Part shown: positions 1 through 64,000 of the stretch, in pieces
How the letters are laid out: each line of letters begins with the position of its first letter
How positions within the stretch are numbered: the stretch's first letter is position 1
From: Microglena sp. YARC
Lineage: Eukaryota; Chlorophyta; Chlorophyceae; Chlamydomonadales; Chlamydomonadaceae
Direction of reading: 5' to 3'
Length of the DNA: 64,000 nucleotides
Assembly (NCBI GenBank): GCA_022414725.1
Contig: CM039463.1
Span: 22,267,511-22,331,510, forward strand
The notes under the pieces: model-generated
What the model saw: the letters and a program-made list of their open reading frames with translations, nothing else
Database searches by the model: none
What the model was told of the DNA's origin: nothing
Position numbers and translations under genes: made by a program

Positions 1-2369
1 TACGCCCCCGGCAACCTGCTCGGCCGCGGTCTCAGTTGGGATTCCAAGCAACTCATCTGCTTGCAGACATCTGAAGGAGCGTCCAAACAATGCGGGTGCG
101 TTTGGTTTGATATGCATGGTCTCTGGTTATTTGATATGTATAGTCTTGTGCTGACCGTTTATTTATTTCATTTAACCCTGCATTCACAAGCTGGGTTGTG
201 CAGATGTATGTTATGCAAGTGATCAGCCCGTGCCATTGTTGGTGTGGTAGGTGTTCCCCTAGGCTTCATATGCTGTGTCTAACAATTGATGTAGTTGGTC
301 CCCTATACACTTAGTCCTGTACTTTCTTTGCTTGTTTCCCAGGTTTGGCTGCGATCCGCCTGAGAATCCTCAGGCTCAGATTGAGGCCTTGATGCTTGCT
401 TACCCTGCGTACGCCCCTAGCATCCTAGCTGCTGGTGGTGGGGATTCCTTTAACTACTGTGAGGATGGATGCTACATCCCTTCTGGCTCACGTAAGAATA
501 GATCCCTCCGTTCCTTTCATGAACCCTGCATACCAACCACATTCTGCATGTGTGTATGTGTGTGTGTGGGGGGGTGTGGGGGGGGGTTCCTCGTCCTGTT
601 TCCACATCTCCTCATTAGCGTGCGCACTTGCTACTCAAGTATGTTTTGAACTGTATTTAACTAAACAACCTAGGTGGTAGAATCCTGGCCTGGAAAGTTC
701 AAGGTCACGATGTGGTTCAAGCTACCATAACATTGTCAAGGGCAAGTAATGCCTTGTCTACTTCAAAAATAGATGTTAAATCTAAATCCGAACAGTAAGC
801 GCCAGTAATAGATGCAAGCCCTGAGATACCGTTTACATAGCGATGGTGCCTCTCCCTGTGATTTTCTTCCGCCTCATGCCATGTTCTCCCTCTTGCCCTC
901 ACAGCTGGTGCTCCCTATGACCCCTTCCTGGAGGCAACGGCTGCTGGATTCCGTGGGTTCAAGGCTGGTGTTGAGGCTGTGTGTGCACGCACCTGTGCAT
1001 GGTACCGCACGATCAGGGACACTGCTGGTGAAGGAGGCATGGACTACTATCTGGCTGAGTCTCAGAAGCCTGACAGTGACCTCAGGTAGGCTCACTCTCT
1101 TATTGTGGGAGCAGTGACTCCAGCTAGGGGCACTCTCTTATTGTGGGGACAGTGACTTTAGTAGGTTCATTATGTTATTGTGGGGACAGTGACTTCAGGC
1201 AGGCTCACTCTCTTATTGTGGGGACAGAGACTTCAGGAAGGCTCACTCTCTTATTGTGGGTTGGGTAGGCCTGGTGAGGATTTTGTGCGTTCTTTTGTCA
1301 GTCCTGTCCAAGGGGAGGCAAGCTACATTGTGATTCACATAGGAGGGGTGCCCTGCTTGTTGTTGCTCCTGCACCACTGCCTAAGCACGTGCTACCCGCT
1401 GTCCCACAGGTATGTGATGACTGCTGAGGACAAGACTGCCTTTGAGCAAGCGTGTGCTGTTGATGCGAGTGAATTCTTTGGCTTCACCGGCCGAAAGGAG
1501 GCGGATTCCAAATCTGAAGGACCTGTTGGCGGCTTCTACTGGTGGCAGTTCCGAAACAACTACAAGCCCAAGTACAAGTACCAGGCAGTGGTTCTGCAGG
1601 TTAGTAAGCGCTTGTCGTGGAGCTTGTGCTTGTGGCAGTAACAACGTGAATACGAGCTGCACCTTGTACATCTTGCTTCCATACACTTCGTGTATTTACC
1701 TCGTACCATTGCACCCTGCCTCCTCTGCAGTCTGCCCAGACAGCCTACTTCACAGCTGTTGTGATGGCCAAGATTGCTTGCGTCATTGCCAACAAGACCC
1801 GCAAGCTGTCCATCGTCCACCAGGGCATGATGGGGAACAGGTTAGCTGTGTGCTGTGCCTGCTGATTTTTTGCCTATCTCCACAATTTTGTTACTACCCC
1901 TGTGCTGCACTTCTGGCGGCATTTTGGGACACAGTAATCGTTTGTACAGGTTTCAAATTTTGGTGTGAACCAAACCACATTGTTTTTGAAGCCCCCAAAC
2001 TCAATAGATGCGAGACGTTAAGCACATAGGAATCATCATAGGCTGCAGGATATGTTATTATAGAGCCCTTAGCTTACATGCTTTGCCATATGTGACTTCA
2101 CTTCACTTTGATCATATCTAGATCTGGCTGAACTGGAAACCCCTGTGCCTAACAGCACCCTCAATTAATGTATAGCTGAACACCTGGGTGGCCTGCATAG
2201 CATGTAATCAGCTTGGGAGTAGTCTAGTAGTTGTCTACTTGCCTTTCCCATTTTGATTGGGCTAGTTGGTCACAGATTGCATGAGTACTACACTGTGAAG
2301 AATGGGATTACCTATCCTACCTATCCCACAGCCGGTGCTTAAGATCTGACGAGGCAGTCAACAATGTGT

Positions 2370-2400
<31 letters not shown>

Positions 2401-2970
2401 GTAACTCGAGCTGCTCAGGTGGTCGATAGGAAGGCCAGGCAGATAAATACCTTTGCTGTCATTTCAAATTTCCCTCTCGAATTATGCCTTGAGCAATACT
2501 GCACGCCCTTAGTCCAACTTCCTTAGTTCAAATCTTGGGCATGGGTGGAATGTTTTAGAAAAGTTTCTTAGTCATTTTAAGCTACACAGCTATTCAGCTG
2601 AGTCAGCTGCCGCAGAACCAGACCCAGATCAACGGATTCCTGTCTGTCTAATCATGATTCTCTATCAGAATTTTGCATCCCGTAAGGGAGTCGACTGAAA
2701 GTTGGGCCAAACGGACGACAGGATATTTGGGCGTCGATTCTAGTCCTGAAAAGTAAAACCCCCGCAGAACTGACCAATTAGTTCTACCCTGGTAGATAGA
2801 GGAATCTGCAATCTTTCATTTTGACACTCCTGCCTTTGCTAACGTTATGTTCTTCCTCCTACTGCAGGATTGTCATCTACTCCATCATCTTCGAAATCGT
2901 CATTGTCATCCTGATTGTGTAAGTATTTGCCTCCATGGATGTGTGTTGGGATTTTTGCCTTGACTTGTGC

Positions 2971-3003
<33 letters not shown>

Positions 3004-4393
3004 AGAATAAAGTTTGCAGACAGCATGTTTGGAAATTGTTTTTTTCACCCCTCCCCCCCCCCGAGGCTTCATACCTTCATACCTTCACAAAGTTATTCAG
3101 TTTTTTTTATTTTTACAACTTTCTTGGGTAGCTTTGTAGTCCATGCCCTTGGAGGAGATGACTCAGGTATGAAAAGGACTGAAGGCGTTATATATCTGTC
3201 TATCTATCATTATCATTATCATGGTTTAATTGACTCAAATTGTATTCTGGAGCCTGATGGTCTGCTAGGGTGTGGCGGTGGGTGGGGTGGGGGGTGGGGG
3301 GGGGCTAGACCCCAGGCTTGACTGCTTAAGGATCTTTGTCAGTTAGGCTGAATACCGCACGTGCGCAACGCGATCGTATGCGCGTTATGAATCTTGATCC
3401 TCACCAGGTACCAGAATTCAGAATGCTCACACGATCGCGTTGTGCGTGTGCGTTTTCAGCCTAATTGCCGTTCGTGCGACACTGGCGAGGGTGTAGGTGG
3501 CGTACAGCTGGATGTGCCTTCCAGGGCACCCACCAATAACAAACTCGGTGTAGCCGACTAGCGGTTGCAGATTTTTACTCGTCACGACGAGCCCTTCTCG
3601 ACGGTGTACTTAGTACGCTCAAAACTCCGCACTGGCAAGAAAGTTACGATGTACAGATAAAGTTGGGAAACAGTCGGACCCCCTCCCCCCCCCCCCTCTA
3701 TCTCAGCCGCATGTGGGTGTATGGACATGATTTTTTTATCCACTGTTGCTCGCGGTTCTCTATCCGTATCGAACTTACAACATATTTTTTATTGTCCCCC
3801 CCCCTCGACTTGTGCCATTTATTTCCTTGTGTACCATATTTAACTACCGCTAGTATTTTCAAATCGTAAAACATTGTGCTAGAGAGGACTCCACCATGTG
3901 CAACGTAACGGCTCGCCACCACGATCAGCTTCAAGGTTTCTAATATTTCTCCTCTCTGCTGTACTGTTACACTGTGTACAACTGCACTGTTACACTGTCT
4001 GTATACTATGTACAGTGTTGTACATATGGAGTTCAGTCGTGCACCAGGAAGATGTAATCATCACATTGGTTATGCACGTGGGGTTTGTGGTTCAGCGTGC
4101 CAAGATGTTGGTATTGCATAACTGTATGTAGTCGGGTCAGTGTTGTGGAGTGGCTATTACATGTGCTTTGCAGTGTTCCCTCTATGATCCCCCCTCCCCC
4201 TCAATCCACTCATGCGTTGGCCTGCAGGTATGCCCCTCCCCTGAACACTGTCTTCACAACGGAGCCTTTGTACGGAGCTCACTTCTTCATGGGTCTCCCA
4301 TGGGCTCTGTTGCTGCTAACCTATGACGAGATCAGGAAGTGGCATATTCGCACGTTCCCAGGGGGCTTTGCTGATCGCATCACCTTCTGGTAG
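1..4393 (+). CDS. P2C-type P-type ATPase (Na+/K+-ATPase alpha-like), C-terminal seven exons
   Basis: Cation-pumping P-type ATPase of the plasma membrane; only the last 313 codons lie in the window and the gene continues to the left. Exons by reading phase: 1-95, 343-491, 905-1085, 1410-1599, 1731-1840, 2868-2918, 4228-4393 (stop TAG 4391-4393). They total 942 bases, an exact multiple of three, and every junction is phase-consistent with GT-AG ends (donors GTGCGT, GTAAGA, GTAGGC, GTTAGT, GTTAGC, GTAAGT). Family-diagnostic pieces are QTAYFTAVVMAKIACVIANK (like M8 of Na+/K+-ATPase), the small hydrophobic exon IVIYSIIFEIVIVILIV (M9), and PWALLLLTYDEIRKW (M10, with the conserved YDE.RK) before a short C-terminus. 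The catalytic P and N domains lie outside the window. More than 200 residues precede M8 with no obvious membrane segment, so the M7-M8 loop looks far longer than in animals. Whether it moves Na+, K+ or H+ cannot be read from this part. Confidence 0.85.
1072..1260 (+). repeat. Tandem repeat of the exon-3 donor junction (5 copies, 37-38 bp)
   Basis: The end of exon 3 plus the start of its intron (GACAGTGACCTCAG, then gtaggctcactctcttattg) recurs at about 1110, 1148, 1185 and 1223. Only the first copy has the GT used as donor. In the others the bases after CAG or TAG differ (cagcta, ttagta, caggca, caggaa). It is thus a minisatellite seeded by the exon/intron boundary itself. Confidence 0.9.
2365..2401 (+). 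repeat. (GT)n followed by poly-G, in pump-gene intron 5
   Basis: A GT dinucleotide run grades into 18 G. The rest of this 1-kb intron (1841-2867) shows no coding or repeat structure that I can name. Confidence 0.9.
2973..3001 (+). repeat. Poly-G run of 29, last intron of pump gene
   Basis: Uninterrupted G homopolymer about 55 bp after the donor of the last intron. It is one of at least seven G/C homopolymers of 14 or more bases in the window. Exact lengths in an assembly are unreliable. Confidence 0.9.
3343..3464. mobile_element. MITE with ~37-bp terminal inverted repeats and TA flanks
   Basis: The left end TTAGGCTGAATACCGCAC... is matched by the inverted right end ...GTGCGTTTTCAGCCTAA. The pairing continues through the inner parts CAACGCGATCGTATG and CACACGATCGCGTTG, leaving a loop of about 45 bp. 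Taking GGCTGAA as the true end gives a TA dinucleotide on both sides, as Tc1/mariner elements duplicate. There is no coding capacity, so it is non-autonomous. It sits in the last intron of the pump gene. Confidence 0.75.
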
Positions 4394-5335
4394 AGCAGAA
4401 GTTGTGTGTGTGGGGTGTGTGGTGTGGGGGGGCTTTTTGATGATGTCTTAATTCTTGCTACCGTTTGCTATGGAGATTTTGCTCCTATTGATTGTTTTCT
4501 GGTCCAGATTGGGGTTCCCCAGTTTCTTAGGGCCTGGCTAGCTATATGAATACGTCGCTCCACTCATCAGTGCAGCTTATTTTCAGGGATGCACACTGTG
4601 CCCACCCCTAGTTCAAGCCGTCATCTTCTTAGTTTGTCTAATTGGATGCTAGAAAGGCTTTCATATGAATTAGCAAGCTTAGCCTTGCGCCCCTGACCAG
4701 AGAGGGCTTCGTTGGAGCTGCAACGTGATCACCGTTGGAAAATAGGCTTTTATTAATTGGTCGAGGAAGTAGATGACTTGCAAGTGGCCATGGGGTTGAT
4801 GTGTGCAACACCTTCCGGTAAAAAGGGAGAGCTTTGGGGCTTATGGTGTGGCAAATATCATCAACCGCTACGTTGCAACCGCTGTTGAAACAGCCTTATC
4901 TACGCGATTATCCTGATCAACATACCTTTGACATATATTTTTCGTGGGGTGTCCGTTTCACCAACGAATCTCCTACAGTTTTTCTCGCTTTGGGGGTTGA
5001 CAGAATGCGTTCCGGTGAAGTTATGTCGTTGGAGGTAAAGGAATTTTGCATGCTATTAGTCAGTTCTCGCAGGTAGTCAGTGATTGTTTTTCTGGAATTG
5101 TAACCATCATCACAAACAGGGTTGTTTTGACTATGTCCGTGTCAGAAATATTGCCCCCACAAGAGGGTATCAATTGCAGAAAGGCCCCCAATGCCCTGGA
5201 TAGTGTACACCATAACTGGCGGGCTAGCGATCTATACGAAGAAGTTAAGGCCTATCAATACGCCAAGCATTTAGCTTCCAGCATTTGCAAAGGCAAGGAC
5301 TCCAGTTGCTAATCCATGATTTTCCTAATTTGAGG
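4394..5335. other. Downstream of pump gene; no gene recognised
   Basis: Contains the 3' UTR of the pump gene and then sequence without a recognisable product. Two adjacent open stretches on + (4834-5076 and 5046-5312) are short, have no family motif I know and may be chance or relics. Confidence 0.5.
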
Positions 5336-5344
5336 AAGGGAATG

Positions 5345-5515
5345 ATGCAGGGTAATTCAAAGCGCGCGCTTTTGAGCGCTGACTTTTTGACCCCCTCTGC
5401 GCTTTAAGCGCAGTTTTTTGCAACCCCCTGTGAGCGCAGCAAGCAATTTTTGCGCTTTCTGCACTACAAAGCGCAGTTTTTTTGTTTTCAAGTGCGCTAA
5501 AGCGCTGGCCAATTT
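5345..5515. repeat. Cluster of short GCGC-centred palindromic words
   Basis: Words such as GCGCGCGCTTTTGAGCGC, GCGCTTTAAGCGC, GCGCTTT and AAAGCGC recur in both orientations about every 30-45 bases, so the stretch can fold into several small hairpins. There is no coding frame. Confidence 0.6.
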
Positions 5516-5677
5516 GGCCATTTGAAGTACCCTGGAATGCCGTGAGGTGAACTTGAAAACCGTAGGCGCATGATATGTTGGCGGAAAATAGAGATGGCGG
5601 ATGGCACCCAAAAGGGGCTAAAATCATGGCGGATTTTAAGGTTGGCGGATGTTACAGATTAGGAGTGCTCCATAAAT

Positions 5678-5898
5678 TTTCAATATTAGAGTTGTTACAC
5701 AGTGAAGACTGAAGTAGAAGAAGGAAGCACACGACGAGTGCGCTTATATCGAAGACGGGAGTCTGCAGGAAGATCCTGTAGACCCGTGTAGGCCACAGCT
5801 AGCCTGTGGCCTAGCGGCAGGCAACACGGGACCTGGAGAGACCAGGCACCGGTATGCATTATGCTGACTCAGTGTCCGACGTATATCGGACAATAACA
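5678..5898 (-). repeat. 3' LTR of element 1
   Basis: 221 bp. It reads TGTTATTGTCCG... on the - strand and ends TATTGAAA, so the canonical TG start is present but the usual CA end is not. I count four mismatches to the partner LTR (about 98% identity), so the insertion is fairly recent. Confidence 0.85.
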
Positions 5899-7345
5899 CC
5901 CCCCCCCAACTTGAGGTATTCTTGAGCTCAAGAATTCCTGAAGTTAACTGAGGGGCATAAGAAATCAATAAAGATATAAAATAAATACAATGACTGAGAG
6001 CTGGTCTGCTTCGGTCAAGAACTTCGACAATAAGATTATTCAGGTCAAGACTAAAGGGAAGGAAGCACTTGGAAAGTCTCGAAGTCAGTAAGTCACTATA
6101 TGTGGCTGTACATTGGTTAGGCTTGTCAAGAGATCAGATGTAAGGTAATCTGGACTGTGGCAAGGCACAGTCAAGGTGGTAATCTTATCTAAGAACTCTA
6201 AATCACTGATCTAGGTTGGTAGCTTTTAAAGAGCTGCCAGGCCGGTACAGACTTTAAACTAAAGGAAGTCTATTAGGGGAAGGAGAATTTATACGGTCAT
6301 ACTTGAGGTAATCTAACCTATTCCCCCTCTGATTGGGAAGTCGAAATCTGCAAAGACTTGTCAAATCAAGAGTCACATCAGGATAACTAAATCAGAGAAT
6401 GGCAGGACTAAGCGTGATATATCCCATCTAGAAGGCAGTTGGGATGCATAAGGTCAGCATACTATTCCCCCCATAATTTGGGGGCTCTAAATGAATCCAC
6501 AAATTACGGATGACATTATGAGATATAACTGAAGGTAGACATCCCCCGCTAGCTCACAACTATCCGTCTACATTGAGGGATAGGGTGAGATACTTCCAGT
6601 ATCAATTATAAGGTATAAGAAGGTGGGCTTGACAGTAAATACAACTGTCTTCCAGAGGGGAGGCACATGCTAAGAAGTCATTTGAAAACTGCATGTTACT
6701 ATAGGGCCAGGTGGGCAAGAAAACTAGCCAAACTGCTGTGTTAGTACATGGCAGGACAGGATTTAAATTCCTAGAGTGTTCATCGCTATTAAAAAATGAC
6801 AAGCAGGTCAGGGGGCACATTTAAATGCCAGGTGCTGGGATGTCATCCAGGGTCAGTAGCTGCTAGAGTTGTCGCCATGTTGCTGGGAGCTGTTGAGAAG
6901 GTAAAGGGCCTGCCGGGGAACTGCAGGCCATTTGCGTACTTCTAGGGAGCTGCTGGGGAAGTCAATTGGACTCTACTAGGGAGGTGCCAGGTGGGTAGGA
7001 ATTGCTGTTTAATTCATATGGAGTGAGTGTAACCATGACTGCTGCAGAAAGGCGCAGACCAGGATGGCTGCAGATCAGGGAAGCTGCAAATCAGAGTGGC
7101 TGCAGATCAGTTCAAAGACAATTAATTCAGCAAGCAAGGGTATCGCTCACATGTGCTGGGGATCTGCATGTGAATGAAGGTCAATGTAATCATTACATGG
7201 TGATCTGCATAGAACAGCGGTACTTGCGGTTTATGCAAGTCAGTGTGCAGATCAGATCATAATACTTAGATCAGCGCAGCATGAGGTAATCAGATCAGTG
7301 CATTCCCCTTGTTTAGTGAGGGTATCGCTCACTCACAAGTTTCAT

Positions 7346-8892
7346 CTATCCTGTGTCCACCAGGATGTGTGGCTCCTTGGGTGTCTTGTGACGGTGATGT
7401 GGACAGGGCAGAGGGGAAATGCCTTGGGAGACAGGGGTGATGTGAGGATGGTTGATGGTTTTCTCCCATGCTATCAGAGCGTCAGTGGGAGTGGGAGGTG
7501 TGGTTACGTGCTCAGTGGATGTGGATGTGTTGTACGATGTGGAGGTTGATGTGTCTGATGTGTGTGAGGTGGATGTGTCTGATGTGCGTGAGGTGGATGT
7601 GTCTGATGTGTGTGAGGTGGATGTGTGTGAGGTGGATGTACTGGATGTACTAGCATAGGTCCGAAGGTCCCCCTCATGCAAGTGAACATCATCACTATCA
7701 CTATCGGCAGCAAGGTATTCTTCCCCACCATGGGCAGTGGTGAGAGTGGGATCAGAGTCGGCAGACGTGTCCTCATCAGGGGCACAGGATGGTGCAGCAT
7801 GTGATATCATGGAATACCAGTTATCATGGGATTGGGCACTATCTTCATCTGCTTGGTCCATCCAGTCTGGTCTATCAATCAGGTCCCCCCCATGCAAGTG
7901 AGGATCATCAAGAGAGTTGCACCCATCAGGAGCTGTGGTGGATATGGGGGCAGAGTGAGATGGAAGCACTTCAGCATTAGTCTGACTTGCATAGCTATCA
8001 ATCAGGTTCCCTCCATGTAAGTGAGGATCATCAAGAGAGGTGCACCTATCAGGAGATGTGGTGGTGTGGGGCAGAGTGAGATGGAAGCACTGCAGCATTA
8101 GTCTGACTTGCATAGGTCCTAAGGCCCCCCCCATGCAAGTGAGGGTCAGGAGGACAGGTGTCCCCAACAGCAGTGCAGAGTGCTGTGGTGGGTGTGTAAG
8201 GGACAGAGTCGACCTCATCAGGGTCATATGTAAGACGTCCCGTCTGCTCAAGTTCTAATTGCAGGTTAGGGTGGAGGTGCAGGCTCGGGTACAGGGGTCC
8301 CCCATGCAAGCGAATAGCATTATCATTAGATATGGAATGGTGGCTCAAGATTGTGGATGTGGGAAACCCAGTCTTCACCAAGTTATCATGGATTCTCTGA
8401 ATGGTCATCTCTTGGATTTGATTTTCCATGTATTGTTGCTTACATTGCATGTCTGCGAGTGCATACTGCAATTGGGAAATGATGGGATTGGGAGCAGTGT
8501 CTACTTTGGGGGGCAGGGATAGTCCTAGGGCAGAGATAGTCCTAGGGGCAGAGATAGCCCTAGGTTTGTTGGGTTTCCTAGGGGTGTGGATATTGGGTTT
8601 CCTAGGGGTGTGGATTTTGGGTGTCCCTAGGGCCAGTGATCATTTTACCACTAGTGTTACTGCTGGGGATCATCCCACTGTCCTCCTGGAAGATCTCCTT
8701 CAAGGTCTCCTGCAAGATCTCCTTCAAGGTCTCCTTCAAGGTTAAAGTGGCTCCTTCAAGGTCATGATGTTCACACGTCTCGAAGGGGAGGGATAGCGAC
8801 GGGTAAAGTGAAGTCCAGCGAGAGCGTCCGCAAATGACGATCAGATTTCCCCCCATTCCGGCTGTGCGCGGGTAGGGCTGCCGGAATGCCAA
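7346..8892 (-). pseudogene. Internal reading frames of element 1 with repeated HLHGG motif
   Basis: The longest - strand frames are 8251-7346 (301 codons), 8471-8049 (140) and 8892-8602 (96). They overlap in different frames, so a single protein is not intact. The translated product carries the motif DPHLHGG followed by LID or LRTYAS several times, produced by a tandem DNA repeat of about 115-120 bp (marker CCATGCAAGTGAGG on +). A Ser/Thr/His-rich tail encoded by a 12-18-bp repeat follows. I recognise no gag, protease or polymerase motif. It could be a degenerate gag-like protein or simply an open frame of a repeat. Confidence 0.45.
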
Positions 8893-8919
8893 GGAGAAAT
8901 TCTCAGAGTTGCAAAGGCA

Positions 8920-9166
8920 AGAGGGAGGGGGGGGGGGGGGGGGGAGGGGGGGGGAGGGAAGAGAATGTGGAGGGGGAGGGGTGGAGGGAGGAGGCTAGAG
9001 GAGGAGGGAGAGGTGGAGGAGGAGGTGAGGAGGGAGTCTGGGGCTTGTGAAGCTTGTCAGTTCTTCAGTCTTGGTCGTGTGTTCGGAGGCAAGGGGAGGT
9101 GGTGTTGACAGCGAAGGGGATCCGAATGGATCCGATTTGTGAAATGCGTTTGGTAGTAGCAGGGGG

Positions 9167-9203
<37 letters not shown>
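8920..9203 (+). repeat. G-rich low-complexity tract within element 1
   Basis: Runs of G and GGGA/GGAGGA up to a long homopolymer at about 9165-9203. It lies near the 5' end (right side) of the element, where a leader is expected. Confidence 0.85.
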
Positions 9204-9547
9204 CGTGCAGAGCTGAATATCTGTGCACCAACAATCTCGGAGGATTGGTAACGCTGTGTATGATCTAGTGAGTTAGCAACTCACTTCAAAGATCTACGGA
9301 GACTCCTGGACTGCGTCTACTTGGCGTCTTGGACGGATTGTAGAGACAACGGGAGAGTTGTTTGGGCAGTAGGCGAGGCAGCGCAGGCAGTAGATTCCTC
9401 ACGACGAAGCGTAGGCAATCCAGGGCCAAAAGCAGTACTCAAGCCGTCGAGCTAGTCTGAGGGAAAACTATCACCTTGTGCAGGGCAGAAGATCGTCCTT
9501 GGCACAGGCGCAGTGGCGTTGCTTCTCAGCGGTCAGGGCACATGACC

Positions 9548-9768
9548 TTTCAATATTAGAGTTGTTACACAGTGAAGACTGAAGTAGAAGAAGGAAGCAC
9601 ACGACGAGTGCGCTTATATCGAAGACGGGAGTCTGCAGGAAGATCCTGCAGACCCGTGTAGGCCACAGCTAGCCTGTGGTCTAGCGGCAGGCAACACGGG
9701 ACCTGGAGATACCAGGCACCGGTATGCATTATGCCGACTCAGTGTCCGACGTATATCGGACAATAACA
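9548..9768 (-). repeat. 5' LTR of element 1
   Basis: 221-bp partner of the repeat at 5678-5898. It ends at the internal ...GACAATAACA and is followed directly by the duplicated target TAAAT. No promoter element could be assigned with confidence. Confidence 0.85.
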
Positions 9769-10000
9769 TAAATTGGCCCAGGGTACCAATGGCGGATGGC
9801 GGAATCCTTTTTTACATTTTTCCAATTGAAACCAGATTCAAGTGTGACTAAAATGAGTTATTCTGGGCATAACAGGAGTATACAAATATTGGACCTCAGA
9901 AATAAAAAAGAACTCAGTGAAAAAATATTGGACCTGTGTAAAAAATTAGATTGGACCTCTGTGTAAAAACAACTGTGTCACCCTGTGCAAAAAACTTTGG

Positions 10001-10008
10001 GAGGGCTG

Positions 10009-10065
<57 letters not shown>
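10001..10065 (+). repeat. GGGCTGACC + poly-C repeat, copy 1
   Basis: GAGGGCTGAC runs into about 56 C. The same 5' flank (A-run, then G/A-rich, then GGCTGACC) precedes the C-runs at 19361 and, inverted, at 30909-30939 and 32326-32359. Confidence 0.8.
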
Positions 10066-10157
10066 TTAAATATAAAGAAGAGGCATGACTAATATCATTG
10101 GCTTGAAAATTGCCTTGCAGATAGTGCAAGGCAATGTTCAATTCAGACTGTATTTTT

Positions 10158-10205
10158 ACAGTCCAGTGGTAGCCAAATAGGCTAAAGAGACCTGCCCAAC
10201 TGTGC
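10158..10205 (+). repeat. Dispersed ~47-bp motif, copy 1
   Basis: ACAGTCCAGTGGTAGCCAAATAGGCTAAAGAGACCTGCCCAAC-type block (given in pieces: ACAGTCCAG, CAAATAGGCTAAAG, CTGCCCAAC). Other copies are at 10758, 33434, 52889, 56951 and, inverted, 60799. Confidence 0.75.
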
Positions 10206-10479
10206 GACAAGAGGGGACTTGCACTGGGCTAAGCCCCAAGATTCTGACAATTCTGGGCACTGGATTCTGCCAGCTGGGCTAGAACGAAATTGAAAACAAA
10301 AAGAATGAGCAGCCGTCAAGAATGAAGGGAGTTATCTCAATGGAGTTACTACCCCCCCAACTGTGTGTACTGCACTGACCGTATTGGCCTGGCGAAATGT
10401 TGGCGGATGGCCCAATCCGCCAGCGCTCCCTGCCTGAAAAAAATCATTGCTGGCGGACATGTGTCCGATAGATGGAGTG

Positions 10480-11650
10480 ACCGACTACAATCTGGTATCA
10501 GCTTACCTTAGACGGAACTTGAACTTGGTAACACAGGTCCAGCCAGCAATTTGGCTGCTCGCTGTTTATAGTGAAACTTAATTTACTACGGTCGGCTACG
10601 GTATACGATTCTTTGATCGAGGTAGTCCGGTGCCAAGCACCTGCTTGATAGTCGCAAATTGCTCAATTCAAACACCAATTCATATCAACATGTGTAACAT
10701 ACATACATATGTATGTGTGTATGTATGTATGTATGTATGTATGTATGTATGTATGTTACAGTCCAGGGGTAGGCCAAATAGGCTAAAGGGACTTGCCCAA
10801 CCGGATAGGAAGGGCTTAAAAATATGTAAAACAATCATCCTGGTGTGAGGAGGAAGGTAGCTGATGTGACTGAACACCCTCTGGCCTCAGCATACCTCAA
10901 CAGACAGTACCGGTACTACATTCGATTTAGTACTGTACCAAGCACCAGGTAGACAGACTTTATTCATTCAATAAAAACTGGAGTTCATGTAAACAGGTGA
11001 ATTATTAAAAACACTTCTCCTGATGTGAGGAGGAAAAAAGCTGGAGTCACTGAGCACCTTGTGGTCTCAGCACATCACAGACGTTAAAATTATCGAGGTT
11101 GTACGATATCAAGCACCTGCCAGACAGTCCCGAATCACTCAATTAAAACAGCAATTCAAGTCAAGTGGTGAATTATTTAAAGCACTTCTTCTGATCTGAG
11201 GAGTAGGAAATCTGACTTCACTGAAGTAAGCACCCTCTGGTCTCAGCATACCTTAGACGGTACTTTGTTTGGCGTAGTAGGGTACCATACCGAGGATCTT
11301 CCAGACAGTCTCTATTCACCCAGTTCACACAGGAATTCAAACGAACCGATGAATTACTTAAAGCACTTCTTCTGATGTGAGGAGGAGGGAATCGGAATTA
11401 CTGAGCACCCTCCGGTCTCAGCATACCTCGGACGGCAATATGTTTGACGTAGTTGGGTACCTTACCAAGGACCTCCCAGACAGTCTCTAATCACTCAATT
11501 CAAACAGGAATTCATATGAGCAGGTGAATTATGTACTGTACTTCTCCTTATATGTGAAGGAAGAAATCTGAAGTCACTGAGCGCCCTCTGGTATACGGTA
11601 AGCATACCTCAGACGGTATGTTTGACACAGTACGGTACCATACCCTTTTC
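10480..11650 (+). repeat. Diverged tandem satellite, ~185-bp unit, about six copies
   Basis: Successive blocks repeat the order CTTCTCCTGATGTGAGGAGG, then CACTGAGCACCCTCTGGTC, then TCAGCATACCTCAGACGGTA, then CAAGCACC..CAGACAGTC, then CAATTCAAACAGGAATTCA. Copies are about 75-85% alike. One copy is split at about 10700-10810 by an ATGT microsatellite plus the dispersed motif. A single related unit lies far away at 41050-41275. Confidence 0.8.
10758..10803 (+). repeat. Dispersed ~47-bp motif, copy 2, preceded by (ATGT)n
   Basis: ACAGTCCAGGGGTAGGCC.. to ..GGGACTTGCCCAACCG. A run of (ATGT) at 10705-10756 directly abuts it, and the pair interrupts a satellite unit, so they probably inserted together. 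Confidence 0.8.
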
Positions 11651-12153
11651 TTGTCATGTCTCCTCAGGGCTGCTGTGAGCTAGTGCAGCATCGGGTGGGT
11701 GGAACAAGCACACCAATGGATGCAATTCAAACTAGGACTGGCGAAGACTTCAAACTAGGACAGCCTCTCGGGGCGCAGTTGGATCCTTTACGCAAAGTAA
11801 GCAAACGAACTTCGGGACCATAGGCATATTTTAAAATTCATATCAGATCTGACCAGTTAGCTACTCGCAACCAACTCCAACCGCCCGATGGCGGGAGCCC
11901 CCGAGGCAGGGTCACCCCCCCGGGGTCACCCCTTTCATTGGTCCGATTGTTTGTCTGTCCGCATGTTACCCTGGCCCCAAACATGCCGTAAACACTGGCT
12001 TCGGTCCGTTGCACTCGAGTTCGGTGCCACTCTCCCTTTACGCGACGCCAATTTTACGCGTCGCTTGCGACGCGCCTTGGACTTGTCTCAGATTTCGTTA
12101 GCAGATGTTCAAGCCCCTACCTTAAATACATACAATACAATACATTGCCACAG
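11651..12153 (+). other. 5' region of the RCC1 gene; possible first exon 11888 to ~12120
   Basis: An open frame begins with ATG at 11888 and contains a plausible basic, leucine-rich segment (LPLRDANFTRRLRRALDLSQ) before frame and composition change. It lies just upstream of the acceptor TGCCACAG at 12146-12153 that opens the first clear RCC1 exon. I could not find a donor in the phase that this exon needs (one base left over), so the connection is unproven. Confidence 0.35.
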
Positions 12154-15100
12154 ACAGCCTATTTTGTGGTGGGCAAGTTCCACTAGGGCTATTCACCCAC
12201 AGACCCCACACACAAAACCTCGCCTCAGGATTCATGGCATATGCAAGCATCCTTGCATGCGGATACATCCCCAAGCTTTGGCCAGATGAGGAACCCCGGA
12301 GTGCTGCCACACCAGTACCCTTAATGTGCATAAAATCAGGCGCCATGCCAGCCTCATCCTCAGCTACACCCTCCGCCATGCCAGCCTCATCACCAGCTAC
12401 ACCCTCTGCCATGCCAGCCTCCTCTTCAGCTACACCCGGCGCCATGCCAGCCTCATCTTCAGCTACACCCGGCACCATGCCAGCCTTATCATCAGCTACA
12501 CCCGGCACCATGCCAGCCTCATCATCAACTAAACCTGGCGCCATGCCAGCCTCATCATCAGCCACACCCTGCGCCATGCCAGCCTCATCATCAGCAACAC
12601 CCTCCGCCATGCCACCCTCATCATCAGCTACACCTGTGCCCAGGCCTACAGACCTGGCATGCCAATTCAAGCTTGGGCAGCACAGCTGCTCTTGGTCGCT
12701 AGCTGTGGCGTGTGTTACACACGGGGGGCTTAGCCCACCCCCTTCGGCCTCTACCCACCTACCAGCCACTGCCACCACACTCCAGCCTGGCACAGTTGGT
12801 GGTACAGCCTGTCGAGAGCTAGCATATGGTTGGGGGTCTGCAATCAAACTCCAGCCTGGCGCAATCGGTGGGACAGTCTGTCGAGACCTGGCATATGGTT
12901 GGGGAAGTTCACTCTTGATTGATGTGTCACATGAATGCTTTGAGGATGATGATGGTAGCGACTGGAAGCGATGTAAGCAGGAAAACAGCGTACATGATAG
13001 AGACAGGGTACGCACTGACCCATGCAACACACATGGAAAGCAAAGTAATGGGGAAGGTAGTGCCCAGGATGGCCACATCACCACCACACCGCCACACCAC
13101 CAGACCACCACCACAACACCTTCACCGCCACAGCAAGCACACCGCAACCTTGGATGGCACTGCCCCCTGGAGCAATATGCTGTCAAGATATCTCAAGTAT
13201 CATGCGGTGAAGGCAACAGATTGGCGTTGGATGAGACTGGATCAGTGTGGGCGTGGGCAGCTGGATTCGATGCAGGCTTTGGCCACAGCCCACGTTGTGC
13301 GCTTGGACCCAGGTAGGGCATATCACATATCCACTGTGCAATCAATCCTCTAAGTTCCATAAGCGTTTATTATTAAAGGATCATGCGGTGAAGGCAACAG
13401 ACTGGCGTTGGATGAGCCTGGATCTGCGTGGTGGTGGGCAGCTGGCTAAGGCACATTTTGTTGACCACAGCCCACATTGTGTGCTTGGACCCAGGTAGGG
13501 CATATCCACGTGTCCTCAATTATGTACCTATATCATACAATCATGAGCCTAGATAGACCTATCTGGTGGTGGGCAGCTGGATTCGGTGCAGTCTTGGGCC
13601 ACAGCCCACCTTGTGTGCTTGGATCCAGGTAGGATTTCAGTGTTTCTATTTATGGCTACTCGTGGGTGGGGTAGGATGGGTTGGGGGAGGTTAGGGTGGT
13701 GGGGTGGGATGGGGGTTGGGTGGGGTAGTGGGGTAGAGTGGGATGGCTGCCCACTGTCTCTCTTTCTGCTTCCTTGACTGCTGGGGTGGGTTGAAGGTGG
13801 GTGGTTTGATAAGGTGTGGTAGTCGGGTGGGGTGGTGAGGTGGGGTGGGATGGTTTCGGGGTGGGTGGGGTGGGATGGATACCCAATGTCTTTCTTTCTT
13901 CCTTCTAAGCAGAGCTGAGCCAACTTCAGCTGGCGCCCAAGCAACGATAGTCATGAAGGACGTGGCTGGGGTGGGAAGGGGCCGGGTGGTGGGGTGGGGT
14001 GGAGTGGGGTGGCAACTCACCGTCTATCTTTCTGCTTCATTAATCTTCATCTCTCGTCTCCTCTTATTGTTAAATTCTCTCTTTGAAGAATCTGTCTTAG
14101 ATCTCCAGTACAGCCCGGAAAGAAGCTTTTGTTGCCCCCCCCCCCCCCCCCCCCACACACACACCACCACCACCACCACTACCACCACCACGCAGAGCTG
14201 AGCCAGATTCAGCTGGCGCCCAAGCAAGGATAGCCATGAAGGACATCTGCTGTGGGGGCATCACTACACTTTCTCCTCCTCCTCCTCCTCCTCCTCCTCC
14301 TCCTCCTCTGTATCTCTATGAGCGAGGGGGTTGGGGTTGGGGGTTGGGGGTCTGGGTGGGGTGGGGGGGTGGGGGGGCAAGTAAGAGTCCATGTCCAATC
14401 CAGACTTTACTTCCAAGTCAGTCTGACCTTATCTTGAAAGCCCTGAACTCCCTCTTCTTGCATTCAACACAGAGCTGAGTCAACTTCAGCTAGCGCCCAA
14501 GCAAGGATAGCCATGAAGGACATTTGCTGTGGGGCGCGTCACTACGCTGCAGTCTCCTCCTCTGGATCTCTATGGACCTGGGGGTGGAACGGATACGGCC
14601 AATCTGGGGTTGGAGAGGTTGGAAAGGATCTGGCTACTCCAAGCCATGTCACAGCCCTAGCTGGCCTGTGCATGACGCAAGTGTCAGCTGGACTTGCACA
14701 CACGTTAGTCTTGTCTGGTGAGGGAGGAGCCTCGAGGTAGTGGTGGTGTGTGTGGTGGTGGCGGTCACACGTTAGTCTTGTCGGGCGGGTTGGAGTTGGA
14801 CTGATGACATGGTCTATTAGCCTTAGGCTGCTCACAGGCACATACATATACACCTGCACATACACAGGCACAGATACATATACATACGCATGTACATACA
14901 TATACACATCGATATATGTAACAAGATACAGCCGTTCGTTCGTTCGTCTATGGTGACTTAGTCGTCTTAAAAGTATCCCCGGCGAGCAAAAAAAACAAAA
15001 TACCAGCAGCGCCTCTACGCATGAAATATGAGCGTTGTCACTTTTTGGCTTGCGCATGTGCACTAGATGCGCCATCTCTCTCCACCATTGCATCGCCTTC

Positions 15101-17738
15101 GCAATGCTATTGCCAGTTATTTGAATTCCGTGGGCCCTTTGTGGTCATTCCTTATCCCTGAGCGCTCTTGCCCTTGCAATGCTCATCCTATGTCAGCAAC
15201 CTCTTCCCAATGCATCGATAAATCTGTTAATGCAAAATGTGCGATAGCAAGTGCGTGACACAGTTTACTCCATGGACGATCTTTAGAGGTCAACACCGAA
15301 GCTGTCACGCCCAATTGTGTAAATGCACTCAGTAGAAGCTTCTGATATGTTGCTTTGCAATCGGGCAGATTTGATTTTCTCATAATGATCAGAATCTGTG
15401 CGAAGATTCGCAGGTCGTTGGGGGATTGAATCTAGTGGGTTCAATCAGCAGCCTACTCTATGTCGCGATTGTCTTTTTTATTCTCGCTCACAGCTGAGGG
15501 GGCTGGGAATTGGGGAAGAATGTGAGTGTTTGTGGGTGCGGTGGGGTGGGGAAGGGGTTCGAGGGAGAAGTGTGTGTGCATTTGTGTGTGTGTGTGAGTG
15601 TGTGTGTGGGGTGTGTGTATGTGTGTGTGTGTGGGGGGGGGCAGGAAGGCGGGCATGAGGCACGGGGAGAGAGGAGGGATCAGGGGAGAGAGGGGAGGGA
15701 GCTACTCAAGGAGGGAGGGAGGGGAGGGACTGGGAGGGAGGGAGAGGGGGGGACGGGGAGGGAAGGGATGGAGTATTCGTGTTTTTAGGATGGGGGGAAG
15801 GGGGGGGGGAGGAGTGTGTGTGTTTGTGTGTGCAAGGGTGCATGGAGGTGTGGCATGACCGCATGAGGCACGGGGCATTTTGCTAAAAGTGCCCCAAGTT
15901 CATTGTGATACATGCAGGAGAGGGTCGTGTGCACACTGAAAACGTTCTGCACACAGAAGTGTTTAGGTATAAGCTTATGAGCGTGTGACAATTGTAAGAG
16001 TAAGTCATACGCACACCAAACACGTTGTGTATGTAGAAATGTCCATGATGTTTTGTAACACAGTGAGAGCCTAAATTGACCTTGGGGAGTTTTGTGTATG
16101 TGTGTGTGTGTAGGCTGGGGTGGGGGTGGGGGTGGGGTGGGCGATGGGGTGGGTGGGGGGGGGGCAACGGCCAAACGGGCTACCCTACTAGTACACATAT
16201 TGGCATGAACATGCACATATACGTAGGGAACGGCAATATGGCATCATATGATATCATATTACATCATATGATGCCGGCAATCTGACTAGGCTAAAATGAC
16301 CATTTAAATAGAATATCATTTTATGCATTTTGTATGATATTATATGATATCATACTCACCTTTGGCCAACATCATATGATCCCTACCTAAACGTTCACAT
16401 ATTGACAGATGCATAAACAGAAACATATACATACACCTAAACATACACATATGAAGGCACACATTGACACATACATGTACAGACACATAAACGTACAAAT
16501 ACACATGCACATACATGTGCACATTAACATGCACATAAACATACACGTACACACACATACACATATACATACACATGCAAATTAAAAACACATGCAGACT
16601 GCGGCGATGTGTACTCTTTTGGATGGGGGAAGGATGGACAACTAGGAACAGACTCTACACAGCTCTCTCAGGCCACACCTGTGCTCGTAGAAGCACTGAC
16701 GTCTCATGTGGTGAAGGTTAGTATTTTGTTGAGCGGGTGGGTGGGTAGGTGGGTGAGCGGGAGTTTTGGGGGGTGGGGTGGGGGGAGCTTATTTTTTCAG
16801 TTGGCTCAGGCCATACCTGTGCTGGCGGAAGCACTGCCGTCTCATGTGGTGAAGATTTGGTTGGTTGGTTGGTTGCTTCAGACATTTGCTGGTGGAAGCA
16901 CTGACGTCTCAAGTGGTAAAGGGGAGATATTTTGTTTTTGGTTGATCATTTGGTCCATATGTAGAACTACGACGTGCTACTTAAGTGGTACTGTGGTACT
17001 TTACCCAATCTAACACCAAGTTTTCCTCCACCACGTTTTCCCCCACACGAGTCGGGTCTCACACCATAGAAAACCCGTTTGCTCGCCGAAGGCAGGTATC
17101 AAGCGGGGCCAGGCATAGCATGGTCCTTGGCGAGCACAGCACAATAGTGTCCACACCATTTCCAGTCAGCAAACAACCATATAATTAGCATATGGTCGGT
17201 GTTCATGAAGGAAAAAAGTAAAGAAGAAAGAAGGAAGCAAGGAAAAAGTAAAGAAGTAAATGATCAAGCTGTACTGTCGATTTCCAGTCATGACTGTATT
17301 GATGTTTTGATCAATACAAAACTATTATGTTGGCCTATGGCAGATGTCATGCGGGGACAGGCATAGGATAGTCCTTTGCGAGGACAGCGCAATAGTGTCT
17401 GCACTATTTCTGGCATATACAATATTATGCACACTATTTCCGCCAATAAAAAAAATGTTGGCCTACGGCCTAAACCCCAAATCCTAATCCTAAACCCAAA
17501 CCAGGTATCATGTGGGGCCAGGCATAGCATGGTCCTTTGTGAGGACGGCACTGTCTTTGGCTTTGGATGGAACAAGTACGGCCAGCTAGGGCTTGGAGAC
17601 TTTGAGAGCAGGTGTACCCCGGTCCTTGTGGACGTAATGAAAGTGGAGATCTTAATGAGGGAGACCCAGACCCATTCTGTACCCAGGGTTGTTGATGTTG
17701 AGTTGGGTCGCTGGCACAGTGTGTTTTTGGTAGCTTAG
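12154..17738 (+). CDS. RCC1-repeat (beta-propeller) protein, at least four exons
   Basis: RCC1-family repeats form a propeller used in nucleotide exchange on small GTPases and in many scaffold or ubiquitin-ligase proteins; which role applies here cannot be told. Exons: 12154-13312, 14473-14717, 16598-16716, 17505-17738 (stop TAG), about 584 codons, all phase-consistent (2, 1, 0). Repeat signatures are VSCGEGNRLALDETGSVWAW, then ICCGARHYAAVSSSGSLWTW with GWNGYGQSGVG, then DCGDVYSFGWGKDGQLG, then VSCGARHSMVLCEDGTVFGF with GWNKYGQLGLG, ending GRWHSVFLVA. The first exon also encodes an 11-residue repeat (AMPASSSATPG type) and a Thr/Pro/His-rich linker, which separate an early partial blade (LFCGGQVPLG) from the main propeller. 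The true start lies upstream (see 11651-12153). The introns carry decayed copies of these exons' edges. Confidence 0.8.
12340..12640 (+). repeat. Coding 33-bp minisatellite, about nine units
   Basis: GCCATGCCAGCCTCATCATC-type unit, kept in frame and giving AMPASSSATP(S/G/C) nine times inside the RCC1 first exon. The opposite strand is also open here, an effect of the repeat and not a second gene. The period divisible by three preserves the frame, so copy number can vary without breaking the protein. Confidence 0.9.
13381..13636 (+). repeat. Two decayed copies of the end of RCC1 exon 1 plus its donor
   Basis: The real exon end (about 13200-13312, TCATGCGGTGAAGGCAACAG ... CTTGGACCCAG, then gtagggcat) recurs at 13381-13494 with the donor gtagggcat still present, and at 13563-13628 followed by gtaggattt. 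The first echo has deletions and an in-frame stop after the AAG of WWWAAG. The second lacks the first third. Spacing is about 180 bp and then about 134 bp between donors. Confidence 0.85.
13650..14010 (+). repeat. GGGGTGGGGT-type low-complexity sequence
   Basis: Degenerate (GGGGT) tracts in two or three blocks, each followed by a (G)CCCACTGTCTCTCTTTC-like pyrimidine stretch. This is the intron part that is duplicated together with the exon-2 edge copies. Confidence 0.7.
13905..14285 (+). repeat. Two decayed copies of the RCC1 exon-2 acceptor and 5' edge
   Basis: The real exon 2 starts at 14473 after CAACACAG with AGCTGAGTCAACTTCAGC and runs on to ATGAAGGACATTTGCTGTGG. The same order, acceptor AG included, occurs at 13913-13957 (lost after ATGAAGGACG) and at 14195-14265 (kept to ATGAAGGACATCTGCTGTGG, then replaced by a CTC repeat). 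Period is about 280 bp. Confidence 0.85.
14141..14190 (+). repeat. Poly-C, (CA)n and (ACC)n tract
   Basis: Twenty or so C followed by CACACA and ACCACC units immediately before the second exon-2 echo, acting as its pyrimidine-rich acceptor context. Confidence 0.85.
14766..14790 (+). repeat. Echo of the RCC1 exon-2 donor edge
   Basis: CACACGTTAGTCTTGTC, the last bases of exon 2 before the donor at 14718, recurs 66 bp downstream followed by GGGCGGGTT, so the donor GT is lost. Confidence 0.7.
14800..15500. other. RCC1 intron 2, first part; short repeats, no gene seen
   Basis: Contains CACATACATATACA-type repeats (14838-14915) and (TTCG)4 at about 14934-14948. The rest, to 15500, has no recognisable gene or element. 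Confidence 0.5.
15510..15870 (+). repeat. (GT)n, GGGA and poly-G low-complexity tract
   Basis: GT microsatellite at 15570-15632 and GGGAGGGA units at 15655-15765. The word GGCATGAGGCACGGGG appears at 15650 and again near 15855 as GCATGAGGCACGGGG, showing a local duplication of about 205 bp. Confidence 0.8.
16240..16275. repeat. 36-bp near-perfect inverted repeat rich in ATCATATGAT
   Basis: GGCATCATATGATATCAT pairs with ATTACATCATATGATGCC. More ATGATATTATATGATATCAT words follow to 16380, so the stretch could extrude as a cruciform. It lies in RCC1 intron 2. Confidence 0.75.
16395..16592 (+). repeat. CATACACATA-type degenerate tandem repeat
   Basis: Alternating purine-pyrimidine ACATACACATGCACATACA words, about 200 bp, ending at the acceptor of RCC1 exon 3. 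Confidence 0.85.
16801..16922 (+). repeat. Two decayed copies of the RCC1 exon-3 3' edge
   Basis: The real exon-3 end (CTCAGGCCACACCTGTGCTC ... CATGTGGTGAAG, donor at 16717) recurs at 16806-16854 (donor GT changed to AT after GTGAAG) and at 16880-16920 (ACATTTGCTGGTGGAAGCAC ... AGTGGTAAAG). Spacings are about 140 and 65 bp. Confidence 0.85.
17093..17410 (+). repeat. Two decayed copies of the RCC1 exon-4 acceptor and 5' edge
   Basis: The real exon 4 begins at 17505 after CCAG with GTATCATGTGGGGCCAGGCA. Copies with CAG in front start at 17096 (GTATCAAGCGGGGCCAGGCA) and 17344 (ATGTCATGCGGGGACAGGCA), each about 75 bp long and followed by a repeated CACTATTTC..GCCAATA segment. A frame through them is broken. 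Confidence 0.85.
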
Positions 17739-18130
17739 CATACTTTGTGTTGTGGCATGGATATCACGCAAACTTCCTTCATGTAACATAACGTAAGTTC
17801 CCTAACGTAACCTAATTTTTGAACAATCATGTGCTGCACCACCTTCAGAGCACAGAATGCAATATGCCGGCTAGTAGCTGCACCTTGTTATAGGAGTATC
17901 TCTTTTATTATTTTTGTTGGCATTGGGCCATAATTGCATTGGATTGGATTTAAACCCGGTTTCCAGCCAAATCTGGGCTGCTCAGTGCTCACCATCTCCC
18001 AATCCCAAGCCTCGCATGTGATACCAACGGAAAGCATACCAAGATGAGTATAAAGTAGTAAGTCTTGCCCTGGCCCAAGGCAGTTGAAAGACGTTTCAGG
18101 CGTTGGGACTTGGGGCCAGGGTTGTTCAGG
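17739..18130. other. 3' flank of RCC1 gene; nothing recognised
   Basis: Contains several AACGTAA words just after the stop and otherwise unremarkable sequence. Confidence 0.5.
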
Positions 18131-18139
18131 AGGAACCCT

Positions 18140-18358
18140 ATCTCCTATCCCTGTGACGCAGCCAATCTTACAGCTTGCATCCTGAGACGCAACCGATTCC
18201 ATAGCCTGCGTCCTGAGACGGAACTGAACCAGCATGGCCTGCGTCCTGAGACGCAACCAATCCACTGAAGCTGTGTCTGCGACGCAACGGACCCTCCCCA
18301 CGTTGCGTCTAAGGACGCAACACACCCTTCGAAGTTGCATCTATGACGCAGCGTTCTA
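18140..18358. repeat. Array of GACGCAAC / GTTGCGTC inverted words
   Basis: Six or seven blocks of GCGTC-N4-GACGCAAC type (for example TGCGTCCTGAGACGCAACC at about 18246) occur every 30-45 bp, each able to form a small hairpin. The last ones use TTGCGTCTAAGGACGCAA, a perfect stem of seven or more. Confidence 0.75.
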
Positions 18359-18417
18359 AACAACCCTGATTGGCACATACTTGGTTCCTATGTATGCTCC
18401 CTTGTTTATATGGGTAA

Positions 18418-18419
18418 GG

Positions 18420-18502
<83 letters not shown>

Positions 18503-18660
18503 GTGATGGTGATGATGGTGCTGATGGTGCTGATGGTGCTGATGGTGCTGATGGTGCTGATGGTGCTGATGGTGCTGATGATGATGATGATAATGATGAT
18601 GATGATGATGATGGTATGGAGGTATGGTGATGATATGGTGATGGTGATGGTGATGGCATG
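18418..18660 (+). repeat. (GAT)n with GATGGTGCT inner repeat
   Basis: About 27 GAT triplets, then seven GATGGTGCT nonamers, then GAT again. All frames remain open for 100 or more codons because of the repeat and not because of a gene. Confidence 0.95.
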
Positions 18661-18835
18661 GTGGAGGTATGTTGACGGTGTTACAGTTGCAAAAAAACGT
18701 TTTTTCGGGCAGTGACACTAGGAACCCTTAATGAATTCGTGACACACCAACTCAAACTAAAGGTGACTGTGTTACATAGGAAATATAAATAGAGGAGAGG
18801 GGGGGAAAGAGAAATAGTATAGAAAACAAAATCCC

Positions 18836-18927
18836 CGTTGGGAACGGGATGGCTCTATCGTAGAGCGATCCCGGGCCGGACGAAGCAGGTGCGGGGTCCT
18901 ATCAGGTCTCTGGTTCGAACCCCAACG
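18836..18927 (+). other. tRNA-like fold with Box-B motif (possible SINE head)
   Basis: GGTTCGAAC (pol III Box B, 18912-18920) is followed by CCCAACG, which pairs perfectly with CGTTGGG at 18836-18842. Between them lies a strong hairpin CGGGATGGCTC-TATCGTA-GAGCGATCCCG that resembles a D arm. There is no proper T-stem 3' strand and no anticodon arm that I can place, so it is not a normal tRNA; a tRNA-derived SINE or chance is more likely. Confidence 0.25.
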
Positions 18928-19360
18928 AGGTCATCTGGGCCCACCCGGAGGGTCGTCGACCGGCATGGTAACTGGACTCTAGGTGTGATGTAAGCCTGTC
19001 CATCGCATACTTATGAGGCGGTTCCCTTAATACCCACTGGGCACGTCCTTAGAGGTCATTCTGTGACAATTCTCATATAGATATTCCTTTCCTTGTCCAG
19101 AGGATTCGTCTTCTAGAGCTGCAAGGGCTTACTTGTGACGGATGTTTGTGAAAGGCGTTAGGCAGGCTTTTCTTTATTATTGGTCATTGTTGTGTCACGT
19201 AATCATCCGTGCTTTATTATTTTTACTTTCATTGCATTCAACCTTGCTATGCAGGTGAACTTGTGGTAGAGGTGAACGTACGTGCTCGTGGCGAAAATAG
19301 GTTGGCAAAAGCGGGAGTATAGGAACAATGCTTTGACCTATAACGCCTAAAAAAACTGAG
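18928..19360. other. No gene seen
   Basis: About 430 bases of mixed composition without recognised repeats or frames. Confidence 0.5.
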
Positions 19361-19397
19361 GAAGGCTGACCCCCCCCCCCCCCCCCCCCCCCCCCCC
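19361..19397 (+). repeat. GGCTGACC + poly-C repeat, copy 2
   Basis: AAAAAAACTGAGGAAGGCTG then ACC and about 28 C. Confidence 0.8.
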
Positions 19398-20065
19398 AGG
19401 ATCAGTCTAAATTGCTAGGGAAGAAGCTGCAGGTAATGTTGTAGAGTAAAGCTTAGTGCTAGGGGAGAAACTGCAATAAAGGTGCAGGCTAAACTTGTAA
19501 CTTAAATATATAATGTAAGGCACATGATGCTTGAGACTTACATGGTCTGTAGGCTGATTGCCCCCATAATTTGGGAGATGAGCCTGGGGAAACATCCTAA
19601 TTCAGAGAAGGTATCATGTGGAACTAGATATAAGTAATGTAATGCAAATAAATTCATTTTGTTGAGAATGGAAGATTAAATGACAGTAATGTCAGTTTAA
19701 ACTGCTGCTTTTGTGTGGACCTTTAGGAGGGGAAAGCAATATAGTTATGAAAAGCTAAAGGGGAGAAAAACTGTTGCTGTACATGGGAAAGTACAGGGAT
19801 TGATTACTAGAGTGTTCATTCCTATTAACGGGTCAATAATGCTATGGAGCATGGCCACTAAGTGCCATGAGGAGAGTAGCCATCCAGGTCCAGTTGCTGT
19901 ACAATCTTGGCCAGAAAGGTGTCAAAAAATTTCAATATTTTTGGGAGGCCAGGTGGATACAAGTTCATCAGGGTGAAATCCATGGGGTTCCAGGTCATGC
20001 TCAGGTTGTTCACACATATCACTTTTCCTCCAGGGTGTGCACAGCTCTGGGGGTACATCAGAATC

Positions 20066-20824
20066 TTAGGAGGTGAAGAACTCCAGAAGGTGGAGAACTC
20101 CAGAGTGGGCATGTACGATGGAAGCTTGTAGGCAGATTCCCCACTGCAGAGTTACTCTGTTGGTAGTGGATACCATGGGGTAAGACTGGACCATATGCTG
20201 AAGCCTTCTGGTGTGGTTGATGAGAGGTGCACACACAGTTGAGGGGTCTGAATGCATGTGGTTGATGACTGGGGAAGGAGCATGGTTGTTGAGGTGCTGT
20301 AGGGTTGTGGCAAACCTGGATCTCTGGTCACCTGAGTTGTTGAAGAACTGTACAGTGGGAATTTTGGGATCAAGTTCCCCCTGGGGAAGTCCTTCCTCAC
20401 CATCAGTTGAGCTAGCTTGGAGGATCCACTCATCAAAGCTAAGAGCGTTGTCCAGATCACAGGGTCTGAGGGAGCCAGTCCCATCAGTTGGTCCATCATA
20501 CCCCTCATAGACAGTTCTGAACTGGTCTCTGAGGAGGTCCATCTCTATTCTGGCTTGGGCTGGTGTGAGGTTGTTAAGCTCATCATAGGGTACACGAGGC
20601 AAACGGGGAACAAAGGCTGGCAGGACAAACTCAGTGTCACCATGATCTGATCTGATCTGGGACGGGGTCTGATGTGGGACAAGGTCTGGCAGGTCATCTA
20701 ACTCACTGACACTCTCATCTGGGGCTGAGGTAGGGCCTGGGGCAGGCCCTGGCAGAGTCTCTGGAACAGGGGTAGGAGTGAGGAGTGCATCACCATTAGG
20801 CAGTTGGTGATCATCATGATGCAC
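20066..20824 (-). CDS. Unrecognised 252-codon frame downstream of copia-like gag-protease
   Basis: Open on - for 252 codons. The first third is Pro/Asp/Glu-rich; the middle has a plausible globular segment with LTPAQARIEMDLLRDQF, YEGYDG and SFDEWILQ. I know no family with these. It occupies the place where integrase would be expected in a copia element, so it may be a replacement sequence, a divergent gag-like domain, or just an open relic. No intron signal was needed. Confidence 0.35.
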   Translation of the reverse strand: MHHDDHQLPNGDALLTPTPVPETLPGPAPGPTSAPDESVSELDDLPDLVPHQTPSQIRSDHGDTEFVLPAFVPRLPRVPYDELNNLTPAQARIEMDLLRDQFRTVYEGYDGPTDGTGSLRPCDLDNALSFDEWILQASSTDGEEGLPQGELDPKIPTVQFFNNSGDQRSRFATTLQHLNNHAPSPVINHMHSDPSTVCAPLINHTRRLQHMVQSYPMVSTTNRVTLQWGICLQASIVHAHSGVLHLLEFFTS

Positions 20825-20964
20825 ACAGGTGGGGTTGATACCTTGGCAGGTTGCCAGTGCTCTTGTCCATCTGGTGTGTGCTTGGTAGCCCAGAGGGTTA
20901 CTTCAGAGGGGGCACTGGTGGGATCAGAGGAAAGGTTTGGAGAGAGTGAAGGGGACTGTAGACG

Positions 20965-21585
20965 TTAGTGAGGTACAAGCCATGCTTTTTGTGGCACGTG
21001 AGGATCTGCTTGGTACCAGACTTCTGGGGGATGGAGAATGTTGCAGCAGTCTCTGACAGGGTCACTTGGAGACCAGGAGAGGCTTTGGTGGCTGCGTGGA
21101 CACTGAGAATGTTGCCTTTTTTCTTGGGAGGTGCTAGAAGCACGTCGTTCAGTGACCCTCCATGGCCCCTGAGGTAGGCCTTGCCCATCTGGTGGCAGAT
21201 GATAGGAGGAGCTCCCTGATCTGCCAGCTGGAGTTGGGGTGACAGGCTGGGGGAGATCCTGAACATGTTGCAAGTTGTTGGGGTTACTAGTGACATGGGC
21301 AGTGGCAGCAGAATCTAGAATCCATTTCTTCTGCAGATCTGATTGGAAGGTCAAGTAGGATGTGGGGCCTGGCAGGTCCTGGAATTGGCACTCATCATCA
21401 GAGTCAGAGTCTGTGTCAAGGGCTGGCATGTCATCTTCTAGAGTGCAAGCATCATCTGTACTCATTTGAGCAAAGAAAGCAAAGTCATCCAACTGGTCAG
21501 GGGGGCAAAAATTCACAGACTTGCCTCTGGTGTCATCAGCGTATCTCATGGGCTGATTGCTGTTAGTCTGAAGTGACAGGGACAT
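20965..21585 (-). pseudogene. Copia-type protease region of element 3
   Basis: The frame carries KKWILDSAATAHVTSNPNNL, the copia aspartic-protease site with DSA-A in place of the usual DSGAT or DTGAT. The glycine after D-S is therefore changed to alanine, which would be expected to damage the active site. A linker rich in Asp/Ser precedes it. After about 100 residues the sequence no longer looks like a copia product, and the frame probably shifts. Confidence 0.6.
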
Positions 21586-22230
21586 AAAGTTGTGCTGCTC
21601 GTTGTCACTCTCTGAGCATGAGGACTCAGATGTGGAGCGGTCCCCATCTGCAACGTGGGCATGACGTCCGTTTCTGTCTCTCTGGTGACGTTTGGAGCGG
21701 GTCTTGGCACCAGATCTCTTGGTTGGTGACTTAGAACTGGACTGGTCACTCCTCTTGGTAGACTCTCTCTTGCTGTCCTCACGTCCGCCTCTTGGTGGGG
21801 ATCAAGGCCCATGGGTAGCAGAAGTGGAGGCAACAGGTCTGTGGGTGAGGTCCGTCTCAGCACTGGGGCACTCAAGGAAGCTGTGACTGTACCCACCACA
21901 GTTCCAGCAGGTCATTGATGAGTCCTGGCGAGGCCTCCTGTAGGCTGCGGCAGTCAGGTTGATGTCCTCTCTATGAACAGAAGCAGAAGGCATGTCCATC
22001 ACTTGAGTGAATTGGGTCAACTGGTGGGAGAGAGAGTTGAAATCAGGGCAAACAGAGTTGTGGAATGAATTTTTGAATCCATCGAACTCAGATCTGGTTT
22101 TAAGACTTGGACCACAATCTTATGGAAAGTGGGAATGGATGTGGTGGGGACTCCATTGATGACTGGGCATTAGGAGTACAGCTCTTGGGACCTGGAGAGA
22201 TACGTGGTCAGTGGTTCAGTTAGATCCATT
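21546..22230 (-). pseudogene. Gag C-terminal part with CCHC zinc knuckle, element 3
   Basis: In the frame ending at 21802, CWNCGGYSHSFLEC fits CX2CX4HX4C exactly, the RNA-binding knuckle of copia gag. Upstream (22030-22230) a gag-like segment is interrupted by at least two stops, and downstream the reading passes to another frame (21899-21546, Arg/Pro-rich). Confidence 0.65.
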
Positions 22231-22849
22231 TTTTGGCCAAAGACGGGCCATGTAAGGTTACTTTGTTGCTGATGGAATTTCAGCATATTTAATTCATGCA
22301 ATTATCAATTGCTATAAACTAGAAGGTCCATAAGTGGGGCCTAATATGGCTTGCATATAGGCTCATATAATGAGGCATGCCCTTCTTGATGGCGATCAAG
22401 TGTGCAAAGTCTGGCAGAGACAAACTGATATGAACTCACAAGTGCATTGTGATGAAGTAAAATAGTATGCCTTGCCGTAATTCCATTTGGAGATAGCACT
22501 AAAAAAAGCAATGCTGAAATATAAATATCAGCCATCACCCAAATTCATACAATTTCATACATATGCAGCTCAGTGTGAGCCTTTGTATCTGTGCGTCAGG
22601 TTTTTAGTCAATAGGCGTCCCCACCTAGCTTTGTGGATTTGTGTTTTTTGCCACCATTTGATGTCGATGGATTGCCAGAAGCGATTACTAGCTTGAGAGA
22701 GGAGGATGGGGTTACCTTGCTCCCACATAGAGGAGTAGATTCCCGTTGGTCTGCCTGGTGTGCAAGTGGGTGGGGAGATTAGCCTTGATACCCTTGGTGA
22801 GATTGTTTGCCGGGTGCCGGGGGGGCTGGTCTCGTTGATATATTTGGGG

Positions 22850-23345
22850 GTCTGGACGGATGGTCAGTGCACATTTATGTGGGCGTGTTCCCCTGTTTTA
22901 ACTGGTCTGATAATATTGTTACAAGTTGTCGCTTCTTTGGCGAGCGTGTCTGCTGCATCATTCCCTGCGAAACCTGAGTTATATCGGACCTTAAGGAAGT
23001 GTGTGGTAGCAGCAGCGTTGTGTCTTCGGATAATGTGGATGGCTATGTATTGCAGGAGGTCCCGGTGCTTGTTCTCCCGGGTCCGGCTGGGATGGTAAAT
23101 GTGCAGGTTAATAAGCTGCAGGGAGCATTAGCTGTCAGAGTAGATGGTGAGGTCCTTATGTATTTTGGTGTCGGTGAGTGCTTGTTGAATTGCCACAAGT
23201 TAAGCGCAATTGATGTCTGCATGGATGCCCTGTCCGCCAGAGTCTGTGCGGAGGCAACGTGCGGCGCCCCCTAGGCACAGGTTGGCATGTTTGTCTATGA
23301 TGGCACTTCCATCTGTGTATATATCGAGGCCTAGTGCTTGCAGGA
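22850..23345 (-). pseudogene. LINE RNase H domain (broken)
   Basis: LGLDIYTDGSAI gives the first catalytic Asp of RNase HI. Past a frame break, a second segment carries YTDS/YSDS-like and then AGNDAADTLAKEA, the C-terminal GN..AD.LAK.A motif with its metal-binding Asp. At least one stop lies between and another shortly after. Confidence 0.7.
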
Positions 23346-23989
23346 TGGCATGTGTACATGGGAGCATGGGGGGTGTTATGGGTCTGGGGTCTATCTGCAT
23401 GGGTGTGGGTTGATGTGCCCAGGTTGTAAGGAGGATGCTAAGTGCCTTGGGCAGGTGGGTGGAAGGAATACCCAATTGGGGGGTGGGGGCTGGTCGGGGG
23501 ATGGAAGTGGCCCCCAGATCTCTCATGGCTTTGGCCTAGGTTGTGGGTGAGTTGTGGAGGTACTTGGCCTGGCCAGCTGGATTTTAGATGGCAACGAGTT
23601 TGTATGTTCCACTGTGCCTCTTGGCTGGGATGAGTTTGCCCCCCGTCCAGATTAGGGAGAGGGTGAAGGGTTTGACATTGGGGGGCAGAGTGGCGAATTC
23701 CATAACCCATGGGTGATTTAGGAGGGTGTTTTGGGCATAGGTGGCTTTGTGTGGGACAGAGAGGATGGTGCACGTAGGGATATCAAGGATGTTAGCTTGC
23801 ATGGAACAGCCTAGTGCCCATCTAACAGCCTTGTGGGCCTCTTGAGGGTTCTGACTGGTGAGGTGTGTGTTTCCCCCGTAGCAAGGTTGAGTGTAGTAGT
23901 GGGGTCCTAGCCCAAACAGCTGGCCAAGAAAGGTAGGGGTGTTTCCCATGGGGAGGTGGGGACTCATTAGGAGGGGTGATGTGTCCAGG

Positions 23990-25960
23990 TCAGTTGTAAA
24001 ACCCAGGGTGGCCATAGCTTGATGTATGATAGGGGAGATATTGGAGATGGTAGTTTCTTCGTGCTGTGATAGGAGAGCGGCTACTTCTACAGCAAAGGTT
24101 CCTGTGATATAGAGGGTCCAGAGGTGGGGAGAGTGTGCCCTGGTGGTATGGCATCTGTGGTGGAGGAGGGGGAGTTGGGGGAGGGGTATGTGGCAGGCAC
24201 ACTGGCCTGTAGGTGAGGTGACATAGGCGGTGTCCCCGTTGTTGAGCTGGGGGGGGAGGTGTTGGTACGTGGCATTCAGGGAACCAGCCTGTATGTGGTA
24301 TTTGCCGGGGGGTGGATATCCCAGTCTGGTTGGTGGTCTGTGGTCTTAATAATGAGGTGTTCCCTGAGTTGGCTGTACCATTTGGCATCGAACTCTCTTC
24401 CCTCAGCTCACTGTCCTTGTTGCAGGAGGTTAGTGAGGTGGAGGTCTTGTCTGGGGTGTGGGAGTGTGTGTGTGTGTGTGGGTGTGTGGGTGGGGGGTGG
24501 TGGGGGGAGGGGGGCTGTGGGGGTATGTTTGGTGTTGTAGGCCTTGATGAGTTCCTGAAATCCGGTAGGACCAACCATCAGGGTGATTTGTTCTTCTATG
24601 AGATGGACAGGGGACCAGGTGACCACAATGGAGGTGGCAGAGGAGTACCTGTACCTGTACCTGAGTGCACGGGGAGGCCAGCAGATATGTAGCAAAGAAG
24701 ATGGTGGCAGAGAACGGTACATGGGGCTTTCTGGACCCTCCAATATCTGTGATGGGGGGTTTCTGAGGATTATGTGGCCTTCCTCTTTTTGGCTCTGAAG
24801 CCGAGCAGGTGGGTCAGGCTATGTTGGTTGCCATACAGGAGGTGGAGGAACTTGGATTGGCTGGGGTGGGCGGAGTAAGAGGGTCTTGAGTAGAGACAGC
24901 ATGTGCCAGGGCGTCGAGGGAGCTGTTCATACGGATGGTGTGGTGTTTGTAGTAGGAAGCGTAAGTGCATTTGTGAGTGTAATTCATGATGAATTGCATT
25001 CTGGCTATCCAGGCCATCTTGGGGTCAGTGCTCCAGGCTTGAGCGTACATGGTGGGATGGAGATAGGACTCTCTGGCCCATCACATGTGTGCATTGAAGG
25101 CAGGGACATCCTCGGTAGTATGCATGGGGGGCTGTGTTGTGGGTGGGGTAGGGTTGCCAGGGTTGGGGCTCAAGGGTCGGGGTGGGTGGGGGGCGGTATC
25201 CCAGTTGTTAAGGTGGTGTCTGATGGTATAGGTGGGGAACTTGATAATGTGCCGTTGGGGGATGCGTAGGTAGATGGAGAGGGTCCTGGATGCCAAGGGT
25301 AGGGGGCTGTGGCAGGAGCAGGGTTGAGGTGGGCTTCCATAGGGGGGTGGAAAACAGAGATGTAGGCTGAGTCTGTTGATAGCAATTTTATGCCTGGTGA
25401 AGAATCTTTTGCCTTAGGTGTGCGAGAGTGTATTGGAGGAGATGATTGTGGTCCCATCAGGGTTCACACTGTCGGCTAGGGAAGTAATGCCCAGGGGGAT
25501 GCGTTGTTTTTAGAAGATTGGGGGGAATGGTGTGTTGGGGAATGTCAGAGAGGGAGTCATTAAAAGGGGTTGTGTAGGTTGTCATCCTCCATGTGTATTT
25601 GGATGGGGGCTCTTTTGAGGATGTGCATTTGCCTGGCCAGGGTAAAGTTTTGAAGTGTGTGGCTGGGGAGGGTAAGAGGGTCCATACCCTGGAGCATAGC
25701 AGCTTCTTTGTGGAGGAGGGCTGCAGTGAGCTTGCCTAGTTTCCCTGTGTCCTTGAAGGACCTAGTAAAGTAGGCTGCGGAGATTTGAGCATAGTCCACC
25801 ACAGGAGGGAATGCCCAGTCCTGCCTGTTCCAAGGGTAGACAGACACTAGCAAAGGGAAAGGAGGATTGAAGGTCACAGCATTTTTTATCCAGGTTCCAT
25901 ATGGCCTTGTATAAGATGCCTATATCTGAATAGCTGTAGGGTGCTACTCTCATAGGGTAG
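23990..25960 (-). pseudogene. LINE region between RT and RNase H, partly low complexity
   Basis: Several overlapping frames. 25953-25560 keeps LINE-like sequence (LPLEQAGLGIPSCGGLC resembling the GLG.P segment after the RT thumb). The part 24000-25000 encodes Pro/His/Thr runs from a (GT)n/(GGGT)n-rich + strand and is too degraded to assign. Confidence 0.45.
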
Positions 25961-26079
25961 GTGATGGCAGGTTTAATACACGTAGTGATGAGTCTGGGTA
26001 AATGGAGAGGGGTGGCGCCTTTGGGCTTGGCAGTGGGATTTGGTGTCCTTTACGATGTATGAGGGCCAAGGCATGTTAC

Positions 26080-27011
26080 TCAACGCAATTGATGTCTCCA
26101 AATTAGGTTCAGGCGAATGGGCACCCATACATACTTGTACATTTCATTGGGGGGTACATAGGTGCCCCCTGTGTCGTTAATGAGGGTGTTGTGGAGAAGT
26201 TTGGTTAGGGCATTGGAGTTGGTTGGGTACTTGGGGTGGGAGCCATGCAATATGCCAGTGATCATGCATTTGCCCCAGTTCCAAGAGGAATCCCAGACTT
26301 GACCCTGAATTGTTGTACTGTAAGGCATCGTACCTTGAGGTTGTCCGCTGTGATGGTGACCACACTGGTGTCATCAGCATATCCTACACTTCCTGTTGTA
26401 TCTTGCTCAGTATTGGATATTGAGGTTGTGCTTTGCTTGTATCCTCTGCCCCCGGCTTGGAGCCATCTGGGGAGAGGTTCAATGCAGACGATGAAGAGTA
26501 GGGGGGACAGGGTGTCACCTTGGATGGTGCTTCTTGTGATTTTAATGGGTTTGCCTTGGGTGTTGTTGAGGTACATGTGGGTGGTAGCCCCATTGTAAAT
26601 TTATTTTACTGTTTCAATGATATCTGGGATTCCAAGCTCATACATAGTTTTGAGCAGCTTGTCATGGTACACCACATTGAAGGCAGGGGAGGAGTCAAAG
26701 TAGGCAGCAAACAGATCTCGTTTGGAGTGGGCCGCATCCTCAATGTTATGTAGGAGGTAGGTGAGCTGCCTGTGGGTGCTTCTGTTCTTTCTGAATCCCT
26801 CTTGAGAGTTACAGAGGCCTTGGTATTGGTCCAAGTATTTGGAGATCACTGTTGTAACAATGTTAGTCCACAGTTTACCCATGGTGTTGTTGAGACCAAT
26901 ACGTATGTAGTGGTTGGCTTGGGTGGGGTCTCTTTTCTTGCACATCATGTTGGTGTTGGAGGTATTCCAGCAGATGGTGGTGTTGCCGGTGATCCAAATA
27001 AGCCCACACAT
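26080..27011 (-). pseudogene. LINE reverse transcriptase
   Basis: Frame 27011-26601 contains SQEGFRKNRSTHRQLTYLLH and AAYFDSSPAFNVVYHDKLL, the fingers/palm region with the first catalytic Asp (usually F.D...AFD). Frame 26576-26262 contains STIQGDTLSPLLFIVCIEPL and GYADDT, the second and third blocks with the catalytic YADD. 26380-26080 continues into the palm and thumb. The join between frames needs at least one frameshift, so it is inactive. Confidence 0.8.
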
Positions 27012-27433
27012 TTTACGTATGGTGTGGTGCTAGGAATAGGGGAGGCAGGATAGGAGTTCATTGGGGATGCCATCAGGGTCGGCCTGTTTGCTTTTCGATA
27101 TGTGTTGGATGCATGTCTGGTAATTCGAGAACTCCATGAGGCAGGGTGGGGTTGGAGTGTTGGTGGGTTTGAGCCTTGGTTTCTAGGGAGAAAGTGCAAC
27201 GGGAGGCCCAGGAAAGGGGGGCGGTCTTTCTGTCTTGGGATAGGTATTTTCTGGTCCAAGTGTGGTGAGGGGGGCCATCATGTGTCCCATGTGCTCTCCC
27301 ATGTGAAGGAAGTCATAAGTGGACGTTTTATGTTGGCCAGTGGTGGGGTCTTGTAAGGTCTGGGTAGATGTAGGATTTTCAGAGGTTCTGAAGATGTTTC
27401 TGTGGGCTTATTTAGGTTTGTTGGATAGTTGGT

Positions 27434-27911
27434 TCATGAAGGCTGCTCTGCCAGTGGTGGTAGCTGTTTGTCTGCTGTTTGTGATAATTCTTCATAGGGC
27501 TGGGAGGGCCTCATCGAGGGATATATTGATTGCTGCCAGGAGGTAGGTGTGGTCGGAGGCAAGCTGGAAATGGACGTGGGTGTTGGGGTGTTTATGGAAG
27601 GTCTCCATGAGTGTAGAATGGGCGTTGGGATAGGAGTTGTTGTCTGTGAATAGGAGTGTCCTGCACGTTTTGAGATGTTGAATATGGGAGTTGAGATTGG
27701 ATTGGGCTTTCTTCTTCTTTCTGTCAAGGAAGTTGCCTGGGGTTTGGTTCCTGGTAGGGCAGGCGTCAAACATAGCGGTGAGGGCCATCCCAACAGGCTC
27801 CATGATCTGGTTGCTGAGGTGGTCTAGTCCTTCTGCAATCAAGGAGAGTGTGTTTGACATGGTGGAGGTGTGATGGGAGGGAATTGTTTCCCATGAGAGT
27901 GGTTTTCCCAC
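27434..27911 (-). pseudogene. LINE linker upstream of the RT
   Basis: Open frame with basic FLDRKKKKAQSNLNSHIQHL. The position fits the region between endonuclease and RT in LINE ORF2. No catalytic residues are visible. Confidence 0.4.
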
Positions 27912-27935
27912 CAGTCCTTAATGTTTGTCCTGTGT

Positions 27936-28200
27936 GGCCGGGTATTACAGGTAATACTCAAAAATTGATAAGGGAAAAGGGGTATAAAAGGCTCATATCT
28001 TCCTCAAATTGCTTGGTTTTTTACAGCATCAACTTAAAGAGTAGTAGAACACATATGTGTTGTCTAAGAAGCTATAGTGGTACATCCACATGTTTGAATT
28101 TCGATTTGAAAATTGTCTGTTTTCCGAAAAATCAAATTCAAAATTAAGACATCTTTAAATGATTAGATACCTGATCTATAAGTCTCAGACTCTCAGAATC
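27936..28200. other. No gene seen
   Basis: AT-rich flank of the LINE, beginning near the palindromic word GTATTACAGGTAATAC at about 27943. Confidence 0.5.
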
Positions 28201-28367
28201 CCTTGGGGACATGGTTAAGAAGTTGTCCCCACAATCCGGTCAAGTTAAGACTACTGCCTCTTCCTCTTCAAAGGAGAGAGTCCAAAGTTATCTCTTGCCT
28301 GCGCGGACATGGTGTGCTTGCAGAAACAGGCACCATTATTTGGGGAGCAAATAGACTCCCCACAATA

Positions 28368-28720
28368 ACATGGCACCCACCTGCATGGGCACCCACCTAC
28401 ATGCATATGTGCATGTGTGTTTGTGGGTGGTTGGTGTGTATGTTTCAAATACCCACCTGCATGGACACCCACCTACATGTATGTGTGTGTTTGTGGGAAG
28501 TTGGTGGTGTCAATGTGTCACACACACACGCATGGACACACACCTACTTGCATGTGTGTATGTGTGTGCACTTGCATGTGTATGTGTGTGAATGTGTTAG
28601 GACGCATGATGTCCATGAATGCAAGTGTGTCTGTGTTGGTGTGATTGTGTGTGCATGTGTGTGTGTGTGCACGTGTATATGTGTTTGTGTGTGTGCGTCC
28701 ATAAAGGGAGGTGCATCTGT
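28368..28720 (+). repeat. ACCCACCTGCATGG minisatellite and GTGT repeat
   Basis: Three or four units of CACCTGCATGGACACCCACC + TACATGCATGTGTGTTTGTGGG, then a long degenerate GT tract. All frames stay open, so no coding claim is made. Confidence 0.8.
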
Positions 28721-28989
28721 TTCCCCCTCTCATTAATGAGCTTAGCTATGTCAGACACATCTTTCTTGGGTAAGAAATTGAGTAAGAACTAAGGAAAGAG
28801 AGAACCTCAACCCTAGGCACATCTGTGGAGCACTGGCTTGGCCAACATCCAAGAGCTCGACATGCCTCAGCCTCCCAGGTCCTGGCTCAGAGTACCCAGC
28901 AGCTATCCTTTGGCAAGCTGACACTTGGACCTCATGACAGTCGTCTTCAGAAATCCTGCTCGTCTCAACTACTTCGTCCTCCTCCTCTG

Positions 28990-30150
28990 AAGCACCGCTG
29001 GATAACTCATTATTCAATATATGGCTGGCGCTGAATCCCTCCTTTTCGACCTGGAAGCTCGCCGGGACAAGACTCTTTAGCCCATATTGGACCTCGCCCC
29101 CGATATTGAGCGTTACGATGAAGCTGCAGCCTTTCCCACGCTTCTTTATGACGCCAGGAAACGTCACAGCGCTATCAGGTCGATGCTATGGGTGTGGCTG
29201 ATGAACCATCTTGCATAGCTTTGTGCACAGCGTCGGCAAGAACCTCACACATATTTCCAGGTTGACACATGTTGGCTCAAACCAGGGGAGTGTTCGTTAC
29301 ATAAATCGGGAAATCACTGCCGAGACTGGACAGCAGCACAGCCTGCCGACCATCAAATTTTTTAACACGGAAGCATAAGGGTTTTTAAGGCACCCCCTCA
29401 AACCTAAAAACAAACTAGGTCAAGTCCAAAAAAGGAAACAAACTAGAGGCGGAAAGAAGAGCGGAAAGGGGAGCGTGAAGGAGAGGGATGCCGAGGCAGG
29501 CAATCCAGAGCAACAACCCCAACAAACACAAGAGAAGAGGGCTGAGCCAAAAGAGCAAAAGACTAATCAAGGGCACGCGCTATGAGCACCTTAATATGCA
29601 GCGATAATGCCCCTAACAGAAAAAAGCGCAAGTCAACCCAGCACAAGCATCGAGCAGAGACGACAGACCTATGCGATACTTAACGATCTCTTCATATTCT
29701 TCAAATCGTCACATTTTGCAGGAGGTAGCATCCTCTACGAAAAGTTGATGGATGCCGATCGATTTTGTAAAAGTATAGGATGTATCTCCATAGGTGCCTA
29801 AGTCCGAAAACGCCCTAAGTCGATACAAGAATATGATACAGAGCCGTACATTACCCAAACTGCTCGGAATCGAATTCTGTCTGGCTCATATTATTCGCGA
29901 AGGTGTCAGCTATGCGCGCAGCTACTTTTCGTCCGCGTTTGCAGCTGGTCGCGAGCAGCCTTGTTCGGCAGGCCGGTGGCAGTACATCAGATGTGCGATA
30001 ATTAGTGATACAAATCCACTTCGCGTCATATACGAGGCCGCGCGAGCTATTCTGAAGAAAGGTAACTCGGGAAGAAAGGCTTATCGAACCCCTATTACAA
30101 GGTCGGAGGCTGCGCTTCAGCCTTGGCCAAGGAATCTACTGAAATAGCTG
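28990..30150 (+). pseudogene. Unrecognised coding relic
   Basis: Several consecutive + frames look protein-like but are separated by stops: about 29022-29210 (MAGAESLLFDLEARRDKTL, stop, then DLAPDIERYDEAAAFPTLLY), a Lys/Glu/Gln-rich stretch at 29440-29580, 29607-29801 (SILYEKLMDADRFCKSIG) and 29794-30147 (LLGIEFCLAHIIREGVSYAR, ending in a stop). Base use is less biased than around it. I do not recognise the family. A capsid- or gag-like protein of a retroelement is one possibility, but no catalytic motif supports it. Confidence 0.3.
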
Positions 30151-30905
30151 TACATCTTAAGATTTCACCTCCCAGTGGCCTACCACACCATGGCCCAGGA
30201 TTAGGGTGTGTTTTCAATTATCTACTCCAAAACAAAAACTGAGTTCAGAAGTGGATGTTTGAAGACAAATAAAAAAAAGTTTGTTTTTTGAATTTATTTT
30301 CAAAAATATTTGAAAGTTTTGAATTTTGAATTTTCAAAAAAATTGAAAAAGTTGTTCTCTACGGTACATCTCAAGAGAGAGCAAACCTGAGGCCCAAAAC
30401 TATTCAATTGAGGCTGTGCAGCTCTGACCTAGACTTTGGACACCCACGAAATGTAAATAATCAGTGTTTTTGGGGTCCGTACTCAACTGTACTGCCTGTG
30501 TACTGCCTCCCAAGACCTTCTGCAATAACTACTGGCAGGGAAAGACGTTACACACCATTTGTACCCAGTGTTCTTTTTAAATGGCTTGTTTCGGTTGCGA
30601 TAGGCTCCGTATCACTTCATGCGTAAAACCCGTATCGACTTAGGGAACCCCATAGTAACAAAATAGCATGTTTCACATGACCTGGTTCCCACCATTTGAG
30701 AAAACCCAAATTCGAGTATTTATATGTTGAACTGACGTGGTTGGGCAACTTATTAGCAAACAACTTTTTTGTTTTGACTTCAGGGCATAGGCTCAATCCA
30801 TCTGTATCACTCAGGGTCTGACTTAGGCACCTATGGAGATATATGACATAATTATTTGCGATTTATTGAGCACTTTTTCAGATTTTTCTAAGCACTTTTT
30901 TTAGG
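30150..30905. other. No gene seen; AT-rich block
   Basis: Contains TTTTGAATTTTGAATTTTCA-type AT repeats at 30270-30350 and otherwise nothing recognised. Confidence 0.5.
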
Positions 30906-30908
30906 GGA

Positions 30909-30939
30909 GGGGGGGGGGGGGGGGGGGGGGTCAGCCCTC
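30909..30939 (-). repeat. GGGCTGACC + poly-C repeat, copy 3 (inverted)
   Basis: On + it reads poly-G then TCAGCCCTCATTTGTTTTG. Confidence 0.8.
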
Positions 30940-31059
30940 ATTTGTTTTGCTAATATTTTACTCAGACCTCCAAATGACATTGTGAGACCTCCTTTAAGTA
31001 GGCCTTGGTAAGGGTAGTCTATTGGCACTACTTTGGACCTCGTGCAATAAGTATTTACC

Positions 31060-31200
31060 CCCCCCCCCCCACCCCCCACCCCCAGCCCAGCCCAGCCCCC
31101 CACCCCCCTCCCACTTCTCCCAAGCCCAGCCCAGTCCCCCCACACACCCCACACACCCTCCCACCCCACACCCCACACAACCCAAACACAAAACCAGCAG
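31060..31200 (+). repeat. CCCA/CCCCA-rich tract
   Basis: Poly-C followed by CCCAGCCCAG and CACACCCCAC units. It could serve as a long pyrimidine-rich stretch before the zinc-finger exon. Confidence 0.85.
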
Positions 31201-31400
31201 AGCCAGGCCCCCTGTACCAAGGATGGAGCACCCCACTCAAGTGCCCCAGGTGTGCTAAGTACATCTGGAAGTACAACATGGCTGCCCACTGGAAGGGGAA
31301 GCATGGTAGAGAGGTGGGGCCAACTGGTCTGTGGGAGCTACAGGCCAAGGAGTTAGAGTTCATGGGGAAGCTTGTCAAGCAATTGAAGACAGCCATATAG
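31200..31400 (+). CDS. C2H2-type zinc-finger exon (3' end of a gene)
   Basis: After CCAGCAG at about 31193-31199 the frame reads to a TAG at 31398-31400. It contains LKCPRCAKYIWKYNMAAHWK followed by GKH, giving CX2C-X11-HX4H, a plausible zinc-binding finger, and then a helical tail (KELEFMGKLVKQLKTAI). The product is probably nuclear and nucleic-acid-binding. Upstream exons were not found; the same frame continues into a Pro-rich low-complexity sequence, which I think is intronic. It could also belong to a transposon protein. Confidence 0.45.
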   Translation, partial: EPGPLYQGWSTPLKCPRCAKYIWKYNMAAHWKGKHGREVGPTGLWELQAKELEFMGKLVKQLKTAI

Positions 31401-31440
31401 ACCTAGAGTGGCAGTGACCAGGCAGACCGCAAGGGGCAGT

Positions 31441-32079
31441 GTAGCAGAACTTTTGCTGAATCGTGATGACAAACAGACCATGATAACCGTTTAATTCAGG
31501 AGGTGTTTGGGTCTCAGATACCTTCACATTTTTGCTTTTTCATATTTCCATGTAAATTACCCTTAGGGGTTTAGGAAATAAGCAATGCAGGCTTCATCAT
31601 TGTCAGTAACTTGTATTTGCCAAGTTAAGGGGCCTGCTGCTGCTGGGCATTTATTCAGTGCTCAAGAGGTCCAGCGATCTTCAGATGGGCCCCCCTAGGT
31701 ACAGGTGCAATAAAAATGTTAAAAGGTGTCAGCTGGCGTTGTAATGCCTGGTCTTGGATGTGTTTCCTGGCCCCCCTTAACTAGGGGGTGCATAACATCT
31801 TTTGACTGCATTATATGCCATGGCTTAAAAACCTTAAAAAAATAGTATTGCACCATCTAGCTTTAAGTTTCAGACCCTTACAGGTCTGTCTTTGTGCTAC
31901 TACCATAAGAGTCGCTACTGTCAAATAATAACAGAGTACTTCCCCTGGGAGTGCTCCGATAGCTTCTTGAAGATATACTCTTGTGGAACGGAGGGATGGT
32001 GGTGGGGAACTTGAAAAATGACAGTGTAGCAAACCTTTTGCTGAATCGTGATGACAAACAGACCATGAGTACCGTTTAG
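31441..32079 (+). repeat. Pair of ~54-bp direct repeats 585 bp apart
   Basis: GTAGCAGAACTTTTGCTGAA + TCGTGATGACAAACAGACCATG at 31441-31494 recurs as GTAGCAAACCTTTTGCTGAA + TCGTGATGACAAACAGACCATG at 32026-32079. The sequence between is not repeated, and no gene was recognised in it. Confidence 0.85.
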
Positions 32080-32325
32080 TTTTCTAATTGCGTATTGGAG
32101 TGTCTGTGCTGGCTATGATTTTTATATATTTTTCTGGCCGCCTCCAGGGACGGCAAAGGGTGACTTAGGTACTTGGACAACCTGGGGGGTGGGGCAGAAC
32201 TGCTTTTTGACGATCACACAATCCAGGCACTGCAAATCCGAGGATGCTATTATGTGCGCCATATTGTACCCCCCCCAAAATTCATATCTAACTTTTTCAA
32301 AAAATGGGTATTTATATTTTATGTT

Positions 32326-32359
32326 GGGGGGGGGGGAGGGAGGGGTCAGCCCTCCTCAG
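32326..32359 (-). repeat. GGGCTGACC + poly-C repeat, copy 4 (inverted)
   Basis: On + it reads GTTGGGGGGG.. then GGGTCAGCCCTCCTCAGG. Confidence 0.75.
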
Positions 32360-32417
32360 GTTTCTTGGGCATCCTTTTCAGAGCTTTTTTTTACTCCTGC
32401 ATTTGTATACAAAAAAC

Positions 32418-32487
32418 GATCAAATTAGTCGGTTAAACTGACTGCCCTAACATCTAAGCGACTCGTGTTCGATTCTCGTCGGATAAG
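32418..32487 (+). other. tRNA-like remnant with Box-B motif
   Basis: AGTCGGTTAAACTGACT resembles a D arm (AGTC/GACT stem, GGTTAAA loop), and GTGTTCGATTCTC resembles a T loop with Box B. Acceptor and T stems do not pair well, so this is at best a tRNA pseudogene or SINE head. Confidence 0.25.
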
Positions 32488-32659
32488 TAAGCACCTGCTT
32501 GTGCATTTTTCACCAAGGAGGCTGCCATTGCTACTTGACTCACATGACCCCACCCCCTGGGCCGACCTCCAGGGCACCCTACTATTTTTAGCTAATTGGC
32601 CCGCCATGGTAGAGGTCGGGGGGAAAAGTTGTGGATGGATGCTTGCTTGGGATTAATGT

Positions 32660-33240
32660 TGGGGCCCTGGTTCTGCGGGTGTTCTGAGTGAGTTTAGTGA
32701 GTTTTTAGGAGGGGTGGGGGGTGGGGGGAGGGGATCGCAAGGAGTTTTTGGATGTTTGTTGGGGTGCCTGATGTTTTGTTGAGGTAGAGGTTGGTGACCG
32801 CTAAAGGGGCAGGGGGAGTGATGGTGCAGGGTTTGGGTTGTCTGTGTTGGACGGTAGTGACCTCGGGGAGATAGGTGGCGTTGGGGGCTGCAGGTGGAAG
32901 GGCTGCGTCCAAGGCATCATCTCGTATAAGAGCAGTCCATTTGCGTGTTGGGGGGGGAAGTGCATTAGGGCGGGCTGACGTCCTCCATCCTAGTATCTTC
33001 CATGTTGGGTAAAGTAGGCATGGTTTCCATAAGGATTGTATCTATAGTAGCAACCGGGCAAATTTCAATAGGGAATTGGGGGTCCAGGAATCCCATGCCT
33101 GGGGTCTTTTTTTGAAGGATGAAGATTTCTCCATATATGGCCTGCCAAGCTCCTGGTGTGGAGTCCAAGGGGATGGGCGAGTGTTATTCTGAGTCTATCT
33201 AGTAAGGGGAGAAATGAGTCGGCCTAACGCCCAGGTCTCT
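32660..33240 (-). pseudogene. Possible second retroelement fragment
   Basis: Two - strand frames (33168-32965 and 32912-32694) in a G/T-rich + strand like that of the LINE at 22.6-27.9 kb. The first reads GAWQAIYGEIFILQKK. There are no catalytic motifs, and the assignment rests on composition only. Confidence 0.25.
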
Positions 33241-33433
33241 ACAGGTTGTCTTGAGTATCGGATGGTGTCTCTCTCAAAATGTGAATATTATTTTAGTGTT
33301 GAGATAAGATCAACCGAGATAAGTATTAATGGCGTGCACTTGGCAGTAACACATAATTTGTGTGCACACATAATTAGATAGGCATGGTATTGTGGTTCAT
33401 TCCTATTATGTATGTAAGTATGTTTGTTGTTTC

Positions 33434-33480
33434 ACAGTCCAGGGGTAGGCAAGATAGGCTGAAGGGACTTGCCCAACCGT
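33434..33480 (+). repeat. Dispersed ~47-bp motif, copy 3
   Basis: ACAGTCCAGGGGTAGGCAAG.. to ..GGGACTTGCCCAACCG, again just after ATGTATGTAAGTATGT. Confidence 0.8.
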
Positions 33481-33484
33481 GACA

Positions 33485-34655
33485 GGACGGGATAAAATGA
33501 AAAAGCACTGATTAACTGAAACCCAAACAATCGGTTTACCCACAGGGGTCCTGAGCTCGTGCTACCGTGAGAAAATAATTTTACGATTATAATTTTGGAT
33601 ACGTATTAACTCCTCATGTGCACACAAGTCGGTGCATCCTCCTCTAAGGCTTATGTGCAACAGCAGTACATGAATCAGGAACCACATACAAGATTCATGT
33701 GATTCAGATGCTCAGCTGGTGCCAAGTCAAAGCCAAGCCAAATCCAACCACGTCTTGTATGCTGTAGTGTGTCAATGGGATGCTTTGATATACATGAACA
33801 GGGTAGGGCAAACCGCGCGGTACTGCAGTCTTGCCAATTTTCACTGTGGTGTACCACAACCCAAAAATTCCACCATTGGTTTGCCCACAACTTTCTGTCA
33901 ATTCCCTTGAGGTATGCACCAATCAGTTCTGGGAGAGAGTTGTGGTAAAACATCAGGAATTCGGTATATTTTTCTGATTCTGCAGTATCTGACTCAGCTG
34001 AGTGGCTGTGTAGCTGACAGGCTGACTCCGAAGACCGAACACCTTTCCTTGAGGGGAGATAACTTCATATCCCTTATCACTCCCAGCAACTTCCCTTCAA
34101 GGGAGATGAAGTTCATATTCTCCCTCCTTAATTTTAATTGACAGTTTACAATCAAGGATTTTTCATTGAGGCCATGCTTAGGGTTTAATCGACAGGGGAA
34201 TTTAGCTGCCTGTCCTACAGGCAGGCTATTGGGTTATTAGTTATGATTCCTAGGTGACTGTCAGAGCTTTAGCATCCTTGATCAGCTGCCAGCAGGATCT
34301 CATTCAACGCAGTGTAGCACACTTGCACATTTTAAGCCAACTACTAGGCCCAATCTGATTACACATTACAGTACAGTACATTGTCATCAACAGGCCATTG
34401 TTAACCCAAGACAAGCCCGCTCCACAACATCCCGGAGGGATGTTTCAACTGATCCCAAAAATAAGATAGGTAATATTGTAGCAAGCAAGCATTTTTGTAA
34501 GCACTAATTTTATTTATCCATGTATATAAGCCTGAAAGTGTTCAAAATGAGAGGGCGGGTTAACTAAGGCAAACATGTTTCTCCCCACATGCACATTGAT
34601 GTTATTTTGCAGTTTGTCACTGGTTCAGACGTCGGGGTGGGATGGGGGGTGGGAG
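33485..34655. other. Left flank of copia element 2; no gene recognised
   Basis: A 92-codon - strand frame at 33953-33675 has no recognisable motif. No other structure was noted. Confidence 0.5.
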
Positions 34656-34903
34656 TGAAAACTCGTAGTGAGTGAGACTTTGCGACACGGGAAGATGTAG
34701 CAACTGAATAGGTTACAGTATATCAATTGGTTACTAGCATGCTGCATGAGCGAGCATGTTATACTAGCCGGTGGCAGTACAGTTGTACTTCCATAACGGC
34801 GCACGGTGTCACAGGGACACGTGTACAGTGCAGGGCCAGTCAGGGACAGCGCACTGGCTTCTCAGGACAACTCAGTAGCCGGTATACAATCCGGTCTATA
34901 ACA
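34656..34903 (-). repeat. 3' LTR of element 2
   Basis: TGAAAACTCGTAG ... CTATAACA on +, that is TG...CA on both strands. It contains the palindrome-like CAGTACAGTTGTACTTCC segment and GACACGTGTAC. Confidence 0.9.
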
Positions 34904-35282
34904 TCCCCCCCAACTCGAGGTATTCTTGGGATCAAGAATTCCTGGAGTTAACTGAGGGGATTTGAAAGGGAGGTAAGAACTTTCAGCGGGTCTTTTCTAT
35001 AGGCAAAGTCTGAACTAGGGAGAAAAATAAACATGTATGCTCTGGGTACACTAGGCTGCAGAGAAGTTGCAGGGTTGCTGCAGAGGAGCTGCATGGTAGC
35101 TAGTGATAGGCTCTAGGGGCATAAGGCTGTAGGAGGGCTATATGGTCATTGCAGGGAAGCTGCATGGAATCTGGAATGCTAAAGAAGACTAGAAGAGGGG
35201 TACAAAACTCCTAGAATAAGGTGTAGTGCATGGTGACAGATGGCCCCCCCATAGTAGAATCAGAGTTGTCAGCATTTTGTAC

Positions 35283-37025
35283 CTACAGGGGCTTGTGGGG
35301 ATTTCCAAGACAGCCAATCTGGGTTCTGAAGTCACAGAACTCGTTTCTGGGCAATGCTTTGGTGAACATGTCAGCCATGTTGGCTGCAGTGGGAATCCAG
35401 TTGAGTCTGATGCTTTGCTTTTTGGATTCCTCTTTGAGGAAGTGGAACCTGGTGTCCTTGTGTCTCAGACGAGTGGACATTTTCTCTTGGTTCCATGCAC
35501 TCAGGGCTGCTTGGTTGTCACGATTGATGGTGAGTGCAGGTGGTTGGATGCCTGTAGCACAGAACTGCAGTTTTCTGAGCCACATTGCTTCTTGTGCTGC
35601 AGAGCTTGCAGCCATGTATGCTGCTTCTGTGCTGGAGAGAGCTGTGGCCGAGGATTGAATCTTGGATGCCCAGGCAATTGCTCCTCCTTGGTTCAGGAAG
35701 ACCCAGCCTGTGGTTGACTTCCTGGTGATGGGGCAGGCTGCTTGGTCAGAGTCACAGTATCGAGTGAGCAGTTTCTTAGAGCTGGTGTAGGTGATGCCAT
35801 GGTCTGGGGTTGTGGCCAGGTATTTCAGAATACCTGTTGCTGCTTCCATATGGTCGTGTAGAGGGTGGGCACTGTGCCTGGCAAGACGGTTGACAGCCTG
35901 GGCAATGTCTGGCCTTGTGTTGACAGCCAGGTAGTTGAGGGATCCGACAATCTGTGCAAGTGGGAGGCCAGGCTTAGGGGTGCCTGCTTCATGGTATGGG
36001 AGCATGGCGTCTGGTTGGAGAGGGATAGGGAATCTGGTGCTCGCAGGTTCTGCCAGCATGTTGTGGGACTTCAGGAGTTGCTTGATGAACCGGGACTGAC
36101 AGATGTGAAGGGTTCCAGCTGCTCTATTTCTGGTGATTTCATACCCAACGAAAACAGATAGTTCTCCAAGGTCTCTGGTCTTGTTGAGGGCCATGATGGC
36201 AGTTTTGTACTGGAGGAGGACCTTCTCATCAAAGGAGAGGAGCAGGAAGTCATCTACCCAGAGGAGGACCCATATTAGGGGTCTGTTGGACTTTCCAGGC
36301 AGGATGAAGAGGCCTTGGTCAACATCAACTTCTTTGAATCCGATGCCCATCATGTCTTCCTTGACTTTGAGATACCATTGTCGAGATGCCTGCTTCAGGC
36401 CATAAAGACATTTCCACATGCGGCAGACCCTGTGGTCCTTTTTGAATCCAGGGGGCTGTGTGCAGTAGATCTCTTCCTCAACAATGCCATGCAAGAAAGC
36501 AGTCGAGACATCTAGCTGGGCTAGGTGAGCTGCTGGATCTGCTGCCATGGACAGGATGAAACGGATAGTTGCCAGCTTGGCAACTGGGGCAAAAAATTCA
36601 TCATAGTCCATGCCTGGGCGTTGGGCATAGCCCTTGGCTTCCAGTCTTGCTCTGAATCTGTCAATCTCCCCTGAGACTAGACGTTTGAGGTCAAACACCC
36701 ACTTGGTGCCAATAGCTTTGGAGCCCGGTGGGAGGTCTGCCAGTGACCACGTTTTCATGTCTGAGAGGGCAGTGAGTTCTTCTGTCATGGCAGCAATCCA
36801 TTCCTCAGAGTATTCACTGAAAAGAGCTTCCTTTTCGTTCCTGGGGATAGGAACATCAGAGGCTGCAAGGCAGCTCAGGAAGTCTGGCTTCTTAGTGGCT
36901 CTGTCTGACCTTCTTGGTGGTGGGTCAGGTGGGGTAATGTCTGGGATGGGGTCCATGGGAGGAATGTAGGGTGGTGGTGCGTTGTGTGTAGGAATGCTGT
37001 TGTCTTGCCTAATTTCAGACTCCAT
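35283..37025 (-). CDS. Ty1/copia reverse transcriptase-RNase H (580 codons open)
   Basis: Copies element RNA into DNA within the virus-like particle. Motifs in order: TKWVFDLKR (about residue 107), KGYAQRPGMDYDEFFAPV (about 130), LDVSTAFLHG (about 170), YGLKQASRQWY (about 208), LWVDDFLLL with the catalytic DD (about 255; W replaces the common Y), SLNYLAVNTRPDIA (about 365), then RNase H with YCDSDQAACPITRKSTTGW (about 425), SSTEAAYMA (about 465), DNQAAL (about 500), RHKDTRFHFLKE (about 522) and MADMFTKALP (about 552). This half is fully open and lacks obvious inactivating changes. The first methionine lies inside the polyprotein, so the start is set only by the frame break upstream in integrase, not by a genuine start. 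Confidence 0.9.
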   Translation of the reverse strand: MESEIRQDNSIPTHNAPPPYIPPMDPIPDITPPDPPPRRSDRATKKPDFLSCLAASDVPIPRNEKEALFSEYSEEWIAAMTEELTALSDMKTWSLADLPPGSKAIGTKWVFDLKRLVSGEIDRFRARLEAKGYAQRPGMDYDEFFAPVAKLATIRFILSMAADPAAHLAQLDVSTAFLHGIVEEEIYCTQPPGFKKDHRVCRMWKCLYGLKQASRQWYLKVKEDMMGIGFKEVDVDQGLFILPGKSNRPLIWVLLWVDDFLLLSFDEKVLLQYKTAIMALNKTRDLGELSVFVGYEITRNRAAGTLHICQSRFIKQLLKSHNMLAEPASTRFPIPLQPDAMLPYHEAGTPKPGLPLAQIVGSLNYLAVNTRPDIAQAVNRLARHSAHPLHDHMEAATGILKYLATTPDHGITYTSSKKLLTRYCDSDQAACPITRKSTTGWVFLNQGGAIAWASKIQSSATALSSTEAAYMAASSAAQEAMWLRKLQFCATGIQPPALTINRDNQAALSAWNQEKMSTRLRHKDTRFHFLKEESKKQSIRLNWIPTAANMADMFTKALPRNEFCDFRTQIGCLGNPHKPL

Positions 37026-37092
37026 AGGTGGGTCAGTGGGGGAGGTGTGTTCATTCTAATGGTCATTGTGAGGTTGTTGGTTAGGTACACTG

Positions 37093-38569
37093 TTATGTGG
37101 GTTGATGTCTTGCTGAACTGAGTTGGGGGTGAGAGGTATCAAGGCTGTCCCCCATGGAAATATCTCCCCAGACTTGGGTAGTTCTGTTGGGGTACTGTCT
37201 GAAGGGTGGGGAGGATGCATTCTGTCCTAGGTCTAGTTCAGGTTCAGTGGGGTGTGAGGGGATGTATTCTCCCAGAACTGTGTCATCATAGCCTGGGAAT
37301 CCTTCGAGTCCTGCAAGGTTTTCATGTTCGTTGAAAGTGATGTCTCTGGCATCATAGATCTTGTGGTTCTCATCTACTACCCTGTAAGCCTTCATGTTGT
37401 CTGAGTATCCAATTAACCTAGTAATCTTGGCTGATGGTGCAATCAAGTCCCTGGATTTTGCGATCAAGTCCCTGGACTTCACAGGGATGTGGACATAGGC
37501 AGTTCATCCAATGATCCTGAAGTGGTTGACATTAGGTTTGGTTCCATATGACATCTCGTACGGAGTCTTGTCAGAGCCTGAGGAAGGTGAGAGGTTTCGT
37601 AGGGTGTTAGCTGACTTCACCATTTCTGCCCAGTACCTGTTGGGGAACTTAGATGTCAGCAGTAGTGCTGTAGATCTGTCATGCAGTGTGCGTTTGAGTC
37701 GTTCAGCTGCCCCATTAGTGGCTGGGTTTCCAGGGACTGTGAATTCTTGGGTGATTCCTTTGGACTTGCATCATGTGGAGAATTTTGTCACTGAATATTT
37801 TGCCAATTTTCTTTCCAATCAGGTTTTCGCACCGTTTGAGTTCTGCAATGGTGTCAGCAGGGACAGTGTCTTTGGTTTTGTGGAAAGTGGAGAACTGGAT
37901 TTTGCGATCAAGTCCCTGGACTTCACAGGGATGTGGACATAGGCAGTTCATCCAATGATCCTGAAGTGGTTGACATTAGGTTTGGTTCCATATGACATCT
38001 CGTACGGAGTCTTGTCAGAGCCTGAGGAAGGTGAGAGGTTTCGTAGGGTGTTAGCTGACTTCACCATTTCTGCCCAGTACCTGTTGGGGAACTTAGATGT
38101 CAGCAGTAGTGCTGTAGATCTGTCATGCAGTGTGCGGTTGAGTCGTTCAGCTGCCCCATTAGTGGCTGGGTTTCCAGGGACTGTGAATTCTTGGGTGATT
38201 CCTTTGGACTTGCATCATGTGGAGAATTTTGTCACTGAATATTTTGCCAATTTTCTTTCCAATCAGGTTTTCGCACCGTTTGAGTTCTGCAATGGTGTCA
38301 GCAGGGACAGTGTCTTTGGTTTTGTGGAAAGTGGAGAAAGAGTACTTGGAGCTATCATCTAGGATGCCTTGGAAATAGAGACTGCCATTAAGGCTGGGAA
38401 CTTTCATCATGCCACTCATGTCTACGTGGATGATGGCGAGGGGGGCAGATGCACGTGTGTCTGAGGTAGGATAGGTGTTCTTGTCCATCTTAGACATGAT
38501 GCAGATTTCACAGGGGATATTCGACATTTTTCTGAATTCTCTGGAAGTGGTCTTGATGCCATTTACCAT
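37093..38569 (-). pseudogene. Copia integrase, split by a tandem duplication and frameshift
   Basis: The N-terminal part shows the zinc-binding tail CEICIMSKMDK, then AIIHVDMSG (first catalytic Asp) and GILDDSSKYSF. Past FSDKILHM the frame is lost; another frame carries the NP.TNGAAER-type block with the catalytic Glu. The segment after it, with TPYEMSYG, TRLIGYSD and YDARDITFNEHENL, is the usual integrase C-terminal region. A 444-bp block (37452-37895 and 37896-38339) is present twice, so the middle of the core is read twice. The enzyme cannot be intact as assembled. Confidence 0.8.
37452..38339. repeat. Nearly identical 444-bp tandem duplication inside integrase
   Basis: Both units start CTGGATTTTGCGATCAAGTC or its equivalent and end GTGGAAAGTGGAGAA. 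I see only one difference (GCGTTTGAGTCG against GCGGTTGAGTCG). The length is a multiple of three. It is either a very recent duplication or an assembly artefact. Confidence 0.9.
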
Positions 38570-38589
38570 GTCACCTGTGACAAGCCTAC

Positions 38590-39384
38590 CTAGACTGGGG
38601 TAGCTAACATGTCCTTAACGGGAGTGCCAGAGGTCAGGGTTTTCTGGTGTTTTTCTGAGGACAGCTGCCATAGGCCACCTTTGGGGCCTTTGAGTAAAGT
38701 GTGGCAGGTGGGGATGAGGTAGAGGCTTCTATGCTTTGTGGCTGTGAGGTAGGGTTCTTCGTCATGATAGTGCAGGTCTTGCCTTGCAGGAAGCTGCTCA
38801 TGGTGGGGTTTGCCAGGCATGCTGCTGAGTAGGAGAGAAGGTTGGGTGTTTCTGTGCTATCTGTGAGGTACACTTTTCTCAGGATGATGGTGTTTCCTCT
38901 GTCTCCTTGGATGCATGCTGAGCCTACTCTGGTGATCTTTATGTCACCTGCTGCAGTTCTGACTATTCTGGGTTTGACTGATCTAATGTCGTACAGGAGG
39001 TCAGGGTTGCCTGTCATGTGGTTGGTAGCACCAGTGTCTAATCAGGGAGGTGCTAGATGTGTGGGCAGTGAAGGCTGTGGAGTCTTCATGCTGGGGATCT
39101 GAAGTGGAGCATTGGTCAGATCTGATGTGCTCTAGCATGATGAGGGGATCTGTGATGTGTCTGTACTGGTGTACCATGATGGGGTCTAAATGTTTGAGGA
39201 TGGTGATGCAAGCTGTAATTGAGTAAGCAGCTGCCAAGATGGGAGTGTGCTTACGAAGGGGATCAGAAATCATACCACAGATCTTGGAGGTCATGATGAT
39301 GTCCCAGGTGTCAAACGATGTCCCCGTGTACATGAAGGGGCGATGTCTGCTCCGAGTCCTGGATGTGTTTGCGGTGTACGCCAT
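38590..39384 (-). pseudogene. Copia gag remnant and protease of element 2
   Basis: LDTGATNHMTGNPDLLYD (around 39040-38980) is the copia aspartic-protease site with an intact DTGAT. A stop directly precedes it, and the reading before it (39384-39001) is only about 127 codons without a zinc knuckle. The gag gene is therefore much shorter than the 300 or more residues expected, probably through deletion. Confidence 0.7.
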
Positions 39385-39405
39385 TGGGGAGGCAATGGCG
39401 CTTGA

Positions 39406-39919
39406 TCAGAGAGGGTGTAGTCTGTCTTCGTCGCAGGTTACAAAGGGATCGTAGGCGAGAGAAAGGTATTGGAGAAAGCGGTGTGAGCGGGAGAGGAGGT
39501 GTTGTGTTGGAGTCTTGGGGGAGTGGGTGGGGGCACAGGGTTGATGGTGGGAGTTTGAATTTGGAGATTCAAAATAGAGCTCAGATGCCAAAAAGGCAGA
39601 GCGGGTGGGGATCACTGGCAAACCTTCTCGGTTTGCGTTAAAGATGGCAAGATCTCCAATTATCACTGGTGGTAGTCGTATGCGGGGACACAGAGGGCCG
39701 ATGCTTGCAGATCGGACTTGCTCCCCATAATTGTGGACTGGAAGATGAGGACTATCCAGGGCAGCGGTAGGCGGACGTAGTAGTAGTTGACGTAGCGGCG
39801 CTGCGGAATTAGACGAGCAGCGACAAATGGGAACTGGGTCTCGTCGAGCGACTTGCTTCAAAACGGGGTGACCAGCGTGATACATCAATTAGCGTGAGTG
39901 AAAGGGCTTACATAACCTG
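39406..39919 (-). other. Leader between 5' LTR and gag of element 2
   Basis: Inside the 5' LTR end, the - strand continues CAGGTTATGTAAGCCC, where a primer-binding site should be. I could not match it to a tRNA 3' end or to the usual initiator-tRNA site. A 160-codon open frame here has no motif. Confidence 0.4.
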
Positions 39920-40167
39920 TGAAATCTCGTAGTGAGTGAGACTTTGCGACACGGGAAGATGTAGCAACTGAATAGGTTACAGTATATCAATTGGTTACTA
40001 GCATGCTGCATGAGCGAGCATGTTATACTAGCCGGTGGCAGTACAGTTGTACTTCCACAACGGCGCACGGTGTCACAGGGACACGTGTACAGTGCAGGGC
40101 CAGTCAGGGACAGCGCACTGGCTTCTCAGGGCAACTCAGTAGCCGGTATACAATCCGGTCTATAACA
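39920..40167 (-). repeat. 5' LTR of element 2
   Basis: 248-bp partner of 34656-34903, starting TGAAATCTCGTAG on + and ending CTATAACA. Confidence 0.9.
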
Positions 40168-41049
40168 GTGGGGGGTACAACCTTTATCCAGTATCGCAAA
40201 AGCTATATCTTCACGCTTCCATGTCCAGAGTTGATCTGATCGCTATTATCACTGAAAGACGCTTGAATGAATACCTTGAAATGAAATTTGACTGAATACC
40301 TTGAACTTAAACTTGACTGAATATTTTACAAAACAGCGTCGCAAATCTGTTAGTTCCAAAAGTGAAACCCATCTGAAGACAAGAATCCTTTTATGGGTAG
40401 CTCCGAATAAGAGCCACCATCCTTGAGCAATGACAGTTGTTGTGGGCACGATGACACATCCGAAAAGTAGCCTTGGGTAGAGGGATGGGCCAAAGCTATA
40501 TCTTCATGTTTCCTTGTCCAGAATTGATCTGAAGGCGAGAATTCATGGGCATCTCCGATGTAGCCGACCTATGTGTTCAGCTATTTTTGAATTGGGGCCG
40601 CACTGTTAATCACATGGGGTTTACATTTTTCTGAAATGTATTCAAGTTGATAAAAGTTGAGTGCTATTTGTGGCCTTCTGGCCCATTCTAAATGAGCAAG
40701 GCGATTAGCCGACTACTAGACTATTCCCAAGCTGCAGGTGACCCAGGTGTTCAGCTATAAATGAATTGGGGCCTCTGTTAGGCACATGGGTTGAACAGTT
40801 TAGTGAGATTTAATAAAATTTGATTGTTACAGATTTGTAAAGCCAACTTTGGGCTTCAACTCCCCGATTATGCTCTATAATAACATCTATTGCAACCTTC
40901 CAATGCGCTGTAGGTCGTATACATATTGCAACACCCAAAATTGGAGTTCTGTCAATAATCTCCCAGAAGTGTAACGTAGGGGTAAAATCACCAAAATAAA
41001 AAGCGCGCCCCAAAGTGCACCACACAAAACGCCCCCCATAGTGAACCAC
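40168..41049. other. No gene seen; local ~50-bp duplication
   Basis: AAAGCTATATCTTCACGCTT near 40199 recurs as AAAGCTATATCTTCATGTTT near 40493, each followed by TGTCCAGA.TTGATCTGA. The words GACCCAGGTGTTCAGCTATA and GACCTATGTGTTCAGCTATT show that a longer, older repeat of about 190 bp is present. Confidence 0.6.
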
Positions 41050-41275
41050 ACTTACTGTGAGAAGGAGGATAGCTGAAGTCAATTCTCACCCTCTGGTCTC
41101 AGCATACCTTCCATGGTCTATGTTTGAAGACATACGGTAGCAAGCACCAGGTAGGGCAGTACATAATAACTAAATTCAAATCATAATCGTTATCAACATT
41201 AATTAATTGAAAACACCTATCCTAGTGTGAGGAGGAAGAAAACTGGTTTAACGATCGCATAATCAGCACTGTCGT
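41050..41275 (+). repeat. Single unit of the ~185-bp satellite
   Basis: GAGAAGGAGGATAGCTGAAG, CACCCTCTGGTCTCAGCATA, AAGCACCAGGTAGG and CCTAGTGTGAGGAGG occur in the same order as in the array at 10480-11650, about 30 kb away. Confidence 0.75.
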
Positions 41276-41310
41276 CACCCCCCCCCCCCCCCCACCACCC
41301 ACCCACCCAC
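41276..41310 (+). repeat. Poly-C and CCCA tract
   Basis: Fifteen C followed by ACCCACCCACCCACC. Confidence 0.9.
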
Positions 41311-41557
41311 CCCCCTTCCCAACATCCATGAGTGAGTTGTTGTTCCTATCCTCAAAAATGGATAGGGTCCATATGGACCATTACAACTGGGACTTTCCAT
41401 TTCTTTCTACAAAAACCTATACCCACACACAATGGGTGAGGAAGTTTTCAGCGCCAGAATTGTCGTGTGTGTTTTTATAGCTTGTTCTTTTGGTGTACGC
41501 AATGGGTGAGGTATTTGACGAGCTTGCCTAGTCTTGTTCATCACATACATTAAAGCA

Positions 41558-41712
41558 ATCTATAAGGGGAAGTATATATGCGGAATGATTCCGGGCTACA
41601 TGCGGAGTGAGATCCGTATTGCAACGAATTGTATTGTAACAGCAGATTCTGGTAATACTATCTATAAGGGAAAGTACGTATGCGGAATGATTTCGGGTTA
41701 CATGTGGAGTGT
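41558..41712 (+). repeat. Two copies of a ~50-bp block
   Basis: ATCTATAAGGGGAAGTATAT + ATGCGGAATGATTCCGGGCT and ATCTATAAGGGAAAGTACGT + ATGCGGAATGATTTCGGGTT, each followed by ACATG.GGAGTG, about 100 bp apart. Confidence 0.85.
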
Positions 41713-41838
41713 TGTATACTTTTTTTCACATTTGTAATGAGCTGCAACAACACACTGTTCGCAAATGCTCACCCCCCTACCCAAATCGCAAGCACCAGTT
41801 ACTTATGTAGCTCTGAAAGCGCGTATTAAACCTCAATA

Positions 41839-42275
41839 GTTGGGAAGAGTCACACATGCGCATGCACCCCTGCTAGCCTACATATCATGTGTTTGTCTTC
41901 CTCAATGTAAGGTGGTTTGCCTAAACTCCTACTTGCCTTTCTGCTTACCATGTGTATGTCTGAGTGTGTTGTGGCTACCTGACCCATTGAACCATAAGGG
42001 TCATTGGAGGTTGGGGAAGAGTCACACATGCGCATGCACCCCTGCTTGTCTACATATCATGTGTTTGTCCTCCTCAATGTATGGCGTGTATGCCAGCGCT
42101 CTTGCCTGCCTGTCTGTCTACCATGTGTATGGTCGTGTGTGTTGTGGCTGCTTGACCTCTTGTACAGCTGCACCAGAATGGGCCTTGGAGGTTGGGGAAG
42201 AGTCACACATGCACATGCAACCACGCTTGCCTACCTATAATGTGTTTGCCTTCCTCATTGTAAGGTGTGTATGCC
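41839..42275 (+). repeat. Three tandem units of ~175 bp
   Basis: Units begin GTTGGGAAGAGTCACACATG at 41839, 42010 and 42190 (one base longer in the last two) and share CTACATATCATGTGTTTGTC and CTCAATGTAAGGTG. No gene is supported here. Confidence 0.85.
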
Positions 42276-42429
42276 TGCCCCGGGTATCGCACGGGGGAAA
42301 TTGGATTTGGCAGTCATGACTGAAGGGGTGGACCTTGACAAGTCTATGAACTGTTAAATCCCCTTTGGGGTGCTTGAAAAGTTTTCAAAAAAATCCCAAG
42401 AGTGCACATGACATCCCATCGCAGAGTGC

Positions 42430-42660
42430 TGTTCATCCTATACTACTGATATTCTCCGTCATGTTTTTAAACCTTATGTAGATACGGCTGAGTCGTGTAA
42501 CAAATTCAATGACGAGACTTCTGAAAGATATCTATTCATTCGGGAAACTCGTGTAACAAAACACAATGCTGGAGACTTCTGTAAATTATGTATAAATACG
42601 TCTGATATGTGTAACGAATTGCAATGCTGGAGACTTCTGTTGGACTTCTTTACATTATAC
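42430..42660 (+). repeat. Short degenerate repeat around GAGACTTCTG
   Basis: Three to four blocks of TGTGTAACAAATT-CAATG-TGGAGACTTCTG with a period of about 60-70 bp, leading into the large satellite. Confidence 0.7.
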
Positions 42661-44053
42661 AGACCACTAGACTAGCAGCTGCCTAGCAGCTATACATATA
42701 ATATAATTAGGTTGTCGCCTGCAATGTACATGTGCTGGGGCGGCAGTACATATCATGTGCCACGCATGCAATCTAAACACAGCACTCAAACCCTTCAGAT
42801 CACCAGCCTAGCAGGTGCCTGCAGTCTGAGCTCAACACTGATTCAGTTGGAATGCTATACATGAAGACAACCACTAGACTAGAAGCTGTCTAGCAGCCAT
42901 GCATCTAATCTAATTAGGTTGGTACCTGCAATGTACACAGTTGCCTGCATGCAGTCCGAGCACAACACTAATTCAGGTGGATTGCTTCAGATAAAACATA
43001 CCACTTGGCTAGCAGCTGCTTATTAGCTATACATATAATCTAATTAGGTTGGCTCCTGCAATTTACACACTGTATGTGTTGGAGGTGCTTCTACAGATCG
43101 TCTGCCAAGCGTGCAATCTGGCCACAGCACAACAACCCTCCAGATCACTAGACTAGGCAGGTGCTTGCAATCTGAGCACAATACTGATTCAGTTGGACTG
43201 CTTCAGATGGAACAGATCTCTAGACTAGCAGCTGCCTAGCAGCTATACATATAAATCTAAATTAGGTTGGCGCCTGCAATGCACAGACAGTAAGTGCTAG
43301 AGCCCTGTACATTTGTCAGCCACGCATGCAATCTGAACACAGCACTTCAACCCTGCAGATCACCAGAACTAGGCAGGTGCTTGCAGTCTGAGCACAACAC
43401 TAATTCAGTTGGACTGCTTTCAGATGAAACAGACCTTCTAGACTAGCAGCTGCCCAGCAGCTATACTTATAATATGATGAGAGTTGGCCCCTGCAATGTA
43501 CACAAAGTAAGTGTTGGGGCCGCTGTACACATCATCTGCCACTTGTGCAATCTGAACACAGCACTTCAAAAAACTGCAAATCACCCAGACTAGGCAGGTG
43601 CCTGCTATCTGAGCACAACACTTATTCAGTTGGACTGCATTACATATAAAGACCACTAGACTAGCAGCTGCCCTAGCAGCTATACATCTAATCTTGTTAG
43701 GTTGGCTCCTGCAATGTACAGGCTCTAAGTGCTGGAGCCACTGTACATATTGTCTGCCACGCGTGCAATCTGAAACACAGCTTTCCAACCCTGCAAATCA
43801 CCAGACTAGGTAGTGTCTGCAATCTCAGCACAACACTAATGCAGTTGGATCGCTTTACATATAGCTGACCACTTGACTAGCAGCTGCCTAGCAGCTATAC
43901 ACATAATCTCATTATATTGGCGCCTACAATGTACAGACTGAACAGTGCTGGAGCAGCTCTACATATTGTCTGCCACGCGTGCAATCTGAAAACAGCACTC
44001 CAACCCTGCAGATCACCAGGCTAGGCATGTTCCTTCAATCTGAGCACAACACT

Positions 44054-45211
44054 CAGGGATTTTTGTTTTCAAATCTGAAAGTGGTTTTTTACTAGCTTTT
44101 TAGTTGTAGGCCTCCTCCAAGAACAGCGTCCCTATAGCTTTTTCTGGGCGGCTCTAAGGGCCGCCCCAGGGGGCAGCACCCTGAGCTGGGGGGGGGGGGG
44201 GGAATACCCCCTAAGAGTGTTTTTTTTTTTGGAGGTGGTGGTGGTGGTGGTTTGTGTGTGTGTGTGTGGGGGGGGGGGGGCATGGGGAATCATACATGAA
44301 TACTTGACACATCTTAGCATTTTGTTTAGCATACTTGCTAGCTTTGTAAATTTCTAAACCTGCTGAATTCTGAAAACACCCCTCTGCTCAAGGCCACTGC
44401 AAACTGCCAACTAGACAGCATGGACCAATGCATGATGGCAGTGAAGTATCCCCCCAGCTGGGCCTGCACATTTGCCTGCCTTGGTAATCTGTCCATGAGT
44501 TTGCCACTGGCAAGCAGGTCATACACCACCACCAGCTGCTTCACTGTCACTCTGGGTCAAGCTTTTGCCTTCTGCTCCTCTACAATCTCGCAGCATGAGC
44601 CTCAACAGCACCCGGTGTAAAGAAGAGAGCCAAAGTTGTCTGATTTTTGATGTGGGCGCATGTCGTCTCATGACCTTTTACACGGCACATCTTGCCGTCG
44701 AAAGTAGAACTCTGCACACAGAGCATCTGACTTTCCATCGATCATCTCGTTTGACAGCACAAAATGTGGGCTAGCTATTGAAGTACGGTCCGGGATCAAG
44801 GTGTCTAGGACTCAAGAACCTCAAGTCGAGAATTCAAGAACTCCGAGTCGAGAATTCGAGGATGAGAAATTGAATGAGGGAGATAAGCTATATAAGTGGG
44901 TCGTCAAGTTATTCCTGGTATCGAGCTGTGTCGAGCTACAAAAAGTTATTTACGTCAGGTTCTAGAGATTATGGTGACCTGCCACCGTTAGGTCTTTCCT
45001 GGTTCAGAAGTGGTTCAGAAGTGACTGTGGTCTGCGTCGAATTGGGATGGATTCTCTGTAGCAATTTGTGTCGAATGGGGTTCTGTGTAGGGATTTGGGT
45101 CTTGAGTGCCAGGAATCTCAAATCGGGTCTCTTTATATAGCGATAATTTTTGCCAAAACTGGGCCAAAAAACTAGCGTCCTCGCTATATATAGCGGAAAA
45201 AACAATCCCTG
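44054..45211. mobile_element. hAT-like non-autonomous DNA transposon in satellite, copy 1 (clean)
   Basis: Ends CAGGGATTTTTGTTTTC and (inverted) CAGGGATTGTTTTTTCC. The interrupted satellite word is duplicated as ACAACACT on the left and ACAAAAACT on the right, an imperfect duplication of 8 (or 9) bp. Short CAGGG termini with 8-bp duplications are typical of hAT elements. 1158 bp, with no transposase recognised. A - strand frame (44550-44338) reads KQLVVVYDLLASGKLMDRLP and may be a captured exon. Near the right end is a perfect 14-bp palindrome CGCTATATATAGCG (45182-45195). Confidence 0.65.
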
Positions 45212-45902
45212 ACAAAAACTAATTCAGTTATTAAACAGCTTTACGATGAAGCAGACCACTAGACTAGCATCTGCCTAGCAGCTTTACATATAATCTAATT
45301 AGGTTGGCCGCCTGCAATTTTATCTGACAGTATGTGTTGGAAGCCGCTGTAACATATTGTCTGCCCACGCGTGCATTCTGAACACAACACTCCAACCCTG
45401 CAGATCACCAGGCTAGGAAGGTTCCTTCAATCTGAGCAGCAACAACATCGAATTCAGTTAACAGCTTTAGATGAAGCAGACCACTAAACTAGCAGCTGCC
45501 TAGCAGCTTTTACATATAATCTTGTTAGGTCGTTGGCGCCTGCAATTTACAGATAGAATGTGTTGGAGCTGCCCTCTACATATCGTCTGCCACGCGACAC
45601 TGCAATCTAGCCACAGCACTTCAACCCTGAAGATCACTAGAGCTAGCAGGTGCTTGCAGTCTGAGAAAATACTGATTCAATTGGAACAAAACTGCTTCAG
45701 ATAAATAGATCACTAGACTAGCAGCCTGTCCTAGCAGCTATACATATAATCTTATTAGGTTGGTGGGCCTGCAAATGTACAGACTGACAGTGCCAGAGCC
45801 GCTGTACATACTGTCTGCTACGCGTGCAATCTGAACAACAGCACTCCAACCTGCAGATCACCAGGCTAGGAAGGTCCTGATCTGAGTCTGAGCACAAACA
45901 CT

Positions 45903-47325
45903 CAGGGGATTTTTGTTTCAAAATCTGAAAGTGGGTTTTTACTAGCTTTTTAGTTGTAGGCCTCCTCCAAAGAAACAGCGTCCCTAAAGCTCTTTTCTCT
46001 GCTGGGCCTCTAAGGGCCGCCCCAGGGGGCTAGCACCCTGAGCTGGGGGGGGGGGCGGGGGGCGGAATACCCCCTAAGAGGTGTTTTTTTGAGGTCGCGT
46101 GGTTGTGGAGGTGGTAGGGTGGTGTGTGTGTGTGTGTGTGTGTGTTGGGGGGGCGGTGGGGGGGGCCAGATGGAGATCATAACGATGTAGGATACTTGAC
46201 ACATCTTAGCATTTTGTTAGTATACTTGCTAGCTTTGTAATTTTCTAACCCCCATGCTGAAATTCTGAAAACACGCCCTCTGCTCGTCGTGAGGAAGGCC
46301 ACTGCAACACCCTGGCCAACTAGGATCAGCATTAGACCAATGCGATTGATGGGCAGTGAAAGTATCCCCACAGCTGAGCCTGTCACATATTAGCCGCCAT
46401 TGCCAGGTAATCTGATGCGATGAGTTTTGCACCACAAACGGCAAAGCAAGGCTGCAGTCACCCACCGGACCACCAAGCTGCTCACGATTGTTCCCATGGT
46501 CAAGCTAAATAATAGCCTCCTACTGCGTCTCCGTCTGACAATCTCGCTCGAGAACAATGTAGCCAATTCAACAGCACCCGTGCAATAGAAGAGGATGCAA
46601 AGGTTGTCTAATTTTTTGATGTGGAGCCAAATTGCGTCTGCATGAAACCATTCTATACACGCACACATCTTCCAATGCAAGTAGAACTGCCGACACAGAG
46701 CATCTCACTTTTCCACATCGGCCCATCTAGGGTTCTCGTTTGACGCACAAAATGTCGGGCTAGCTATGATGAGGTTACGTCGGAGGAGGGGAATCACACG
46801 TAGGGTTCTAGAAACATCCAAGAACCTCAAGTCAAGAGCATATCAAGAAGCCTCGACGGAGTGAATGTCGGAGATGAGAAAATTGACATAGGGAGTGAGA
46901 GCGCCCAATAGCCAATAGTAAATTGTGGTCGAAGTCCATAGTCCTGTATCGCCACCTCTGTTTTGGCAGCTACAAATTAATTATTTACGTCATGGTATTC
47001 ATTTGCATGAGGCAAATTACATGGGTGAACCTTTTCCACGCTGTCTGTCCTGCCTTCAGAATTGTTGTTCCCGAGGGATAGTACTGTTGATCTGGCGTCG
47101 AAAGTCTAAGAGAAAAATGATCTCGCTTGTACAATTTGTGTCGAATTGGGATTCTGTTAGGATTATTGGCAGTCCTGATGCAAGAGGGAATCTCGAGAAT
47201 CCGCCCGGTCTTCAGAGAGTGAGGAGGTATAAGCCAACCGATAGATTTTGCAAACAATATATCTGTGCCAAAGAAGACCCGTACCGCGTGTCGCTATATA
47301 TAGCGTGAAAAGAATTCAATCCCTG
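45903..47325. mobile_element. hAT-like transposon, copy 2 (noisy)
   Basis: Same content and order as copy 1, from CAGGGGATTTTTG to ATCCCTG, but about 265 bases longer because of scattered inserted bases and short additions. The flank after it is GCAAAACTAATTCAG. All frames are broken. Confidence 0.7.
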
Positions 47326-48260
47326 GCAAAACTAATTCAGTAAGAGCAGGCTGTAACAGTGAAATCAGGACCAGCTCAAGTCTCAGAACCTAGCTAGTGC
47401 GGACCTAGCTATCAATCAGTTCACATTATTAGATCTATATGAGTAGGTAGTCCAGCCTGCAATTGTACTGACAAGCGAATATGGTCCAGTTCCGCCGAGA
47501 CCTCGGAGTGGGTACATACAGTCTTGGGGGCCACGGCTCATGCATTCTGACACCCAAACACTCCAAGAGCCGCTGTCATGGAGAAGATCACCAGCTAGGA
47601 AGCTGTCCTTCATATCTGGAGGCAGCGAGAACATCAATTCACATTAAACAGCTTATTAGAGTTTAGCACGACACGACCACAAAGTAAGGAGACTAGCCAG
47701 CTGGGCGCACGGCTACGCGCAAGCGAATATTACACCAGTAGATCTTGTTAGGTGCGCTCCGCAGAGATTTGAGAACAGATAGAATGAGAGGGGTAGTGGG
47801 GACATCTACCCAAGTATCGTCGTACGCGAGGCGAGCCCGTCGGCATGGAGTCTACCCCACATGCACGTTCAACCTCTGAAGGAATGCACGAGAACTGAGG
47901 CAAGGGTGCTTGCAGTCTGCGAGACCCCGACCCAGTACTGATTCAAGGTGACAGGCTCGAAGGAGAAGATAGATCACTAGACACTACAAGCTGGGTGCCT
48001 CTAGGCAGCGGGAGAGGAACAACAGAGGTGCAGGTGAAAAGGGAGTTAATGGAGCAAATATACATATAATCTTATAATAGGGGTGGGACCTCAGATGTGT
48101 ACAGTGACTGACAGTGCCAGAGCCGACGCGATGTACATACTGTCTGCTACGCAGGGAAATGCATCATGAACACAGCACTACCACAAACCCTGCCAAGATC
48201 ACAAACGAGGCTAGTGAAGGGTTTCCTTCAATCGGAAGCTTAGGTTGAGCACAACCACCT

Positions 48261-49664
48261 CACGGGATTTTTGTTTTCAAGAATCTGAAGATGTGAGGTA
48301 ATTTACTAGCTTTTAAGATGACAGGCCTCCTCGAAGAAACAGCTCCTAAAGCCCTGTTTTGGCCGTCTCTAAGGGCCGCAACTCCAGGAAGTCAGCACCC
48401 TAGGCTGGGGGGAGCAGGCAGAGGGGAGGAATCCCCCTAAGAGATTGTTTGTGTTTGGATTCCCGTTCGGGTTGTGGATGTGGGTAGGTGGTGTTGTAGC
48501 TGTGTTTGTTGTTATCTAAGCGAAGCGGGTGGAGGTGTGGCATGAGGTGGAGTATCAATAGCGGAGTGATGAATACTTTGACACATCTTAAAGCATTTCA
48601 TTTAAACCAATACAATGTCGTGAGCTTGTAATGTTAATTTCTACACCTGCTGAAATTCTGAAAACACCCCTCGTCTGCGTGCGGGAAGGGCCAACTGCAA
48701 CACCTCCGCAACTGTAGACAGCATGGACCAATGCTATGGATGGGGCAAGTGAAGATCCCCCTAGCTGGCTCTGCACATTTGCCTAATCTGAGATCCTTGG
48801 AAGCAGAAATCTCGATCTATGAGAGGTTGTACCCATACTGGCATATCAGGTCCACGGTACGACACCACCAAGCGTTGCTTACAGCTGTCGCCTGGTCAAC
48901 TTTGCCTTCTGCTCCCTCTACAATCTCGCAGCCATGAGCAAACTCAACAGCACCCGTAAAGAAAGATCCGAATGCCAAATGTGGGTCTGGACTGCCTTTG
49001 GATTGCCGAACTAGCGGTCTCATGACCTTGGGTTACACGGGGCACCATCTGAACAACGTGTCGAGTAAGTAGAACTGCCAACCAACACGAAGCATTTGCC
49101 TGTGAGGCTTCCATCCCATCATTCTCCGTTTGACAGACACAAATGGGGCGCTAGCTAAAGATACCGTCGGGATCAATGGAGTGTCTCCCAGTACTAACGA
49201 GAGAGACCCGGTCCAGTCGAGAATTCAAAGAACCATCGAGTCGAGAATTCGAGGATGAGAAATGAATGAGGAGATTACTATAAAGTGGGTCAAGTTGGTA
49301 TTCCTGGTATCCGTAAAGGCTGGATGTCGAGCTACAAAGTTATTTACGTCAGGTTCTAACGATTATGGTGACCTGGCCACCTAGTTTTCCTGTCTCATGA
49401 AGTGGTTCAGAAGTACTGGGGTCTGGGAAATCACCGAAATTGGCTCCTCAACTGTTGTTTGCGAAATTTTGTTCGAATTGAATTAGTCGCTAAGCTGATT
49501 GGGCCCGTCCTCCTCCTGATTGCATTTGAATCTGTCATAATCGTGGAATTTCATATAGGTAAGCGATAATTTGCCAAAAACTGAGCACAAAACAACTCAA
49601 AGGCCCGTGAGTTCTGTCGGCCAGTAGCGCCTCTATGAGCGGGAGAAAAAAGCAATGTCCACTT
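48261..49664. mobile_element. hAT-like transposon, copy 3 (very noisy)
   Basis: Recognisable by CACGGGATTTTTGTTTTCAA, CCAATGCTATGGATGG, GAGTCGAGAATTCGAGGATG and the end CACTTGACAAAACTAATCAG. Insertions and substitutions occur every few bases compared with copy 1. Confidence 0.6.
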
Positions 49665-49799
49665 GACAAAACTAATCAGTCCAATAATACAGCTTGGTAC
49701 GAGTGAATAGGCGATGCCATCTAACATACGACTAGCGATGCTGCCTTGCAGCTTTACACAATTATCTTAATTAGTGTGCGCTACAATTACTGACAGTAT

Positions 49800-51417
49800 T
49801 TTTAGTTGAGCCGCGGAGTACCACCTAATTGGTGCGGCCACCGCGTGCCATGTTCTTGAAACCACAACACAACCTAAAGGTTAAAACACATGACGTGTTC
49901 CAGGGCGTAGTTCAGGCTATTTTGCTTTTCATCGATCCCGCACGTCCAAATTTCACCGTGTCTTCGCGAGGCCCGGATTTCAGACGGGATTTGCAGGACT
50001 CATATTTCGGGCCGTATCTTAACCGAACGCTATTTGTCAGACTTGTTAAATTCCAGCTTTATTTCATCGATCCTTCGCACGTCAAGGTTCACCGTGTTCC
50101 CGGACTAGGATTTAGTGCGGTGAACTCAACGTAACCGAAAACAATGTCCGAAAATAGTATGTCCCGAACTACCGAACTTGTCCCATGTTGTCATTACTGT
50201 ACCATAATTGCCATAATTTGAGTCCGAAGGATCGACTCACGTCACGCAGGCGAGTGCGGACGTCTATTCACTGCGCCTTGCAGGTTAGCTAATTTTTTCC
50301 GAGTTTGTTCCAGGCTGTCCAGCTATGGAGTTTATTGCTTTTCCAGGCGTACCCTAAGGGTAGTGTAAGGGCTACTACATTCTAGGCACTGGCGCGTAAT
50401 AGCAGAGTGGATAGTTTAGTTGAAAAGCGAATTGAAATCTCATCCGCAAACAATGTCAATCGCCCATGAATGGTGTTATGCGTTACCTTCTAGATCCAAA
50501 AGCTTCGTGTCTGTGCCCGACCTTCCATACTCGTGACTCGTGAGCGCTAGTCGAACCGCTTGCCAACAATCAAGAGCTATGACAGAGCGAGTATGCATCT
50601 GAGCGCATTACCAATGAGTTTGTCGGTAGGAAATATTTTAGGGACAAGTAGGAGTAGTGACGGTAACTCTCTCAATATGATAAGAGAAATGCTCCTCAGG
50701 TACGGCAAGCTGCTCATGGCGGGTTTTAATAACTCACCAAAAGTGGATCTTTCAGGTCAGCACTACACCACAGTACCGCGGTGGACAACTCTCAATTCCA
50801 TTTCTACTCCCTTCGCTCTTGGCTACAGCCGCGTGTTTCAATCACATCTGTAACCATATACACCACTCTTAGGACAATCTATCCGAGCAGGTATGTGAGC
50901 TCTCTTATAAAAATCCTCCTACGACATACCTGCTCTGGCACGTGTAACACCTCGGCAGTCAGGTGTCTCGTGAGAAAGAGGCGTGCGCTTAAACATCTCT
51001 GCTACAAACGTCCAGTTTCCCAGCTCATCTTCCTCTATAAGTAGGTAGAAGCAGATAAGCTGGCGCTCGCGAGTGTGAGAAAAGGTAACAGTTTGCTTAT
51101 AGTTCAAGCAAACTAGCCGAATACACAAACTCTCCTGGGGCCATCCAATTTGTTTTGAACTCTCTCATTTAAAAAGATCTTGCCCAGCATACCTGCTCTG
51201 CACGTGTAACCCCAAGTGCTCAGCTCACCCAACAATTTCTCTATTTATTAATACCGGGTGATTCCTGACCCTCTTCCCTCTTGGCCACAGGTCGGTTTTA
51301 AGTACATATCTAGCGGCGATAGCACAAACGTCTTGGAAGTTCCAGCCAATTTAATCTATCCTATGAAATAGTGCTCTTAAACCTCATTAAAAGAATCGAT
51401 GCCCAAGAAGATTACTG
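49800..51417. other. Gap-proximal sequence with degenerate repeats, no gene recognised
   Basis: Two local repeats are visible. TTCATCGATCC..CGCACGTC.A with TTCACCGTGT occurs at 49927 and 50062. CATACCTGCTCTG.CACGTGTAA with GCTCTTGGC.ACAG-type words occurs around 50815-50950 and again around 51190-51295. Sequence quality is doubtful. Confidence 0.45.
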
Positions 51418-52417
51418 NNNNNNNNNNNNNNNNNNNNNNNNNNNNNNNNNNNNNNNNNNNNNNNNNNNNNNNNNNNNNNNNNNNNNNNNNNNNNNNNNNN
51501 NNNNNNNNNNNNNNNNNNNNNNNNNNNNNNNNNNNNNNNNNNNNNNNNNNNNNNNNNNNNNNNNNNNNNNNNNNNNNNNNNNNNNNNNNNNNNNNNNNNN
51601 NNNNNNNNNNNNNNNNNNNNNNNNNNNNNNNNNNNNNNNNNNNNNNNNNNNNNNNNNNNNNNNNNNNNNNNNNNNNNNNNNNNNNNNNNNNNNNNNNNNN
51701 NNNNNNNNNNNNNNNNNNNNNNNNNNNNNNNNNNNNNNNNNNNNNNNNNNNNNNNNNNNNNNNNNNNNNNNNNNNNNNNNNNNNNNNNNNNNNNNNNNNN
51801 NNNNNNNNNNNNNNNNNNNNNNNNNNNNNNNNNNNNNNNNNNNNNNNNNNNNNNNNNNNNNNNNNNNNNNNNNNNNNNNNNNNNNNNNNNNNNNNNNNNN
51901 NNNNNNNNNNNNNNNNNNNNNNNNNNNNNNNNNNNNNNNNNNNNNNNNNNNNNNNNNNNNNNNNNNNNNNNNNNNNNNNNNNNNNNNNNNNNNNNNNNNN
52001 NNNNNNNNNNNNNNNNNNNNNNNNNNNNNNNNNNNNNNNNNNNNNNNNNNNNNNNNNNNNNNNNNNNNNNNNNNNNNNNNNNNNNNNNNNNNNNNNNNNN
52101 NNNNNNNNNNNNNNNNNNNNNNNNNNNNNNNNNNNNNNNNNNNNNNNNNNNNNNNNNNNNNNNNNNNNNNNNNNNNNNNNNNNNNNNNNNNNNNNNNNNN
52201 NNNNNNNNNNNNNNNNNNNNNNNNNNNNNNNNNNNNNNNNNNNNNNNNNNNNNNNNNNNNNNNNNNNNNNNNNNNNNNNNNNNNNNNNNNNNNNNNNNNN
52301 NNNNNNNNNNNNNNNNNNNNNNNNNNNNNNNNNNNNNNNNNNNNNNNNNNNNNNNNNNNNNNNNNNNNNNNNNNNNNNNNNNNNNNNNNNNNNNNNNNNN
52401 NNNNNNNNNNNNNNNNN
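51418..52417. other. Assembly gap, exactly 1000 N
   Basis: A round-number run of N, so the real gap length is probably unknown. Open frames drawn across it are meaningless. Confidence 1.
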
Positions 52418-52604
52418 GCTTCCTTGTCCTCGTCCTGTCCAGGTCATACTTGAATCCTTGCCTCTTAGACCGCCTTCTAGTTAGAAGCTTCGAACAAGTG
52501 ATCACAGAAGCCTCGCGAACCGCCCTCTCGGATAGTACTAGCCCACAGATTGCTAGCATAGTATGTATCGTCATGATATGTGGTGAATTAAATGCACCTG
52601 TAGC

Positions 52605-52880
52605 GTCATGTGTGTATGTATGTTATGTATAGTATTACTTAATGAATATGTAATGTATGTATGTATTGTATGATATGTATAGTATGATGTATGTATGTTT
52701 GTATCGCTTTGTTTGTTTGATGATATAGTAAATGTATGTATGTATGTACTGTAATTGTATTAGTATGTAATGTGTGTGATGTATGTATGTAATGTAGTTT
52801 GTATGTGGATGTATGTATGTATTGTAGTATGTATGTATGTATGTATGCTACTGTATGTATTGTATGTTTGATCGATGCAT
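52605..52880 (+). repeat. (ATGT)n microsatellite, degenerate
   Basis: ATGTATGTATGT units with many single-base interruptions, again followed within a few bases by the dispersed 47-bp motif. Confidence 0.9.
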
Positions 52881-52888
52881 GTTGTATA

Positions 52889-52933
52889 ACAGTACCAACG
52901 GTAGGTCAAATAGGTTAAGAGACTTGCCAACCG
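52889..52933 (+). repeat. Dispersed ~47-bp motif, copy 4
   Basis: ACAGTACCAACGGTAGGTCA.. to ..GACTTGCCAACCG, diverged by small indels. Confidence 0.65.
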
Positions 52934-53430
52934 ATGACCAGGGAAGGGCGCTTAAAATAGAAAAAAAGAAGCAGAAAACGGCTCTGGACATACTGCCCAC
53001 AATATTGAATCTACGCATAAGAGGAGCGCATGGCATAGTTTAGGGCCAGGGATTTATTGCGACAAAACAAGACAGATAACAAACGACCGAATAAAGAGTT
53101 GACCCCTGGGGGATTCTTACACCCCAGAAAAGGGGGGGCCTTCTGGGGGAAAACTATCTCATGCTGCTTGCTACTGCTGGGTTGCATTTATGCGGAGCCC
53201 CCTCTCAAGGAGCCCCCAGTGTTACCATGGTTGACGTTTGACTGATCGACCCGAAAATTGAAGCCTGAACGCCAAGTCCAACGGTCTCGTAACTAACTCG
53301 CTTCCGTTGCCATCTGCTCGCTCTGTCACGAAACACTCTCCGCCATTTTCAGCCTCCGCATGGCGACGCTGCATAGAACTTGTTTTTTTTTTGTGTCTGA
53401 CGTACTGAATACAATGCTGTGCCATTTATA
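52934..53430. other. No gene confirmed
   Basis: A 67-codon - strand frame (53425-53222) is open but shows no motif. GGGGGCTCC words occur inverted around 53120-53220. Confidence 0.4.
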
Positions 53431-53553
53431 GTATGTATTTTTACAGGCCAGCGAAAAAACTCTCCTGCTGTATGCTACAGCTGTGTTTTGCATATTATTA
53501 TTTTGTGGTGTTACGTATTGATGCGGTGTTGTGGCATCAGTATGTATTTTTAC

Positions 53554-53614
53554 AGGCCAGCCGGAAAGAAATCGCTAGCCACCACCTGTGCCACAACAAA
53601 GTGCCACCACTTGC
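53554..53614 (-). CDS. Candidate small dynein-gene exon
   Basis: On the - strand an acceptor CCTTGCAG is followed by 61 bases reading KWWHFVVAQVVASDFFPAGL in one frame, then GTAAAAAT. Support comes mainly from the surrounding echoes: the acceptor side recurs upstream (53690-54265) and the donor side (CTGGCCTGTAAAAATACATA) recurs once downstream at about 53440. Assignment to the dynein gene is by strand and position only. Confidence 0.3.
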
Positions 53615-53689
53615 CTGCAAGGCATGCCTGCACAGTGGCCAGTTGATGACAAGCAGTAAGATCATGATAATGAGCATAAAGACTGAAGA

Positions 53690-54265
53690 CCTGCACCTGC
53701 GCTATCTACCACAACAAAGTGCTTGCTGCAAGGCATGCTGAACGTGGCGAGTTGATGACAAGCATTAGATATGATGATGAAGATGAATAAACAGTGAGGA
53801 CAAACACCTGTGCCACAAACAAAGATGCACCACTTGCTGCAAATGCATGCTGCACGAGGTGAAGCTGATGACACGCATAAGATATGATGATAGAACGAGA
53901 TGATGATGATGAATAATGATGATGATGATGATGATGATGATGATGTTGAATGATGATTGATCATGGTGATGGTTGATTGGTGGATTGATGATGATGACAT
54001 GATAGATGATGATGATGATGATGAATGATGATGATGATGGATGATGATGGTGATGATGACAATTGGTGATGATTGAATAAACAGTCAAGACCGCACCTGC
54101 GCCACAACGAATGTTGCTGCAAGGCATGCTGCACATGGTGAGTTGATGACAAGCGTATGATTATGATGATGATAATGATTATGATTATGATGATGATGAT
54201 GATGAAAAAAGTGAGGACCCGCACCTGCGCCATCATCTACGAAGTGCACCACTTGCTGCAAGGCA
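53690..54265 (-). repeat. Four echoes of a splice-acceptor-like block with (CAT)n
   Basis: On + each unit reads CCACAACAAAGTGC.CCACTT + GCTGCAAGGCATGCTGCACG + TGGTGAGTTGATGACAAGCA followed by a (GAT)n tract. Units lie near 53715, 53835, 54115 and 54250, with a further one at the candidate exon (53600). Spacing varies because the GAT runs differ in length. Confidence 0.7.
53880..54075 (+). repeat. (GAT)n microsatellite
   Basis: GATGATGATGAATGATGATG-type run with scattered interruptions. Confidence 0.9.
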
Positions 54266-54339
54266 ATGCTGCACGTGGTGAGTTGCATCTGCTCTTTGTC
54301 GGTTGAAGTCAAGACATATGTTGGAACCTATCGAACGTT

Positions 54340-54731
54340 GGCCAACATTGCCAACTGCAGGCTAGGCCCCCCTCTGGGAGCTCCTCCTCCTCAGAGGAGC
54401 AGCCGGTGCTTGGGAGGTGCTTCAGCAGAGCAAGTCGTCCTTAGCGACGGTCATGGGGTTAGCAAAGACCGCATCCATATCATCCTCCCCAACATTTGTC
54501 AAACAAATCCCGCTTGCACTATCGCCTTTGTCTGCCTCTCCATTCGCCGCCTCTGGCAGTGCGAGGCTACTGTGTGCAATGCCCGAGAGGAGGGCCTTTC
54601 TTCCTCTCATCGCTAGGTATTGCGATGTCCATTGATTCAGCAGCCGGATCAACTTTGTCATCGATCTCGCCTAGCTTGCGGAGAGCTGGGCCTCTCTCTC
54701 GTAGGCCTGGTCCGCCTTGAGAGCAGCCCAC
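54340..54731 (-). pseudogene. Candidate dynein-gene exon with apparent frameshifts
   Basis: After the acceptor CATACAACAACAG (54744-54732 on the - strand), coding-like sequence reads across frames: ALKADQA near the start, KLGEIDDKVDPAAESMDIAI, then SLALPEAANGEADKGD and TNVGEDDMDAVFANPMT. Each segment looks like a genuine acidic, charged protein, but joining them needs small indels. The cleaner echo at 56803-56862 gives AAPKADQAKRESMISKL for the first part, which supports consensus errors over true decay. Placement in the dynein gene is inferred from strand and order. Confidence 0.4.
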
Positions 54732-54744
54732 CTGTTGTTGTATG

Positions 54745-56795
54745 CATGTACGTAATGGGTGTATGGTGGTTTATCTTACAGTAATGTATGAGGTATTCTG
54801 TTATGTGTACAGTAATGTATGTATGGTACAGTAATGTCATGCTATGGTAAGAAGTAAGTATGTATTAGTACTGGTACTATGCTACAGTATGTACACATAG
54901 CACAGCAAAATGTATGTATGGTACACGTAACAATTAGATAAGTACCACCCAGTCCGAGTGTATATGTTGGTCACAGATAAAATGTATACAGTATGTATGC
55001 TTATGGTACAGTATGAGTATGTATGTACAGTTAATGTACGTATGGCGGACAGGGTAATAGTTGAGGTTTATGCGTAGACAGTAATGATACAGCAACAATT
55101 AAATGTATGTATCCACTAGAATAGCTAACGAGTAGGTACAATGCGAGTATGATTGCCAGTTAATGTATGTATGGTTACTACAGGAGGTATGTACAGTAAT
55201 CAATATGGTAACAGTAATGTATGATATATAATGTATCAGGTACAGTTAGATGTGGTAGTCGAGTAATGGTAGTTGGTATACCACAGTATGTTGTATGTGG
55301 GTGTTAATTAATGAATGGTTATGGTAAACATAGTGTATTGTAGGAGTGTAATGTATGTATGTTACCTGTATACAGAATGTACTGTATGGCAGTAATGTAT
55401 GTCATGGTACAGTACTGTATGTTATGGTGGGTACGTAATTTAGAAGTAATGTATGTACAGTAATGTAGTATGGTACCAGTAATGTATGGTACATGAGAGG
55501 GGTACACGTATGTGGACAGTAATGTATGAGGTACAGTAATGGTACGGAGCTATGTATGGTACGTAAGGGACTATGTATGTATGTATCTACAGTATTGGAA
55601 TAATAGAAGAGGTAGAGAGTAGATGGTAATCTTAATAGGACCATCCTACTACAGTAATGTATGTATGGTTCACAGTAATGTATATGAATAATGTAACTGT
55701 TGTAGTAGTATGAGAATGTACCAGTAATGTATGGTAGTGGTGGTACCAGACAGTAATGTCATTGGTCATGGGGGTACAGTAATGTATGGACAGTAATGTA
55801 GTATGGGTACATACATGGTATGTATGGTAACAGTAATGGTATGTATGGTTTTTACCAGTAAGTCTGTATGTATGGTACCCAGTAAATGTAAAGGGTATGG
55901 TACAGTAATGATGGTGCTCACCAACCGTAGTAATGTATATCGGGGTACAGTAATGTATGGTACCGTAAATGTATGTTCGGTTATGGCTACAAAAGTAATG
56001 TATGTATGGTACGTAGGGGTTACACCGTAATGTGTATGCTGTACAGTGAATGTAATCCGGTACAGTAGTATAGAGGTAATTTGTGTACACGTAGTAATTG
56101 TTATGGTACCAGTAATATGTATTGGTAACAGTAATGTATGTGATGTATGGTACAGTAATGTAATGCGACAGTATGGTACAGTAAGTATGATGTATGGTAC
56201 AGTAATTGTACTAGTATGTATTGTATGGTACAGTATAGTATGTATGGTACAGAATGTATGGTACAGTAATGACAGTAATGTATGTATGGTACAGTAAGTA
56301 AATGTATGGTACAGTAATGTATGTATGGTACATGTATGATGGTACAGTAATGTATTGGTACAGTAATGTATGTATGGTACACAGTAATGGTATGTATGGT
56401 ACAGTAATGTATGGCCTAAAGTATGGTAAAGTATGTATGGATAACAGTAATGTAATGTTATGGTACAGTAATGTATGTATGGTAGCAGTAAATGTAATGT
56501 ATGTATGGTACAGTAAATGTATACAGTACATGGTATGCTTATGGGTAATGTTAATGTATGGTACAGTATGTATGTATGGTACAGTGTTAATGTATGGTAC
56601 AGGTATGTACCCAGTAATGTATGGTACAGTAATGTATGTTATGGTACAGTGACATGTAATGTATGTATGGTTACAGTAATTATGTAGTAATGTATGTATG
56701 GTACAGTAATGTATGGTACAGTAAACATTACAGCAAATGGCCCATGTGTGGGTGTATGTTACAGTAAATGTTTCAGTAAATGACCCATGCATGTA
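54745..56795 (+). repeat. 2-kb GTATGGTACAGTAATGTAT microsatellite
   Basis: Degenerate repeat of TATGGTACAGTAATG and ATGTATG words with constant indel noise. It lies between two copies of the same exon edge (54692-54745 and 56803-56870). Frames across it are artefacts. Confidence 0.95.
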
Positions 56796-56802
56796 TGTAC
56801 GT

Positions 56803-56870
56803 TACAGCTTGGAGATCATGGACTCTCTCTTGGCCTGATCCGCCTTAGGAGCAGCCACCTGTTGTTGTAT
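56803..56870 (-). repeat. Echo of the 54.73-kb exon acceptor and 5' edge
   Basis: On + GGACTCTCTCTTGGCCTGAT + CCGCCTTAGGAGCAGCCACC + TGTTGTTGTATGCATGTATG mirrors 54690-54750. On - it is an acceptor CAACAACAG followed by a clean 18-codon frame and then a stop. Confidence 0.8.
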
Positions 56871-56950
56871 GCATGTATGGGGGTATGTTATATATGGATG
56901 GCGTCAGCCATTTTATATGTGGATGGGTGCATTGCATTCATTCCCGTGTG

Positions 56951-56983
56951 GTAGTAAATTAGGCCAAAGGGACTTGCCCAACC
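56951..56983 (+). repeat. Dispersed motif, copy 5 (partial)
   Basis: GTAGTAAATTAGGCCAAAGG + GACTTGCCCAACC; the 5' CAGTCCAGG part is missing. Confidence 0.6.
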
Positions 56984-57059
56984 TTGAATAACTAAGATAG
57001 CTCTAGACTTTTAGGGGGGGCTGAATTAACAAGCAATTTATGACCAGGGCTCCGACAGA

Positions 57060-57370
57060 AGACAGACACACTATTAGATCAGTTAACTACATGTTCAACT
57101 ATTTTGTGAACTACAGGTTAAGCCACACCTTAAACTTCCGGTATATGTTTATCTACTTGTTTATATACTTGTCAAACCACATGTTTAACTACACCTTTAA
57201 CTACATGTTATACTACACCTTTAACTCCCGGTACATATTTAACTACATGTTAAATACTTGATGAACTACATGTTGAACTACTTCTCTTATTATATCTTTA
57301 ACCAAATCTTGAAGTCCTGGTACAAGTTTAACTGCATGTTTAACTACTTCTGTAACTGCATGTTTCACTA
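57060..57370 (+). repeat. Degenerate AACTACATGTT repeat
   Basis: Words AACTACATGTTAAACTAC, TTAACTACACC and AACTTCCGGTA recur every 11-40 bases and grade into the 58-bp satellite. Confidence 0.7.
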
Positions 57371-59762
57371 CATTACATGCTTAAATACTTGTATAATTAC
57401 ACGACATGGTTGACTGCATGTTTCACTACATTACATGCTTAAATACTTGTATAATTACACGACATGGTTGACTGCATGTTTCACTACATTACATGCTTAA
57501 ATACTTGTATAATTAAACGACATGGTTGACTGCATGTTTCACTACATCACATGCTTAAATACTTGTATAATTACATGACATGGTTGACTGCATGTTTCAC
57601 TGCATTACATGCTTAAATACTTGTATAATTACACGACATGGTTGACTGCATGTTTCACTACAGTAGGACGTTACATCTTAAATACTTGTGAAGACATAAT
57701 TACAGTGGGCGACATGGTTGACTGCATGTTTCACTACATTACATGCTTAAATACTTGTATAATTACACGACATGGTTGACTGCATGTTTCACTACATTAC
57801 ATGCTTAAATACTTGTATAATTACACGACATGGTTGACTGCATGTTTCACTACATTACATGCTTAAATACTTGTATAATTACACGACATGGTTGACTGCA
57901 TGTTTCACTACATCACATGCTTAAATACTTGTATAATTACACGACATGGTTGACTGCATGTTTCACTGCATTACATGCTTAAATACTTGTATAACGTTAC
58001 ACTGGACTATAGTTGACTGCATTGTTTCACTACATACTACATGCTTTAAAATACTTTAAATACTTGCAATATATATAAATTACACGACATGGCACATTTG
58101 ACTGCATGATTCACTAACATTACGGAATGCTTAAAGATACATTGTATAACTTACACGACATGGTCGGAGAGTGACTGCATGTATTCACTACATTACATAG
58201 CTTAAATACTTGTTATAATTACACGACATGGTTGCGACATCGTTTTCACTACATTACATGCTTAAATACTGTATAATTACATTGGGAGGGCTCATGGTGA
58301 CTGCATGTTTCACTGCATTACCATGCTTAAATACTTGCTTATACATGCTGATGCGATCATGCTTTACACATGGATATACCATGTTGACACATGTTTACAC
58401 ATGCTACATGTATTGCTACTACGACATGGTTGACTGCATGTTTCACTACATTACATGCTTAAAATACTGTTTATTAATATTAAGCCAACACATTCACACA
58501 AGGGACATGTTATTTAAGTTGACTGCATGTTTCACTGCATTTACATGCTTACATACTTGTATTAATTACACGACATGGTAGGTGAATGGTTGGCAAGTCA
58601 ACCTACTCCACTACCAAGATCACGCATGTAAAATACTTGTGTGAGTGAAACTAGCATTTTGTCGTGATTATAATTACACACGACATGGATACAAAATTAT
58701 AAGACTGTCATGTTTGCACTTGCGATTATGCATTGTAAATACTTGTACTAATTATCAATGTTATGTAACGACATGGTTGACTGCATGTTCACTACTGCAG
58801 GCGCTACACACATAGCCTTAAATATCGTTTACTTGAGTATAGAATTACACGACATTCTGGCCATGGTTGACTGCATGTCTTCACTCGGCATATTATTACA
58901 TTTAGGCCTTAAAATAGACTTTGTATAATCTAACGACATGGTTGTGACTGCATGTTCTCACTACATTCACATGCTTAAATACTTGTATAATTACACGACA
59001 TGGTTGACTGCTTGTCATCAGTAATCACTATCACTGCATAATTAACAGGCTTAAATACTTGTATAATGTATGTTAAACACATCACTACATACTACATCAA
59101 TGCTACTTTGTTGTTTGTAATTTTTATAACCTTGTATAGATTATGCAGGTTGAAACATCTTACTTGTATAGATTACAATGACATGGTTGACTGCATGTTT
59201 CACTACATTACATGCTTAAATTACTTGTATAAATTACACGACATGGTATCGTTGTATTCACTCTTCACTGACAAATTGCCATGTTTCACATGGTTGTACA
59301 TTACGAATGCTTAAATACGTGTATAATTTACACGACATGGTGTGACTGCATGTTTCACTACAATTACATGCTTAAATACTTGTATGGATTAACACGAAAT
59401 GGTTGACTGCATGTTTCACTACATTACATGCTTAAATACTTGTATAATTACACGACATTATTGACTGCATGTTTCACTACATTACATGCTTAAATACTTG
59501 TATAATTACATGACATGGTTGACTGCATGTTTCACTACATTACATGCTTAAATACTTGTATAATTACACGACATTATTGACTGCATGTTTCACTACATTA
59601 CATGCTTAAATACTTGTATAATTACACGACATGGTTGACTGCATGTTTCACTACATTACATGCTTAAATACTTGTATAATTACACGACATGGTTGACTGC
59701 ATGTTTCACTACATTACATGCTTAAATACTTGTATAATTACACGACATGGTTGACTGCATGT
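57371..59762 (+). repeat. 58-bp satellite, about 40 units
   Basis: Unit GACTGCATGTTTCACTACAT + TACATGCTTAAATACTTGTA + TAATTACACGACATGGTT. Units at 57412-57655, 57717-57990 and 59395-59762 are nearly identical. Between about 57990 and 59390 the same unit is riddled with inserted bases. It lies in a presumed dynein intron. Confidence 0.95.
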
Positions 59763-60790
59763 TATCATCGCACCTGATGTTGTACGAGGGCGATCTGGGA
59801 AGAGGACATCCCCTCTTGCTGTTTGGGACGAGGGAGGAGGTGGAGTTCCCGTTGCGTGAAGAGGGGAGAGGAGAAGAGGTATTAGTAGAAAGCTCGTCAA
59901 GCTCGCTGCCGTCTGGCTCTTCAACCGCCCGCTGTGAGGGGTGTCGGTGGGGGCGCGGGTACCTCTAGAAGGAAGACGGAGGGGGAAGGGGGATAACTGG
60001 TTCTGGTTGTGCGGATGGTTTGAGTCATTGGGTGGTTGGATAGTACTTGAAAGGGGAGGAGAAAGCTCGTCAAGCTCGCTGCCCATCAGCATCTTCTCAA
60101 CCGTCCCGCTGCAATCAGTAAGGGGCGCAGGTACCTAAGAAGGGAAGAAGGAGGGGGGAAGGGGGGATTGCTCTGCGCTGGTTGTGTGGATGCTTGGTAG
60201 GTTGGATGTTGGATGCTTGGATGCTTGGATAGTTGAAAGGGAGGGGGGAGGAGAAAGCTCGTCAGGCTTGCTGCCGATCGGGCTCTTCAACCGCCCCGCT
60301 CGGAAGGGGGCGCGGTACCTAGAAGGGAAGGCGGAGGGGGAAGGGGGGATTACTGGCTGGTTGTGTGGATGCTTGGATGCTTGGATGCTTGGATAGTTGA
60401 AAGTGAAGGGGGAGGAGAAAGCTTGTCAGGCTTGCTGCCATCAGGCTCTTCAACTGCCTGCTCAGATGGGGCCCTGTACCTAGAAAGGAAGACGGAGGGG
60501 GGGAAGGGGGATTACTGGCTCCTTGTGTGGATGCTTGGATTGGATGGTTGGATGCTTGGATGTTGGGATGCTTGGATAGTTTGCTTGGGGGGGGGATTGA
60601 ACGAGGGGGGGGGGGGCGGGGGGGGGGGGGGGGCGGGGGGGGGGGGGGAGAAAGCTCGTCGGCCTGCCGTCCCCCACCGTCGGGCTCTTCAACCGCCTGC
60701 TCAGGTGGGCGAGAGCGCGCGGTACTAGAAGGGAAGTCGGAGGGGGGAAGGGGGGTTACTGGCTCCTTGTGTGGATGGTTAGATGGCTAG
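59763..60790 (-). repeat. Five ~175-230-bp units with an acceptor-like edge and a coding-like segment
   Basis: On + each unit has GGAGGAGAAAGCTCGTCAAG + CTCGCTGCC + GGCTCTTCAACCGCC + GGTACCTAGAAGGGAAG + GGGGGATTACTGG + GGATGCTTGGATG. Starts of the first word are near 59885, 60058, 60250, 60414 and 60645. On - the core reads AVEEPDGSELDELSP in one unit and close variants in the others, preceded by a C/T-rich stretch ending CAG or GAG, so these may be echoes of one dynein exon edge. Which copy, if any, is the real exon is unclear, and the phase after the exon at 61024 does not match this frame. Confidence 0.6.
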
Positions 60791-60798
60791 TCCTTTTC

Positions 60799-60832
60799 AC
60801 CTAGTAGGCAACCCCTGGACTGTAGCATGCAT
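60799..60832 (-). repeat. Dispersed motif, copy 6 (inverted, partial)
   Basis: CTAGTAGGCAACCCCTGGAC + TGTAGCATGCATACATACAT, the reverse of the motif with its ATGT microsatellite. Confidence 0.65.
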
Positions 60833-60842
60833 ACATACATAT

Positions 60843-60958
60843 GTAGGCTACCTCTGGACTGAGGCATACATACATACGTACATATGTAGCATGCATACAC
60901 TAATTGGTTTAGCCTCAGTCCAGTACACCCTCCTTGTGTCTGTGTCCGCCCTCCGCTT
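60843..60958 (-). repeat. Echoes of the dynein exon donor edge (61024 side)
   Basis: On + GGTTTAGCCTCAGTCCAGTA + CACCCTCCTTGTGTCTGTGT + CC.CCCTCCGCTTC is present at 60907-60958 and again in the real exon at 61031-61083, about 124 bp apart. A shorter piece (CTCTGGACTGAGGCATAC) lies at 60850. In the echo the exon end AATCAG is changed to AATTAG and the GT is displaced. Confidence 0.8.
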
Positions 60959-61020
60959 CATACATACATACATACATACATACATACATACATACATACA
61001 TACATACATACATACATGCA
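60958..61020 (+). repeat. (CATA)n microsatellite
   Basis: About 14 CATA units immediately beside the donor of the exon at 61024-61244. Confidence 0.95.
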
Positions 61021-61023
61021 TAC

Positions 61024-63592
61024 CTGATTGGTTTAGCCTCAGTCCAGTACACCCTCCTTGTGTCTGTGTCCACCCTCCGCTTCCACGCCCCCGCAGTGTC
61101 CTCGCACACGGCCAGAGTCATCCGGCGAATGTTGAGCAGGGCAGGTCCGAAGGTGTCTGAGAGGAGTAACAAGTTCTTGGAGATGATCTTGCAGTGGCGC
61201 TTATAGCGCACGGAACGTACAGTGCTTCGCCACTTGCGAAATGCCTGCAATATGCACAGGCAGACGGTTTATCAAACTTGACAACCCTGACTATAACAGA
61301 GAACATGGATTGCTGCAGTGGCGCTTATAGCGCAGGGAACGTACAGTGCTTTGTCACTTGCGGAATGCCTGCAATATGCACAGGCAGACGGTTTATCAAA
61401 CTTGACAACCCTGAGTATAACAGAGAACATGGATTGCTGCAGTGGCGCTTATAGCGCAGGGAACGTACAGTGCTTTGTCACTTGCGGAATGCCTGCAATA
61501 TGCACAGGCAGACGGTTTATCAAACTTGACAACCCTGAGTATAACAGAGAACATGGATTGCTGCAGTGGCGCTTATAGCGCAGGGAACGTACAGTGCTTT
61601 GTCACTTGCGGAATGCCTGCAATATGCACAGGCAGACGGTTTATCAAACTTGACAACCCTGAGTATAACAGAGAACATGGATTGCTGCAGTGGCGCTTAT
61701 AGCGCAGGGAACGTACAGTGCTTTGTCACTTGCGGAATGCCTGCAATATGCACAGGCAGACGGTTTATCAAACTTGACAACCCTGAGTATAACAGAGAAC
61801 ATGGATTGCTGCAGTGGCGCTTATAGCGCACGGAACGTACAGTGCTTTGTCACTTGCGGAATGCCTGCAATATGCACAGGCAGACGGTTTATCAAACTTG
61901 ACAACCCTGACTATAACAGAGAACATGGATTGCTGCAGTGGCGCTTATAGCGCAGGGAACGTACAGTGCTTTGTCACTTGCGGAATGCCTGCAATATGCA
62001 CAGGCAGACGGTTTATCAAACTTGACAACCCTGAGTATAACAGAGAACATGGATTGCTGCAGTGGCGCTTACAGCGCAGAGAACGTGCAGTGCTTCGCCA
62101 CTTGCAAAATGCCTGCAATATGCACAGGCAGAAGGTTTAAAGGACACTATAACTAGGGATGTCAATGTTGTACGATATCGAAATTGACAACCCGAATTAT
62201 AACAGAGAATATGGACTGCTGAAATGGCGCTTGCAGTGCAGGGAACGTGCAGTGCTTCACCACTTGCGAAATGCCTGTAGTATGCGTAAAAAGATTGACA
62301 TATGAGACGTGCCGCTTGCAAAAGTTCTGCAATATGCGTACATAGATTGATATATGAGACATGCCACTTGCGAAATGTAAAAAAGATAGACACGTGAGAC
62401 ATGCCACTTGCGAAATGTAAAAAAGATATACATATGAGACGTGCCACTTGCGAAATGCGTGAAATGTGCATATAACTTTATATTACACCTGGACCATAAC
62501 ATAAATGTCATAAGGCGTTAGATGTACTCCTTTATAACTAAGACATGAACTCATACATGGGCATGTAATAAATTTAAACTTGCAAGAGAAAACACACATG
62601 TGAGAATGAATAGGTAGAAAAAACGACAAAGTATGAGAAATGAGAAATTAACACATAAATGAGAAATGAACATATAAATGTGAAATGGACACATAATGAG
62701 AAATTAACACATAAATGAGAAATGAACATATAAATGTGAAATTGACACATAATGAGAAATTAAAACATAAATGTGAAATGGACACAATCCTGAGAAGTGA
62801 ACATATAAATATGAAATGAACGTTTAAATGTGAAGTGAACATATTAATGTGAAATGAACATATAAATATGAAATGAACAAATGCAATATGAACAGGCATA
62901 TGAGAAATGATTAAATGAACACAATCATGTGAAATTAACACGTATGTGTGAGAAATGAACACGAGCATGCACTCATATAATGATCATCATTGGTGGTTGC
63001 CCCCCAGTGAAAGCAAACGGGCTGGCCCCCTTAACCTCAGGCCTTGTAATAAGGCGTACTATTAATTCATTGATTTAATTATCATAAGGACTAAAATCGA
63101 CAAAAATGACAAAAATGGAAAAAAAGGGATTTGTTCGCGGTTTCATTCTCCTGGTAGGAATTGTTTTTACTGCCGAATACGACTAGCAACCAAATTGCAG
63201 GCTGGAGCTATGTAACCAAGTTCAAGTTCAATGATCATCTGGACTTACATGGAAGAGCTCATTCTTTTTGAAGTTGACCAAGATTGGTGGTTGGCCCCAG
63301 TGCAAGCAAATGGGTGGGACCCCGCAACCTCACGCCTCGTAATAAGGCGCACTATGTATTGATTTATTTAATGATCATCTGGACTTACATGAAAGAGCTC
63401 ATTCTTTTTGAAGATGACCAAGCGTTTGAGGATGGAGAATATCTGAGCCTCGCGGTACCACTGATGGTGGGGCACCAATTCATAGGCCAGCCCCCCCCAC
63501 ATGTGGGTGACCCCCGTTTGACTCATCACGAAGTGGAAATGTGGATAGACCTGGTTGCGCTCCACAATGACGAGGTTATAAGGGTTGTACTC
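61024..63592 (-). CDS. Axonemal (inner-arm type) dynein heavy chain, two tail exons
   Basis: Part of the N-terminal tail of a ciliary dynein motor chain. Exon 63592-63389 (acceptor TTTTGCAG, donor GTAAGTCC) encodes 68 residues beginning [14 protein letters not shown], with [14 protein letters not shown] and QWYREAQIF. Exon 61244-61024 (acceptor ATATTGCAG, donor GTATGC) joins in phase 0 and reads [38 protein letters not shown] and [14 protein letters not shown], ending in phase 2. The order NPYDL, TVSATGVTH-like, W.RE...F, F.KWK...W..NVR and ALL.IR is that of the tails of monomeric inner-arm heavy chains (animal DNAH3/6/7/12 group) as I recall them. The gene begins beyond 64000 and continues toward lower coordinates. 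The motor domain is not seen. Both exons are flanked by tandem echoes of their own edges. Confidence 0.75.
61245..62330 (-). repeat. 124-bp tandem array: echoes of the dynein exon acceptor
   Basis: Upstream (higher coordinates) of the exon starting at 61244, its acceptor plus the first ~54 exon bases recur with exon-start positions at 61368, 61492, 61616, 61740, 61864, 61988 and 62112 (exactly 124 bp apart), then a diverged copy near 62274 and shorter pieces to about 62460. Units are 97-100% alike except the last. Each retains TATTGCAG and the following GCATTCCGCAAGTG but is cut off after CGCCACTGCA, where the intron part (GCAATCCATGTTCTCTG) follows. Confidence 0.9.
62270..62480 (-). repeat. 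~45-50-bp degenerate units of the same acceptor edge
   Basis: ATGAGACGTGCCACTTGCGA + AATG-AAAAAGAT-A-ACAT repeats at about 62305, 62355, 62395 and 62440, a shorter-period offshoot of the 124-bp array. Confidence 0.75.
62585..62970 (+). repeat. ACATAAATGAGAAATGAACA-type 18-20-bp repeat
   Basis: AT-rich units AACACATAAATGAGAAATGA and AACATATAAATGTGAAATGG, about 20 copies, in the dynein intron. Confidence 0.9.
62985..63300 (-). repeat. Echoes of the dynein 63389 donor edge
   Basis: On + GATCATCTGGACTTACATG + GAAGAGCTCATTCTTTTTGA occurs at 63232-63270 as an echo and at 63373-63413 as the real donor and exon end. The intron stretch next to it (GGTGGTTG.CCCCAGTG.AAGCAAA + GGCGCACTAT) occurs at about 62990-63060 and 63284-63355. 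The echo still contains a usable-looking GTAAGTCC. Confidence 0.85.
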
Positions 63593-63990
63593 CTGCAAAA
63601 CATACATAATTATTTTTGATCAGACGCCTTTGACTCATGACAAAGGGAAAAAGGTGGATAAACCTGGTAGCGCTCCACCACCACCACCACCACAACAACA
63701 ACAACGCGGTTATAAGGGTTGTACTCCTGCACAGCGTACACGAAGGTTGACAGTCAGAAGCTTTTGACTCAAGACACAGTTGAAAGGTGGATAGTCCAGG
63801 TTGCGCTCCACATTGGCAACGAGGTTGTAAAGGTTGTACTCCTGCACAACATACATGATTGTTTTGTATTATAAGCTTTTGACTCATGACAAAGTGGAAA
63901 GGTGCATTCACCTGCTTGCGCTCCACAATGACAACGAGGTTGTAAGGGTTGTACTCCTGCACAACATACACAATGGTTGCCGATCAGAAA
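63593..63990 (-). repeat. Three echoes of the dynein 63592 acceptor edge
   Basis: Exon-start equivalents at 63726, 63841 and 63956, each preceded on the - strand by TGTGCAG and followed by GAGTACAACC(C/T)TTA(T/C)AACC ... GTGGAGCGCAAC or CTAC ... ATGAGTCAAA, then a short AT-rich intron piece. The first has a (CCA/CAA) triplet expansion. Period is 115-134 bp. Confidence 0.9.
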
Positions 63991-64000
63991 CCCTGGTACA

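Follow-up and report, generated by a model that had tools for sequence, protein, structure and literature searches.

In this nuclear genome, over half of the splice junctions sampled in genes sit in head-to-tail repeated DNA, in which the edge of an exon and the adjoining edge of its intron recur together as "echoes" within that intron. The introns have grown in large part from such copies of their own edges, and splicing must select the outermost among several similar sites. The arrays were found in three genes of the 64-kb stretch of DNA analyzed here (the window), which is part of a 94.8-Mb contig in a genome of 568 Mb, and also in dynein, kinesin, and HECT-domain genes across the genome, bearing out the view of the first-pass annotation that the pattern extends beyond the three window genes. 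Our preferred explanation, which we consider probable, is ordinary head-to-tail duplication followed by neutral decay of the copies, with selection on the coding sequence keeping as the real splice site the copy that adjoins the exon. The arrays show, in a large eukaryotic genome, a visible and countable way for introns to lengthen.

The window contains the last exons of a Na+/K+-ATPase gene on the plus strand (match to a solved-structure sequence, E = 1.8e-17), an RCC1-repeat gene, also on the plus strand (Pfam RCC1, E = 2.6e-40), and, on the minus strand, exons from the N-terminal part of a dynein heavy chain (match to a solved-structure sequence, E = 4.7e-13). The dynein identity came from solved-structure sequences; a Pfam match for these exons was weak and was rejected as spurious. 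Junctions in all genes were based on homology and the GT-AG rule, and 22 GT-AG junctions were placed in the window (12 in the ATPase gene, 6 in the RCC1 gene, and 4 in the dynein gene). Two possible further dynein exons (at about 54.3 and 54.7 kb), which lie in noisy sequence, were excluded from this count; a possible exon near 54.5 kb, one of the two candidates of the noisy region, gave no match when searched. The best match of the RCC1 protein under a green-algal name was to Sanguina aurantia (50% over 23%). The window also encodes a Copia protein (EukProt match, 100% over 92%).

Tandem copies of an exon edge plus its intron edge were found in the adjoining intron at 9 of the 22 window junctions by a sensitive self-comparison in which simple repeats were masked and local direct repeats crossing junctions were counted (Table 1). 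The echoes reported by the first-pass annotation in the pump, RCC1, and dynein genes were thereby recovered. Its figure of at least ten junctions was right in substance, provided that the weak RCC1 donor 14717, which the masked self-comparison missed and which scored 35 in the probe test, is counted. The load was uneven, with 1 of 12 junctions crossed in the ATPase gene, 4 (or 5) of 6 in the RCC1 gene, and all 4 in the dynein gene. The polarity was as originally described: throughout the window, donor echoes lay downstream and acceptor echoes upstream of the real site, the real acceptor being the last of several similar acceptors.

Table 1. Echo arrays at window junctions and tandem repeats away from junctions (window coordinates)
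Feature	Junction	Span	Strand	Details
ATPase intron 3 donor	1085/1086	1072..1260	+	5 copies of a 38-bp unit (exon, 14 nt; intron, 24 nt); first copy is the real site; GT kept in 0/4 echoes
RCC1 intron 1 donor	13312/13313	13195..13633	+	real copy 13195-13324; echoes 13376-13506 and 13564-13633, GT kept; identity of real copy with first echo, 84% (exon) and 64% (intron)
RCC1 intron 1 acceptor	14472/14473	13893..14562	+	echoes 13893-13961 and 14192-14281, upstream of real exon start; intron side adjoining the echo at 14192 is CAC repeats
RCC1 intron 2 donor	14717/14718	14698..14785	+	weak 20-nt echo 14766-14785; GT changed to GC
RCC1 intron 3 donor	16716/16717	16660..16936	+	echoes 16798-16857 and 16879-16936, both without GT
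RCC1 intron 3 acceptor	17504/17505	17066..17551	+	echoes 17066-17162 and 17314-17410, AG kept
Dynein acceptor (DYN0)	real exon start 63592	63517..63989	-	unit about 115 bp; echo exon starts 63726, 63841, 63956; exon part 78-88% and intron part 58-75% identical
Dynein donor	real exon end 63389	62981..63422	-	echo 63232-63282; remainder of unit repeated, 62981-63085 vs 63275-63378
Dynein acceptor	real exon start 61244	61190..62470	-	8 echoes of a 124-bp unit (exon, 55 nt; intron, 69 nt), AG in all; echo exon starts 61368, 61492, 61616, 61740, 61864, 61988, 62112, 62274; shorter fragments up to 62470
Dynein donor	real exon end 61024	60900..61082	-	single echo 60900-60958; one inserted base alters donor
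In-frame tandem repeat inside RCC1 exon		12339..12646	+	33-bp unit
69-bp duplication inside RCC1 exon		12769-12904	+	33 and 69 both multiples of three
Minisatellite fully within dynein intron		62638..62962	+	19-bp unit

Arrays of the same kind were frequent in the other genes, where the sample comprised about 82 kb of gene loci and 200 kb of flank and took in three gene families beyond those of the window. At the dynein loci, 31 of 56 junctions (16 donors and 15 acceptors) were crossed by a local tandem family; 11 families lay wholly in introns (30.4 kb), and 3 fell in neither class (one whose copy stops 17 nt away from the junction, a whole-exon duplication, and a family on both sides of an exon). 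In four kinesin loci, 12 of 20 junctions were crossed and 5 families were interior, and in the one HECT-domain gene the corresponding figures were 7 of 8 and 6. The dynein loci, 15 in number, are a hand grouping of 63 matches, and the 13 with more than one match were analyzed; 7 of 35 gaps were dropped for missing exons or uncertain junctions (the third in locus L034, all four in L035, and both in L036). The kinesin loci are 4 of roughly thirty multi-exon loci and were picked with the match table known, L038 among them showing an echo there; 1 of 11 kinesin gaps gave no junction, making 8 of 46 gaps dropped in the two families together. Exon chains were chosen by hand, the match table having already revealed echoes in L024, L025, and L026, and the HECT gene was chosen because it was located in the fetched flank.

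Echoes were also visible in domain searches. Four partial dynein matches starting from profile position 313/314 (C1:29814573-29815130) preceded the full match at 29815188, four copies ending at position 259 followed the exon at C3:56953159, and kinesin domain matches showed the same rows of partial copies (e.g., C2:15919754-15920484). By eye, echo pairs were seen at 5 junctions in the 63 dynein matches and at 8 (plus 2 doubtful) in the 128 kinesin matches listed (122 of 325 candidates scored). None was seen in 28 HECT matches, though the DNA of the HECT gene shows 7 of 8 junctions crossed, and match tables alone give a lower bound on echoes. Annotators should be warned that exon-edge copies appear as extra matches in such searches. 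In an epimerase-like gene, given a rough look by eye and left out of the totals, 1 of 4 junctions bore an echo.

Two arrays outside the window were read directly, a 153-bp array before exon L024:6390 and a 144/172-bp array after the exon at L025:4149, and both were head to tail and contained an exon edge plus an intron edge. In the dynein and kinesin families the median lag was 125 bp (quartiles, 80 and 160), and junction-crossing families, located at one intron end, had smallest lags of 34 to 330 bp. Masked alignment showed head-to-tail contiguity, that is, alignment over at least 85% of the spacing, for 43 of 102 families; among the remaining 59, two were read base by base and had simple repeats in the gap. 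Array spans made up 31.1 of 41.5 kb (75%) in 38 dynein and kinesin introns, and the proposal that introns have lengthened by local tandem duplication is thus supported. In the dynein, kinesin, and HECT sets, no family was scored as spanning the two junctions of a single intron, and the duplicated units were therefore probably shorter than the introns that they struck.

Copying of exon bases dropped off as the distance to the junction grew. An exon base with a copy in the adjoining intron was found 5 nt from the junction in 42/76 cases, at 50 nt in 37/76, and at 100 nt in 11/73, but at 150 nt in 0/63 and at 200 nt in 0/43. Exon edges at 76 junctions in other genes were also used as probes: 39 had a copy on the intron side, and the single copy on the opposite side resembles a whole-exon duplication. 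These data bear on the suggestion of an RNA-templated origin, by which exon edges would have been copied into introns from RNA or cDNA. The copies do occur in transcribed genes and near their source; however, the units carry intron sequence beyond the splice site and stand head to tail in the arrays read, and sampled exon positions at least 150 nt from a junction were never copied, whereas a transcript would supply any part of an exon. Copies without introns or with joined exons, as RNA-templated repair would leave, were not what was found, because intron edges were included. No sign of such an origin was thus obtained, and we regard it as extremely improbable.

Equally hard to credit is the proposal that the echoes are an assembly artefact, or a repeat-rich background noticed through easily recognized exons. 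In its favor, the window does contain many tandem arrays, a stretch at about 46 to 60 kb resembles uncorrected long reads, and a point test in the window gave no clear excess at junctions. Against it, five mononucleotide shuffles of each of the three window gene regions yielded no junction-crossing hits, the copies outside the window have diverged from the real edge (mean identity, 0.93), and the frequency of copying falls sharply with distance from the junction. Moreover, one array is common to a paralogue: the ATPase gene has an inverted second copy (91.6% identity across aligned bases), in which the 38-bp junction array recurs at -23141..-23291 with one unit fewer. Copy number thus varies between related copies for this one junction array, and 2 of the 17 gaps of at least 15 bp between the paralogues are changes in array units, indicating that arrays change on a moderate timescale. 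Genes differ strongly in array load; the 13.6 kb of the ATPase gene that was analyzed contains just three families, a point against the preferred explanation.

Under the preferred explanation of ordinary duplication, a head-to-tail duplication would have taken in a segment of some 80 to 160 bp that happened to straddle a splice junction. The real junction would have stayed with the copy attached to the remainder of the exon, and the extra copy would have lain silent within the intron, perhaps because exon definition matches the real site to the splice site at the far end of that exon. Further rounds and growth of the array would then have lengthened the intron, while the extra copies drifted unconstrained. 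Replication slippage, flap ligation, or end-joining may have made the duplications, and the introns may have been a few hundred nucleotides or less when growth began. Duplications inside exons would persist only if in frame, and those in introns or between genes would persist freely. The polarity arises because a duplication straddling a junction spares the protein only if the first donor or the last acceptor is used; being a product of coding selection, it says nothing about mechanism. Splicing between the outermost sites gives the exon order of the homologues, which places the arrays in the intron.

The in-frame repeat and the 69-bp duplication inside the RCC1 exon (Table 1) are the same kind of event as the junction arrays, tolerated since the frame is kept. 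The 19-bp minisatellite of the dynein intron is the sole interior family other than simple repeats in the ten complete introns of the window, and 11 families, with lags from 56 to 585, were found in 32.5 kb of the window outside genes.

The first-pass annotation had also proposed that the duplications were seeded at splice sites. In the window, the point test scored 8/21 junctions, 471/1,406 intron-interior points, 133/392 exon-interior points, and 208/1,560 others, and the probe thus detected no clear enrichment at junctions in the window alone, because the echoes themselves occupy intron interiors. The point-level test was replaced by counts of families as events. In the ten complete window introns, 7 of 8 families crossed a junction, compared to 1.9 expected from random placement at present intron lengths (P = 0.0001), 2.8 with arrays and simple repeats removed (P = 0.0013 to 0.0016), and 3.55 when start lengths were estimated and detection was corrected by 1.4 (P = 0.0087); the excess was not significant if all introns began at 250 nt or less (P = 0.17 at 250 nt). 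In the dynein and kinesin genes, 43 of 59 families crossed a junction. Random placement at present intron lengths gave 12 to 18 (0/1,500 runs reached 43), and with a correction of 1.0 to 1.4 it gave 25 to 29 at estimated start lengths, 28 to 32 with introns lacking families left out, and 31 to 35 with all introns at the median estimate (P ≤ 0.006 in each case). A correction of 2.0 gave 33 to 38 (P = 0.002 to 0.085). Over random placement, the junction excess was 1.2- to 1.7-fold. The correction derives from a simulation in which an exon-anchored repeat stayed detectable about 1.3 to 1.5 times as long as an intron-only repeat, a range obtained by summing the simulation table by hand. The start lengths are estimates that are probably too long because decayed duplicates were counted as original sequence, so the excess would shrink further.

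This excess argues for a link between duplication and splice junctions, by which duplication would occur all along genes yet more often where exon meets intron, with breaks tied to transcription or chromatin as one conceivable cause. Crossing families outnumber expectation both in the window (7/8 versus 1.9 to 3.6) and in other genes (43/59 versus 25 to 35), and interior families are about as sparse in dynein introns (11 in 30.4 kb) as families are outside genes (11 in 32.5 kb). However, the excess shrinks with each correction, that of the window losing significance at start lengths of 250 nt or less, the HECT gene has 7 crossing and 6 interior families, and no preferred breakpoint was found. 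The exon share of the unit was even from 0.1 to 0.97 (Kolmogorov-Smirnov [KS] test against uniform, P = 0.75 for 26 of 31 families and P = 0.38 for 35 of 43 in the larger set, families with an exon reach beyond the smallest lag being left out); the splice site therefore marks no breakpoint. Two RCC1 acceptors had hinted at breaks exactly at splice sites. This candidate was rejected: at 14473 CAC repeats flank one echo, while about 20 nt of intron is common to the real copy and the other echo, and at 17505 the real copy and the echoes have about 10 nt of intron in common. Seeding at splice sites was thus unsupported, given the evenly spread exon share and the similar arrays within introns, outside genes, and in an exon. 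The residual excess (43/59 versus 25 to 35) could keep a weaker form of the idea alive, and we consider a junction link rather unlikely.

Decay of the copies as nonfunctional sequence, by contrast, was supported in the window. Between echoes and real exons of seven window families, dN was 0.099 and dS 0.153 (ratio, 0.65), based on ungapped copies only (4 of 8 copies for dynein acceptor 61244 and 2 of 3 for acceptor 63592). A ratio of 0.5 to 1 is expected when an echo drifts unconstrained while the exon is held by selection. Stops and frameshifts are present in window echoes, and the copies hold only part of the exon. Between real copy and echoes at the DYN0 acceptor and an RCC1 donor, intron parts were about two to three times more diverged than exon parts, as expected if selection holds one exon copy; the young dynein acceptor array at 61244 showed the reverse (exon part 51/55 alike versus intron part 68/69). 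Two RCC1 acceptors also run against this pattern in that the adjoining intron is barely similar: for one echo at 14473 the exon part is 91% alike and the intron 38%, and between the real copy and the echoes at 17505 the figures are 66 to 72% and 40 to 43%. The loss of GT held in part: among donor echoes in the window, read by eye, 3/11 keep GT, whereas among 40 donor copies outside the window 37 keep it, 2 have lost it, and 1 is not covered there, and AG is kept in 61/65 acceptor copies, counts for which the score cut-off favors young copies. Selection against decoy donors, considered on the strength of the window figure, was dropped in view of the 37/39 covered donors kept in other genes. That retention, together with several echo copies outside the window that remain open in frame, would be in keeping with echoes serving as functional alternative exon ends under selection. 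Nevertheless, the dN/dS ratio of 0.65, the stops and frameshifts in the window, and the restriction of the copies to partial exons make this reading very unlikely, and neutral decay after ordinary duplication is preferred.

How the arrays are spliced is a puzzle of more worth than their origin. In exon definition, splice sites are paired across the exon. This scheme would predict the choice of the outermost site and would make the arrays silent; nearest-pair choice across the intron would predict the opposite. If the upstream echo acceptors are ignored, simple choice of the first AG is not the splicing rule of this organism, and exon definition becomes testable in nature. Natural rows of similar donors and acceptors occur in most of the sampled genes. 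A more far-reaching reading, in which exon-intron borders are true duplication hot spots and exon definition, by ignoring the extra sites, completes a ratchet that has built most intron sequence out of border copies and left rows of nearly identical splice sites, the outermost of which must be used, strikes us as doubtful.

Several known systems resemble the arrays in part. Introner-type intron transposons are near-identical introns across unrelated genes, and mutually exclusive or alternative duplicated exons are whole exons with both splice sites and an intact frame. Neither candidate was retained: the units read contain each gene's own exon edge, and the window copies are exon edges with stops, frameshifts, and a dN/dS ratio of 0.65. 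A genome search with the 124-bp dynein array matched only its own locus, although this search passes over highly frequent words. In yeast without the flap nuclease Rad27/FEN1, direct duplications of up to about 100 bp arise during replication; that is a mutant phenotype.

The first-pass annotation knew of no named system that matched, but isolated precedents have been published for humans, potato, and Daphnia. No paper treating junction arrays as the usual way introns lengthen in a genome was recognized by title and opening in the full-text literature searched, subscription journals being mostly outside it, and the available part of the Cymbomonas genome paper makes no mention of them (PMC5741210). 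Daphnia neointrons show internal direct repeats and passive growth in length (55 of 90 new introns), and a staggered-break model has been described for them (PMC4202315). Repeats within introns and passive growth in length are common to both cases. However, the repeats shared with exons in Daphnia are 4 to 12 bp and tied to the birth of introns (PMC4202315), while the lags here are 34 to 330 bp, often with many copies; rather than short direct repeats at opposite ends of an intron, families with these lags were found at one end, in a search for repeats of at least 18 nt. In the potato RdRp gene, an intron was created by tandem duplication across one intron-exon boundary, in a report that cites the AGGT model of Rogers (PMC4974935). 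As here, a head-to-tail segment across one boundary carried the splice signals along; in potato a new intron resulted, whereas here the outer sites still serve an intron, which absorbs the copies.

In humans, variable internal tandem repeats located where exons meet introns are described as altering splicing and making new introns; of 162 raw boundary alignments, manual inspection left 27 modified introns (De Grassi and Ciccarelli 2009, PMC2812944). Like these, the arrays described here are minisatellite-type repeats that lie across a splice junction and alter the intron, and they consist of head-to-tail units of more than 10 bp. The human cases concern recent paralogues in segmental duplications and can create introns, whereas here over half of the sampled junctions are affected and existing introns grow. 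We therefore file the find as ordinary boundary minisatellites at unusual scale.

Donor echoes, the tandem copies of an exon edge and adjoining intron edge within the neighbouring intron, had kept their GT in only 3 of the 11 copies read by eye in the window, versus 37 of the 39 covered copies in dynein and kinesin genes elsewhere, where the score cut-off favored young copies. This gap could be explained by age, by the score cut-off, or by selection. Echoes usually lie on the intron side, and the sole case of opposite polarity came from a dynein locus elsewhere in the genome (L026), where part of an exon, donor included, was copied upstream of the intact exon. This was probably a whole-exon duplication in which the first copy has since decayed.

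The Na+/K+-ATPase gene contained only three array families in 13.6 kb (-9000 to 4600, negative coordinates lying left of the window on the same contig), while neighboring genes were full of arrays. A second, inverted copy of this gene was arranged head to head with the window copy, and the two were 91.6% identical over aligned bases.

The stretch from 46200 to 60000 looked as if the arrays of the 42.6 to 46 kb region had been copied there with much noise, and it also resembled uncorrected long reads. It included an N gap of 1,000 bases, and possible exons at 54.3 to 54.8 kb seemed to have shifted reading frames.

Coordinates of features in and outside the window
Feature	Position	Strand
Inverted Na+/K+-ATPase copy (contig C2)	-25259 to -12804	
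Direct repeat, 221 bp	5678-5898; 9548-9768	
Ty1/copia-type polyprotein frame	35286-37055	minus
444-bp unit, two tandem copies	37451-38338	
N gap	about 51418-52417	
Opposite-polarity exon copy	L026:2059-2312	

The copia-type frame matched a EukProt protein at 100% over 92% of its length; therefore, part of this organism's protein set is probably public there. Closely adjoining this frame was the tandem 444-bp pair (99% match). The 221-bp direct repeats (98% identical, spaced 3.9 kb apart) resemble a retroelement's long terminal repeats.
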